Assembly: GCF_026210795.1 (NCBI RefSeq)
Contig: NC_089434.1
Location: 5,518,001-5,582,000 of the forward strand
Length of the DNA stretch: 64,000 nt
Reading direction: 5' to 3'
Origin: Rhizophagus irregularis
Lineage: Eukaryota; Glomeromycota; Glomeromycetes; Glomerales; Glomeraceae
Under the pieces are notes generated by a model. It was not told the DNA's origin. It made no database searches and was given only the letters and a program-made list of their open reading frames with translations. Positions 1 through 64,000 of the stretch are shown piece after piece. Position numbers and translations under genes: made by a program. The first letter of the stretch is position 1. Each line of letters opens with the position of its first letter.

Positions 1-2760
1 TCGAAACATTACACTAAATTACGCCTAAACAAATTTCCTGATGTAGTAAATAGTTTGTTTAAATGGTAAAATCAAGGATGCAATATCTTTATGATAGTAG
101 ACCTTCTAAATAAATCTTAGACTGACCATAATTTTTCTGAAATACCAGTTGTATTAGATGGAAACTGGGTTCAATTCTGATTAAATTAAATACTAGTAGC
201 AGTTTTGGTGGTTAATAACTATCTAAGTCTGTACTTTCTTAGTACCTTTTATTCAAATGATCACTTCTATACCACTTGAAGATTTATAACTATATCATCA
301 GTACCTGGCAATTGTAGATTGTAGTAGTCTTTAAGTAAAATCTTATTCTTAAAATAGTGATATAGAAGGATTTCTAAATGATAATCCATTATAACTGATA
401 AAAGTTCTCATATTTAGGTGGCTAAAAAGTGAATTTAATATAAATATTAAGTTATCTTTACTAAAATATAAATAAAAATTAAGTAGGAGGTTTTATTAGA
501 TTTAAGTCTAAACTTATACTTGCATGTAAAAAGGATGGGATGATAGGTAGGTTTGTAAATTAGATTTATTGGTTATAAAGTTCTGTTTATCTGAGGTCTT
601 TCTGAGTATTTTCATCTGCTAACAGTTCTAAATCCATATAAATAATTACCTTGGCTTTAAGAAAAATATTACAATTAATTTATTTTTTTACTTAATAGAA
701 GTAAATTAGATATATAGTTAATAGTATTGTAATTTTCAAATTATATGGAAAGAGTATTATTTAATAGTATAATTCAAAATAATTAATTTTGCAAATAAAG
801 AAATTATTATATTTTTTATTATATATAAAATCTTATATTATTTTAATAAAAACCTATTGTCTTTAACTAATCATTAATAATAATATGTAAGTTTGATCGT
901 CACCTCGTGATTAAGCCGAATTTTGATCACGTGATAGAGTATTAAAAGTAAATTGACCAGACTTGATCGGATATTAAGAATTCAAGTACGTTATCCCAGA
1001 AAAGATTAATAATTTCTTAATTAAGCCGTATAGTATTATGTTTTATATAATTTAGGTTGTAAAACTACAAATCTGGGTTCTTAACGTGTAATAAACTATG
1101 TGATAAAAAAGAATTTGACAAATAATTTATTATAATCTTCTAAAAGATAGAGAAAAATTTAGGTGATTTATTAATAATAAAGTAAACTGTGAAATTAGAG
1201 CATTTAGCTAACAAATATTGATATGAGTTAAGACGTAATGTTATAGTTAATGCTCGCTAAATGATATGGGATAAATTTTTTAATCTCAAATAGTCCAATA
1301 TCGTCTAATATCGTGGAAATAATTAGATTTAGAAATATAATCTAATAATTTATAATTTTAGAAATATAATTTAATATAAAAACGTAGTAAATCAAATTAC
1401 AATTTACTACAGGAAAATGATGATTCAAAAGAGTTTTTTTTATAGAGTGCGATAAAAAATTATTCCCTCTTGAGGTCTTTTTTCAAGAAATTTTGCACGT
1501 CCCAATAAAAAATGGGTTTAGAAATTATCAAACGACATGTTTGGTAATTTCGTCGATATATTATAGTACGAAAATTTTTATTTAAAAAAAGTGAATTGGT
1601 GTTTGAGATTCATTTTTAAATATTTTGAAAAAAGAATTATTTTTTTTCTGGAGCTTTTCTACGGGGTCTATTTATAATGTAGGCGAGTCGGTTCATTTTA
1701 ATTGTTTATATGACATGTTTAGAAGTTTAATATTCAAATTTAGCTTAAGAGGAAATACAAATAAACTAAATTAAGCTTTGTCCAATAGTTGATAAAGCTT
1801 TGATTCACACGTAAAGACAATGTTAAAAATATGTGCGCCCGTAAAGACAATGGTAAAATAAATGCGCCCGCCCATTTATGTTACGCGCATGATATCATGT
1901 TGAACGAGGAAAAAAAAAATTTTTTTTTTCTTTTTTTCTTTGTTCTAAATCCACTAACGAATGAGGATGATACAAAAATAAATTTCCTTATCGGAAGATC
2001 AAGATTCAAGATTCAAGATAATTTTTTATGTTTATGAGATCATATTAAATGCTACAATGTTTGAACCAAATTTTGCGATAGTTAGAATTCACGTTATATT
2101 AGGATTCGCTATCAAATTCACGATAGTGCCGATTGGCAATTAGGAAAATTTGATCCTACCAAAAACTATAATTAAACCCATTCTTAATGCAGCATCATAT
2201 TTAATACTTGGATCTTCTGATATATATACCTAATAATACATTTATCCCATCTTAAATCTTTCTTTCAATTTGAGCGTCCTCATTCAGGGAGTATAGCGAT
2301 TCGATAGATGTGTGCTATATGCATAATATTTTTTGAGAATTTGTTTACCCCAATCTTATTATGAAATTTCTTTGACAAGCCTAATTAATTGATGCGCGTC
2401 ATACAATTTATACAACATATGTATTATAATCAAGTTATTGCACAAAAAAAGCCAAAAACTGGATTTAGTAAACAATGAGCAAACATAAAAAGAAATGCAA
2501 CATCCGGATTAAAGTTTTAAATTAATACGCTGAAATCAAATAAGTCCAATTAGAGTATATCTAAGCGTATAAATAATACAATATGTGATTTAATCAATGG
2601 TATTAAATAGCATAAATTATTAAATTCAAAAAAAAAAATAATAATAATTTTGGTAGTTTATTAATCAAAATTTATTTGAGCCAAAATACTAAAGAATTAC
2701 TATGTTACTTTGTAAATTTAGCATTGAATTAATTGCAAATAAAATTTTGCCACAACAAAA
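1..2760. other. AT-rich gene-free stretch
   Basis: No gene is supported here. Open frames are short and follow A/T homopolymers; the longest, a 68-codon frame at 1831-2037, encodes a Phe/Asn/Lys-rich low-complexity product and straddles a poly-A/poly-T tract. A short direct repeat built on CGTAAAGACAATG occurs at about 1810-1855. No tRNA-like or splice structure was recognised. Confidence 0.5.
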
Positions 2761-2769
2761 CCATTGCAA

Positions 2770-2990
2770 AATTTAAATTCTTTTAACTAAGAGGATACAA
2801 GTTGAATTTCGCGCAAATCGGACTAGTGATGGATGCGTGGACAAACAAGATAAGAAAATGCCGAGTAAGTTTAAATGCAATACAATGATAAGATTATATG
2901 CTCCAGTTATAAGTCCTATAGAATCTTAGGTAAGAATTTGGCAATTATTTCTCGGCGCCCATGGGCCATGGTCTTTATTGGAATGAGGGT
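2770..2990 (+). pseudogene. Possible hAT-type transposase remnant
   Basis: The plus-strand frame around 2815-2880 reads IGLVMDAWTNK, which resembles the conserved 'LTLDGWT' block of hAT transposases and related domesticated genes. Stop codons and frame changes follow immediately, so at most a decayed fragment survives. The match is short and recognised only by eye. Confidence 0.22.
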
Positions 2991-3999
2991 TCCAAAAAAT
3001 GTATTTATAAATAAATTATTAATAAGTAAAGGAATCTTAAAGTAATATAATAACGATACTATAAATAATACTAATCACTGGCCAGGTCAATTTCACTAAT
3101 TGTACTAATTGTAGAAATAAATAATGTTATGATGAGGGTAAGAGCTACCAAACAGGAATATTCTGATGAATTATAACCTGAATAGCCGAAAATTTATTAT
3201 ATTTTTTATCATAAAATTAATTATAAAATTATTAAATATTTACTTAATATTAATAACGAACTGCCTCATTTTTTTTAAAAAATTTTTTGAATTTTTAAAT
3301 TTTTTTTATTAATTGAATTTGCGGTTCTGCTATTTCTGCTAGATTGGCGTTATTACTTCCGCCAATGTATTGGAATATTTCCCCATCACAAGTGTCAACC
3401 GCCCCTTGAGCACTCTCCCTATTTCACATACAACTGCCTAACCGCTTCTTCGTTAAGATTACCGAAAATATTTTGTCTATAGTAATCAATTTCTTCCCAA
3501 GATCATACCAGATTGGCCAGATTGATTAGATTGATATCAGATTGGTCATACGCGGGTGACACGAATAAACCTTTCAGAATAAACGAAAATCTCAAAACGA
3601 TATCAAAAAGATCCTTCCTCTACAACAAAGCCAAAGTTGTCAAGATTGAAGAAATGATTGAATGGTGATATAACAATTTGATCAACCATCAAAACCAATT
3701 AAGGCGCTAAAATTACGCTATAAAATTTGTGTTGATAAAAATTTTGTGATGCAGTAGCCACCTAAATCATTGTTGCATATTTATAGAATCCTTCACCCAA
3801 CATAATACTGAAATAAAACAATTTTTACTTAGTTGCTGATCTGGGGTTTTTAAAAAATGTTTTTCTTTGAAAAAAAAAAGGAATTTTGCTTACATAGATA
3901 CAATTCAATCAATTCAATTCTTTGAAATTCTGGCTAAATTTAATTTAAAATAATGAATTAATATTTTTTGAATGTGATCGAATATTATAATTTAAATAT
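2991..3999. other. Intergenic, no gene seen
   Basis: AT-rich sequence with a slightly more GC-balanced patch at 3340-3660 that may be old coding DNA on the minus strand. Short blocks such as NIFGNLNEEAV appear but are interrupted by stops. No product can be assigned. Confidence 0.4.
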
Positions 4000-4497
4000 T
4001 AATATAGCACATATTCACTGAATAATTAACATTTACATGACAGTTCAGACAATCTCGGCAGCTCCATTTAATACGGCCAAGACACCCTTCCACATCAAAT
4101 GCAGGGATATCCTTTCCAATGCATTATATCATGGCAATGATAATAGATTCTGGCTTCCATGCAAAATATTTGGGAAGCTGAGCGTTCAGGCGGTTCGCGA
4201 AAAGGTCTATCCTGAATTCCCCACAGACGATTGAGGTATTGAAAATAATTGGATTCGGTTTCCAATTGTTTCGATCTACCCTTGTCCGAAATGCTTGGCG
4301 TTCAAGATTCCTGGAACATGTTCCGCTTGTAGTTGAAGTTTGAACAATAATACTAAAACGGGAGTGGTCTTGAAAGTACGAACCCAGAGTTTAAAATTTT
4401 CGGATGGATCTCTAACTATGGGAGATTTCAGGAGATGATTTGGAAGAAAATTCCTCTTGATAAAAATTTGATCTATATCCTCCATAATCAAAAATAG
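4000..4497 (-). pseudogene. DIRS/Ngaro-like retrotransposon fragment (end of RT/RNase H)
   Basis: Read on the minus strand, the first part contains LQAEHVPGILNAKH, the block found at the end of retroelement RNase H domains (usually 'EHVPGxxNxxAD'). After a frameshift near 4276 the text continues as DRNNWKPNPIIF, then FRIDLFANRLNAQLPKYFAW and KPES. That second block matches the 'VDLFASRLNxQLPKYxSWxPDP' segment that follows RNase H in DIRS- and Ngaro-type tyrosine-recombinase retroelements. The frameshift and in-frame stops (for example after IIIAMI, near 4127) show it is dead. No recombinase domain or terminal repeats were found nearby, so it is an isolated piece. The family call rests on motif recognition alone. 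Confidence 0.62.
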
Positions 4498-5483
4498 GTT
4501 TATGAAAACTCAAATTATTTTCTGCTAAAACGACAACATTCCACATCCGAACAATTAAATTCTCTTTATTTAATTATACCCTAAAAAGTAAATATTGAAT
4601 TTTAATTTAATAAATGATTAAAATTCTATGTTCTACTTAAATTATAAAAAAAAAATTTATCTGTGACATACTATGCGATCTTTACACTGCATTATATCTT
4701 TATGATACACTTCAATATGATACATTCTGAGGAAGGCTAAAAATTATTTAGAGTTTGAAGATAAATAACATAAAAAGCTAAACAAACGATATACCTGTGC
4801 CCAAAATTTAGTCGGCAATCGTTCTTATTGAATAATTTGTTGTATGTGTTCTTTGAGTAAATGGTCGATCTCTTCTTTTACTTTTAGTAATTTATTCCTT
4901 GAAAACATGAAAACAGCGATAATAAAAACAACCGATACTGACAAAAACAGTGGTTTTGTAGTAAGTTGTATGAAGCATGAATTTCAAGAAGTAAACTAAT
5001 ATCTAAGAATGGACGAGATTATTGAATAAAACAAATTTAAAACGCGTAAAACGCAACAGCTGCACCCACAGGCGGCTACAGAAACTACAGTATATTATAA
5101 TTTAACTCTCAGAAGAAAGTCTTAATTTAAAGGAAAGTATAATCGTATGATCGGGAACACGCAAGTGGCCTTTGATATAGATTTATTATGAAATTAAAGG
5201 TCAAAAATAATCATCGCAGCATTATTTTGGATTTTTGGACATATTACCATTCTGTACATTCTGTAGAGATGATCCGTGGATAATCTTTTAAAAGAATGCA
5301 CCTAGTAACACAATGAAATTTTTGCTTAAAAAAATTTTTTATAATTTACGAAAACGCAAGAAAAATAAATAAAAAAGTAAGAAGGAATATCTCAAATAAT
5401 TTTTCGGAGGCCAAATTTGACTTTAAAATATATTATATTTTCGTGTACGGAATTTTTTAAAACTTTACTGCAACACTTTAAAA
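4498..5483. other. Intergenic, no gene seen
   Basis: AT-rich DNA with only short frames. I see no splice-consistent coding segment and no clear repeat boundaries. Confidence 0.4.
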
Positions 5484-7980
5484 GTTTGGATTTTGGGAAC
5501 GGACTTTTAGGTAAAGGTAAATAAGGGGAGGAGTTATTAAGTTTGATAATTCTAATTAATATTTTTTATTTTTGCCTTTATTTAATAGGATAATACGTGT
5601 TATCCGTATTACTGTGCCATACATGGATAACATAGATACAGATATCCGTTCAATTTTTTCTTTAACCAGACTTAATTTTACATGGATATTGAATTTAGAT
5701 TATAGATATATATCTATGAATAACTTGGATATACGGATCTAAACTCTACTCTTTTAAGACCTGGTTGTATGTAATTCCCAATTTTTAGTTCATATCATCT
5801 TAGAGGATTGGCCTATACTGGGAACTTTCGCAAATGATACTAGGAAAAAAGAACAATCCTTTATTTCAGATGCAGCACTATTCATATGATGGTAGCTTTC
5901 TGATAGATATGCTATGATTTTGATGAGGGCTAGTAATATTGTCAAGGCCCAACTACAACTCATTTGTTATTTAAGAAAATAGGAATAGATCAAATTTACC
6001 TCTTCTTTCTCCGCACCTTCACCATTCCTTTTTTTTTCTACCCCTTCCTTTACTTTCATCACTCCATCGATCAAGATAATATTTTATTTAATTCACATAC
6101 CAAAAACGCATCGAAACTATTAAAGGCTATAGAAAAGGGGGAGGGGAATAAAGAAAATGCAAAACCTTAAATACAATGCGTACTTTCTCAAAAATTTCAA
6201 AGGAAACAATAGAGAATATGAAGCGCAGGCTTTAGAGATAACAACACTTTGAAGTTTGGATTCTGGGAAAGGACTTTTAGGTAAATAGGGAAGGAGTTAT
6301 TTTTAAGATTGATAATACTTTTAATATTTTTTTATTTTTGCTTTTAGAAGCTGAAGCGACTTGGATAATACGTGTTATCCGTATTACTGTGCTATACATG
6401 GATAACATGGATACAAAATATCCGTTCGATTTTTTCTTTAACCAGGCTTAATTTATACATGGATTACGGATATTGAATTTAGATTATGATGGATACATGT
6501 CTATGAATAACTTGGATATACGGATCTAAACCCTACTTTTTTAAGACCTGATTGTATGTAATTCCCAATTTTTAATCCGTTTCATAATAGAGGATGGCCT
6601 ATACTGGGAGCTTCCGCAAATGATACTAGGAAAAAAGATATTTCAGATGATGGTAGCTTTCTGATAGATATGCTATGATTTCGATGGTTGAGGGCTGGTA
6701 ATATTGCCAAGGCTTAACCACAACTAATTCTCTGTATTCTTTCGCTGTGTGAATGTTTACTTCTAACCAGATTCCATTTATATCAGATAAGCCCATTTGT
6801 TATTTTAAGAAAATAGGAATAGGTCAAATTTACCTCTTCTTTCTCTGCACCTTCGCCTTTGTTATTCCTTTTTTTTCTACCCCTTCCTTTACTTTTATCA
6901 CTCCATTCTTTGCCCTTCGATCAAGATAATATTTTATTTAATTCACATACCAAAAACACATCGAAACTATTAAAGGCTATAGAAAAGGGGGAGAGGAATA
7001 ATTCATAACATATAGAAAATGCAAAACCTTAATAACGCTTAATTACGATACGTACTTTCTCAAAAACTTCAAAGGAGACAATAGAGAATATGAAGCGCAG
7101 GGTTTAGAGATAAGATAGAATTGCAGTTTGGATTTTGGGAACGGACTTTTAGGTAAATAGAGGAGGAGTTATTTTTAAGATTGAAAATACTATTTAATAT
7201 TTTTTTTATTTTTGCTTTTAGAAACTGGAGCGACTTGGATAATACGTGTTATCCGTATTACCGTGTTATACATGGATGATATGGATACAGAATATCCGTT
7301 CAATTTTTTCTTTAACCAGACTTAATTTTTACATGGATATTGAATTTAAGATTATGGATACATGTCTATGAATAACTTGGATATACGGACCTAAAATCTA
7401 CTCTTTTAAGACCTGATTATATGTAATTCCCAATTTTTAGTCCATTTCATCTTAGAGGATGGCCTATACTGGAAGCTTGGAAGCTTCCGCAAATGATACT
7501 AGGAAAAAAGAACAATCCTTTATTTCAGATGTAGTACTATGCATAGATAGTAGCCTTCTGATAGATATGCTATGATTTCGACGGCTGAAGGCTGGTAATA
7601 CTGTTAATCTTGTCAAAGCCCAACCACAACTAATTCTCTGTATTCTTTCACTGTGTGAATGTTTACTTCTAACCAGATTCCATTTATATCAGATAAGCCC
7701 ATTTGTTATTTTAAGAAAATAGGAATAGGTCAAATTTACCTCTTCTTTCTCTGCCCTTCACCTTTGTCATCTCTTTTTTTTCTACCCCTTCCTTTACTTT
7801 CACCACTCCATTCTTTGCCCTTCGATCAAGATAATATTTTATTTAATTCACATACCAAAAACACATCGAAGCTATTAAAAGCTATAGAAAGGGGGGAGGA
7901 TAGTTCATAACATATTAAAGAAAATGCAAACCCTTAAGAACGCTTAATTACGACGCGTACTTTCTCAAAATCATCAAAGG
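5484..7980. repeat. Three tandem copies of a ~770-870 bp unit
   Basis: The anchor GTTTGGATT(T/C)TGGGAA followed by GGACTTTTAGGTAAA occurs at about 5484, 6254 and 7126, giving periods of roughly 770 and 872 bp and a third unit ending near 7980. Each unit also carries GGATAATACGTGTTATCCG (an imperfect palindrome), a block reading AAGAAAATAGGAATAG.TCAA, a pyrimidine-rich tract, and an end block with AAAGCTATAGAAA. Copies differ by point changes and small indels, so the duplication is old. The 60-80-codon frames inside (5964-6170 and 7659-7910) are two versions of the same stretch and look non-coding: they cross poly-pyrimidine tracts and are not preserved in the middle copy. Confidence 0.8.
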
Positions 7981-9590
7981 GTCTGCTTCACGTTTATATT
8001 GGAGTTCATGCAAATAGTAGTTTATGTCAAAAATTCAAGACGTGAAATATATATTTTTTTATTCATTTATTTTTTTTTTTTAAAAAAAGAAAAATGGATG
8101 GTATTTTAAAGTCCGCCACCGCATCGCTTGGTAAGAAATGGCACTAACATTTAAAAAATGATGTATATTATTATATTTAATTTATTTATCTATTTACTTA
8201 TTTTAAAAAAAAGTAATTTATTAATAAACATGGATTGTTCTTTTTTTGGATACTGATGCAGTTATTTTTAACCTAATGTAACCCAATGTAATCCGATGAG
8301 CCACCAGATCGTTACGAAATACCTTCAGGAAAATGATCATGGCGCTTAAGGAGAATAAAGCCAACGAAGCTATTGAACTTCGATCAGCGTTCATAGGATT
8401 TTTCGATTTACAATGAAAAAGATTAGTAGAATTCTTGATGGCAGAGGCGACACGATCTAGCAGAATATACGTTCACAAAAGCGCTGGTTGCCTTTAACCT
8501 GAAAATTTTTTACAAAAGTCTATACTGTGGATTGCATGCAACGTTACCACTTTCGTAGGAAAAATATAAAGTCACAGGAATATCAAGTGTTACCCGAAAT
8601 GATGAAGATAAAAGAAAATGTTAAACCATATCATTATTATCTTTAATCGTAGATCTGAGTGAGAAGAGGATGCGTGTTAAAAGGCAACCAAAAATATGGA
8701 GGAGATTACTTTTTAGCAAGGAATATGAATAGGACAAATTGCGTACTAGTGGATTAAATGAGGATGAAATTTTGAGTGTTCTTAATGGAAGTTTATACCA
8801 TATATTATTTTTCTTCCGAAATCATTATAATAAAAAATGAAATAATCTTGACCCTGTATTATTGGGAAAGATTAGGAATTTAAATTAAAAGTTTTATGAA
8901 TATAACTTATTAGAAATGCAGAATAATAACATATGAAGAAATTGAATAAAAGACAGGTAGACAAGATGGTGACCTTTACTCTTCAGAATCTGTCCGTCAT
9001 GTTGGAGAGCTAAAAATAAATAGCTAAGGATATTGTATAGATTTTCGCACATGCGTTATTGAACTCATTCAATCACGTAATCGGATCTTTATTTCCGCCA
9101 TAAAATGTCGGTACAGGAACAGCCTGCATTAAGTTAACATTTTAGAATATAACATTAGAAATGCAGAATAATAACATATGAAGAAATTGAATAAAAGACA
9201 AGTAGACAAGATGATGACCTTTACTCGTCAGAATCCGTCCGTTATAAATAAATAGCTAGGGATATTGTTATTACACAAGTTTGGACTAAAGTATGGCGCA
9301 ACTTTCAATCGAAAGAGAAGTTAAGAATTCTAGGCGCAGTATAACTATTGGAAAAAGAAATTTAACAATTTAATTTTTAGTAAGAATGTCGTGTAATTTT
9401 TTTAAAAAATAATGTGGATTAGATTTTCAAAAAATTTGAATTTTACATCTATAATTATAATTTTTATACAGAAAAGTTATTAATGTGACAACAATCTCAT
9501 TCAACAATTTATGATATACATGGTCACCTCTGAACGGTACATTTATAAGAATAATTTCCTTTAGAAAGTATAATTATTAGTACTGTAATT
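7981..9590. other. Decayed intergenic DNA with one ~115-bp direct repeat
   Basis: No intact gene. A block starting AGAAATGCAGAATAATAACA at 8912 recurs at 9157 with the same following text (GAAGAAATTGAATAAAAGACA, then GTAGACAAGATG.TGACC), about 90% identical over some 115 bp. The 8240-8900 part is less AT-rich and may be old coding sequence, but every frame is interrupted. Confidence 0.5.
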
Positions 9591-9594
9591 ATTT

Positions 9595-9950
9595 AATTGG
9601 AATTTACTTTTATTTAATATTTTTAATAGATAAATAACGTATCATCTATAAAGAGTAGATATTGTGTTATATTGAGTATATTAAGTATCTCGAGCATAAG
9701 TATTTTTACTATTCTGATTTAAAATATTTTTATTTAAACAAAATGAATTTACTTCTATCTAATACTTCTAATTAAAATAAATAACGTAAAGAGTATAATG
9801 AGTATCTTGAGCTTAAGTATTTTTACTATTCTGACTTAAAATATTTTTATTTAAACAAAATGAATTTACTTCTATCTAATACTTTATAAAAATCATAATT
9901 AAATAAAGAATGTGACATCTAAAAAGGGTATATGAGTATCTAGTCTAAGT
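9595..9950. repeat. Tandem ~110-150 bp AT-rich repeat, three copies
   Basis: The block AAATGAATTTACTTCTATCT followed by AATACTT occurs at about 9741 and 9859, with a diverged copy at about 9600. Each is followed by ATAACGTA...AAAGAGTA and a GAGTATCT(C/T)GAGC element. The second and third copies are nearly identical, so this part of the array is recent. Confidence 0.65.
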
Positions 9951-9994
9951 TTAAGGGCATTGAAACACGACCCGCTGATCCCATGGTTTCAGCT

Positions 9995-10365
9995 TCGTAT
10001 AAACCTCCTTGTATGCTAAGGTCATCATTTTTGATAAAGTCGAATAAATCGTATCTGCTTCTTTTTTCCACATTTGTGATAAAGTTTTAGAATTTTCTTT
10101 ATTACAAATGAATGACCTTTGCAAGGCTCGAATGCTAAAGGTCTTTTGATAAAGCAGAATAAATCGTATCTGTTTCTTTTTTCCACATTTGTGATAAAGT
10201 TTTAGAATTTTCATTATCACAAATGAATGACCTTTGCAAGGCTCGAATTCTAAAGGTCTTTTGATAAAGCCGAATAAATCGTATCTGCTTCTTTTTTCTA
10301 CATTTGTGATAAAGTTTTAGAATTTTCTTTATCACAAATGAATGACCTTTTGCACATGTATAAAG
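9995..10365 (-). repeat. 115-bp tandem repeat, possibly from an HMG-box gene fragment
   Basis: GATAAAGNNGAATAAATCG occurs at 10033, 10148 and 10263, exactly 115 bp apart, with only a few substitutions between units. Because 115 is not a multiple of 3, the minus-strand frame shifts at each unit, so the two overlapping minus-strand frames (9951-10220 and 10135-10335) are the same sequence read in rotation. The minus-strand text NSKTLSQMWKKEADTIYS followed by KLAYKEV-like residues resembles helices 2-3 of an HMG box ('SKIVGDMWKKE...'), a domain expanded in Rhizophagus. That link is weak; the repeat itself is certain. Confidence 0.7.
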
Positions 10366-12730
10366 GACAGTGCAACCGCCTGTTGGTTCTAGATTTTTAC
10401 TGACGGGACTCTTTAATTTTTAAGATTGAGGCATTTGTAAATTAATGATTTTTATAAAATATTCATTCAAGAAGAATGAATCAATAATTGTTATTATAAA
10501 AATATTCATTTAAGAATAATGAATCAATGAAATAATAATTTTTGTTAAAAAGATAATTAATTATTTGTGAAAAATTAATTAATTGAAGGGATATTTTTTG
10601 ATATTTAATCTTTTAATAAAAAATAAATTCAAATAAAAGGCTTCAAATCATCGTCATTTTATAGATGTTTTTCGAATTAGTAACAGTTAGTAAAATAGAA
10701 TTTTTTTGTTCTCCATATTTTTTTTTTAATAAATTAAATGATTGGTAAAATAATAAAAAAAGTAAAGTTTCAACATAAGTATTTTAAAATTAGAAATTTA
10801 ACCTACAAATTTTTTTTTTGTAACGCATTGGTTAATGTTTCAACTTGAACCGCATTGATTAATTAATGTTTCAATTGTAAACTTGGTAGAACAATATTTG
10901 TTAATTATTTGGCTGACAAAGAATGGTTGAAGCAATGAAACACCATTTTTTTTATTTGGCTGACAAAAAGAGTGGTTGGAGCCACTAATGAAACACCATT
11001 TAAACGTTTTGAAAAAATAATGTTAGAGAATTAATTTAATAAAATAAATTGAAAATGTACAAATCTATTATTGAAGTGAATTCATAGGTTACGATCTAAA
11101 TTTCTTTTGATATTCGCTTTAAAGTTAATTGTTAATATGTTAATTCTTATATTTAATCTTAAAAATCGCACGAATTTTGCGTATATATTTTAATTATACT
11201 GTGAAATTTCTTTGTGATTTGATTGGACCAGATTTATTAAAAAGTCAAATTATATTTGTTTCGCGACTAAAAATAAATCGAAAAAAATCGGATTGAAATT
11301 CAAATTTGGATTGAATGGCACAATTTGAAACAAATCAAGACCAAATGATTTACAAATTTGGGAACAACGGTGTGTGTAACATATATTAGGAACGCGCTAC
11401 GATTTTATAATTAAAATATATTTGAACTTATAAATATTATTGTAATTAAAAAAAAATTGATTGTTTATTATTAAGAACAATATTTAAAATATATTAAAAT
11501 AGACTTTTAATTCTTCACTATAAAAAATTTTATCCGTTATTTCTGTAAAAAATTCCGTAAAAATGAACCTTTCACGGAACCATTCGAGGAAAATGTAAAT
11601 AATTCGATAAATTCCGGGATATAAGGAGCCTTTTACGGAAAAAAGACGGAATATTAAAAAACGGATCGACTTTTTTTTACAGGGCTTGTGTAATAAATAT
11701 AATATTTATAAAAGTCATATATAAATTATTTGAATATGACTGAAAAAAAAAAAGATAGAATTGGCGATCGGAAATGCCGAAATGCTAAATCCGTTAACGA
11801 ATTAAACTTCATTCTAAACTAAAAAAGGAGTTCTATGATGAATTAGATATTGACATCTTTGTGAAACGCATGCAGTTCTTTAGTGTTTCATGATAAAAAT
11901 AAAATTTTTTTTAATTATTCCATTTTGTTAAAAAAATTCTCATCAAACTTCTTTTGTTTTGCTTTTTCAGTAAGTCTTTACTTAATTTATAGAATTCATA
12001 TATTTTATATTTTGTGTAATATATAAATATATAAATATATTATTAACAAAGATTTCAACTTGATAACGCGCATAAATTATTTTTTAATTTTATACAAACG
12101 AATCACATAAAATGAATAAATTAAAAAAAATTCGTTAGAATCTTCTAAATGTAACAATTAAAAATTCTATTTTATAAAATAATTTATATTGTAATATAAT
12201 TAAATAATACTATCATCGCGAGGATGGATACAGTATATGTTAAAAACAATATTAAAAATTTTATCATGATTATCAACGTTCACTGTTCACATAGATTCTT
12301 CTATTATTATTTCTTTCGGATAAATGTTTCTAATTGATTATTTTAATAATAAGACAATAGTAAACTAATTTAATTAAATTTCTTAATTTAGTTTCATTCA
12401 TATTCCGTCGAAAATCTAAAAATAATAAAAAGATTAATACATTTTTACCGTTCAACATTTGCGATACATTAGTGATTTTGAATATGAAAATAATATTCTG
12501 ATATTTGATTACCCGACTCCTGTATTAAATCTAAAAGAACTTTAATCGTTTTTGGATGCAATTAACATTTTTTTTAGGAATCAATTATACCAATTAATAT
12601 GTAATGCATCAAAACGAAGGACAAAAAAAGAAAATATAAATAGGGTTCACTGTAAATATTGAAGTAAGAAATAAAAATTGTAATATCTTTAATATATTAA
12701 ACCCCTATCTTTTATTTGTCATTTTTAATT
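10366..12730. other. AT-rich intergenic DNA
   Basis: No coding region is supported. A ~48-bp direct duplication built on GGCTGACAAA...GTGG/TGGTTG...ATGAAACACCATTT sits at about 10910-11000. A stretch at 11540-11690 with repeated TTCCGT/ACGGAA words and CTGTAAAAA-like ends may be a decayed short transposon. The rest is low-complexity A/T. Confidence 0.45.
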
Positions 12731-12884
12731 TAAAATGAAATCAAAAAATAAGCTTCGGCTATTTTTACTATACTCAATATTTGAAAAACAATCTAAACAA
12801 TCAATTTTATTATTATTTATACAATATATTATTATTATGAAGAAACTGGATCTAACATCTATCTGGCCATCGTGGATTTCTAGT

Positions 12885-13115
12885 CTCGATGAAGATTCTT
12901 CATCATCAACAATAGATACGATGAAGAATATTCATCGTCAACAATAGATAAGATGAAGAATCTTCATCGTCAACAATAGATAAGATGAAGAATCTTCATC
13001 GTCAACAACATCATATACGATGAAGATTCTTCATCGTCAACATTTTACATGATGAAGATTCTTTATCGTCAACAACATCATATACGATGAAGATTCAACA
13101 ATACACGATGTTCAT
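12885..13115. repeat. Minisatellite with palindromic GATGAAGA(A/T)TCTTCATC core
   Basis: About seven units of roughly 32-38 bp, each containing GATGAAGA(A/T)TCTTCATC followed by GTCAACA and a variable ATAGATAAG or CATCATATAC spacer. The core is self-complementary apart from its central base, and both A- and T-centred versions occur. It overlaps the end of a 70-codon plus-strand frame (12735-12947) whose product (Lys/Ile-rich, then SSLDEDSSSS) is not recognisable as a protein. Confidence 0.75.
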
Positions 13116-14238
13116 ATGATATTAATCGTCATCAGTGTCACATCTCGACAAATTTCCGATTATTTTCAAGAAGCGATATCTACTCTACGAAGGCTTCCCT
13201 TAAGTATTCATATTAAAGAATTGTTACGACGGGTGACATTTTAAGAAGGTGGATATGGTGGATGTAAAGGAAATTAAGCCGTAATGTTGTAACTAACGCT
13301 TTCGGCCAAATCCTCTACTCAGAATAGTAAAAAAAAAAGGTCTATCTAGATGAGTTTTTTTGAAAAACAATTATTAAATTTATTAAAATCTGAAAATAAT
13401 CTTTCTTATGGAACTAATGTTAAAACAGCCGATGGGGACTACCATGGAAAAATCCATTTTCTTCTTTAAGTTTTATCTCATTTCTCATTTTTCTTCTTAG
13501 TTGTTCGAAAAATTTATTTATGTCTAACATCTTCAATATTATTATCACCTTTGTCATCATCACCAATTCTATTTTAATACATTAATAATAAAAGTAATGC
13601 TTCAAGTAAAGTATAGTTTTCTAAAAAATATCATGTTGAATAGATAATTTGCTGTAAACTATTAATTCCTTTTTCTGAGATTTTCTGAGATTATCAGAAG
13701 AGATGCATAAAAATTCTTATTTGTTTGACATGGTTAATTATTTTTATATCTTTTTAAGGACGTTTCGGTATTGAGTACTTGTTGTTAAAAGTTTATTTTG
13801 TAAAGAAAAAACATCGCACTAAATATTTTAAGGGAGTAAATAAAAAAGCATAGTAGCTTTTGTGAAAAAGTGCTTCTGAAAATTTCCAATAAAAATTTAG
13901 GAGGAAATCACCCCATAAGAATTAAAATGATCGGATGCATATTGTCGTCATATATCTAAAGAAAATCAAGCCACAGGGTATACATCAGAAGTGCGCATTT
14001 TTTAACGGAATTAATTTAACCGAAAGGAATTTGATAATAATTATAATAATAGTAAGCCACTGAAATAATACTAACAATATTGTCCAAATCAAAATGACAA
14101 ATCAGAATTTGCTGCGTCAGGTAAATTACCTTTAAAGTTTAACAAACCTTATCGGAATATAAAAATAGTGATATCATAAAATTTTAAGTTAAATATTTTT
14201 TTGTAAGCATATTTTAATAAAGTAATAATTGTCGTCGG
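13116..14238. other. Intergenic, no gene seen
   Basis: AT-rich. The 13150-13290 stretch is a little more complex and could be old coding DNA, but no frame is open and nothing was recognised. Confidence 0.4.
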
Positions 14239-14685
14239 ATGTTGCGCCTGGAAAATCCGCAATTTTGTAACTGTGGCTTGGATTTATTATTTATATGTGG
14301 CAAAGCGCCTGATATTTACAGAATTAAAAAGCACCACTTTCGAAGATCCTATTGTTTATCGGCCGGATTCGGACAACGGATATGTACCCACACGGTTTCG
14401 TTGCATCCAGAACCAGAATTTTTATCAATCGGGTTTGCCGTAAATGTAGAACAAGATGAAAAAATTGAAAAATATAACATGCAAATTGAAGAATTTCACG
14501 TCGGGATATCTGAAAATATATTACTAGAGCAAATATTTCGGCATTTTTTTTCTTTAATAATAAAGATCTTATACATATATGTTATTACTATAACTGGAAA
14601 CAATAACATTGTTTATTTGTTTGCTAGGTCAAGTGCTACTGTCATATGGCTTATTGGTGTTATGTGGTGTAAAATAGTCATATGA
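14239..14685 (+). CDS. Unrecognised 148-aa ORF
   Basis: An ATG-initiated frame whose first ~100 residues have balanced composition (CNCG at residues 11-14, a His/Arg/Lys stretch near 30-36, a segment reading SLHPEPEFLSIGFAVNVEQD) unlike the surrounding low-complexity frames. After about residue 105 it becomes Ile/Leu/Phe-rich and could either be a membrane segment or read-through into non-coding DNA. An unrecognised intron near 14540-14560 could shorten it. I do not recognise a family. It may be a fragment of a larger gene or a lineage-specific protein; expression data would decide. Confidence 0.3.
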   Translation: MLRLENPQFCNCGLDLLFICGKAPDIYRIKKHHFRRSYCLSAGFGQRICTHTVSLHPEPEFLSIGFAVNVEQDEKIEKYNMQIEEFHVGISENILLEQIFRHFFSLIIKILYIYVITITGNNNIVYLFARSSATVIWLIGVMWCKIVI

Positions 14686-16467
14686 TCATTGATTAAGTTC
14701 ATTGATTAACCCATTTGTTTTTAGTCTAATCTTTCTAATCTTGTAATCTTGATTTTATTGATATATCGATATAAGATTTATTATTTAATTAAAGATTCTT
14801 GATTCTTCTACAACAATCTCGCCGTCAGATTATTTCCAATGTTAATATGATCACTCCAAGTCCTAGTAATCATCAGGATAAACCTTCTTATCAGGCTTAT
14901 CTATCATTGACGGTTTTAGGTTATTTTTATAAATGCCATAAAGTATTAAGTTTTCTATTTACGTTGTAATACTATGGTATTTATATTGTGCTTCCATATT
15001 TAAACCAATTAAGGCTCAATTATGCACAGCCTTTTTATATTTCTAGTTAATCCGAAAATAACTACTACCCTTATTATATTGTTTATTTTTTTTTTCATGT
15101 GTTATAAGGAGTTACTGTAATCATATTAAGTTTCACAAAGGTCAATATATGATACCAATAAAATCTTCTTATTGCAGATCACCCTAAATATTTTGTTGAG
15201 AGAACTTCAATTTTTAATAATAATAATTTTAACAAATGAGCTTAATATTTAATAGTGGAATAATTTTTTTGATTTGTTACAAATATTTTAAACGTTTCAT
15301 AGTATGTTATAATATATTTGTAAAAGAATACTAAAAAATTACAATACATATAATATCTATTATATATTATATATATATATATATATATTTCAGGGGAAAT
15401 ATTCGGCTTTTTTAAAATAAATTTTCCGTCTTTATTTTTTATAACGTAAAATCATATCAAAAAAAAGGAGAAAATTTAATTCTTAATGACCAATTAATTT
15501 AATAAAGGAACTACAGCGAAATTTTGTAAAGTATTTCTGAATTCCATTTATGGTATTTAATTACTAAAACAATATAAAGGTATAGCTAGGGTGTACCACG
15601 ATTTATAAAGAACATGATTGGTTGCACGTGATCACAAACCTTACCAACAGGCAACAGTTAGACTTGATCAACATGATTGGCGAATCTCTCTTTTTTTTCT
15701 AACGAATCATATCATAAATAGAATATTTAATTTTTGTAACACAAATTTCCCCAATATTTGCTCAATCTCTCTCTGCATAAAAATCAAGTAACATCATTGG
15801 ACGATTTTTTAGTAGAAGCATCAAGTTCATAAATCTGGATTCTTACTTTATAATTAGAATAATTTAAACCATTTTTATTGAACTTTTTTTGGCCAACAAA
15901 AAGAAACAAAAGAAATTTAAAAATTGGAATGTTAAAGAAAAATGATGTACATGTCGAATTGCCGAAAATGCCTTTGTTATTTTAAAAATCAATCAATTAA
16001 TTAATATTAGAAATATTTACTAAAAAGAGATTATTCAATATATCCGTTTGTACAAGAAACAAGTATTATCTTACAGTATTCTTAAATCCGCAATTACAAT
16101 TTGTACAATATATTAATACTTTTTACTTCATTCATTTTAATCCATTAAATTTTTTTTGATTGCATTTTTTTGCATACTACGTATACTACTATACTACGCA
16201 TAGTCGCATACTTGTGTGATCATTGAACTGTGTTTCATTGTTTCTGAATTCGATTTCACGATATAAACGATAAACCAATACAAAACGATGGACAAGGTTG
16301 GTACAAATGATATGCAGGCTGACTCACTAAATGACTTTTATTATTAAGGTTATGAAGATTAAAAGATATTTATGATTTTTTATATTAATTTTTTTAAAAA
16401 AACCGTAATGATTTGTTATTTAAACAGTGTCCTTGCTTGAGTTTTATCAAGTAAAAAAAAAATTAAT
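14686..16467. other. Intergenic with (TA)n tract
   Basis: AT-rich DNA upstream of the F-box gene, including a TA dinucleotide run at about 15358-15390. A 19-codon frame starting at ATG 16288 (reading MDKVGTNDMQADSLNDFYY) lies 180 bp upstream of the F-box start. It could be an upstream ORF or an alternative first exon; I found no phase-compatible splice to the next exon. Confidence 0.4.
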
Positions 16468-18198
16468 ATGCAACGATATATAAATAATCCAGGATTTTCC
16501 CAATTACGTTCCCTCGCCTTTAATAACACGCCAAAGAACACAAACCGATGTAAAACGGACATTGTCCAAAACTTGCCCACAGAAATCTTAATTCAAATAT
16601 TTGGTAATATAATTTCGACTAATTTTATGAGGATTTGCGATGACGATGAATTTTTCATTCGTGAAATGGAAAGAATCTTAATACGTTTAACGTGTAAAAG
16701 ATGGAACCATATTGTGATCAGTTTAATAAGTCATGCCCATTATGACATTCGTAAGATTAAAGTAAGTTATCAAATTGATATAATTTTGTATTAATATGAT
16801 ATATATATATACTGTATATTAATTACTAATTTCATTTTACAGAAACATAAATTAGAATATGTCGTGCCTCCTCCTACTTTAAAGAGTCTCAATATAATTG
16901 ATAGTCGTTACTTGTATGTAAATATTTGTGATCCGCATATTTTCTATGATCCTTATAATTGGATCTCCGAAAGCGAGATTAACGAATGGCTTTATAATAA
17001 AGATTTGAAATATGTAAAAAAACTTTACCTATATGGTTGTATGGATCTCACTGCAGACGGGTATATAATATATAATAATTATAATATTTATTTTATTTAA
17101 AATATTTTATTGAATTTTTTGCGTTAAATCTTATTTTTTATTTTTTTAGACTTTCGAATTTATTTGATCAATTAGTTGATCTTTCCATCGTAAACTGCCC
17201 ACAAAGTAAGATTTTTATTTTTATTTTAATTGTATTAAAACAATATTACCAATTAATAATTAAAAAAAAAATTTATGTATATATAATTTTATTTATCATA
17301 AATTTTAGTAACCGAAAAATCTTTATCTTTAATGTTAAAGAAACTGAAAAATCTCGAATCATTGACAATTAACACCGACAAATTCTTTTCTTCCAAATTA
17401 CATGAAATAATCGAAGCTTTTTCGCCAAAATTATGTAATTTGAAGTTAGTAATCCCTTTTTTATTGAAATTAAAACAAAAGATTAATTTTCAATTGATGG
17501 ATTTATGCTGTTTGCCTAAATCGGTCAATAGTTTCATAATATGTTTACAAATCCCAACTTATGATAATCAAATTTTTACATCGACACCTCCTCCTAATAC
17601 ATTGAAACGTTTAGACGTTTCAAATTGTTTCTTTTTAAAAAATTTATTCAATATTCCAAAGTTTCTTACTCACTTGACTGTAAGTTATCCATCATTACCC
17701 CGTGATACGATTAAACTCCCTTCAACCATTGAATATTTGAATATTTCAGGTTACATTCGTAACACTCTTCATTCTTCATCAAATTGTTCCTACAATTATA
17801 GTAAAAATTGGATCAACACATTCCCGGATAACGCTCCCTTTCTTCACACCTTAATTTTACACATGTACGCATCTCCCCAATTACTTTTTCCCGCAATAGT
17901 TCGTTTTGCGGATACAATACGTTATTTAGACTGTCGTATATTATTATTAAATATGATTGATATAAGTATTTGTGAGGCACCATGTTATCTTGGGAGACAA
18001 CATCAACTTGATATGATTCAAGAATTAAAAGGTCTTGTAGAATTAAGATTTCATTGTAGATTGGAGGAAAAGGAAATCGAAAAATTTCCCACTACTCTGA
18101 AGAAACTTTGGTTGATAAACGGATTTAATAGTCAATCTATAATTGATTATGCTTATAGAAAAGGAATTAAAATTTTTGAATTACGTCAAAGTTATTAA
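16468..18198 (+). CDS. F-box / leucine-rich repeat-like protein, four exons, 485 aa
   Basis: Exons 16468-16761, 16843-17060, 17150-17205 and 17309-18198 join in frame to 485 codons plus stop. The three introns (81, 89 and 103 bp) have GT and AG ends, and the first has ACTAAT near its 3' end. Residues ~29-80 form an F-box: DIVQNLPTEILIQIFGNI, then a short variable stretch, then LIRLTCKRWNHIV. In this family the F-box binds Skp1 in an SCF ubiquitin ligase and the C-terminal part picks the target. The remainder has irregular leucine-rich segments (LKSLNIIDS, VKKLYLYGC, LTHLTVSY, IEYLNISG, LKKLWLING) as in Rhizophagus F-box proteins. The start is the first ATG of the open frame, and the F-box begins at the usual distance. 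No target is inferable. A decayed paralog lies at 53560-54060. Confidence 0.88.
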
Positions 18199-18674
18199 TA
18201 CATTGTAGTAGTTAGCGTACTAGCATATATATATTAGTATTAGTATTTTCTTTTTTTTTTTATTCCATATTTTTTAAACATTTATTTTAATTTTTATAAT
18301 AATAAGGAACATTTTATTATTTCGTACTTTCAAATTGTATTTTGAGTTTTTGATTATAATAAAGGAATTTTTATTATTCATACTTTTGTATTATGATAAT
18401 AATAACTACCCTAGCGTTACCAAGAAAGATTACAATATTTAATTGAAGATGAAATATATGATATATATACTGTACTATATAACGATAATAGGTAATGTTT
18501 ATACAATAACATAAATATTACAGAATTTTATATTTAACTAGCTATCTCTATATTTCCTAAAAAAACTGAATACCAAATTAAAAGACTATTCAATATATTT
18601 TTTTTCGTCTTTGTTCTTTTTTTAGTTTTTTCATATTCCTATTTCAATTTTTTTCTTTTCTTAATTTACGTTTC
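18199..18674. other. Convergent 3' ends
   Basis: AT-rich spacer between the plus-strand F-box gene and the minus-strand membrane-protein gene. AATAAT/AATAAA-like words are present for both strands. The part from about 18440 to 18670 is the inverted counterpart of sequence following the paralogs at 38280 and 47944. Confidence 0.5.
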
Positions 18675-19829
18675 CTACTTGTTCTCTTTTAACTGATTTG
18701 TTAGATTGTTTATCACGTTTGTTTGATTATTTATCACTTTTGTTAGTTGTTTTATCTCTTCTGTTAGTGTTTCTATTTGCTGTTTTTTATCTTTAATACT
18801 TACTTCACCATTCAGATAAATGGAGATTAATGTATTGATGTTATCAGGTTTTTCATTAAAATGGTTAACTAATCTAGTAAAAGATAAAGTACAAATTCCA
18901 AAAGCTATTCTTGTGATAATAGGGCTGGTGCTAATTAAATATCCAGATACAATAGCTGGATAAACAATTAATAACATTATATTAATATGTTTAAAAAACT
19001 TAAAGATTGTAGGGAAATTAGTGATACGTTGAAATTCTCTTACGTAACGTATCAAAATACTTTCACGAAGTTTGCGAATGTGTAAAATTGTGATACAAGA
19101 CGCATGTAAAGTATAGACTACAATTCCAAAAATATAAATTATCCTATTTGCTAGCCTCAAACTGTTGCATTTGTTAATTCCAAAGTTTTTAATGCAATAA
19201 TTACTCATGTGACTATAAACCTTATTAGCATTATTATTGAGACCCAAATCACCATGGATAAAGGCGTCATACCCAGAATATGATAAAATAGTAAGCACTA
19301 AAATGAAGTAGCAAGCTAACATTTCACCTTCAAATATTTCATTTATAAATTTTATAAATCCTGTAAATAACTTTTTTATGCTTCCTCCTCCATTTATTTT
19401 TTTATTTTTGTTGTTTCCATTTTCATCATCCACATTTATACTTGTTTCACCATTTCCTCTCTCATCTATTTTTTTTCCTTCCACATTTTCATTGTTTTCT
19501 TCTTTAATCTTTTCTTTATCTTCTTTTTTGTATTGAACCCATAAGAAAAGGATGTATGAAATTATTCCAAAAAGTGCTGTAACGGCGTAATTTACAATAA
19601 CTTCTCTTTTGTAATAGTTACTATAATATTGATACCATTCAATTGCTGTAATTAAAGGAAATATAACAATAGATGCAAATATAAAGAAATCATCAAATAT
19701 ATTTATCATGGATAATTTCTTTCTTTTACCATCTTTAAAACCATTAAACAGACCAACTATCAATACTGGAAGTAATCCAATGAGAATTGAATTAATTGTA
19801 TCTTCAGCTGGATTATAAGATGGTGACAT
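18675..19829 (-). CDS. Multi-pass membrane protein, lineage-specific family, 384 aa (copy 1)
   Basis: Intronless. I do not recognise a named family. Visible order: N-terminal YNPAEDTINSIL leading into hydrophobic segment ~13-31; KLSMINIFDD then segments ~46-67 and ~78-100; a hydrophilic Asn/Glu/Lys loop (101-165) holding one acidic repeat unit; segment ~170-190; a loop with YCIKNFGINKCN (Cys212, Cys221), likely extracytoplasmic and possibly disulfide-bonded; segments ~226-247, 282-300 and 303-320; then VNHFNEKPDNINTLISIYLN and a C-terminal heptad-like coiled coil (~352-383). Paralogs lie at 36802 and 46711 in the opposite orientation, and their upstream DNA is also shared. Seven predicted membrane passes and an acidic cytoplasmic loop would fit a sensor or channel, but that is speculation. 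Confidence 0.85.
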   Translation of the reverse strand: MSPSYNPAEDTINSILIGLLPVLIVGLFNGFKDGKRKKLSMINIFDDFFIFASIVIFPLITAIEWYQYYSNYYKREVIVNYAVTALFGIISYILFLWVQYKKEDKEKIKEENNENVEGKKIDERGNGETSINVDDENGNNKNKKINGGGSIKKLFTGFIKFINEIFEGEMLACYFILVLTILSYSGYDAFIHGDLGLNNNANKVYSHMSNYCIKNFGINKCNSLRLANRIIYIFGIVVYTLHASCITILHIRKLRESILIRYVREFQRITNFPTIFKFFKHINIMLLIVYPAIVSGYLISTSPIITRIAFGICTLSFTRLVNHFNEKPDNINTLISIYLNGEVSIKDKKQQIETLTEEIKQLTKVINNQTNVINNLTNQLKENK

Positions 19830-20240
19830 TTTTGTAAATAATCACAAATTGGGATAAGTTTAAATAAATAAAAAAAAATTTTTTAGATTTTTTATCTTTT
19901 ATAATCTTTTTTTTTTTTGTTTGAAATTTGTTTTTTTACATAAAAATTAATTTTTCTCAAACATAATAAAATTTATCAAAAGCAAAGCCAGTGTGATAAA
20001 GTGACAAGCCGTTTTTCAAATAAAAAGATTATTAACTACTTTTTGCGCCAGGTCCTGATATATGGATCGACATAAATTTGCCTTTTTGCAAAATTACACG
20101 TTTTTCCTAAATTATATTTTTTATTTTATTTGTTTTTAAAAATTTAATGAGTTACATGAGTTACGAAATTATATAAAATTTAAACCATTTTTTTTTTAAA
20201 AAAAAAATGAAAAATTAGTCGGTAACGCCTATAAACTGTC
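19830..20240 (-). repeat. Upstream region shared with paralogous genes (inverted copy)
   Basis: Read on the minus strand, this contains GGCGTTACCGACTAATTTTT, AAATTTATGTCGATCC and AAAACAAATAAAATAAAAAA in the same order as 35690-35830 and 45890-46030. The duplicated unit therefore included the promoter as well as the gene. Confidence 0.75.
19897..19903 (-). promoter_or_regulatory. TATAAAA box of membrane-protein copy 1
   Basis: GATTATAAAAGAT on the minus strand lies about 70 bp before the start codon. The same word is found ~60-68 bp before the start codons of the two close paralogs, which supports it as the core promoter. Confidence 0.5.
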
Positions 20241-20986
20241 GAAAATATTCAGCCAAAAACTCAGTTCACATTAATCTACATCGTTTAAAATACGTCATTT
20301 TGTGATTTTTACTAATATTTTAACGCGAATATGATTTCTAGATACATAAACTTAATACGACAATCAATGTAATTACAGTATTTATAACAATAAGTCAATT
20401 ACTAACGTCAGTTACATTTGACAAAGAAATTTAACTCGAACTCGTAATATTATCTATTATCTCAACTTTCAGTAATAATATACTATATTTATTGTATATA
20501 ATATATAACATAAGCATTCTTTACTTGATGTAATCATTAAAGCTACTAACATTCGAGTTGTTGATTCAAAGTTGCTCATCTCATGCTTTGATATGGCGCA
20601 GTGTATAAAAACGTGGCAAAAAATATCTCGTAACATTTCTTTTAGCTTCGCCCTCGTTAATAAAACAAGATTATTGCGGCTCAAAAAAATTATTTGATAA
20701 CAAAATCTCTCATTTTCACATTATTTTTAAAGTGGCTCTGCTCTTCAATTGTAAATTTAATGAGGCGCAATACTATAGAAAAACGTGGCAAAAATACTTC
20801 CTTTACTTTGCCTTCATTGGTAATAATATGAAAAAAAAATGTAATCAAATACTACGTGTTACTATGGAAAAATTTTCTTGTATAAACACTTTGTAATTGA
20901 GGAGAGAAAATTTCTTATTGTTATAAAAACAAATTAACAAACAACAAATAAGAATTTTATATAAAATACTGAACACAAAATCAATC
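20241..20986. other. Upstream DNA of peptide locus, with a short duplication
   Basis: Two diverged copies of GGCGCA.T.TATA.AAAACGTGGCAAAAA followed by a CGCCCTCGTTAATAA-like block lie at about 20594-20665 and 20763-20830. TATAAAA at 20922-20928 lies ~60 bp before the ATG at 20987, the same spacing as in the membrane-protein genes. Confidence 0.45.
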
Positions 20987-21238
20987 ATGCAATTAAAATA
21001 CTTATTGCTGACTTTCGTCTTCACTATCTTTACTATTGCTTTAGCGGATAAATAAATAATCTCTTTACTTCAAAAGAAAGTTTTTTCTCTTTTTTAATAT
21101 TAATTACCAAACGAATTCTTTTAATAATAATTTACGTGACGCAGACACAGCACCATATGCGACAGAATTGCAAAGAAAAAAGTTCAAAGGACCTGTTCAT
21201 TATAAACGTGACATAGACGCACGATGGGAATCCTGGTA
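20987..21238 (+). pseudogene. Small secreted peptide precursor with Kex2-type KR site (intron or frame unresolved)
   Basis: ATG at 20987 opens a 22-codon exon encoding a textbook signal peptide (MQLKYLLLTFVFTIFTIALA) followed by DK and a stop. About 80 bp later, in another frame, lies LRDADTAPYATELQ, then RKKFKGPVHYKR, then DIDARWESW and a stop at 21236. A Lys-Arg followed by acidic/Ala dipeptides and a short aromatic C terminus is the layout of fungal Kex2/Ste13-processed peptides, including alpha-factor-like pheromones and Rhizophagus KR-repeat secreted peptides. There is no canonical GT donor between GCGGATAAA and the second part, so the gene is either broken by a donor mutation or uses a non-canonical junction. 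The predicted mature peptide would be DIDARWESW or a trimmed form. Function is inferred from layout only. Confidence 0.5.
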
Positions 21239-21610
21239 AAGAAAAAGATTGCACAAGATGCATACTTTGGATAATAGCTAGCCAAGTAACTACACATTAA
21301 AAAGTTGATAATTACTTAATCTCTTATAAAAGATCGTATTTTGAATTTTACTATTCGTTTCGTTTATAAAGTATGTATATATTAAAATTTAATAAAAATG
21401 AAAATAGGAAATAGCCTTAATCATATGATGATCTTATATTGATAAAAAAATAATTAGAACAGTTATAGAGAGTATGTGTAGTTAGACATGGTTACACGGA
21501 ATGTATCCGGTTCTCGTCACGTGGTCGATAATAAATCTTTGCTCTCCGAACTTAAGTTTCCGTTCCCTAGTTGATATTTATTCAAGTATATATTAGATCC
21601 ATTCTTTGAC
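21239..21610. other. Intergenic, nothing recognised
   Basis: AT-rich 3' flank of the peptide locus. No further coding segment or repeat was identified. Confidence 0.4.
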
Positions 21611-21724
21611 GCAAATGTATCTTTCTTATACGTGTACGACATACTATCTTATACGACATATATTATGTGACATATACGTCGTATAAGAACATAGCACCTG
21701 ATCGTATAAGAACGATACATTTGC
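21611..21724. mobile_element. 114-bp inverted-repeat element (Mutator-like MITE candidate)
   Basis: Ends are GCAAATGTATC-TTCTTATACG and its near-perfect complement CGTATAAGAACGATACATTTGC (22 bp, one mismatch or indel). Flanks are TTCTTTGAC on the left and TTCTTTCAC on the right, a 9-bp target duplication with one mismatch, as expected for Mutator-like elements. A second inverted pair inside (CTTATACGAC / GTCGTATAAG) makes most of the element foldable. No coding capacity. Confidence 0.62.
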
Positions 21725-22233
21725 TTCTTTCACTACTAAATTTTTTTTCCCGATGACTGCATATTTTCGAACTCGATTTAGATTGAAGCGACGATAAAAT
21801 AAAGGCTATCAAGGCTATTCGCGTGCTTGATATATAATAAATAAAAAAGTTAAAGCCATTCTTACTATCTTAAGAATTTACTTTATTCCACCTATTTTAG
21901 AATCATTAAAATAAATGAATGAATGAATGAAATAATTTCTATTGTAACTAATTTGACTCGATTTGTTCAAACTCGAATTTAGATTTTAAATTGAGTTGAA
22001 TCGAATCTAGTTTAACTCGATTCATGTGGAAGACTGCGCGATGTGATATGCAGACCACAAGATTATGACCAAAACTCAAAAGATGTTAGCTTTGTTGATT
22101 TTATAAAATGATATTTCATTACGTTTCTCCTACCGATGTTGATAACAGCTTTGTAAATGATCGACGAATGTTCCACAGACAGTTTTTCGCCACATACTTT
22201 AAACAATATATTCGGGCGTAACCTGTCACACAT

Positions 22234-22448
22234 CACTTCCCCAGTAACACCACTAAATTTTTCACCCCACGTGACCTAATAATATTCATCACCGGCATCA
22301 CACCCCACCGCGTTTTCACTGTTTATATTTATCTGAGGGACTTAGTTTTTTTTGCCTTCCAAAATTATTTTTTTCACAACCCCTTAACTGTCACCGGTCA
22401 TGTGGGGTGAAATTTTAATTATAAAATTGGTGGTGTTACTACGGTAAA
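22234..22448. mobile_element. 215-bp MITE with 10-bp target duplication
   Basis: Terminal inverted repeats run from TTCCCCAGTAACACCAC to GTGGTGTTACTACGGTAAA and continue inward as AATTTTTCACCCCACGTGAC versus GTCATGTGGGGTGAAATTTT. The element is flanked by perfect TGTCACACAT repeats at 22224-22233 and 22449-22458. A related, larger element is at about 46061-46389. A 10-bp duplication suggests mobilisation by a Mutator-type transposase. Confidence 0.8.
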
Positions 22449-22451
22449 TGT

Positions 22452-23215
22452 CACACATTTAGGACGTGCAGTGCTCAATTGTCACCTTGCCATCACTAGT
22501 AGAAATTGCAAAGAGTATGATCACAAAAACTTTAATTTTTGTTATTTTTATTAATTTTCTTATTTAAATCAAAAAGCATTGTTTCTATAATCAAAATACA
22601 ATGAGCCTTTTCTACGATCATGTATATGCGACAGATAACCATCACACAGTTCAAGCTGTCATATGCCTTTACACCATGTTAGTGGTGTATTGAATATGAA
22701 TAATAATAAACATTTTAAATACTTTATACCAAATAAACAATTTTTTTAAACAATACGATAATTTTATTTCCTAGTAAAAATGTATAAAATAAAAAATAAA
22801 AATAAAAATATTGGAAAAGAATCAGTAAAAAAAATAGAACAAGTCGTCTAAATAAAAAAAAACGTAGAAGAGGGGGAATGAGCACATTAAAAATCGAGAA
22901 ATAGATTATCACAAACACGGAAAAAGTTTCGTAATTCGTACACGACAAGAATTTAGAAAAAAAAAAGTTTCAACATAAGAACCGAATATAGACTTGGCTT
23001 ACAAAAGGGTTTTTTATACAAAGCAAATGATTTATAACGGTGTTACGGGTATTACGAAAAAAAAAAGATTTTTACGAAAAAAAATGCGAGAACGAAATGT
23101 ATAAAAAAAAAATCGAACTGATAAAAAATATACCAAAAGGACAGTGATTTACAGTACAGTAATGTTCACGTACTGTAAGCCCACCTACCCACCCCACTGC
23201 CCTGTTAAAGGTTGG
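22452..23215. repeat. Duplicated segment (partner at 39671-40419 plus 42913-42950)
   Basis: From CACACATTTAGGACGTGC to CCCTGTTAAAGGTTGGAACA this segment matches 39671 onward at roughly 90-95% by eye. It is interrupted there by the hAT element at 40420. A minus-strand open frame (22724-22948 here, 40026-40223 there) is conserved only in part and starts differently in the two copies, so I do not call it a gene. Confidence 0.85.
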
Positions 23216-23289
23216 AACAAATGTAGGTTCCTTGGCGATCCCGGTGATTTTTCTTACTGGTATTTTTGCACTTTATGCCAGTAGATATT

Positions 23290-23700
23290 TAATCTTACGA
23301 TCGCCGTGACGTTTTCCGAACTCTCTTCCAATTATTTTATCTTATTGATAAAATTTCTCTCGTAGACTTAACTATTCGTGACACATTAGTAAAAATGAAG
23401 AAACATTTATTTTCCTTTCTCTTTTTAAACATATACTAAAAGATGTAGTTTACTTACGACGTGGATCGAGAACATTCCTCCAGGCTCCAGCTAAATTAAA
23501 AAGAATATTAAAGTTAAATTTCCTTTTATTTTACTTTATTTATTAAATTAAACTTACCGATTTTATCTGCTGAAAAATTTGGTTATCCAAAAGCTACCAC
23601 CATTTTGCTGTGTTCCGGAATCTTTTTCAAAACAAGTCAGACCGGTGTCATAATTTCTTCATCGAAATTAACAATAATTGCATCAACTTGAAAGAAAAAA
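23290..23700 (-). pseudogene. Remnant of a spliced gene, product unknown
   Basis: On the minus strand, acceptor TTTCTTTCAAG (to ~23689) is followed by a segment reading VDAIIVNFDEEIMTPV, then IPEHSKMVVAFG and PNFSADKI, then a GTAAGT...TTTAG intron (about 23494-23558), then AGAWRNVLDPR, another GTAAGT intron, and RLKSTREILSIR with a stop. The regular splice signals and balanced codons show it derives from a real gene. In-frame stops after MTPV and VAFG indicate decay or unrecognised splicing. I do not recognise the family. The 5' end lies in AT-rich DNA above 23700 and was not found. Confidence 0.4.
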
Positions 23701-24770
23701 ACCAAAACATGTTTTTTAATAATTAATTTTTTTATTTTTTAAAAAAAATTGATAAATAAAAGATAATGTATATCGTTATTAATAGTTAATGGTAGTTAAT
23801 GGTATCTTTTTTTTTAATAAAATATTTGATCCTTTATTTTTTTTTAAAAAAAAAAAAATCATAAAAAACCCACCTATTTATTTAATAAAAAAATTTTTTT
23901 GATTTTCTTTTGTTTTCTTTTTTTGATTATCGGAACTTACATTCCGAATTCTAAATCGAATGAAAAAAAAGGGGGCCAAATCAATCTAAAAAAAGAAAAA
24001 TTTTCTTTGTATTTGATATGTACGTACGTGTCCATTATTCCTAATTATATTTATAGTTAAATCTCAATATTCTGATTGATTACTCCTTCATTATTTTGGC
24101 GCAGTGCATAATTAGTAATACGTGATTGGTTGATTGATGATAGCTATAAATTGGACTCTACGCGTTCCCTTTTTGGAAAAAATTTACATGTTTAAAATCA
24201 GGGACTATTTTAATTTAATAAATGTGTTTATTAATTATGCATTATAGGTAAATTTTGAATGCAGTAGCACCCGAAAAGATACCAAAAACGCGTAAGTAAA
24301 AAATTTTGTAAAATCCGGAAAGTACAAGTTTGATTAATTAAACGCATTTGTCATTAATCATTGCTTCAAATTTACTCCCGTATATTAATAATTTAGTTTA
24401 TGAAAAAAAAAAAAAATAATAATTTTTTATTTTATTACATTTTCGTTTGATTCCGGAAAATGCCTTTCTCATTAAAGATTAATACATGTGTAAACGCATT
24501 TTTATTTATCATATTTCATATTTCAAATCATTAATGTATCAGTTGACTTTCTTGTATACTTAAAAAAAAAAAATTATTTTTATCGATCGAAATTTCAGCC
24601 CGATTTATTGCAGCGGATTTCGGAATTTTCAAGATCAAAAAAAGGTCTATCATACGGGTACCATCAAACGCAACCACAATTACCACTATCACAATTGCAT
24701 TCATATGAATATTGACAACTATATCAAATGCCAAATGAATTTATATCATATCTACTACCTTGCTCATTCC
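23701..24770. other. AT-rich intergenic DNA
   Basis: Long A and T homopolymers and no supported coding frame. The 67-codon minus-strand frame at 24531-24734 is Ile/Val-rich and crosses an A tract. CTATAAATTGG at 24144 is TATA-like and lies some 600 bp before the intron/exon-like array. Confidence 0.4.
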
Positions 24771-24779
24771 CTTTCTCTC

Positions 24780-25990
24780 GCTCCCTTCTCCGCCCTTTCC
24801 CTTGGTTTCTAGTTATTGGTTCTCTTCTCTTGCCCCTTTTCTCTCGTTTCTTCCCACGGACTTAGATTTCGGTAGGAGTTAGAATCTTTTCAAATTTATT
24901 TTTTTAACAAAACGTTTTGCTAACGTTTCTATTTTTATTTTAATTTATTTCCTAGATGGATAGGTCTTATGAACGCGTAGAATTTCAGCATGGGAAATCT
25001 GAAATTTTTTTTCTAGTCGGCTAGATCTTTTGGGCGCGTAAAATTTCGGTAAGGAAATCTGAATTTTTTATTTTGATTTAATTTTTAACGAAATGTTTTA
25101 CTAACGTTTCGATTTTAAACTTCTTTTTTTTAGGTGACCGGCTCTTTGGACGTGCAGAATTTCAGTAAGAAAATCTAATTTTTTTTTTTTTAATTTAATT
25201 TTAAACGAAATGTTTACTAACGTTTAAATTTAATCTTTTTTTTAGATGACCAGGTCCTTTTAGCGCAGTAGAGGATTCTGGAAATATATTTTCTTAGCGA
25301 ATGTAGAATTCGGTAAGAGAAATAGATAATCTTTTTTTTTGAATTATTACTTATAACAACGAAACTTTTATTAACGATTTCGTTTTTATTATTTTTTAGG
25401 CGATCTTTTGACGCGTGAATTTTAGTAAGAAAAAGTTTTTTTCCCTCTTTATTAATTTAACGAAACGTTTTACTAAGTTTTGACTCTTCTCTTTTTTTAG
25501 GGGAGTTCCGATTTTGAAGCAACGGGATATTTGGTAAGTTTTTGAAAATATTTTTCGAAAACTAAACTTTTTTATTTTAACGAACTCTACTAACAGTTCA
25601 TTTTTTTTTTATTTTGTAGGTGGCCGTTTAACAAAACATTTTGATTTTCTTTTGTGGACGGACGTCTGGACGCATGGAAAGTTCAGTAGGAAGTCTTAAT
25701 TTATTTATTATCTTTAACGAAACGTTACTAACGTTTCGTTTTTTTTTTAAATGACTAAGATCTTGGACATGTAAATTTTGGTAACGGATCCAGAAAAAAT
25801 TTTATTTTAAATTTATTTTTTCTATCAAAACGTTTTACTAAGAACTCTGGATTTCTTTAGACGTATTGGTTTTCAAATCTTGGTAAGTATTCTTTTCTTT
25901 AATTTGTTTGTACTAACGAACAGTTACTCACACTTCGTTATTTTTTTCTTAGACAGCGGCTTCTATATACTTTACACAGGATTTTGGAGA
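24780..25990 (+). repeat. Array of ~11 intron/exon-like units (GTAAG ... TACTAAC ... TTTAG)
   Basis: After a pyrimidine-rich leader (24775-24860), acceptor-like sites occur at 24865, 24955, 25015, 25133, 25245, 25297, 25399, 25500, 25619, 25860 and 25952. Each is followed by a ~30-45-bp segment resembling GACC...TCTTTGGACGCGT.GAATTTC and then a donor-like GTAAG/GTAGG (24872, 25049, 25165, 25313, 25425, 25533, 25686, 25780, 25883). Most intron-like spans carry ACGAAACGTTTTACTAACGT followed by TTCG, so the branch-site-like TACTAAC lies in an inverted repeat. Unit spacing is ~85-130 bp. No long open frame results from joining the short segments that I could follow. It could be a repeat that evolved from an intron or the micro-exon 5' part of a transcript. 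Confidence 0.6.
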
Positions 25991-26939
25991 TTTTTTTTTT
26001 GTTTTCTCTAATAGTATTGGTAATTAAATCAAAAAGATGAAGAATGGTGAAAGAGAAATGAACGCTTATAAAGGAGTGCAAAGTAACTGCACGAAGAAAT
26101 GAGGATAGAGGAGGATTAAGTAAATCTTCTGGTAAACAAAACTGATAATAAGATTGGAAGCATATTTCGTTGAGAAGCCAGGGGAATTACATCTATTTGA
26201 AGGAGAGTGAGTTTATTATTGAGAATAAGATTAATATCCACAATTTTATTTTTATTTTTAAAATCCACGTGATTAATATCCACAATTCTTTATCTGAGAC
26301 AACAGTTCGGAAAACATTGGATTAATCAGGTGATTGTTGATCATCTTTGAAGTCAACGTATAATTTTTATATTAGATAATGTATTTGATAAATAAATTTT
26401 ACGATTAAACTTGCAATATATTTTACAATAATTTGTTACAATTTATATTAATATACATGTTAATAAATTAATATTACAATTAATGTTATACTGGCTATTG
26501 TACGTAAATGTACGATGCCCCTACAAGACCAATAACGAGTATCTTATGATGGTTTGTATACAATGTATTGTGATATTGTTGTAATATTAATTTCACTTGT
26601 TAGCAAGTATTTAGATGCAATAAAAATGAAAGGGCTAGAAAAGGTATTTGTGATGTAAAGATTGAAATAGAGGACGGTTATATTGTTTCAATGGTTCACA
26701 AAAAATTAGAAATATACTATTTCAAATTCAGTAAATAATTGATAACGATCCATTTTATAAAGAGATTGATGTCGAACATCTATCGTGAGGTTCGCAATCG
26801 AACATCCTTTTAGGAGGCTTTATTTTCTATGCTAATAATAATTGTTCGTATATAAATCACGTGAATTTATCATGTGATATTTTGATATTTCGCTATGGTA
26901 ATAAAAAACAAAATCCAAAAAATTATTACAATTTAAAAA
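25991..26939. other. Intergenic, no gene seen
   Basis: Includes a short near-duplicate of TTAATATCCACAATT at 26231 and 26275. AT-rich towards the end of the lipase gene; nothing else recognised. Confidence 0.4.
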
Positions 26940-28993
26940 TTACTTTACATATTGAATAATAGTCTTGAGGTTCTTTTTGTATTCCCACACAACATGATTT
27001 AAGATATCATGTTGCGGACTAATTCCTGTTAAGTGATCTGGTTGGGATTCTCCACATTTTAATTCACTTTCACCATCTTTTTTATGCAAGTAGTATATCT
27101 TCCCTGGAATATATAGTTTTCTGTTGGTGCCTTCCAATTCATTTTTATTCAGATTCTATCATAATATTAATATTTACAAAAAGATAATTAATTCATTAAT
27201 TATTTGAATTAATATTACAATTTAACATTACATACCATTTTAGATATCTCTCTTAAATTTTCAAAACTCATTCTTGTAATAATATCATTTTCATTCACAA
27301 AATTATTAATAAAATCCTTGGTTCTAGAAGTTAAAGAAAATGAACAACATGGTGGGGTTGCAAAATTCCATGCTTGGGTATCAAACTCATGTTTTTGTAA
27401 AAGTATAGCTACAATAGATGACACAGCTGCGCCTAAAGAATGCCCAGTCACTTTAACAGAATAATTATTATATTTTTTAATTTTATCACGTAACTCATTA
27501 AAAATAATGTTTGCACTTTGATGCATTCCACAATGATAATAGTCTTCGCAATTATAATCTACATTGTATGCTTTAAGATCGATCAATATATCAGAAATAC
27601 TCTACAAAAAATATTGTTAATTAATAGATAAATTTTTATATATGTGTTAGAATAGAAAAGAACTTGGTTAAATCTTACAAGGGTTCCGCGGATACATATG
27701 ATAATGGATTTTTTTGGTTTATCTTCAATTATCATGTATGCAGGTATATTCTTTCTATTTTTGGTATAACAAATGAGTTTTTTACTACGACGTTCAAGAG
27801 ATTTTTTAATTTTGTTTTCAGCAAGAAGTCCTAGCATTGAATATTTCTAATCGAATATTATGATAAACTTGTTAGTAAACAAAAATGGTTAGTGGTCAAT
27901 AAATTCAGATTATATACAAGAACATACGTATAATATATTTGAAAATTTTAAGTATTCTAGGGCATCCTTTATTTTATTCTCAATAAGAGGAGGATATGTA
28001 ATTGGATGATCACTAAATAAATAATAACATCAATTAACAAGACTTCCCATATTAATATGTAAATAAATAAAATAAAAAAAAATATTACAGGCGTTTTTGG
28101 GTATCACAACTCCTAGATCTAAGAAGCTTGCATATTTCCATAATCCCGCCATCAAAATCCTCAAGAAGGAGTTGGACATCCCTAACATTAGAATGTGGTT
28201 GTAATTGTGTTCTGGAGGTATGCATACTTATTTTAATACGACCAATAATTTCTTGTGATCCTTTAGCTTTAAGATCAATAACACTGTTGTCATTAATATA
28301 AAATTAGTATAAAAAATATTTTTTCACTTGAATGATGAAACGTGTAGTGTAGGGTGGAAGTGTTGTGTAGTGTATGGCGCCCCATGTGACATCATACATA
28401 GGTGATAAATAATATAAATCGGCCAAAATTATCATAACGCGGGCTGGGATATTATTTATCACCTGAGTATATTCCACACTCTTATACTTTACCGCGTTAC
28501 ACACAGCTAAATATCACCATACACTACACATGATTTCGTCTTACCGTTCAATTTTTTGGTCCGGTTCTAAAAAATTTAATCGAATGGAACCACATCCAAT
28601 TGCTTTCCCATGAAGGTGATGTTCTCCAACTAGTTTCTGAAATTTCTGAAATTTCTGAGATTTCTGAAATTTTGATCGGATGTCATCAAGAGTATTTTCA
28701 ATTAATAAGGGTTCGTAAACTCTAAATTTTAATTTACTATGATACAACCATTCATCAGGGATATTAAGATTCTCTATACTCCCTTTAGAAACATAGGTAC
28801 ACTTATTAACAAACTTAAGTTTAGTCCATTTAAGTGATTGAGAACAAGTTATCTGTTCAATACGGACGGTAACCGCTAAACCTAATTAAATGAATGTGTA
28901 ATTAATATAGGTCAATGCATAATTAGTTATTAATTGTTTACTTTTTAAACCATAAGAATAACAAACATATATGAAGCTACAGCAGTATACCAT
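26940..28993 (-). CDS. Class-3 (fungal lipase-like) alpha/beta hydrolase, seven exons, ~472 aa
   Basis: Exons (minus strand): 28993-28942, 28881-28545, 28283-28089, 28012-27928, 27846-27679, 27601-27236, 27155-26940. All junctions are GT-AG and in phase. The C-terminal half is a lipase_3 domain: IIICIRGTL (strand before the oxyanion region), SISDILIDLKAY, nucleophile elbow TGHSLGAAVSS (Ser ~334), NENDIITRMS (probable catalytic Asp ~385) and SPQHDILNHVVWEY (probable His ~455). This resembles diacylglycerol-lipase-type serine esterases acting on acylglycerols. The N-terminal half (GLAVTVRIEQITCSQ..., FRVYEPLLIENTLDDIR, ending KGSQEIIGRIKISMHT) may be a C2-like domain, as such lipases often carry. 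FQK repeats at 28641-28673 make a short Gln/Lys insert. The first exon is the least certain. The second intron is 261 bp because it contains a MITE; the others are 60-81 bp. Confidence 0.85.
28328..28546. mobile_element. MITE-like element inside lipase intron, supplying its 5' splice site
   Basis: The sequence is homologous to the complete element at 30919-31151: shared GAAA(A/C)-GTGTAG.GTAG left end, GTGACAT.ATAC.....GTGATAAATAA, GTTACACAC.GC.AAAT.TCACCATAC, and identical right end TTCGTCTTACCG. Internal inverted repeat AGGTGATAAATAATAT / ATATTATTTATCACCT. The minus-strand intron donor GGTAAGA (28545-28539) is the right terminus of the element. No clean target duplication remains. Confidence 0.65.
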
Positions 28994-29380
28994 TTAATGA
29001 TGACATTGATTTGTGTTTTCTCGATAGTTGTTTAAAATTTATAGCTAAACATTACAAGTCTAAGCGACCTTTATATAATAATACTAATTATATTCCAACA
29101 AAAAACCGGTTATGATACCAAATTTAATATTTAGATACATGAAAATACAGTATTATTATAACTAAAAATGAGGCGCCTATTACAAAATCGGCTTTATTGA
29201 AAAATCCACATTTCTTTGTTAAAATTAATAATAGACTAGTAGAGATTGGTATTATTCGTCCAGCTTTATATATAATACAGGACACGAAAATTGCTGTCAC
29301 AGATTATGCAGTCTACCCTTGAGATGGATATTGTAAAAATCTGAAGTATAGCCTCGCTCCTAAAGGGCTCGTCACACATT
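28994..29380. other. 5' flank of lipase gene
   Basis: AT-rich. A minor patch at 29170-29300 has better codon balance but no open frame. No promoter element is clear. Confidence 0.35.
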
Positions 29381-29391
29381 TAAATTATGTC

Positions 29392-29900
29392 ATACAAGCA
29401 TTCATTTTTATGCATTCACCTTTCATTTAAATCTATGCTTTCGTACATGCGTCATGAGATAATTAGGTTTGTTGTAGCGATTATGCAGGTTCAAATGCAT
29501 AACAGTCACCACCCAAAATGTTGTACCATAGTATGTCGATCATTTACTAGCAAAATTTACTAAACCTGCATAATCGCTACTAATTACCTCATGGCGCATG
29601 CACGAAAGCATATACTCAGAATGAATTCTTGTTGTTTTTGGTATATAGAATTCAGTTTACCTATAACAGATAAGGGAATTAAAAAAGGGCGAAAAATCAT
29701 GCATAACAGTCACCGGACATGTCCACTAGCAAAATTTACTATGATTTTTTCGCCCTTTTATTTAATTCCCTTATCTGTTATAGGTAAACTGAATTCTATA
29801 TACCAAAAACATACAAGCATTCATTTTTATGCATTCACCTTTCATTTGAGTATATGCTTTCGTGCATGCACCATACAGGTTTATGCATAACAGTCATTTG
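29392..29900. repeat. Nested fold-back structure with long inverted repeats around a shared loop
   Basis: Two hairpins lie side by side. First: arms about 29435-29491 and 29563-29622 (perfect core GTAGCGATTATGCAGGTT) around a 71-bp spacer. Second: arms 29634-29700 and 29741-29809, nearly perfect over ~67 bp, around a 40-bp spacer. The arms differ completely between hairpins, but both spacers begin GCATAACAGTCACC and end ACTAGCAAAATTTACT. Flanking the pair is a ~60-bp direct repeat starting CATACAAGCATTCATTTTTA (29392 and 29810). The open frame at 29591-29890 is a by-product of the palindrome. Confidence 0.85.
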
Positions 29901-30909
29901 TTAGGGCTTAATTTGTTGAAAAAAAAATTTATTTAAAATTGTTTCTCAGTATTATATACAAAAAGGATATATTATAACTTTGATAAAAAAAAAAAATATA
30001 AATAGTTAAATCAAGAAATGATCATCGTGCATCATTTGCTTGAAAAAAAAAGGAAAAAAAAAATTTTTTTAATAAAACTAATAAAACCAAAAAAGCAAAT
30101 TAAAATAAAAACAATCAGTCTAAATTTGTTTATATTGAACAAAAAATTTATGATTTTATTTCATATTCTTAACCCAGTAATCCATATATCAATGAATCAG
30201 AATTGACACATTTAGAGGCTTATACTATTATGAATTGAAAAAATTTTAATTTTGTTATAGGTCCAAGTTTCATAGATGCAAAATAAAAACACTCAGTTAA
30301 TTACGTTTCTTGATATCCTTAAATAATAATTATTAAATTATTTTATTATGATAAACGGCGAATTTTTTTTCTTCAAAATTATTAATTTAAGTACGAATTA
30401 ATATTCGATGCAGGAGTGTTACACAATTCGTTTATTTTATGCGTCTTGAGAGACAAATTGTCTTCATATTTATTAGTCAATCGACTCTGCTAGAATTTTA
30501 CAATGAATTTAAAGATATACTGATATACTTTATTATGAATTTAATCTTCTTGTAAAATTAATATGCATGCACGTCATCTCAAGATTGTCATCTATAATCC
30601 TTATTCGGTAATGTACTAGTGTTGCAATAACTGTGTGTAATCTAATCAACATATGCGTTAACACGGGGAAGAATTTTAGAGGTTGTACTATACCATTTGT
30701 TGCTTCGAAAATGAAAAAATCTATTAAGATAATTAATTTGTAAATATCTTCTTACTTGATGATTTTTAGCTTTTTTTTTTACGAAAAAATTCAGCTCCCT
30801 GAATTTCACAAATATAGAGGGATGCAAAAATTACCAATCATTCAAATCACAGTATCAATTATTATTATCAGTTATGATATTTACAATTTATTTACAACTT
30901 AATAAACCT
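29901..30909. other. AT-rich intergenic DNA
   Basis: Only short Lys/Asn/Ile or Phe-rich frames (30018-30206 plus, 30642-30827 minus) that cross homopolymers; not supported as genes. Confidence 0.4.
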
Positions 30910-30918
30910 GTAATTTAG

Positions 30919-31151
30919 GAGTGCTACGAAAAGGTGTAGAGTAGTGCCCCCGTGGTGAGTAGAGTATAACGAGGAAGTGACATTATACTCAAGTGATAAA
31001 TAAACACCTCGGCCCAAGCTCGGCCCAGCGGTTTGGCCAGGTGTCTATTCATCAATTGCGTATGTTTCACACCCTTTATGTTACACACTGCCAAATGTCA
31101 CCATACTCTACTCACCACGGGAGCACTACTCTACACCTTTTCGTCTTACCG
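30919..31151. mobile_element. 233-bp MITE with 43-bp inverted repeats and 9-bp target duplication
   Basis: The inverted repeats start at ACGAAAAGGTGTAGAGTAGT and end, at the other side, ACTACTCTACACCTTTTCGT; they extend ~43 bp with one mismatch. Perfect GTAATTTAG repeats flank it at 30910-30918 and 31152-31160. A 9-bp duplication fits a Mutator-like transposase. The end sequence CGGTAAGACG contains a ready splice donor (GTAAGA on the minus strand). A relative sits inside the lipase intron. Confidence 0.88.
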
Positions 31152-31160
31152 GTAATTTAG

Positions 31161-31854
31161 CTGGTGTAAATATTCACATATAATAAAAATATTGTTTTCC
31201 GTATTTTACCATTTTTTCAAATACAAATTTGTCGGATATCTTGGTGCATTTTTGTAACGAAGTACTAAAAAAAAAAAAATTTTTTAACAATCAGAGAAAA
31301 ATAAAAACAAAAATAATTTCTTTGTAAATTTTTTTTTTTAATTTTAAAATTTTATTAAATCTATTTCTATTTTATTTAAATTTAATAAAATAACTATATT
31401 TTTCATATAATTTTTGTAATAAAGAAAACAATAATACTGCATTATGTTCGCTCTATAATTAATCAATAATAACGATTGACTTGTGGATCAATTCCTTAAA
31501 TTAAATTCGTATTAGCCATTGTTGATCTGATAATTATATTACGTTACGTTAATAAAGATCATACGATGATCGGCTGAATGGTAACTGATTTCAGTTCTTC
31601 GATAGAAATGATGTATTTGTTTTTTTTTTTATTTTCAACATATGCATGTGATGTTTCAAAACATACAACCAAATATGATTACATTGATCAACATTGTACA
31701 GGGTGCTAGAATATATGAGGGTGAAAAAAAGTTCGCCTGCAAACTTTGAAGTTTAAATCGGAAAATTTATGATGAATGTAAGTATTGATCTGCAAAGGAT
31801 CTTGGTAAGTTCTTTGTAGAAGAAATAAATAATTATCAACCATTAATTAATAAG
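31161..31854. other. Intergenic, no gene seen
   Basis: AT-rich with poly-A/T tracts at 31269-31345; no coding signal. Confidence 0.4.
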
Positions 31855-33666
31855 AGTAAAATAATAATCTATTTTTTAATCATTGTATTCCATGGTACAT
31901 TATCTATAATCGGTTTATTAATACAACTTTAATATTTGTTTCATGCATATGTTTTAAATAATTATCCCTTTATTAATTTTCTTTCAACAAAAAGCCTTCT
32001 TTTATTTAATATATACTTAATCTGTATAATTATTGAACAAAAAAGAACTCATTATGTTGATTTTACGCCACTGACGCGCGATTTTTCTATTTGTTTAAAG
32101 TAGAAAATTTATTTTCGTGTTTACTTTTTTGAAAAAAGAAAAGGTATTACTCATACACATATCGGACGATAGAGGAATTCCCTAAAATTTTGGGGATATT
32201 TTTGTGATCAATTGTCAGCCAATAAATTAAACTACATTTATTATATATATACTCGCAAGAAACTCATCTGTTATAAACAAATGGGACAATGGGTTAGACG
32301 TGATTTATATATAATAATATACATAATAAAAAGAGGGTTAGACGCGATTCTATATAAGTAAAAGAATCAGATTACGTAATATTAATAGACAATTAAGGCC
32401 CAATTTCTCCAATCAGCCGATATGATAAACTCATCATTAATTCATCATCATTCATCATCATTAATTTATGATTGTTCTTCTTTCTATTAACAATCTCTTG
32501 ACTTTTGTTATATGTTTTCGTTACTGCGTAAGTTTCATAATATTATATAAAAGCAGCCATTTAATTCTCGAAAAAAATCTTTATAAGAATTTCATGAAAT
32601 GAAAAAATTCAATTATGCCCGGCCCGTTGTTAAAATTATATTTAAATTATGTTTAATATATACATAAAATTATGATTCATAAGCTTTTTCCTCCCATCAA
32701 AAAACCAAAAACACAAAAATAAAATAATAATAATAAAAATGACGAGAAAAGTTCGGCAGGTTAAACGAATGAATTAAATTATAATTCGTTTTTTTTTGTA
32801 CAAATAGAATTCCGTAAAACGATTAAGATTTTTACTGGGTTACAAAATTTTAATGGTTTTTTTTTCTATATCTCTCCACCTTATCTTCCTCCCTTTTCAT
32901 TTTATTTTCTTTTATATCTCGGAGTCTAATTCGTATTTACTATTTCCGATTGCCGTTGAAATTTCTGTTTTTTATCTTTTTGAACGTTATTTTTTTTTTA
33001 AAGTTATTTTTTAAAGTTATTTTTTGAACGTTATTTTTTTTGAATGAACGTTATTTTTTTTTCTTCTCTCGTTCTGCTTCTTTTTGTTTTGTTTTGTTTT
33101 TATTTTCATTTATTATTATCTTCATTTTATTAGTCTTTTATTTTTAATAAATTTATACTTATCGGGTTATTTCACGTGAAAATTCTTAAAAAAATTCAGG
33201 ATATTTTCCTGAGATTCTTTTTTCATAAATGTTTACAATGTTGCATAATTTTCTCAAGAATGTTTAAACTTTTTTGAATGATATTCTATTGACATCTATA
33301 AAAAGAAAATAATATAAATTTTCTACTTAAATCGTGACAGCAACAAATAAATCCTCAACATATAATCTCTACGTAATTGTCTTGATGAAATTGAACACGA
33401 ATCGCTTGCTTAACTAAAATTCTTTATTTATTCTTATAAAATATAGTTAAAAAATTCGATAAAATGTAATAAATAGATGATAAAATTTTTTCGTCTAAGT
33501 ATAGTTTATAATACTTCAATATCGGGCACTAGAATCTTTTTTTGTTAGTAATACGCGGCAAATTCAATGAAGTCTTACCGTAAAAAGCTCTGTCATGTGA
33601 TACCCAACAATTATTGTAATAATTTTTTTTCACGTGCCAATAAGTAATTGTTATCAGTCATGTTGT

Positions 33667-33860
33667 TAGGGATGGGATCAGTTCGTCGGCTCTATTTCGG
33701 TCATAATTTTGATGACAACCCGATTTGGATCGAACCGGTTCGGAGCCGGATCGATTTTTAGAACAACTTCCCAGAGTGTTTCAAGTTCAGAATCTGCTAA
33801 AATTAGAATCGGTTCCAGAACCGGTTTGGAACCGCTCTGTTTGGAACTTCCCCATCTCTA
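33667..33860. mobile_element. 194-bp hAT-type MITE
   Basis: Ends TAGGGATGGGA...GTTC-like and GAAC.TCCCCATCTCTA form an imperfect terminal inverted repeat. Flanked by perfect 8-bp direct repeats CATGTTGT (33659-33666 and 33861-33868), the hallmark of hAT insertion. Interior is enriched for GGTTC.GA.CCGG words. No coding capacity. Confidence 0.82.
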
Positions 33861-33894
33861 CATGTTGTAGTTAATAACTGATTTACCACTAGGA

Positions 33895-34273
33895 CAGAGA
33901 CCCGGGAAAATTCCATTTTTATAATAAATGAATAAATCGGAATTTTTGCTGTATTATGGAATAAACCGGAATTTTTATGATTTTTAACAATTTTATTCCG
34001 TCACGTGACAACTAGCCAATCATTATTGCATATTTTATTGACTATATCGTGATAGAATTTGTAAAAAAACTAGTAATTAGTAAATTGTTGATCATTTAAA
34101 TCGTTTTTGGCTAAAATTATTGTCGTGTCACTAGATCAACCTAAGTTGGCCTGCATTAAGATGTAAGCCGGCTAGAATTATCAAATATTTCTTACTATAA
34201 TTTTTTATCGGAATTTTTTCCGTTATCGTGATAAAAATTTGCGATTTAATATCGGAATAAATCCGGGTCTCTG
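33895..34273. mobile_element. 379-bp hAT-type MITE (CAGAGACCCGG ends)
   Basis: Begins CAGAGACCCGG and ends CCGGGTCTCTG (11-bp perfect inverted repeat), with CGGAATTTTT-type subterminal repeats in both orientations. Flanked by perfect 8-bp CACTAGGA (33887-33894 and 34274-34281). CAGAGACCC-like termini with 8-bp duplications are typical of hAT elements. Non-autonomous; no transposase frame. Confidence 0.88.
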
Positions 34274-34281
34274 CACTAGGA

Positions 34282-35816
34282 TTGCTATGTATATCATGTG
34301 GCCGAAGGCCACATGATAGAGTAGCATAGTGTAAATCAGTTATCGTAAATATGACTGATAATAAAGTTATTGGATATGTATGACGTAAGCAACTGAGACC
34401 TTTTTCGTGTATCTTATTTATTATTTTATAATAAAGTGATCAAGATTTTGTATATCGCTAATTATAAAGTGACCAAAATTTGTGTATCACTATTATAAAG
34501 TGATCAATAACATACGTGAAAAATGTCCAATGCTTACATAGAACATATACAATAATGTGTCTTATCTGTTATTTTAAAATCAAATTTGAATTTATAATAA
34601 TTAGGTACTTGTAATTACATATTCAATTATATATTTTATTTAATTATTAAATAAAATAAAATAATATTTGATATGAAAAAAAAAAAATAATAAAATATTT
34701 ATTTTTTTGGCTAATATAATTGCTTTATCATATAATAACCTAAAAAAATGGATTGAAAACCCAATAATCGAAAAATTAATTATATTAAAAATATTTTTCA
34801 AAAGAATTCATTACTGCATGCATTCGACCGGGTCGCATTATCACACTACAGATTATCAATTAAATAAAATGTTTAAACTCATAATAAATGATTCTGGATT
34901 ACCTGAAAATACTGAGAATAATATAGATAATATTAGCGTGACAAATAAAAAAAGAAAAAGATCCGTTAACAAATAAATTACGCGTTACCATGATGATCCT
35001 TCAAGTATAATACGATAAGCATTAATTTTTTAAAAAAAAATAGTATTGTTTTTTAATACTTAAAAAAAAATGTTTTTTGTACAATTAATTTATTACCAAA
35101 TGAAATTTTATTAGAAATATTAGAAAATTTAATAAATTATATATACAAGCTACAAATATGTTACGTCTTTAAAAATTGTGTGTAAACGCATGAATACAAT
35201 AAAATATTATAGGTTAAATCTAGAATTTAAGTATTTAACGAATTATCGTATGGTCACTATGGTTGAAACTTGAAAGTATAGCATTACACAATTATTACAA
35301 TTATTGAACGTATCATAAGAGATCTGATACAGTAATATAATAATTACAGAGTTAAGGAAATTTAAAAATGCAAATATTAACGTTAGTGTCTATTTTATAA
35401 ATAAATAAATTACTGCATTCTTATTACCTTCAAACTTAGTATTATTATTTCATTTATTTTAAAAAACAAATTACTTGAAAAAATTTTTTGCGAGTGCCAT
35501 TAATGAGAGTTCATCCGATCATATTGCACTATTTTCAAAAGCTAATCATATCAGATATATATTAGAATTTTTTTGATATTGTTTCTAAATAGTTGAATTG
35601 TCGGTTAAAATTTGTATCTGTCTTGAATGGGCCTAGAGTGTCTGTAGGAATTTGCATAATTTTTGAATATTTGCGACAGTTTATAAATGGCGTTACCGAC
35701 TAATTTTTCTTATTTTTTTTTTTAAAAAAATGGTTTAAATATTATATAATTTCGTATTAACTCATTAACTTTTAAAAACAAAATAAAATAAAAAAATGAA
35801 TTTCATTTTCAAATTT
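34282..35816. other. Non-coding part of copy A
   Basis: An 89-codon frame at 34707-34976 (with NNIDNISVTNKKRKRSVNK at its end) is interrupted by deletions in copy B (44990-45190), so it is not under constraint and I do not call it a gene. The rest is AT-rich and conserved with copy B only through duplication. Confidence 0.5.
34292..34318. repeat. Perfect 12-bp stem hairpin with GAA loop
   Basis: TATCATGTGGCC-GAA-GGCCACATGATA, 18 bp after the hAT target duplication. It could be a terminator-like or structural element, or a scar. A comparable hairpin is at 48534-48558. Confidence 0.6.
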
Positions 35817-36680
35817 ATGTCGATCCGTTTATCATGTGGACTGTGGACTTGCGGAACCTGGTGACGCAAACTAGATTAAGAAGTAGAGTACTTTGTAATC
35901 TTTTACTATCTATATTTTTTTTAAACAAAAGAAACCGGCTTGTCATTTTATCGCCTGATTCCCATATCAATCAATCATTTGCATTTATTATGTTTGATAT
36001 AAATGGTGCACTTTATTATATAATTTCGTACTTTCAAATTTATGTCGATCCGTTTATCATGTGAACTGTGGACCTGCGGAACTGAGTACGGTTAGCTAAA
36101 CTGTACTGTACGAAGTGAGAACTCACCAATCAGATTTTATTGTACGATAAATAAAAAAAATTTAAAAGTATACAATGAGTTATGATTGGCTAAAATATTT
36201 TCGTACAGTACAGTTTGACCGTACAATACAGTTTATCTATTTACCTTGCGGTACCTAGTGGCGCAAACTAGATTAAGAAGTAGAGTACTTTGTAATCTTT
36301 TACTATATATATTTTTTTTTAAACAAAAGAAACCGGCTTGTCATTTTGTCGCCTGATTCCCATATCAATCAATCATTTGCATTTTATTATGTTTGATATA
36401 AATGGTGCATTTTATTATATAATTTCGTACTAACTCTTTAACTTTTAAAAACAAAATAAAATAAAAAAATGAATTTCATTTTCAAATTTATGTCGATCCA
36501 TTTATCATGTGGACTGTGGACTAGTGGCGCAAACTAGATTAAGAAGTAGAGTACTTTGTAATCTTTTACTATCTATATTTTTTTTAAACAAAAGAAATCG
36601 GCTTGTCATTTTATCGCCTGATTCCCATATCAATCAATCATTTGCATTTTATTATGTTTGATATAAATGGGAAAAATTAA
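35817..36680 (+). repeat. Three tandem copies of the upstream region of the 492-aa gene
   Basis: A unit beginning AAATTTATGTCGATCC.TTTA followed by TCATGTG(A/G)ACTG, then GCGCAAACTAGATTAAGAAG, ending at TGATATAAATGG, occurs at about 35813, 36038 and 36486. Copy B has a single version. The middle unit is split by the inverted-repeat element at 36086. The array may multiply promoter-proximal sequence. Confidence 0.8.
36086..36224. mobile_element. 139-bp inverted-repeat element
   Basis: Left end GTACGGTTAGC-TAAACTGTA followed by CTGTACGAA; right end TTCGTACAGTACAGTTTGAC followed by CGTAC. The arms pair over ~25 bp with a small indel. It interrupts the second upstream-repeat unit, which dates it after the triplication. 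The target duplication is unclear. Confidence 0.6.
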
Positions 36681-36733
36681 TTTTATGTAAAACAACAAAT
36701 AACACGAGAAATTTCAAACAAAAAAAAAAAAAT

Positions 36734-36740
36734 TATAAAA
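36734..36740 (+). promoter_or_regulatory. TATAAAA box of membrane-protein copy 2
   Basis: TTATAAAAGATAG lies ~65 bp upstream of ATG 36802, matching position and context in the other two close paralogs. Confidence 0.5.
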
Positions 36741-36801
36741 GATAGAAAATCTAAAAAATTTTTTTTATTCAAACTATCTCAATTCGTGATTATGTACAAA
36801 A

Positions 36802-38280
36802 ATGTCATCATCTAATTCATCTTATAATCCAGCTGAAGAAACAATTAATTCAATTCTCACTGGATTACTTCCAGTATTGATAGTTGGTCTGTTTAATGGT
36901 TTTGAAGATGGTAAAAAAAAGAAATTATCTGTGATAAATATATTTGATGATTTTGTTATATTTGCATCTATTGTCATATATCCTTTAATTACAGCAATTG
37001 AGTGGTATCAATATTATAGCAACTATTACAAAAAAACAGTTATTATAAATTACACCTTTATAGCATTTTTTGGAATAATTTCATATATCTATTTCTTATT
37101 GGTTCAATACATAAATGAAGAGAATGAAAAGAATGAAGAAGAAAACAATGAAAATGTAAGCTCGGTTGAAGAAGAAAAAAAAATTGATAAGAGAGGAAGT
37201 AATGAAATAAGTATAAATGTGGATAATGAAAATGGAAACAACAAAAATGGAGAGAATGAAAAGAATGAAGAAGAAAACAATGAAAATGTACTAAGCTTGG
37301 TTGAAGAAGAAAAAAAAATTGATAAGAGAGGAAGTGATGAAATAAATATAAATGTGGATAATGAAAATGGAAACAACAAAAATGAAGAGAATGAAAAGAA
37401 TGAAGAAGAAAACAATGAAAATGTAAGCTCGGTTGAGGAAGAAATAAAAATTGATGAGATAGGAAGTGATGAAATAAGTAAAAATGTGGATAATGAAAAT
37501 GGAAACAACAAAAATGAAGAGAATGATGAAAAAATAAATGGGAGAGAAATAATCAAAATAATCATAAAAGCGTTATTTGAAAGATCTATAAATGAAATAC
37601 AATTGTTAGCTTGCTACTTCATTTTTGTGCTTACTATTTCAACATATTTTGGGTATGATGCCTTTATCCATGGTGATCATGATCTCTCGTTTGGTTTTAA
37701 TAACCCTAACAAGGTTTATAATCACATGAGTAGTTATTGCATTGAAAACTTTGGAGTTAACAAATGCAACAGTTTGAGGCTAACAAATATAATAATATAC
37801 TTTGCTGGAATTGTATTTTATGTTTTACATGGGCTTTATATCTCAATTTTACGCATTCGCAAACTTCGTGAAGGCAAATTGGGACGTTACTTAGAAAACT
37901 TTAAACATATCGATCAATTCACTACAATCTTAAATGTTTTTAAACATATCAATATAGTGTTATTAATTGTTTATCCAGCTATTGTATCTGGATATTTAAT
38001 TAGCACCAGTCCTATTACCACAAAAATAGCTTTTGGAATTTGTACTTTATCTTTTACTAGATTAGTTGACCATTTTAATGAAAACCCTGATAAAATCAAT
38101 ACATTAATCTCCATTTATCTGAATGGCGAAGGAAATAGTAAAGATAAAGAGCAAATAGATAAACTAACAGAAGAGATAGAAAAACTAACAAATAAGATAA
38201 ACAATCAAACAAACGTGATATATAATCTAAGAAATGAGATAAAAGAGAATAAGCTGAACAAAGTGGAAAACGTGAATTAA
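36802..38280 (+). CDS. Multi-pass membrane protein, lineage-specific family, 492 aa (copy 2, triplicated loop)
   Basis: Intronless paralog of the 384-aa protein. Membrane-like segments at ~17-33, 50-68, 79-102, 267-286, 328-350, 380-400 and 403-420. The first cytoplasm-like loop is expanded by three in-frame tandem units (residues ~107-239; DNA 37120-37251, 37252-37386, 37387-37518; 44, 45 and 44 codons), each running ENEKNEEENNENV..., a KID-containing acidic stretch, then a Ser-rich bit and VDNENGNNKN. Between segments 4 and 5 is YCIENFGVNKCN (Cys313 and Cys322). The end carries TTKIAFGICTLSFTRLVDHF and a coiled coil (IDKLTEEIEKLTNKINNQ). Start chosen at the ATG aligning with the paralogs plus an extra Ser-rich tetrapeptide. 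Function unknown. The minus-strand frame at 37104-37565 is a shadow of the repeat. Confidence 0.88.
   Translation: MSSSNSSYNPAEETINSILTGLLPVLIVGLFNGFEDGKKKKLSVINIFDDFVIFASIVIYPLITAIEWYQYYSNYYKKTVIINYTFIAFFGIISYIYFLLVQYINEENEKNEEENNENVSSVEEEKKIDKRGSNEISINVDNENGNNKNGENEKNEEENNENVLSLVEEEKKIDKRGSDEININVDNENGNNKNEENEKNEEENNENVSSVEEEIKIDEIGSDEISKNVDNENGNNKNEENDEKINGREIIKIIIKALFERSINEIQLLACYFIFVLTISTYFGYDAFIHGDHDLSFGFNNPNKVYNHMSSYCIENFGVNKCNSLRLTNIIIYFAGIVFYVLHGLYISILRIRKLREGKLGRYLENFKHIDQFTTILNVFKHINIVLLIVYPAIVSGYLISTSPITTKIAFGICTLSFTRLVDHFNENPDKINTLISIYLNGEGNSKDKEQIDKLTEEIEKLTNKINNQTNVIYNLRNEIKENKLNKVENVN
37120..37518 (+). repeat. In-gene tandem repeat, 132/135/132 bp
   Basis: Three consecutive codon-preserving units; a partial fourth (GAGAATGATGAAAAA) joins the rest of the gene. 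Identity between units is high (mostly substitutions), so expansion is recent. The other two close paralogs have a single unit. Confidence 0.92.
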
Positions 38281-38545
38281 GAAATGAAAAAAATTGAAAT
38301 AGGAACTAAAAAAGAACAAAGGAGCGAAAAAAAATATATTGAATGTGGTATTTAGTTTTTTTCAGGAAATATAGAGGTATAAAATGGTAGCTAGTTAAAT
38401 ATATAATTCTGTAAAAATTTATGTCATTTATAAATATTACATGTATATATATCATATATTTTATCTTCAATTAAATATTGTAAGATTTATTATCACATTA
38501 ATAAACAAAGTGTTAAAGTTAACTTTCTTTTAATGGCTCGCATAT

Positions 38546-39670
38546 GCGTTATTATTATTTGGATGAAGTTTATATTGTGTAGTACATAAAAAATTTATCA
38601 TGTGATCAATATGTAATTTTATTGGCGGGTAAGTTTATCACGTGACTGAGAACTTAAATAAATTCTTTAATTACTCTCCCTTAAAAGTCAACTAATCAGA
38701 TGTCACGATTTTATATATAACCTTTTTTTATTAATAAACAATAAACAATAAACTCCGGGTCCCTGGTCAATTTTAAATTTCAATGTTATGTGAACCGAAA
38801 AATTGAATTTGTGTTGTGAAACTGTTTGCGATTAGTGAAATGTTTCGCCTATTTTGAGTTTCAGTTTTGGCTATTCCGAAACTGTCAAAACCTGGTGAAA
38901 TGTCTGAAACCTAGCAAAACTTCCGAAACTCAGCGAAACTAAAATTGTCATGCATGTCATAATTGGTTGTTAAATAAGTTTCATATCCAAAATCCAGTTG
39001 TAGATTACACGCCCGTTCATTCAATTTACATTAAATTTTAAATTTCAAAATCGCAATCTAAATTCTTTTTATCATTCGTGTTTTCATATTTATTTATTTT
39101 ATTCGCTTTAGTTGGAATATTAAATAAATTATATATATATATACTATATACTAGCCGTTGAACCCGTCAACCCGTTGCTCCGCCGCAACGTCAGATAAAC
39201 ATACACGTGATCGGTACGACGGTTAAATGTTATACGCGATTTTATACAGTCTTTCGGGTGCACAGGTATAAATTCGTAGTCTAAACATTACGGATACACA
39301 GGTATAAATTGTAGTCTAAACGTTACAGGAACACAGATATAAATATGTAATCTAAACGTGACTGTCACACAGGAAAACAATTATTATATAGTAGATTTTT
39401 ACCATATTTACAATATCCAATCATATTCCGATTATGACGAAATTTTTTAAATGGAAGTTGATATTTGGTAGCAAGTGTCAAAAATGAGAACTTGTACAAA
39501 ATCCTACCTTACATCTAAAATAATTTAAATGAGAAATGAGATCTTGGAATCATATGATTATACCTTATAGCCAATTAAAAGTTAAACATTTAACACGTGA
39601 CTTTTTTAGGTTTCAGAGTTTCGCCAGTTTCGGAATTTTGCACAATTGGCAAAACCAGTTTCGCCTCACA
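38546..39670. other. Intergenic with a short ~43-bp tandem repeat
   Basis: At about 39258-39375 three units share CACAGGTATAAAT...GTAGTCTAAACRTTAC. Just before, at 39160-39195, is ACTAGCCGTTGAACCCGTCA followed by ACCCGTTGCTCCGCCGCAACG, a G/C-rich motif that looks like a transposon end but has no partner in view. No coding region. Confidence 0.5.
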
Positions 39671-40419
39671 CATTTAGGACGTGCTCACTGCTCACTTGTC
39701 ATCTAGTAGAAATTGCAAAGAGTATGATAACAAAAACTTTAATTTTTGTTATTTTTATTAATTTTCTTATTTACTAGATCAAAAGCATTGTTTCTATAAT
39801 CAAAATACAATGAGCCTTTTCTACGATCATGTATATGCGACAGATAACCATCACACAGTTCAGGCTGTCATATGCCTTTACACCTCACATTATCTGTTAG
39901 AGGTGTATTGAATATGAATAATAAACATTTTAAATACTTTATACCAAACAAACAATTTTTTTAAGCACTACGATAATTTTATTTCCTAGTAAATAAGAAA
40001 TAAAAATAAAAATATTGGAAAAAAATCAGTAAAAAAAATAGAACAAGTCGTCTAAATAAAAAAAACGTAGAAGAGGGGGGATGAGCACATTAAAAATCGA
40101 GAAATAGATTATCACAAACACGGAAAGAGTTTCGTAATTCGTACACGACAAGAATTTAGAAAAAAAAAGATTCAACATAAGAACCGAATATAGACTTGGC
40201 TTACAAAAGGGTTTTTTATACAAAGCATATGATTTATAACGGTGTTACGGGTATTACAAAAAAAAAAAAGATTTTTACGAAAAAAAATGCGAGAACGAAA
40301 TGTATTAAAAAAAATCGAACTGATCAAAAAGGACAGTGATATATAGTACAGTAATGTTCACGTACAGTAATGTTCACGTACTGTAATGTTCACGTACTGT
40401 AAGCCCAAGCCCACCTACC
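39671..40419. repeat. Duplicated segment, second copy (left of hAT insertion)
   Basis: Counterpart of 22452-23190. Includes a local expansion: (TGTAATGTTCACGTAC) repeated about three times at 40340-40400, versus fewer in the first copy. It continues after the hAT element at 42913. Confidence 0.85.
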
Positions 40420-40709
40420 TAGTGTTTCGATCCGTTTCCGGGTTCAACCGGATAAACCCGGATAAATTTTTTTTTTAGGTATCCGGATAATTACGGTTTT
40501 TACCCGGATAAATATCCGGATAAAAAATAGTAAGATTGACCCGGAATCCGGATAAAAAACAATTTTTTTTTAAAAAATTTAAATCACTTATTAATTTTCA
40601 TAACATTTCATATATTTTTAATACTATGATTCAATTTGGTAAATTCATATTATATAAAGGCTAGATTTTACTTTAAAGATATAATAATATATTTTTTATT
40701 ATTTTTAAT

Positions 40710-42248
40710 CCCTATAAGAAATATGTATACGGAAAGGATACGTTTTGTATACATTTTATGTACGTTTCTATAGATTCCGTGTACAAATTCCGTATATTTA
40801 ATAAGCAATTCATTTTTGAACATTTTTTAAAAAAACTAATGTATACGGAAAAAATTAATCATACGGAATGTATACGGAATTTTTAAACTTAATATTTTTA
40901 GAAAATAATTTTACAAAAATCTCGTATCATACTAACACGAGATCACGTGATTGTTTATTGTTTTGTTATGATACGTTTTTTGTTTTTATATAAACCCTTA
41001 CTTTGATGAGTTTGATCTTCCGATCTTCCTTTCTGTCTTTCCCTTCCTTCTCTTTTCTCTTGTCTTATTTTTGTTATTTTTCTAAATTTTTCTTCTTTTT
41101 TCGTCACCCCCCTTTTAAAAAAAAATTTTTTTTTTTCGTACCTCACTTTAAAAATTTTTTTTTTCATCACTCTCCTTTAAAAAAAAAATTTTTTTGATTT
41201 TATTCTTTTATTCCCACTCTTCTTTTTTTTAAAAAAAATTTTCTTCTTTCTATTTCTATTTCCTCTTTATAAAAAAATTTTTTGTTTTTCTAACTTTGAC
41301 GTCCTCCCTTTAAAAAAATATTTTTTTTAACTTTCCTAACTTCGTTACTCTCTTTTTAAGAAAATTTTTTTTTTAATTTATTCTTTATTCCCCTTTCTTT
41401 TTTATTTATATTTATCCCTTTTTTTATTTCATAGGCCAGCAGATTTTTTTTTGTGAGAAGATTCAGTTTCTTTTTTCTTTTTTGTAGATCAGTTTGGGAG
41501 TCCTTTCCTTTTTGTAGGATTGTTCAGGATTTTTTTCTTTTTTTAGGTCAGTTCAAATTTTCTTTTTTTTTTTTGTAAGTTGGATTCAGTTTCTTTTCTT
41601 TTTGTAGGTTGTTTCAGTTTTGTTGCTTCAGAGACTTCTTTTTTTGTAGGTCAGTTTTGGATTTATTTTGTTGTTTTGGTTTCTTTTTCATCAGATGCTT
41701 CATAATTCTTTTCATTTATGTAGGTCAGACATTCTGGAGTTCTCTTTCTTTTTTTGTAGGAATGCTGACCTTTGGTGACTTGGACGATTGCAGATACTAT
41801 ATGAAGGGGGTTTTTGTTTCCAATTAAGTTAGACGTTCTTTTTTGTTTTTTTTAGGTTGTTTGACTCCAAATGAACCTGAAATTATAGATAATTTTGGTT
41901 GCAATAGGTGGCCTTAATAAAGAGGGAATTTTCATAATGTATTTGTATTTTGTTTATTTTTTATTTTATATTTAATTTAATAAAGTAAAATTAGATTTAT
42001 GTAAATATAATTATAGTAAACTGTAATACAAATAGTAAATTCAGTGACCAAATCGTATAAATTTCGTGATAAAATCAGTGATCAAATCATGTAAATTCCG
42101 TATGAATTCCGTGCAAATTCCGTATCCAAACCATATTTTTAGTGATACGGAATTGTGCATTTTTCCGTATCCTATTATGATACGTTATTTCTAAGGAAAA
42201 AAATCGTATAAAAACTTTATAAAAAACGTATCCAATTTTTTTATAGGG
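40710..42248. mobile_element. Nested inverted-repeat unit inside the hAT element
   Basis: Left CCCTATAAGAAAT and right ATTTTTTTATAGGG pair, and both ends are followed inward by GGATACGTTTT and many TACGGAA/TTCCGTA words in opposite orientations. This looks like an independent element that inserted into the hAT, or the hAT's acquired cargo. Target duplication is unclear (AAT at most). Confidence 0.5.
40986..41870 (+). repeat. Pyrimidine/TAG array with TATA-box leader
   Basis: TATATAAACCC at 40988 is followed ~30 bp on by a long CT-rich leader. From 41003 to 41400 there are repeated CCCTTTAAAAAAA-TTTTTTTT blocks. From 41430 to 41870 come about nine acceptor-like polypyrimidine-TAG sites (TTTTTGTAGGTCAG and similar) spaced 25-110 bp apart. 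The layout resembles the 24.8-26.0-kb array. Open frames at 41003-41197 and 41609-41827 are Phe/Ser low-complexity by-products. Confidence 0.5.
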
Positions 42249-44176
42249 AATTATTCATTAACTACAAGGAAATAATTTTAAATTATATCGCATAATTTGA
42301 ATATAAAATATTAAATTCGCGGCATTTATTATTAAATTTATATAGTTCAGCATTTAATTATATAATATAGTTAATATTATACAGTATTTATTTATTTTGG
42401 TTATTTAGGACTAGATTAACTGTAATTTAAATTTAATAAATAAAGGATAAATGCTATAAATTGATTAATAAATTTTTACAAGAATCCCGTGAAATTTAAT
42501 TGTTATAAATTTAATAAATGCCACGAATTTAGTTCAATAAAGCCACAAATTAAAGCCACAGATTTAATCAAATAAATCATGAATTTAATCAAATAAAAGC
42601 CACATATTTAAGTAAAAAATACACTAATTTAATTAAATAATGCCACATTTGAATTTAATAATTGCCACGAATTTAATTAAATAAATGTTACATATTAAAT
42701 TAATTAAATGCCATATATTAAATTAAATGAATGCCACGAATTTTATTTAATAAAAATGATCTATAGTAAAAAAAAATTTTGTTAATTTTATCCGGGTTTC
42801 GGTTTCTATCCGGATATATCCGGATTTTTATCCGAGTCGGATAATCCGGATAGAAACCGGATATTTTTTTTAATTTATCCGGATGACGGTTTCTGCCCGG
42901 ATCGAAACACTACACCTACCCACCCCACTGCCCTGTTAAAGGTTGGAACAAATGTAGGCCACCAAATATGATAAATTGACTATTATTGATAAGATTTTTT
43001 TAAAGTGAAATAAATAATAATCCTTTTTTTAATCATTGTATTCCATGGTACATTATCTATAACAAAAAAGTAAAACAAGTAGTATTAATAAACCGATTAT
43101 TCTTCGTGGAACTTTAGTATTTGTTTCATGCATATTTTATTAATTTTCTTTCAACAAAAAGCCTTCTTTTAATATATACTTAATCTGTATAATTATTGAA
43201 CAAAAAGAAATCATTATGTTGATTTTACGCCACTGACGCGCGATTTCTCTATTTATTTTAAGTAGAAAATTTATTTTCGTGTTTACTTACTTTTTTGAAA
43301 AAAGAAAAGGTATTATTCATACGTAAACTCAAATACATCATCATTAATTTATGCACGCCAAGAAACGCGTTTGTTCTTCTTTCTACTAACAATCCCTTGG
43401 CTTTTGTTATATATGTATTCCCTCCCCTTACTCGTTTCATACAACTTTTCGTTACTGCGCAAGTTTCATGATATTATATAAAAGCAGCCAATTAAGTCTC
43501 GAAAAAAATCTTTATAAGAATTTCATGAAATGAAAAAATTCAATTATGCCCAGTCCGTTGTTAAAATTATGTTTAAATTATGTTTAATATATACATAAAA
43601 TTATGATTCATAAGCTTTTTCCCCCATCAAAAAACCAAAAAAACACAAAAAAAAAATAAAAAAAAAATAAATAAATAAAAAAATGATGAGGAGAGTTCGG
43701 TAGGTTAAACGAATGAATTAAATTATAATTCGTTAAAAAATATCATTGTACAAATAGAATTTCGTAAACGATTTAAGATTTTTTTACTGGGTTACAAAAT
43801 TTTAATGTTTTTTTTTCTATATATCTACACCTTACCTTCCTTTTCGTTTTCGTTTTATTTTCTTTTATATCTCGGAGATTCTAAATTCGTATTTACTATT
43901 CCCGATTGCCGTTGAAATTTCTTTTTTATCTTTTTGAACGTTATTTTTTTTTTCTTCTCTTGTTTCTGCTTCTTTTTGTTTTGTTTTTTTTATTTTCATT
44001 ATTATTATCTTCATTTTATTAGTCTTTTATTTTTAATAAATTTATACTTATTGGGTTATTTCACATGAAAATTCTTAAAAAAATTCAGGATATTTTCCTG
44101 AATCCTGAGATTCTTTTTTCATAAATGTTTACATTGTTGCTTAATTTTCTCAAGAATGTTTAAACTTTTTTGAATG

Positions 44177-44496
44177 AGTGCTTCGATCCGTGTACGGATT
44201 GATCCGGATTGATCCGGATGAAATCAAAAATCCGGATGAAATCCGCGGTTTGAACCGGATTTCGTCGGATCCATCCGGATTGCCAGTTTTCGGATAACTT
44301 AAAATATTTCTGAAACCAATGATCAGAATTTAACAATTTAAGGCATGTTTGATAGTGCTTGACGTTGCGCATTTAATGGTAGGACTGGATTTTTTGAAAT
44401 AATTTTTTTTTATCCGGATTTTCGTTTAATAACAATTTTCATCCGGATTAAATGTTATTCAATCCGGATGACGGATTTCATCCGGATCGAAGCACT
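44177..44496. mobile_element. 320-bp hAT-related MITE
   Basis: Terminal inverted repeat AGTGCTTCGATCCG / CGGATCGAAGCACT (14 bp, perfect), differing by one base from the 2.5-kb element's terminus, with the same ATCCGGATGACGG subterminal motif and many ATCCGGAT words. It is absent from the equivalent place in copy A (33270-33330). No 8-bp duplication is visible; flanking sequence appears partly deleted. The 70-codon minus-strand frame inside is a by-product. Confidence 0.78.
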
Positions 44497-46060
44497 ATTT
44501 TCTACTTAAATCGTGCAAATCCTCAACATATAATCTCTACGTAATTGTCTTGATGAAATTGAACACGAATCGCTTGCTTAACTAAAATTCTTTATTTATT
44601 CTTATAAAATATAATTAAAAAATTCGATAAAATGTAATAAATAGATAATAAAAATTTTCGTCCACTTTATCTAAGTATAGTTTATAATGCTTCAATATCG
44701 GGCACTAGAATCTTTTTTTTTTGTTAGTAATACGCGGCAAATGAATAAACAATAGTTTAGTTCAGTGCATGTTCATGCAAGACTTACCGTAAAAAGCTCT
44801 GTCACGTGATATCCAACAATAAATTTTTTTCGCGTGCCAATAATGTGCAATCTTGAAAAATCAAATTTGAATTTATAATAATTAGTACTTGTAATTACAT
44901 ATTCAATTATATATTTTATTTAATTATTAAATAAAATAAAATAATATTTGATATGAAAAAAAAATAATAAAATATTTATTTTTCTGGTTAATATAATTGC
45001 TTTATCATATAATAACCTAAAAAAAAAATGGATTGAAAAATTAATTATATTAAAAATATTTGCCAAAGAATTTATTACTGCATGCATTCAATAAAATGTT
45101 TAAACTCATAATAAATGACTGAAAATACTGAGAATAATATAGATAATATTAGCGTTGCGTTACAAATAGAAAAGATCCGCTAACAAATAAATTACGCGTT
45201 TACCATGATGATCCTTCAAGTATAATACGATAAGCATTGATTTTTTTTTAAAAAAAATAGTATTGTTTTTTTTAATACTTAAATAAAAATGTTTTTTGTA
45301 CAATTAATTTATTACCAAATGAAATTTTATAGAAAATTTAATAAATTATATATATAAGCTACAAATATGTTACGTCTTTAAAAATTGTGTGTAAACGCTG
45401 GAACACACTTATACGGCGATGAATACAATAAAATATTATATAGGTTAAATCTAGAATTTAAGTATTTAACGAATTATCGTATGGTCACTATGGTCGAAAG
45501 TATAGCATTACACAATTATTACAATTATTGAACGTATCATAAGAGATCTGATACAGTAATATAATAATTACAGAGTTAAGGAAAATTTAAAAATGCAGAT
45601 ATTTTAACGTTAGAGTCTATTTAAAGATTTATTTTATAAATAAATAAATTACTGCATTCTTACCTTCAAACTTAGTATTATTATTTCATTTATTTTAAAA
45701 AACAAATTACTCAAAAAAAATTTTTGCGAGTGCCATTAATGAGAGTTCATCCGATCATATTGCACTATTTTCAAAAGCTAATCATATATATTAGAAACTT
45801 TTTTTGATATTGTTTCTAAATAGTTGAATTGTCGGTTAAAATTTGTATCTGTCTTGAATGGACCTAGAGTGTCTGCGACAGTTTATAAATGGCGTTACCG
45901 ACTAATTTTTCTTCTTTTTTTTTTTAATTAAATATATTAAATATTATATAATTTCGTACTAACTCATTAAATTTTTAAAAACAAAATAAAATAAAAAAAA
46001 TGAATTTCATTTTTCAAATTTATGTCGATCCGTTTATCATGTGGACTTGTGGGTCTGCTG

Positions 46061-46389
46061 ATTTACCCCAGTAACGCCACAAAAAATTTCCACACATTGA
46101 AAAAATCTCAAAATGGAAAACAGGAAAGGTGTGACGCCGGTGACATTTTGTGGCGATACTGAGGAAGATTACTCCAACACTTTTCTGCCCCCACGTGATC
46201 ATAGTAAAAATATTTGTCACCCTCCGCGTTTCCCTTTTTTCATAAGTATTCTGGGGACTTGGATTTTTTTCGAGGTATGAAAAATTATTTATCACATCAT
46301 TATTAATCACATGGTTAATTTCTTAATTCCGTAATGCCGGCCAAAAAGTCACGTGGGGGCAGAAAAGTGACGGTGATACTGGGGTAAAT
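46061..46389. mobile_element. ~330-bp MITE, same family as 22234-22448
   Basis: Ends ATTTACCCCAGTAACGCCAC and GTGATACTGGGGTAAAT share the TTACCCCAGTAAC.CCAC terminus and the CCCACGTGA / TCACGTGGG inner inverted repeat with the 22-kb element. TCTGCTG occurs on both sides (46054-46060, 46392-46398), offset by a few bases, as a probable target duplication. Inserted in copy B only. Confidence 0.75.
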
Positions 46390-46650
46390 GATCTGCTGCA
46401 AAAAGTAACGAAACAATGAAACCTGCAAAAAATTAGTGGCGCAAACTAGATTAAGAAATCGAGTACTTTATTTGTAATCTTTTACTATCTATATTTCTTT
46501 AAACAAAGAACATTGACTTTGACTGATTCACATATCAACCATTTGCATTGATATAAATGGAAAAATTAATGTTATGTATGTTATGTAAAACAACAAATAA
46601 CACGAGAAATTTCAAAAAAAAAAAAAAAAAAAATTATAAAAGATAAAAAT

Positions 46651-46657
46651 TATAAAA
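46651..46657 (+). promoter_or_regulatory. TATAAAA box of membrane-protein copy 3
   Basis: TATAAAAGAT is present twice (46635 and 46651); the second is 60 bp before ATG 46711, as in the paralogs. Confidence 0.5.
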
Positions 46658-46710
46658 GATAAAAAAATCTAAAAAAAATATTTTTTCTCAATTCGTGAAT
46701 TATTTACAAA

Positions 46711-47943
46711 ATGTCATCATCTTATAATCCAGCTGAAGAAACAATTAATTCAATTCTCACTGGATTACTTCCAGTATTGATAGTTGGTCTGTTTAATGGT
46801 TTTGAAGATGGTAAAAGAATGAAATTATCCGTGATAAATATATTTGATGATTTTGTTATATTTGCATCTATTGTCATATATCCTATAATTACAGCAATTG
46901 ATTGGTATCAATATTATAGCAGCTATTACAAAAAAACAGTTATTGCATATTACACTGTTATAGCAATTCTTGGAATAATTTCATACATCCGTTTCTTACG
47001 GGTTCAATACATAAATGAAGTTAAAGAAAACGAAAACAATAAAAATGTAAGCTTGGATGAAGAAGAAACAGAAATAGATGAGAGAGGAAATGGTGAAACA
47101 AGTATAAATATGGATAATGTCAACACAAATAAAGAGAATGATGAAAAAATAAATGGGAGAGTAATTTACAAAATTATAAAAAAGTTATTTAAAAAATCTA
47201 CAGGTGAAATATTTAAAGGTGAAATGTTAGCTTGCTACTTCATTTTCGTACTTACTTTTTCATCATATATTGGGTATGACGCCTTTATCAGTGGTGATCT
47301 TGATGCTCCCAACTTAAGTTTGAATAACGTTACTTTTAGTACCGATAATTTTAATAACGCTAAAAATAACGTTAACAAGGCTTTTAGTCACATGAGTAGT
47401 TATTGCATTGAAAACTTTGGAGTTAAAAAATGCAACAATTTGAGGCTAACAAATATGATAATATATTTTTCTGGAATTGTATTCTATGGTTTACATGGGT
47501 TTTATATCACAATTTTACGCATTCACAAACTTCGCAAAGGTAATTTGGGACGTTATTTAGGAGATTTTAAACATATTATCGATCATTTCAAAACAATCTT
47601 TAAGTTTTTTAAACATATCAATATAGTGTTATTAATTGTTTATCCAGCTATTGTATCTGGATATTTAATTAGCACCGATCCTATTACCACAAAAATAGCT
47701 TTTGGAATTTGTACTTTAGCTTTTACTAGATTAGTTGACCATTTTAATGAAAAACCTGATAAAATCAATACATTAATCTCCATTTATCTGAATGGCGAAG
47801 AAAATAGTAAAGATAAAGAGCAAATAGATAAACTAACAGAAGAGATAGAAAAGCTAACAAAAAAGATAAACAATCAAACAAACGTGATAAATAATCTAAG
47901 AAAAGAGATAAAAGAAAACAAGCTGAACAGAGCGGAAACGTGA
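46711..47943 (+). CDS. Multi-pass membrane protein, lineage-specific family, 410 aa (copy 3)
   Basis: Intronless and close to the 492-aa copy. The order of hydrophobic segments is the same; the acidic loop has one, shortened repeat unit (ENENNKNVSLDEEETEIDE). The loop between membrane segments 4 and 5 is longer than in the paralogs, with an Asn-rich insert that includes NLS and NVT, possible N-glycosylation sites, which supports an extracytoplasmic position. The Cys pair is YCIENFGVKKCN (Cys232, Cys241). The C-terminal signature TTKIAFGICTLAFTRLVDHF and the coiled coil are kept. Duplicated together with ~4 kb of upstream DNA. All reading-frame-changing indels between copies avoid the gene, which suggests it is functional. 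Role unknown. Confidence 0.88.
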   Translation: MSSSYNPAEETINSILTGLLPVLIVGLFNGFEDGKRMKLSVINIFDDFVIFASIVIYPIITAIDWYQYYSSYYKKTVIAYYTVIAILGIISYIRFLRVQYINEVKENENNKNVSLDEEETEIDERGNGETSINMDNVNTNKENDEKINGRVIYKIIKKLFKKSTGEIFKGEMLACYFIFVLTFSSYIGYDAFISGDLDAPNLSLNNVTFSTDNFNNAKNNVNKAFSHMSSYCIENFGVKKCNNLRLTNMIIYFSGIVFYGLHGFYITILRIHKLRKGNLGRYLGDFKHIIDHFKTIFKFFKHINIVLLIVYPAIVSGYLISTDPITTKIAFGICTLAFTRLVDHFNEKPDKINTLISIYLNGEENSKDKEQIDKLTEEIEKLTKKINNQTNVINNLRKEIKENKLNRAET

Positions 47944-48200
47944 ATTAAGAAATGAAAAAAATTGAAATAGGAATATGAAAGAACTAAAAAAACAAAAAAA
48001 ATATATTGAACAGTCTTTTAATTAGGTATTCAGTTTTTTCAGGAAATATAGAGGTGTAAAAATTTATGTTATTGTATAAATGTATAAATATTACCTGATA
48101 TATATATTTTATCTTCAATTAAATAAACATTTTATTATCACATTAATAAACAAAGTGTTAAAGTTAACTTTCTTTTAATGGCTCGCATATGCGTTATTAT

Positions 48201-49080
48201 TTGGATGATGTTCTTGAACATTGTAGAATATTGTTCCTGCTGAATCGAATAATGATGATACCATTGACCGATAAAAAGCTAAAATAGGAGGATCTGTAAA
48301 GGACCCCGAAGCCCGAGCTATACGCATCAGGAAATTTTAGAAGTGTTGATTCATACCAGTATATGCGTTAATTAATATCATCTAGTTGTTTAACACGATT
48401 TGTAATGTTCATTAACACCTGTATATTACAGAAGCATCCTATTAAAAAAATTTTAAAAAAAGAAAATTTTCGAATTTCGGGGAAAAGATATATTTTATAT
48501 ATCACGTGTATCACGTGATACTGAATTAATAATTACCGCAGCTGCTTCAGCTGCGGTATAACGAAAAAAAAAATTAATTCATGATACATGAGTCAACTAC
48601 AAAAAATTTATATTCAATTTTGGTGCAAATTTTTGTCGAACATTAATCAATTTTTAGTAGAACCCAGTTTTCCATCCTAGAGTAACCATGTTTAACATTT
48701 AACATGTTTAATTAAAAAATCTTCATTTATAAAATTTGTAATAATAAAAAATAATAAATTAAATTCTTTATTAAATTTCTAATTTACTAAATGTATTACT
48801 TGTCCCACATACACCTATAGATTACCTTCATACATAAAACGAAATTGTATTAGGCTATAAAAATTTTTTCACTTCATTTCTTGTAATAAGATCAAATATT
48901 TCATCAACTATAACGCTTCATGGATATTGGACATGCTCAGAGCCCGCATTGTGAGCATGGCGGCAAGCCATTTATGATATAGAAAAAAGCAATTAGAAAG
49001 AAGTAATTCGATTGCTTTTTCTTTAAATCCATGAATATTTGATTGAATTTCCATTGACATTTCTCCCAGGTTGTAAGTTC
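48201..49080. other. Intergenic with a palindromic hairpin
   Basis: TACCGCAGCTG-CTT-CAGCTGCGGTA at 48534-48558 is a perfect 11-bp stem with a 3-nt loop. The 48880-49080 stretch may be the decayed 3' end of the kinase pseudogene on the minus strand; AAAGCAATT / AATTGCTTT inverted words lie at about 48986-49020. No intact gene. Confidence 0.45.
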
Positions 49081-49089
49081 AGGTATAGA

Positions 49090-50053
49090 ATCGTTCGCGA
49101 GATATCAACATTGTCCTTTGCAGTATAACAAGAATTTGTGGAATCTGTTCATAAATGATGACAAGAAAAGAGAGAAAATATATAAATAAATAAATAAATA
49201 TGTGTGTAAGCACATTAATAATTCGTAAATTATAATTAAGATTATATTATATTTACCAGTATAAATTTTTACATAATCTTCAGGTGTATTAGGAACAGGT
49301 GTCTCTCTACAATTTGAGTACAAATGTTTCTTGGTTCTGTATGAAACGAGGAATGTCCACTAGATATTTCCCATAATAATACACCCACACTATGGGAAAA
49401 TATCCATGTGGACATTCCACAATCATCCTGGACGAACCAAGATTTGCTAATTTAATATTTTTTTGATGACTTAGCATCAAAATATTGGAGTGCTATATTA
49501 TTAGATGCAATAAATAACATATATTAAAATTATAATATAATAACAATACAAAATAAGAAAATAAGAATGTAAAATAAACGAACTTTACCAAGTCACGGTG
49601 CACAATTCCTTCATCATGTAAAGATAATACAACATGAGCTAATTGAAATGCCATATTGATTTTATCTTTCCATGTAAGTTGAACACTAAGAGTACCGCTA
49701 TCAGCGTATTCCATTACTAACGAAATTTTATTAAAAAAAATTATTTTAGGTCTCAAAAAGGGTAATTATATATTATATATATTTATATCCAAATATTTAA
49801 AACATTCATTATACCTCTTATAGTGCCGTAAAAATGAGTAATATTTTTACAAAAGTTTACTTCAATAATCTAAAACATGAATAGAATTGTTTTAAAAATT
49901 TGATATACGTTAAAATAAAAATAACACTTGTATAATAATTACCTCTTTAACAATTTCCTTTAGAGTAATAAATTTATTAAAGTAAACTTTTGCCATAATT
50001 CTGGAACCAATTCTTTTAAATTCACGATTGTTTAAGTTTCTAGTATTAAGCAT
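49090..50053 (-). pseudogene. Decayed TKL-type protein kinase
   Basis: Minus-strand pieces follow kinase order. ATG 50053-49943 encodes REFKRIGSRIMAKVYFNKF followed by ITLKEIVKE, a glycine-loop region lacking its glycines but keeping the Ala/Thr-Leu-Lys. After a broken junction, SLVMEYADSGTL (hinge) and QLAHVVLSLHDEGIVHRDL follow, then a GTAAAG...ATATAG intron, then HSNILMLSHQKNIKLANLGS. The catalytic loop is one residue short (HRDLHSN-I) and the DFG motif reads NLG. Then IFSHSVGVLLWEISSGHSS follows directly, the activation segment being missing. After a frameshift, RETPVPNTPEDYVKIYT ends the lobe. Frame breaks, lost Gly loop, lost DFG and a deleted activation segment mean it cannot be an active kinase. 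Such kinases are abundant in Rhizophagus. Confidence 0.8.
49321..49447. repeat. ~55-bp imperfect inverted repeat within the kinase pseudogene
   Basis: GGAATGTCCAC-TA-GATATTTCCCATA (49350-49375) pairs with TATGGGAAAATATCC-AT-GTGGACATTCC (49391-49418); outer words CTTGGTTC and GAACCAAG also pair. The right arm occupies the place where the kinase activation segment should be, so it appears to be an inverted copy of the WEISSG-coding DNA. Confidence 0.75.
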
Positions 50054-53000
50054 TTTTGTATTGAAAAAAAAAAACCAAAAGAGCGTGATTATATGCAACT
50101 TTTATGTAGATTATCTTGGATATCGGTGTTACCGATTTGTTGATTGATAAAATATAAAAATGGCTGTGCAAAAAAGCCCCCTGGAAAATCGGTATAATAA
50201 TGGCATCTAATAAGAGCTTTTCACAATACTGTACATCTTTTAATTGCGCCACAAGAAATATATTAGTATTATCAATAACTGATCAATTAGGAAGTCCTTT
50301 GTGCGACCAATAGGAATCAATGCGATCTTTCATTATGCTGATATTCATATTGTAAATTCGGTTTTGCGTTTAACTTTTCTGATTTATTTTTTGATTATCG
50401 AGACGGATTTTTACTGATAACGAACGAAAAATATTAGTAATGCTTATTTTCTGTATGAATACTGATAATTTTAAAATTTTACAATGAAAATTTTTTTCTT
50501 ACTACTCTGTACTACAAATACATTTCATGTAGGTCCAATAGCTATCAAGCCTATCTTGATGGTATCACGTGGAGTAAAAATTATGGCTTTGATAGGCTGG
50601 CTATACAAGCTTTTGTCAGGTTGCTCGGTATTAAGCCATTTTTTTACCGGCTGAATGCGCATGCGGCTATGCCAATTGATTCCGGCTTTGATTTCAAATT
50701 TACTATATTTCAAAGTTTCGATGAGCTTATGGCTTTGGGCCTATATATGAGCTATAATTAACCTTGCGGTACGCATACCAAGCCATTTTACCGGCTAAAT
50801 ATGCATGCGGCTATGCACTGGCTATTCCAATTGATTCCCAGCTTTGATTTCAAAATTACTTTATTTATAAACTTAGATGGGCTTTGCTTGATAGGCTTTG
50901 TTAGGCTCGATCTTATCGTCCATCAGCTAAATGTGCACGCGGCTACCCTACAAAAAGAGATGCCCGGAAATTGTAACGAGATAACATCCAGAAAATGTCT
51001 AAATCGTCCGGAAATGTACCGAAATATAAAAGATTCCGGACGTCCCGAAAGACTCCGGATATTATCTGGACAATTTATTCCAGTCAAATTCCGGGATTTC
51101 TTTTCATAGAATGATCTTAAAAAGAAATGTAAAACTTCGTAATCAATTCGCTATTATTCTTCAAATAATGTTTTCAAATTTTTTGGAACCTCCTCTCCCC
51201 TGTTATTATTTATTTTAGGAAATACAAAAATTAAAATACAATTTAAAATGAAATGTCATCCTGTCCCGACTTTTTGTCCGTTAAAAGATATTTTCAATAT
51301 TATACCGACATTCATGTATAAAGATTTACAAATGAGCAGACTTTATGATCCATAATTTTTTAATATTCCAGGCACAACCAAATTGTGCGACATGAACTCC
51401 GAGAAAAAGATGGAGATTAAATTATGAAAGGAAAAAATTAATACATGATGAATTTCGGGAAAAAACGGTTTAAGTTATGGAAGAAAAAAAAAGGTCGGGA
51501 AGCCATTAAAACTCTAAATGGCTGTGTTATTAATATTCAATCACTAATTTCCCATATACAAAAAATTTGTTTAATCAATTATTTGGGAAGTATCTTAAAA
51601 ATATTTAGCCAAAACATAAAATTAGTATACAACAAAACTTTTTGTTATAAATTAAACTCTTTAAACTTTAAAGATTAAATCATCAGTTGTTAAAGATGTA
51701 ATTTTTTAGTTTCAAAATCTGATAATTTCTCGAGGTTGCTTCAATGCTTCATCAACCTCTCACAATTCTTTCACAATATTTTCTTTTGAAAATAATAATT
51801 CAATATAATAAAATATTATATATATATATATGATAATAAAAAGATAAATACCGATATTATAATAATATTATTTTGGTTTGGTTAATAAAAGATATGGTAT
51901 AAATAGAATGTTCCTATATGTTTTGATAAAATTGAGCCCCAATATGACGGTTATAGGTTTTAATATGTAATAATTAACAGTTTACATTGCTCTTATAACG
52001 AAGTAGCCGTCCTGAACATCAACTTCGTTACGAAGAATCTGAAGACTTTAATTGGTTGGTTCACTATATCGAGAGTATTTTGGCGAATACTATTGGCTTT
52101 ACATCACGTGATTCGTAATAATAACAGCGATATTGTTTACCATATGATTTATCCTGATGATTTATTATTGAAGTGATCATATTAACGTTGGTATGATCTG
52201 ACGGCAAGCGATTACTGTAGAAGAATCAAAGAATCTTTAAATCAAATGAGCAAGAAACGCTCCTTATTATAAAAAATAAATAAATAAATAATTTAAACTT
52301 CGACAAATCGGCTGTCGATATATCTCGTTGGTTTCTGATTATTTATGAACACGGATTATATGCAATCCAAAAAGATCGGCGAATCCGAATTTGTGAATAC
52401 AATGATCATCTTAGGAAAATTTTACACAAATAAGCCATCTTCATGCACAGGACAGGCGAAAATAATTGGTTTAATTCTATCCAAGTATGACAGTAAGCAA
52501 TTGACCTAAAAAAATGTAATTGTTTCCAATTTTAGTAATAATATATAAGACAAAGTAATACTTTGCCATAAAGAAAAATCCATTATTTGTAGAAATATTT
52601 ACAGACGTAGTATATTTTTCGTGAACATTCTTCGGGCAATCCTCTTGATTTGACGATAATGTAATCAGGTGATTTGTCGATCAATTATTAGCGTATACCT
52701 ACAATTCTTTACAACTTTTAAAAAATTAATTCCGTTAAAAAAAATATGCATTGTCCGTTTTTTTTTTTCGTGATAAATCAACTGATATTTTGGTGGATTA
52801 TTATTTTTTGAGATATATACAGTATAACGAACGAACGATAATAGCCATTTTATATCCCGTTTGCGATTCTTCCTCCTAAATTCTTACGAATTTTGTAACA
52901 TTTCTTACGAAAGTTACCTGGCATTTATTCAGTAATTTTATGTTTATCAAGTGGGATGTTTTTCTTTAGAGAATGTGAAAGTGAAACAAGTACCCATCAA

Positions 53001-53559
53001 TCAGATCACCGAATCGCTCTTATAAAGATATAAAAATAGTTGAATATGCTATAAATTTACCATTTATATACAAGCAAGCTAGTATTTTTATGCAAAAGTT
53101 ACAGAATTTTATTGTTCGAAGCGTAGCAATTTCCGTCTGTCCGCCGCATGATTAATGATCAGGTGTAACCAATGAAATTTTAGGATCAGTATGTAACATC
53201 ATCAAAAAGATTACTACATTACTTTATTCATTACTTTATAGCAATTTATTATTTCTAGCTTCGTTTCTATTCAACATAATATTTTTTAGAAATTATAAAA
53301 TATTCGTACTGAACTTACAAGTAGGGTTTTAATCGAATAATAACTTTTCCAAAAGTTCTCTCTAGACTTACAGCCCAATCATTAGTAAAGTTATAATTAT
53401 TAGATAATAACTGCGTCAATAGATAGTGTTGTTGATGATAAAGGTTATAATCATATTGGGAAATAAATTTCTTGAACAAAGAAATAGAAAGAATATGAGA
53501 ACTCAAAGAAGATCGCACACAATAGTTGTAAATTCGTCTATTCTATATGAGGAACTCTA
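50054..53559. other. Decayed transposon-like DNA, no intact gene
   Basis: At 50625-50700 and 50780-50850 there are two diverged copies of AAGCCATTTT.TTACCGGCT followed by AA.ATGCATGCGGCTATGC and a TTCCAATTGATTCC-like block, suggesting an old duplicated element. A C/G-richer patch at 50955-51110 has repeated TCCGGA words. The rest to 53559 is AT-rich with short frames only (for example 51445-51678, Lys/Asn/Ile-rich; 53315-53518 minus), none of which I can assign. Confidence 0.4.
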
Positions 53560-54060
53560 AATTAGGTGAAAGTGGAATTAACGAGTTATTCAATAATTGA
53601 AGAATTAAAACACATAGAAAATTATATTCACATGGGTGTGAATTTCACTGCTGTTGGGTATGTAATATACATTTATATATCTTTTTTAAAAAAATTTTTG
53701 CGTTAAATTTTATTTTATTTACAAATGGCCTTTGTCTTTTCATCGTGAACTACCCAAAAAGCCAGTGTTTATATTATATTATCGGTACAATAGAAATGAT
53801 TTATTTATCATGAATAGGTTTAGTAACTGAAGCACAAGGCGTGATACTATTATTCAATTAGTGAACCGCCACTGTTTACCGGAAAAAAATCAATAATCTC
53901 AAAATCAGCCAGCGCATACGATAAGCATATATTTCACATTCTATCACCAGCACCAGCACCCAGTTCATTGAAACAATTAAACATTTCAAATTAAAATCAT
54001 CTCTCATTACTACGTGACGATCAAACTCTCTCTAGTTACAATTAGATGCAGGATTATAAT
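53560..54060 (+). pseudogene. Decayed F-box/LRR paralog
   Basis: Segments align in order with the intact F-box gene at 16468: GAATTAAAACACATAGAAAA (its exon 2 end, 'LKYVKKL'), a GTATGTAAT...TTTTATTT intron-like stretch, ATGGCCTTTGTCTTTTCATC followed by GTGAACTACCC (exon 3), then AGCACCCAGTTCATTGAAAC followed by AATTAAACATTTCAAATT ('PPNTLKRLDVSN'), and TACGTGACGATCAAACTC ('RDTIKL'). Several frameshifts and deletions separate the pieces, and no F-box is left upstream. The relic shows the F-box gene belongs to a local family. Confidence 0.68.
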
Positions 54061-56219
54061 AGTCAAAAGATTCTACCAAGTTCGAATTTTATTTTTTTGG
54101 TCAACATTGTTTCTTAAAATTTTCATTCAAAAATTTAGTTCGATAAATTACTTATACCATTCAGCATATTTCTGAAAACTGGAACAATCGACTAAGGAGA
54201 TAAGAATTTGATTAATTAAATACTTTAACAAAGAATAAAAAACAAAGGTCAGCGAGTGGTATTTCTTCCATTTGTCTAATTTTCATCGTAGTTAGTCACA
54301 ATTATTAAACCTTTTTGTTCTCTAGGTCTTTGCGGTGGATTATTTCCACTTGAGAAGGATAGTAATGGAAGGTATTACACGATTACTTTCATTATTTATG
54401 AAAAAGATTGTGCACTGTTCTACGCATATATACAGTACTTGATCAAGGTTTGCTGCTTTTAAAGAGCTTATTAGAATAATAAAATATATGATCTTATTAT
54501 TCTTAACGATCCATAATATTTACTAAAATGGTTGATTTGATCTCTTTTACAAAAGGAAAAAAGTTGCTGATATTTTTACGGATGATGTTTAATTAGAATG
54601 ATGGATTAAAGGTCTCGATATTTAAAACCAGTAATCTGTCCTGTACATAGCTCCGTGAAATAACATTGAGAAATCGTGATTGTGAGAGATGATACATGAT
54701 CCTATTTATGGAAAAATATGATGGTGGCAATGTGGGCGTTGCTGCTGCAGGTGGCGGTTTAATCAGAGTGAGTTATGATGAAGATGATGATAGCGCTTGT
54801 TCCTGGTTTATTCCAAAGGAAATTGAAGAGATCTAAATCAGGAGACAACAAACGAAAACGTGTATTATTTTGAATTAATAAGGGTTCCAAGGAAAAGTAA
54901 AGTCCCTGCTTTATTGCCGTTAATCCAATCACCGAATAACGCGCGAATCAGCAAAATTAATAAAATAATTTTTTGCCATCCTTACAATCAACAATTCATG
55001 ACTAGTGATTTATTAATACCATTTTTCACACCATTTTTCACAAAATTAATAATGAAGCATTGAAAGATGATGTCTTCATCAAATATAATGATATCCAGAA
55101 TCAGGAAAAGTGTCGAGACCAATCATCGATCGCGAACTCTTGCGGCTTTATTACATAACCAGTTATCGGCTTGAACGATGGTATGTAATTTAAATATTAT
55201 AAACTAAGTTTGTAATATTCATGTATTGACAAGTTTGATAATTAGATACCACGCATCACGACATGGAAAAACGACGCGTTTTTTTGGGGTATGATATTTT
55301 GAAGCTATAAATGTTTCTTTTTCATAAAGTTGATTTCTAGGTATTTACAAAAATATTATAGACCTTTTACGATCAATGACCAATACTTTTTTTTTTATTC
55401 AATTTCGAGTAAGTGAATTTTTTAATGATTAATTCCGATGTTTCATAACGAAATCTAACTTGTATGCACTTTTTATGCTTCTTTTATACAGAACTTTCAT
55501 GGCTAAATATTTTAAATAATATGTTCAAAAATATATTTTGATATTTTTTTTTTCCTTTAAATAAAATAATTATAATCATTCAAATTGAGAATTTTTCTTT
55601 TTACTTGAAGTTGGGAATCATAGATTTCGCCTATGAAGAATATAAAATGTATGCACAAGACTAACTATAAAAAATAATCAAGATAATTAAGTAAAGTCCT
55701 TAAGTGAATAATTTATATTTAAAACAAATTAAAATATTAGTCATTTGGATCATTATTTTTTCAATTAAGGCATTCTTTATTTATAATTTCATTATTTGTT
55801 ATTTGTCAAATTTTTATTAACCTAAATTCCTCATTATAATTAATATTACTACTTTATATTGTAAAATTAATGTAAATTTACAAATTTTAAAATAAAATAC
55901 AATTTGTACACTTTTGTGAATCAGATTTATTTACAGCAGAATTGATTTTGATTGCTATAATATTACGGAACAATGCTGAATTGTATATTGACTAACGTAA
56001 TTAATTTGTACCAACGTAATAAATCTATGACCAAAGTTCTGCAAGTATTGCCAAAGCATTTATGAAGGTATAGCAACATGAATTGCCCCGAAGATTTTGC
56101 ACGCTGACGGTAGGTCGGAATTCAAGGTTGAAGTTATTAGGTAATGAAGGATAAAGGCACGCGTATCCGGGTAGGTACTATACTGACGTAATTATTCGTA
56201 CAGACGCAATAATTATTAC
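54061..56219. other. Intergenic; two short unassigned frames
   Basis: A 43-codon frame at 54708-54836 (with GGNVGVAAAGGGLIRVSYDE and a WFIPKEIEEI tail) and a 67-codon frame at 54860-55063 have somewhat balanced composition and may be pieces of an old gene, but neither is recognised. Toward 56000-56220, GACGTAATTATT-like words recur (ACGTAATTAAT, ACGTAATAAAT, ACGTAATTATT, ACGTAATTATC), a decayed short repeat. Confidence 0.4.
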
Positions 56220-57420
56220 CGACGTAATTATCAAGAGCTGATCCTAAAAAAAAATGAAAACGAACGTTAGTAACGTCCAAACAAAAAGAACACATTCGCC
56301 ACCTTCAACTCACGATTCTGGAATCTCAAATCAAAATCTAAGTCCAGGAGCTGTCACTAAAGAAAAAAAAATGAAAAGGAAAATTAGTGAGGGTTTCCAA
56401 CTCTCAATTCCTATTCCGCTCTGAGGTCCAAGACCGAAATTCACGTCCAGGCGTCCAAGGAAGTATCTACAAGAAAAAAAAAATAAAAGGGACGTTTCAG
56501 TCAAATTTCTAACATTTCCTAACCTCCCTACTCTCTAATACCAATTCTCACACCTTATTATGAAATCCAGTCCGGTAAAGTACCCTCAAAAAAAAAAAAA
56601 ATACTATTTCGGTACTTTTCTTTTTGAAAGGTTCGTCTTTATTTTCAAAAAAAAAGGTTCTTTATTTTTAAATTAAATAGAATATATATATACACATATA
56701 TTCTCTTGTTTTAAAATAAAAAAAAAGATATTTCCTTTTTTTAAAAAAAAATTTTAAGAAAGAAGTAAGATATTTCTACGTCTTCTTTAAAAAATAAAAT
56801 AAAATATATATATCGTTTTATGAAAAAAAAAGTAGTTTTACTAAAAAAAAAAATATTTCGTCTTTAAAAAAAAAAATATATTTCGTTTTATAGAAATATA
56901 AAAAAATATTTTAATTATTCCGTTTCGTTTTAAAAAATAAGGAAACAATAATACTATCGCTTTATTAAAAAAAACAAATATTCCGTTTTATTAAAAAAAA
57001 ATTAAATATTTTGAAAAAAAAATATTTCTTTTTTTTTTAAATTAAGCAAAACTAAAAATATTTCTCTTTTTGTAAAACGCTGAACCATTTCTCATTATTT
57101 TTTCAATTTAAGTAAAACGAACAAATATTTATTTCATTTTCCAGTTAAGTAAAAACGAAAATACTTCTTTTCCTTTTTTTTCAATTAAGTAAAAACGAAA
57201 ATACTTCTTTCCTTTTTTCAATTAAGTAAAAACAAAAAGTACTTCTTTCCTTTTTTCAATTAAGTAAAAACAAAAAGTACTTCTTTCTTTTTTTCAATAA
57301 GTAAAAACGATAAATACTTCACTTTTTTTTTCAATTAAGCGAACACGAAAAAATGTTTCTTTCTTTTTTTCAAATTAAATAAAAACGAAAATATTTATTT
57401 GTTTTTTTCATTTTTTCATC
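56220..57420 (-). repeat. Second intron-like array plus ~48-bp A/T repeat
   Basis: On the minus strand, at least three acceptor-like sites appear: CTTGTAG|ATACTTCC near 56475, TTTCTTTAG|TGACAGC near 56358, and GGACGTTACTAACGTTCG...TTTTTTTTTAG|GATCAGC near 56246. The last shares the inverted-repeat branch-site motif of the 25-kb array, and the short segment with TGGACGCCTGGACGTGAATT followed by TCGG resembles its exon-like unit. From 57100 to 57400 a ~48-bp unit (CAATTAAGTAAAAACGAAAA followed by TACTTCTTTCC) repeats about six times. From 56600 to 57000 there is degenerate A/T sequence with TTTCG.TTTTA words. Confidence 0.55.
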
Positions 57421-57439
57421 TTTTTTTAAAAAAAAATTT

Positions 57440-57490
57440 GGTTCGGTAAGTCATATGACCTTCGGTAAGTCATTACCGAGCCGAACAATA
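57440..57490. repeat. Inverted repeat GTTCGGTAA ... TTACCGAGCCGAAC
   Basis: A short palindromic segment containing TTCGGTAAGTCA twice as direct repeats and a pairing TTACCGAGCCGAAC end. It may be a transposon end or a hairpin; no partner further away was found. Confidence 0.5.
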
Positions 57491-60400
57491 TTTAAAGCTT
57501 TTTTGTTACATATATTGTTTTTTGTATCACATTTTAATAATTTAATTAACCATTTTTTTAAACCGGAAATTTCAGGTTGATCGATTTAATCTTCACGTTA
57601 ATACTTTACTTTCCGCAAATTTTTTTTTTAAAAAAAAAATTTTCATGTTTTGAAATTCAATACGCATCTCGCACATAATTTTTTATAGTTGCCGTAGTGA
57701 TTTGTATCTTTAGTTTTGGGATAATAATATAAATTATCCGGAGGGAAAATTCTTCCTGTGACGAATAAGGTGACAAATAGAATTTTTAAATAACAAAAAA
57801 TTTCTAAGTCCCCAGACCGTGGGGGTGTGATACATTGTGATACTGAATTTTCTATAAAAAATTCTTAGTAATATTTTAGAATAATTCTTTTTAATGTGCA
57901 GTTATTTAACTTGCAAGAATTCTATAATAAACATCATATTTTTTGATTTTATCAAAGTATTAAGAGTACTGATTAAATATGTAGATGTTCAATAAACATC
58001 AATGATCTTTTTCTGATCATATTATTTATCTATATAAAATTTTTAGAATTTAGAAAAAATTCAAGAAAATGATCTTTGAAAAAAAATAATTATAATAAAC
58101 AATTGGTATGAATTTGCAATTTTAAAAAATTGAAATAATAGGCTTTTCTAGTATAAAACATAATATTTAATGTAAAGAAATTATTTCAAAAATATTAGCT
58201 CTTTGCTTGTATATAGATCATATATATCAATAAATTCAATATACCAAAAATCAAGTATGATCAATAAAAGTGAATTATCAATATTTAAAAAAAATGATAG
58301 CATGTATATTATATATTAAATTTAACTTTTTGTCTTTAATTTGTGGCTGCATAAAGATAAAATAAATGAAACTTAATAAAAGCATAATAGGAAAATCTAA
58401 CATTATCAATTGGATTTTATTAAGTATATCATATTTTTTAATTGTTAGTTATTAGTATTATAGTTGGATTTATTGAACCTTAAATTAACTAAATTCTAAA
58501 ACACATAATTAAAGTTCTTTTGTTTTTTAATCTAATTACCTACAGCTTCATTATATATATTATTATACTATAATTTATTTAGTATTGTGACTTGTTAAAC
58601 AATTAGTTAATTATTTGTATATTAGTAAAATACTGTGATGCATTATTTTTTTATAATCGTAATATTAGTATAAATATTACTATATTTAAATTATATTGTT
58701 ATCTTCAATTCAATTTTAATAGTGAAAATACTTTTTCATTTTACAAAATTTTATTAGTATATGACAAGATTTATTTATATATATAAAGTATATAAATTTA
58801 GAAAAATCAGCCCAACTTTCAATATCACTTTTTGATTAATTTAATTGAATTTATTAAATAAATTATTTGTTTCATAATAATAAATAATATATTTTTATTA
58901 AAATACAAATTTAAGAATTATGAAATAGTAAATATTTAAAATTAGATGGAATTATATTATAATTTTATTACTTAATCTAAAGAAATTATTCTTTAAATAT
59001 TTAGTTTATATTTAATATTATTAATGTAATTTATTATTTATTGATTTATTAATTTAAGACTTTATTTGTATTTAATAATTAATTGTACAAATATTTTAAA
59101 TAATACTAATATAACTCACATTTAAAATTATTTAAAGTTTATATTAAAATTTTTCAAAAGTTGCATATTACAAGAGTATTTTCAAAATTTCATTATCCTA
59201 CATACCACTGTTTTTTAATACAACTGGTAATTTAATTTTATAAAATTTATATCATTAAATTTGTTTTAATAAGAAAATTCTAATAATAGTAAAATTGCAT
59301 TTTTGGCTTCAATATTAATAATAGAATTATGCCATAAAATGTATTTTTACTTTAGTATTTAACATTTATTAGATCTTATTATAATTTATATAAATTATGA
59401 TTTTAGCTTTAAATAAATAAAAAAAAAATTCTATTATTATATCAATTATTATTTTCTTTTATTTCTATCAATAGAACATGATAATTAAAATTTTTTACAA
59501 ATAATACAAATAAGAAAAACTTATTTTAAATTACATTTTTTGATTATTGAATTACTTATAAAAGAAACATTAATTATTTTTACTCAAAAAATTATAACAC
59601 TTTTGCTCTCATTGCATTTCTATTAAAATATATTAAATTTATTAAACTAATTGTAATAAAATTTTAAACTTAATATTTCCTTTTAAGTTTTAATATTATT
59701 TATTTATTGCTAATATTCTTTTTTTATATAAATTATACTAAATATATTTAATTTTCCTTTCAAATTTATTTCTTTAATTTTCTTAATTATTCTTTTTCTT
59801 TTTTCAATTTACTTAATCTCTTTACTCTTAATTCCTTACTTTCCTTTCATACATTCAATTAAAACATTTTTAATTGAATAATATAAATGGCAAAATTGAA
59901 TGTAATCTTTTAATTAATTGCTTTTATACAAATACAGTAAATTTAGTTGATTAAAAAACTATTTACATTGACTCTTGATATAATTATTAATAATATTAGA
60001 AAATGAATGAAAGATTTTCTAATATTTAAGAAAATAAAAATAAATTGCTTATATAGAACTAATATACTGTAAAATTCTAAATATAAGCATACATTCCTCT
60101 GAATATAAATACCTTCAGATTTTATATTATCTAAAAGTAAGCACTCTTAACTAATATTTTCTTTAAAAATATTTATTTTTTTAATATATTTTATTATCTT
60201 TTTATAATTTTTTTGTATATTTAATTATTTGTAAATATTATTATATTGGTTATCAATTATATAATTTATAATTAATTAATTATTAGACTAAAGATCTGAA
60301 AACTATGTCTTTTTTATTAAATATCAAGCCAAATACTAAGCATTTTTTTGTTAAATATAAAGCTATTTTATTAAATATTAAGCTTTTTTTTTTGTTAAAT

Positions 60401-61300
60401 ATTAAGCTACTTTTGTTAAATACTAACATTTTTTGTTAAATCCAAAGCTATTTTGTTAAATACTAAACTTCTTTTTTGTTAAATACTAAATTACTTTTAT
60501 TAAATATTAACATTTTTTTTTTGTCAAATTCAAAGTCATTTTTATTAAATTTTAAGTTTTTTATTAAGTATCAAGTAATTTCTGTTAAATATTAAGAAAA
60601 ACAACAAATTATAAAATTTTTTTAGTTCTTTTATTTATCAAAATAGAATAAATTAATTAAAAATAAAATTCTAATATAAATATCTGTTACTAATCATAAA
60701 ATTAGCTATAAATAAAATTAATTTTTCTTGAATTTATAATTAATAGTAGGTATTGATGATGCTAATTAAAATTCTAATTTATAGCTAATTTAAATTAATC
60801 TTAATATGTTTTTTTTACTTTAACTAATGGCTTTTTTGTTTAATATAATTTGGATTAGTTTTATTTTGATAGTTTTTCATTTTTATTATTTATTATTTTA
60901 TTATTTTTATTATTTATTATTTTATTATTTTTATTATTTATTATTTTATTATTTTTATAGATATTATTTTATAGATAAATTAAAATAAAGTTTTAAGATA
61001 TTTTATATTATTTATTATAAATATTTTTGTTATAAAAAGTTTAATAAACAATCTATATAAATACTTGAAAAAATATTATTAAAAGAAAAAGCCTATTTAT
61101 GAAATAAATATAATGCAAATGTAGGAAATAATTAAATAATTGAAAATAAAAACTTCTAATTGTAAATATAGTTTTATAAAGATATATTATACGTTATATC
61201 AATTGTAAATATTAAAGGCTACTAATTTTATTAATATCATAATTTGTAATGCATATTGTATTAAAAGATAAATTAGCCAATTATATTAATGAATTTACAG
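57491..61300. other. Extremely AT-rich, gene-free DNA with simple repeats
   Basis: About 3.8 kb with almost no G or C, particularly 58000-61300. No frame of interest. Contains a ~28-bp minisatellite (60310-60600) and a (TTTTATTATTTATTA)n-type run at 60880-60955. The composition differs sharply from the gene-bearing flanks. Confidence 0.7.
60310..60600. repeat. ~28-bp AT minisatellite (TTTTTGTTAAATAYTAAGCTA)
   Basis: About ten units of TTTT(T)GTTAAATA.TAA(G/A)C(T/A) with variable T-tract lengths. Confidence 0.75.
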
Positions 61301-62254
61301 CTAATAAAAAATCTTGTGATTATACTGGCATTTCTTCATGTAGGAGATTATCATGGATTGGGTGATTCAAGTCTAAAGGATCTTTGCCACCCTTAAGCCA
61401 ATCGTTACCATCATCTCTCTTAGGTTCATTCATTCCTTTCTCTGTCCTAACTCCCCAAAGATGTCCAGAGTTCTTCTTTCATGATTCCTGCTGTCAGTCA
61501 TCACTGCTAAGGTTGTCATCTGTCTTAGCTGGAGTGATTTGAGGTGTAGATGATGAACTTTCTTCGGACGAGGCAACTGAATTATGGCAGGAGCCCCTGG
61601 TCAAATCTCAGAGAAATTACCCATAGTCCCTTAGATTTTATCATTAATCAACTCTGAAATTGGGTTCGCATTATATGTAGTGATATACTTAATTTTGTCT
61701 ACATCTACCTTTTCAAATAATTTATATATCTTCACAGCTTTCTGAGTTTCCCTTGCAAGTATTTGCGGGAAATTTCTGAGTCGTAATCCCGTTTCTTCAG
61801 ATCTCTTTTTACGAAAAATAGGAAAAATAGAAAGGCCTTCCAAGATTTATCCCCTTTGCCTTTTTTCCTTGATTTCACCTTTGCCATCTTTACCATCTTG
61901 TATAGTTGCTCCAACCTGAATCAATTCTTTTCCATAATAATACCAGCGTAAAATCTCTTCCTGATTAGCACAATTACGCCACACTCAGCATCCGTTGTTT
62001 TATCGAATAATTATGCTAAAGAATGAAGAATTTTGGCCAGGGCCCCGGCTAAAATTTCATCGCAAGGATCGCATTCTTGTTTTTAAGATCAAAATTCTCC
62101 ATCACGAAGGTACCATTCTTAGAATCAAGTTTTCCTCTTGCAGAGTAACGCGTCCTCTTCATGTTTTTTCAAATTCGGCATTCTCAGCCTCAAGCTCAGT
62201 GGTACGCTGTCTCAATACTTCAAGCTCGGGTGGGTTCGCTTTGTTAACTAACAT
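61301..62254 (-). pseudogene. Decayed coiled-coil repeat-family gene of Rhizophagus type
   Basis: ATG 62254 starts a minus-strand frame reading LEVLRQRTTELEAENAEFEK, with a stop after 32 codons (62161). Downstream, in other frames, come a basic linker (62030-61860) and LARETQKAVKIYKLFEKV followed by DVDKIKYITTYNANPISEL and INDKI (to 61634). Proteins with 'LRQRxxELEAENAEL' heptads at the N terminus and 'KIYKLFxxIGxDKIKYIKxYSANxIS' at the C terminus are a very abundant family in Rhizophagus genomes; their role is not established. Several stops and frameshifts make this copy dead. The plus-strand frame at 61995-62300 is its shadow. Confidence 0.7.
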
Positions 62255-62962
62255 TGTGAAAATTTATGAAGGGAATTGTTCAATGTTATGTGACAAATGA
62301 AAAGACTTGCTTTATTAATATACTATACATGCTTATTTTTTCTTTATCTTTTCTACACGGCGTTTCTTATTTGCGGTTCCTCACTATCCTTTAACAAGCA
62401 TAACCCCTAAAATCATCTTCACGTTCTTGTACAAGTGTGTTGGGATAAAAATTTATTTCCGAGAAAGTAGTGATCGTTAATACGTTTTTATATCGCACAG
62501 AAATTGCATCATTTCACGTGACCCGCTTTCTCGACTCTCCTACCTCTCGAACAGGAAATTTGCAATTATTTATTCTTTTACGATAGTATTCGATCAAGAA
62601 AGGAAATTGGAAGATTCAGTATAGCAACCCGATGAAAAAGAAACGATCAGAAGAGCCACATTTCCCGTGATCTCAGATCCTTCGTGAAAGAATGCGGACA
62701 TGCAAATCAATTAAAGAATTGGAATTTGACTAAGAAAAGAGTTATAAACAAGATATATAAATGTATGTATACCGATACAGTGTATTTCTGCAAATTCAAC
62801 CATTTTAACTTACATAATTATTAGATTATTCGAATGAGATATGAGATTTGTAAAATCATCCAAACTTAAAAAGTTATTTATTTGTTGTACTGACTGCCAT
62901 TGTGTAGCTACAATTTTTAATAGAAAAGAACATGTACAGTACGCTATCTCTTTTGAATAAAG
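62255..62962. other. Upstream region of the 304-aa gene
   Basis: More GC-balanced than the AT-rich block before it. TATATAAATG at 62754 is TATA-like but ~200 bp from the start; no ~60-bp TATAAAA as in the paralogs is seen. Confidence 0.4.
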
Positions 62963-63877
62963 ATGAAAAAGTCATACTTGTTATTGTGTCTTTTACTCAT
63001 AACCAATTTTTCAATAACGGTTTACGCACAGCAAGTAGAATTATATGATGCCACCAGCGATGCCATCGATTTTTTCATCACGGTCATGGTCCCACTGTTG
63101 GCAATATCACTCTTTGAAACAAAGAGACGAACAAAAAGAAATATATTCACTTTTCTCGACGATTTCATAATCTATTCCAGCTTCCTCATACCCGTCATAT
63201 ATTTCTATTTCTACAGTATCAGGACCGGTACAACCCACACACTGAATTTTGCAGTAGCTTGTGCCCTATTTTTTGCTCTTATTTTGATACTGTTTGAATT
63301 CTTACTTTTCATGAGGGAAGATTATTTTAGAAGATACAAGAGATTTTGTAGTATAATCTATGCATTCATTCTTTCTGTAAATGTATTTGAGCTAGGAATT
63401 ATTTTTAAGACCAACACAGTAGTGAAAAAATTAGATCCTTATGTTATGACTGCCATTTGTGATGGAGGTCGTGTCAGATGTAATCTTGCTACTGCTTTGC
63501 TCATAATAGCCGTCATTTCTTCGCTTCTACTTTTGCTTCTGCCAATATCCAAAGCGATCGGGCGTTGCTACCTCACTTCATTCTATGTAAAACTTTCTTC
63601 AACTTTATGTCATGCAGTGATAATAAGCATGGTAACACTAGTGACGGGGTGGACACTAAGTAATAGTGAATATGTGACGAAGATTGTATTGGCTATTGGT
63701 ACATTATCTATCACACGAATTATTAATCGTTTCAGGGATTTTGATACTAGCAAAGTAATAAACGTCCAAGGACAAGAAGAAATACCCAAAAGAATTTTGT
63801 TGTCGCATTTTTTGTTCGATTTTGATGACTTATCTAATGGGATCAAAGAAACAAAAGAACTCAAGCAAACGGTTTAA
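62963..63877 (+). CDS. Signal-peptide multi-pass membrane protein, divergent member of the same family, 304 aa
   Basis: Intronless. Residues 1-22 form a signal peptide (MKKSYLLLCLLLITNF..., cleavage near YAQQ). Hydrophobic segments lie at ~35-52, 66-84, 95-117, 129-148, 176-196, 214-232 and 239-255. Family links to the three long paralogs: YDATSDAIDFFIT versus YNPAEETINSILT; KRNIFTFLDDFIIYSS versus LSVINIFDDFVIFAS; a loop AICDGGRVRCN (Cys166, Cys173) versus YCIENFGVNKCN; and TKIVLAIGTLSITRIINRF versus TKIAFGICTLSFTRLVDHF. It lacks the acidic repeat loop and the C-terminal coiled coil. The signal peptide puts the N terminus of the core outside the cytoplasm, a useful topology marker for the family. 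Codon use and sequence are less AT-rich than in the other three. Function unknown. Confidence 0.88.
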   Translation: MKKSYLLLCLLLITNFSITVYAQQVELYDATSDAIDFFITVMVPLLAISLFETKRRTKRNIFTFLDDFIIYSSFLIPVIYFYFYSIRTGTTHTLNFAVACALFFALILILFEFLLFMREDYFRRYKRFCSIIYAFILSVNVFELGIIFKTNTVVKKLDPYVMTAICDGGRVRCNLATALLIIAVISSLLLLLLPISKAIGRCYLTSFYVKLSSTLCHAVIISMVTLVTGWTLSNSEYVTKIVLAIGTLSITRIINRFRDFDTSKVINVQGQEEIPKRILLSHFLFDFDDLSNGIKETKELKQTV

Positions 63878-64000
63878 AAACTCTATTATTCTAATATGGA
63901 TTTGTAAATATTTTATCCCAATGAAAATAAATTATTTTGATTCTCTTATTATTTTTATAATTTTAATATGCCGAAATTATTTGCATAAAATTCTATCAGG

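Follow-up and report, generated by a model that had tools for sequence, protein, structure and literature searches.

Class A GPCRs carry a disulfide that bridges TM3 to the TM4–TM5 loop, and in fungal Pth11-like proteins TM2 begins with a DD pair. Perception of the plant, and of other fungi of their kind, at the cell surface of AM fungi is still largely an open field. A passage of one review (PMC8401276) states that AM fungi 'may' sense plant signals via G-protein-coupled receptors. Among publications on GPCRs in Rhizophagus or Glomeromycotina, considered by title and start of abstract and with subscription papers mostly outside the scope, we found none on the family described here.

We analysed a 64,000-nucleotide stretch of the Rhizophagus irregularis genome (hereafter the window; positions count from its first letter) that holds four related genes. 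Their family shares its predicted helix count and orientation with rhodopsin-like proteins (GPCR classes A and D and the microbial rhodopsins), and some members likewise have cysteines in the outer TM4–TM5 loop. Unlike in class A GPCRs, the two cysteines both lie in or beside one loop, and the family has no sequence match to rhodopsin-like proteins. A DD pair at TM2 is shared with the Pth11-like rhodopsin domain PF20684, although that domain (cut-off 27 bits) was not listed for P0001–P0004 to E 10; a genome search for it gave no match, but its controls gave none either. Our leading reading, held tentatively and at somewhat less than an even chance, is that the four genes belong to a large, expanding seven-helix family with an outer N terminus and an inner C terminus, most likely of surface receptors or sensors.

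Copy 1 (P0001, 384 aa) lies on the reverse strand at 18675..19829, and copy 2 (P0002, 492 aa; 36802..38280), copy 3 (P0003, 410 aa; 46711..47943) and copy 4 (P0004, 304 aa; 62963..63877) lie on the forward strand, where the first-pass annotation had placed them. Copies 1–3 are each a single open frame with seven predicted TM helices, N-out and C-in; in copy 4 a first helix that by eye resembles a signal peptide precedes the seven predicted TM helices. Identity to copy 1 is 73% for copy 2 and 72% for copy 3. Copy 4 is divergent, and BLASTP against the close copies (E 3e-7 and 2e-6) together with an hhalign score of 61.9, against a maximum of 28.2 for 90 reversed-sequence decoys, ties it to them beyond chance, in line with the earlier picture of three close duplicates and a divergent fourth. 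On this evidence we take copy 4 to be a true distant relative of copies 1–3. Motifs were located in the window proteins as Y(N/D)(P/A), DDF and a T(K/R)I...TL(S/A).TR block, with the cysteines spaced C-x8-C-N in three copies and C-x6-C-N in copy 4. The motif set first proposed is therefore present, with exceptions: P0001 has TRI instead of TKI and reads DDFFI, and P0003 has TLA instead of TLS.

The same annotation had described a four-member family, a reading that we rejected because searches of the organism's own genome kept yielding further members. At least 23 relatives with open frames were counted in the genome, alongside many that are broken or split; the count is a lower bound, obtained with 10 query proteins and two Pfam families, with only the best candidates scored. 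In profile comparisons, 25 of 45 subfamily pairs outscored all 90 reversed decoys and 20 did not; none of the ten groups is without a link of the former kind. An 11-sequence profile linked the three weakest groups at 76.3, 41.6 and 67.8, against 20.7, 13.9 and 12.7 for their own decoys. The P0018 group, rebuilt with six sequences, scored 17.5 with the P0008–P0010 group, under its own decoy at 17.8, and 14.0 with P0016, under a decoy at 19.4. Searches for relatives outside this genome, in collections other than fungal genomes, gave 12 pattern matches in viral contigs (query P0003) and 65 in genome contigs (query A5), none of them confirmed.

Three members, P0012, P0013 and P0014, match Pfam DUF6720 (PF20480) near full length at 231.9, 483.8 and 517.1 bits (E 1.5e-68 to 2.3e-155; curated cut-off 27 bits), and DUF6720 is listed for five of 18 members at E up to 10. 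The earlier label 'undescribed' fits the window copies (P0001–P0004), for which a scan to E 10 gave nothing above a Pfam cut-off and did not list DUF6720, but it does not fit these three members of the wider family. Against P0012–P0014, hhalign gave 47.2 for copy 4 and 38.0 for copies 1–3 with P0005, compared with 28.2 for the best of 90 reversed decoys, both links spanning only about 60 N-terminal columns. At profile level we judge the window genes to be homologous to DUF6720, in the same superfamily. P0012–P0014 resemble the window genes in their Y-D-P start, the DD at TM2 and the K...R block of TM7, and resemble copy 4 in their signal-peptide-like start; in contrast to the window genes, they are without a matching Cys pair and, by eye, without a coiled-coil-like tail. 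DUF6720 is a Pfam domain of unknown function, and its name was not found in the literature searched.

A home-made topology program, applied after signal-peptide-like starts had been trimmed from the N termini by hand, predicted seven TM helices, N-out and C-in, in 21 of 23 members, which agrees with the earlier assignment to membrane proteins. Reversed sequences were predicted N-in and C-out, again in 21/23; the orientation flips with the sequence, and the predicted orientation therefore follows charges. Hydropathy alone gave seven helices in 19/23, and K+R was higher in the inside-type loops of all 23 members by count and of 21 by density (the exceptions being P0016 and P0018). In the AF2 models of P0005 and P0004, any signal-peptide-like start is followed by seven long helices; model confidence is low (pLDDT 62.7 and 59.4; pTM 0.58 and 0.49). 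Across the family six sites are near-invariant (Y 20/23, D 20/23, D 21/23, D 21/23, K 21/23 and R 21/23), and the charges among them fall on helices 1, 2 and 7. In copy 3 the DD pair, each D of which occurs in 21/23 members, is formed by residues 46–47 (46846..46851, forward strand) at the end of TM2 predicted to face the cytosol, and K328 and R340 lie in a TM6–ECL3–TM7 block (residues 303–342; 47617..47736, forward strand) that is conserved between the copies. P0007, whose sequence as used is incomplete at its end (the open frame continues, 429 codons), is without DD, K and R all together. In P0011, E-F replaces DD with K and R retained, and in P0016 the DD is retained and the R column holds S; these two exceptions speak against obligate charge pairs.

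The predicted outer TM4–TM5 loop holds the Cys pair at C212/C221 in copy 1 (19143..19283, reverse strand), C313/C322 in copy 2 (37651..37788), C232/C241 in copy 3 (47275..47457) and C166/C173 in copy 4 (63407..63484), the last three on the forward strand. An exposed Cys loop had been proposed, and the home-made prediction likewise puts the pair of the window copies in an outside loop; N-glycosylation sites had been noted beside it in one copy, and sequons do occur in this loop in P0003 only (N201 and N206). The pair is not the family hallmark that it had been supposed to be, since eight of 18 members checked have it at the helix 4–5 loop. The so-called acidic loop also needs renaming: by residue count it is rich in Asn, Glu and Lys, with acidic versus basic residues at positions 101–170 numbering 16 vs 14 in P0001, 16 vs 12 in P0003 and 23 vs 7 in P0002. 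In copy 2 about three tandem units of 132–135 nt (37109..37526, forward strand) enlarge the predicted cytosolic TM3–TM4 loop. The segment 31859..38570, with copy 2, matches 43012..48212, with copy 3, blockwise at 77–94% identity (both forward strand). Segmental duplicates and tandem units bear out the local expansion with variable loops that had been described.

By eye, several members have coiled-coil-like tails, copy 1 among them. Such tails could hold complexes together in a membrane protein of the ER, Golgi or vacuole with a scaffolding or lipid-handling role, and the short N-terminal tails without an outer domain would suit such a protein. Housekeeping proteins of these compartments, however, seldom expand as families with variable outer loops, as this one has, and we consider an internal location improbable.

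Known families offered little. Pfam entries for a nucleoside transporter, ZIP, CorA and coiled coils were all below cut-off, and those falling in the membrane part disagreed between copies, so we rejected them. GPCR families were not listed for P0001–P0004 to E 10 or for P0005–P0018 to E 1. A profile search of PDB sequences returned TMH4C4 (E 0.0077), VMA21 (0.027), FLVCR1 (0.055) and GABA-A receptor subunits (from 0.058; profile positions 22–102), which we took as membrane-helix noise; to E 10 it listed no chain named as a GPCR, the chain named Rhodopsin (6kfq) having E 3.4 and a bacteriorhodopsin E 4.6. Foldseek with the P0005 model reached E 0.27 at best, not clear of background. In VIA, rhodopsin-like proteins scored Z 6.3–7.6 with the P0005 model (GPCRs up to 7.6), below mostly soluble helix bundles at 8.6–11.1, and adiponectin receptors, which stay a candidate match, scored 6.8; with the P0004 model, duodenal cytochrome b came first at 8.6 and Ste2 scored 6.5. 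We assigned no known fold, as the VIA matches of both models and the Foldseek matches of P0005 lie within the helical-bundle background, from which rhodopsin-like proteins do not stand out.

These searches also bear on whether the proteins might instead be seven-helix transporters or channels, in which coupling or selectivity would fall to the conserved charged residues of TM1, TM2 and TM7, and regulation would be tuned through the variable parts. The near-invariant D, DD, K and R do lie on or beside helices, the reading frame of P0019 continues into a plasma-membrane-type Ca2+-ATPase, a hint of ion handling, and the top fold match of the P0004 model, duodenal cytochrome b, is an electron carrier. 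However, no transporter or channel Pfam family scored above cut-off for P0001–P0018, and loop variation with local duplication, as seen here, is more usual in surface recognition proteins; we regard this account as somewhat unlikely.

On the best reading, the family is receptor-like, with seven helices, and evolves by birth and death; its function and fold are putative. For such a receptor we infer charge pairing and a surface location. Some members begin with an apparent signal peptide, and others directly at the would-be mature N terminus. They share a frame of near-invariant charges, predicted on the outer side for the TM1 D and the TM7 K and on the inner side for the TM2 DD and the TM7 R; we propose that these charges pair and so anchor TM7 to the first two helices on either face of the membrane. 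Specificity would come from the variable parts: helices 3–5, the tail, and the loops on the inner side together with the outer TM4–TM5 loop. A cue would be bound by the outer loop and the helix bundle, and the inner loops and coiled-coil-like tail may relay the signal or pair subunits. We also infer a possible self/non-self or sensor function, as the first-pass annotation did. A bolder version, which we think unlikely, would make the family a new receptor class found only in AM fungi and unrelated in sequence to known GPCR classes, with seven helices and two TM7 charge clamps, multiplied by local duplication for host or partner cues, and with one member fused to the plasma-membrane Ca2+ pump, coupling it to calcium. 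As a resource, at least 23 predicted seven-helix proteins with an outer N terminus, three of them known only as DUF6720, make a concrete list of candidate sensors with defined residues for mutation.

The window copies could alternatively be recent segmental duplicates drifting without function towards pseudogenes. Their dN/dS, 0.96–1.33 in the three close-copy pairs, lies inside the range of a neutral simulation (median 0.81, 5–95% 0.51–1.50, 60 runs), and with a ratio near 1 there is therefore no measurable purifying selection among them, an outcome named in advance as counting against a functional family. Broken relatives are common, one of them 3–4 kb left of the window, and the flanks are duplicated as well. 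Against drift, 7.8 stops were expected under neutrality and none was seen, all three frames staying open in 0 of 2,000 replicates. Gaps were multiples of three in 17 of 19 cases in coding sequence (the remaining two, of 2 and 43 nt, sum to 45) versus 12 of 47 in seven flank alignments. Frames that stay open and indels that preserve them speak against neutral decay and counter the ratio near 1; conserved residues, moreover, persist in very distant members. We consider functionless drift quite improbable.

Amino-acid variation among the three copies affects 14 of 103 codons in TM1, TM2, TM6, TM7 and the tail, compared with 114 of 273 outside (Fisher P 1e-7, for a conserved/variable partition drawn after the regional counts were known). 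The ratio of changing to silent codons showed no difference between the two kinds of block (Fisher P 0.48), and dS was also lower in the conserved blocks (0.07–0.09 vs 0.16–0.19, in pairs that gave a value); gene conversion may therefore explain part of the pattern. Positive selection was not significant in the variable part, with an amino-acid-changing fraction of 0.857 compared with 0.829 for the null mean (P 0.19). Coding substitutions between copies 2 and 3 (9.7%) likewise fall within the mixed range of the flanks (2.8–17.7%, with the comparison at 39666–40370 left out). The recent cluster offers a place to measure diversification between strains. Elsewhere in the family dN/dS was below 1, at 0.44–0.67 for P0008–P0009, 0.64–0.66 for P0013–P0014 and 0.47–0.73 for P0003–P0005.

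Open frames of 384, 492, 410 and 304 codons lie exactly where the first-pass annotation had placed four genes: copy 1 (P0001, 18675-19829, minus strand), copy 2 (P0002, 36802-38280, plus), copy 3 (P0003, 46711-47943, plus) and copy 4 (P0004, 62963-63877, plus). Residue identity to copy 1 is 73% for copy 2 and 72% for copy 3, and both sit within segmental duplicates (31859-38570 and 43012-48212, respectively). The window itself corresponds to C6:5518001-5582000; a broken copy at C6:5513603-5514744, 3-4 kb beyond its left edge, brings the number of close copies within ~52 kb to four. Across 66 residues copies 3 and 4 show 30% identity (BLASTP E 3e-7), and a second region aligns in the last two helices. 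A profile of copies 1-3 and P0005, a relative outside the window, scored 61.9 against copy 4, compared with 28.2 for the best of 90 reversed-sequence comparisons. Judged from these alignments, the motifs common to the four genes reflect homology rather than chance, and the fourth gene is a relative as first proposed.

The family is not, however, limited to four members. Whole-genome searches (146,748,485 bases, 32 contigs) with eight member queries, then two later ones, yielded 23 open-frame members, a lower bound: P0001-P0018 (P0007 incomplete, truncated where the analysed stretch ended), frames in stretches L023-L026, and P0019 in its N-terminal part. Broken or split copies also occur (for example, L001, L004, L005, L016-L020 and L028-L031, some possibly with introns), with further ones among the genome matches. 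A second cluster, of the P0018 subfamily, lies at C2:1584847-1705228, where several members carry long tails of repeated MQTKIDEMQ-like units, and C25:854358-913141 holds P0007 plus three more matches with internal stops across ~60 kb.

P0012-P0014 match Pfam DUF6720 (E 1.5e-68 to 2.3e-155) and P0006 matches it weakly (E 0.013); DUF6720 was absent from the Pfam matches of the window proteins in a scan to E 10. Among the 45 pairs formed by ten subfamily profiles, 25 exceeded the best reversed-sequence decoy and 20 did not, every group having at least one link above decoy. The groups weakest in single comparisons (P0007, P0016 and the P0018 group) scored 41.6, 67.8 and 76.3 against an 11-sequence profile, versus 13.9, 12.7 and 20.7 for decoys. 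From the profile links that exceed decoys, we place the window genes and DUF6720 in a single superfamily, as separate branches. The original observation is right, but its family size was a large underestimate; "undescribed" holds for the window proteins, whereas some relatives already carry a Pfam designation, one with no function attached.

Topology was predicted with a home-made program that uses hydropathy and charge. In 18 untrimmed proteins it found seven helices with the N terminus outside in 11, eight in six (the start being counted as a helix) and nine in P0014. After signal-peptide-like starts, judged by eye, had been removed by hand, 21 of 23 members had seven helices with the N terminus outside and the C terminus inside, and two had eight; hydropathy alone gave seven in 19/23. 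Reversing the sequences flipped the orientation in 21/23, so the orientation call follows the charges, and inside-type loops were richer in basic residues in all 23 members by number and in 21 by density (calculated from the counts). By eye, some members begin with a signal-peptide-like helix and others at the would-be mature start; both fit an outer N terminus. This predicted seven-helix design with an outer N terminus is the new information.

Low-confidence AlphaFold2 models had seven long helices in P0005 (pLDDT 62.7, pTM 0.58) and seven after the first one in P0004 (pLDDT 59.4, pTM 0.49), each with an extra long C-terminal helix. In fold searches, GPCRs and rhodopsins matched the P0005 model at Z about 6-7.6, yet unrelated helix bundles scored higher (8.6-11.1); the P0004 model matched duodenal cytochrome b best, at 8.6, with Ste2 at 6.5. 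Searches with these models do not decide between receptor and transporter.

Conservation is highest, at 20-21 of the 23 members for each residue, in a Y and a D that lie ahead of TM1 or at its beginning, in the DD with which TM2 ends on the inner side, and in K and R at the outer and inner ends of TM7. We propose that two charge clamps hold TM7 to TM1 and TM2. In P0007, DD, K and R are all missing together; on the other hand, P0011 keeps K and R and has no DD, and P0016 retains DD although its R is replaced by S. Because the helix charges are so strongly conserved and the searches do not settle the fold, a transporter or channel is the main rival to a surface receptor, though we consider it less likely; no transporter or channel family passed a Pfam cut-off for P0001-P0018. 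The cysteine pair, claimed to be conserved in an exposed loop, does fall within the predicted outer TM4-TM5 loop in the window genes, but 8 of 18 members (P0001-P0006, P0010 and P0016) have a similar pair within or next to the loop, as read by hand from cysteine positions in the topology output, in which one helix of P0005 is misplaced.

A dN/dS near 1 among copies 1-3, which the annotation had held would, along with absent transcripts, count against its reading, was indeed found: counting gave 1.04-1.06 and two further methods gave 0.96-1.33, inside the range of a neutral simulation (0.51-1.50). Across 376 aligned codons, 73, 66 and 61 sites vary at positions 1, 2 and 3, and thus there is no third-position excess. 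Considered alone, these values would mean no constraint. However, the copies contain no stops, against 7.8 expected under neutral simulation with the observed lineage-specific substitutions, and none of 2,000 replicates kept all three frames open. Gap lengths were multiples of three in 17/19 cases in the three coding alignments (the other two sum to 45), versus just 12/47 in seven flank alignments, although these counts are non-independent, as compared pairs share lineages. Amino-acid variation was low in TM1, TM2, TM6, TM7 and the tail (14/103 codons) and high elsewhere (114/273), a partition drawn after the regional counts had been inspected. Synonymous change was likewise lower in those blocks, so gene conversion may contribute. 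Excess amino-acid change among the three copies was not significant (P 0.19), and three other family pairs had dN/dS below 1 (0.44-0.73). A fair reading is that the genes are kept open while most of their sequence is free, or pushed, to change.

Our tentative preference is for a cell-surface receptor or sensor, given the predicted topology, the lack of an enzyme or transporter match, the combination of a conserved frame and loops that vary on both the outer and the inner side, and local birth-and-death evolution. The family is thus a candidate receptor family of a symbiotic fungus.

P0019, a relative of P0018 (C15:4750802-4752589, minus strand; L027:203-1990), is a single frame in which the seven-helix part continues into a plasma-membrane-type Ca2+-ATPase, whose catalytic and C-terminal domains lie in open frames downstream (L032, C15:4746200-4753200). 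Its sequence suggests a possible fusion gene, but a chance joining of two genes in one frame is just as plausible. If both parts share one mRNA, the family would be tied to calcium.

Across the whole window (1-64000), no tRNA was found with bacterial search settings and no Rfam match reached gathering score. Direct repeats in up to three copies (5552-7898; ~775-906 nt spacing, 64-95% alike) contain no long open frame. One open frame (16468-16794, plus strand) carries an F-box domain that scores above the Pfam cut-off, and the 288-aa frame that follows it (17332-18198, plus) has no Pfam match; the two probably form one gene (16468-18198). A class 3 lipase gene piece with a GHSLG motif, also above cut-off, lies at 27218-27586 (minus), and a protein-kinase-like fragment below cut-off at 49496-49765 (minus) is perhaps a remnant or one exon.
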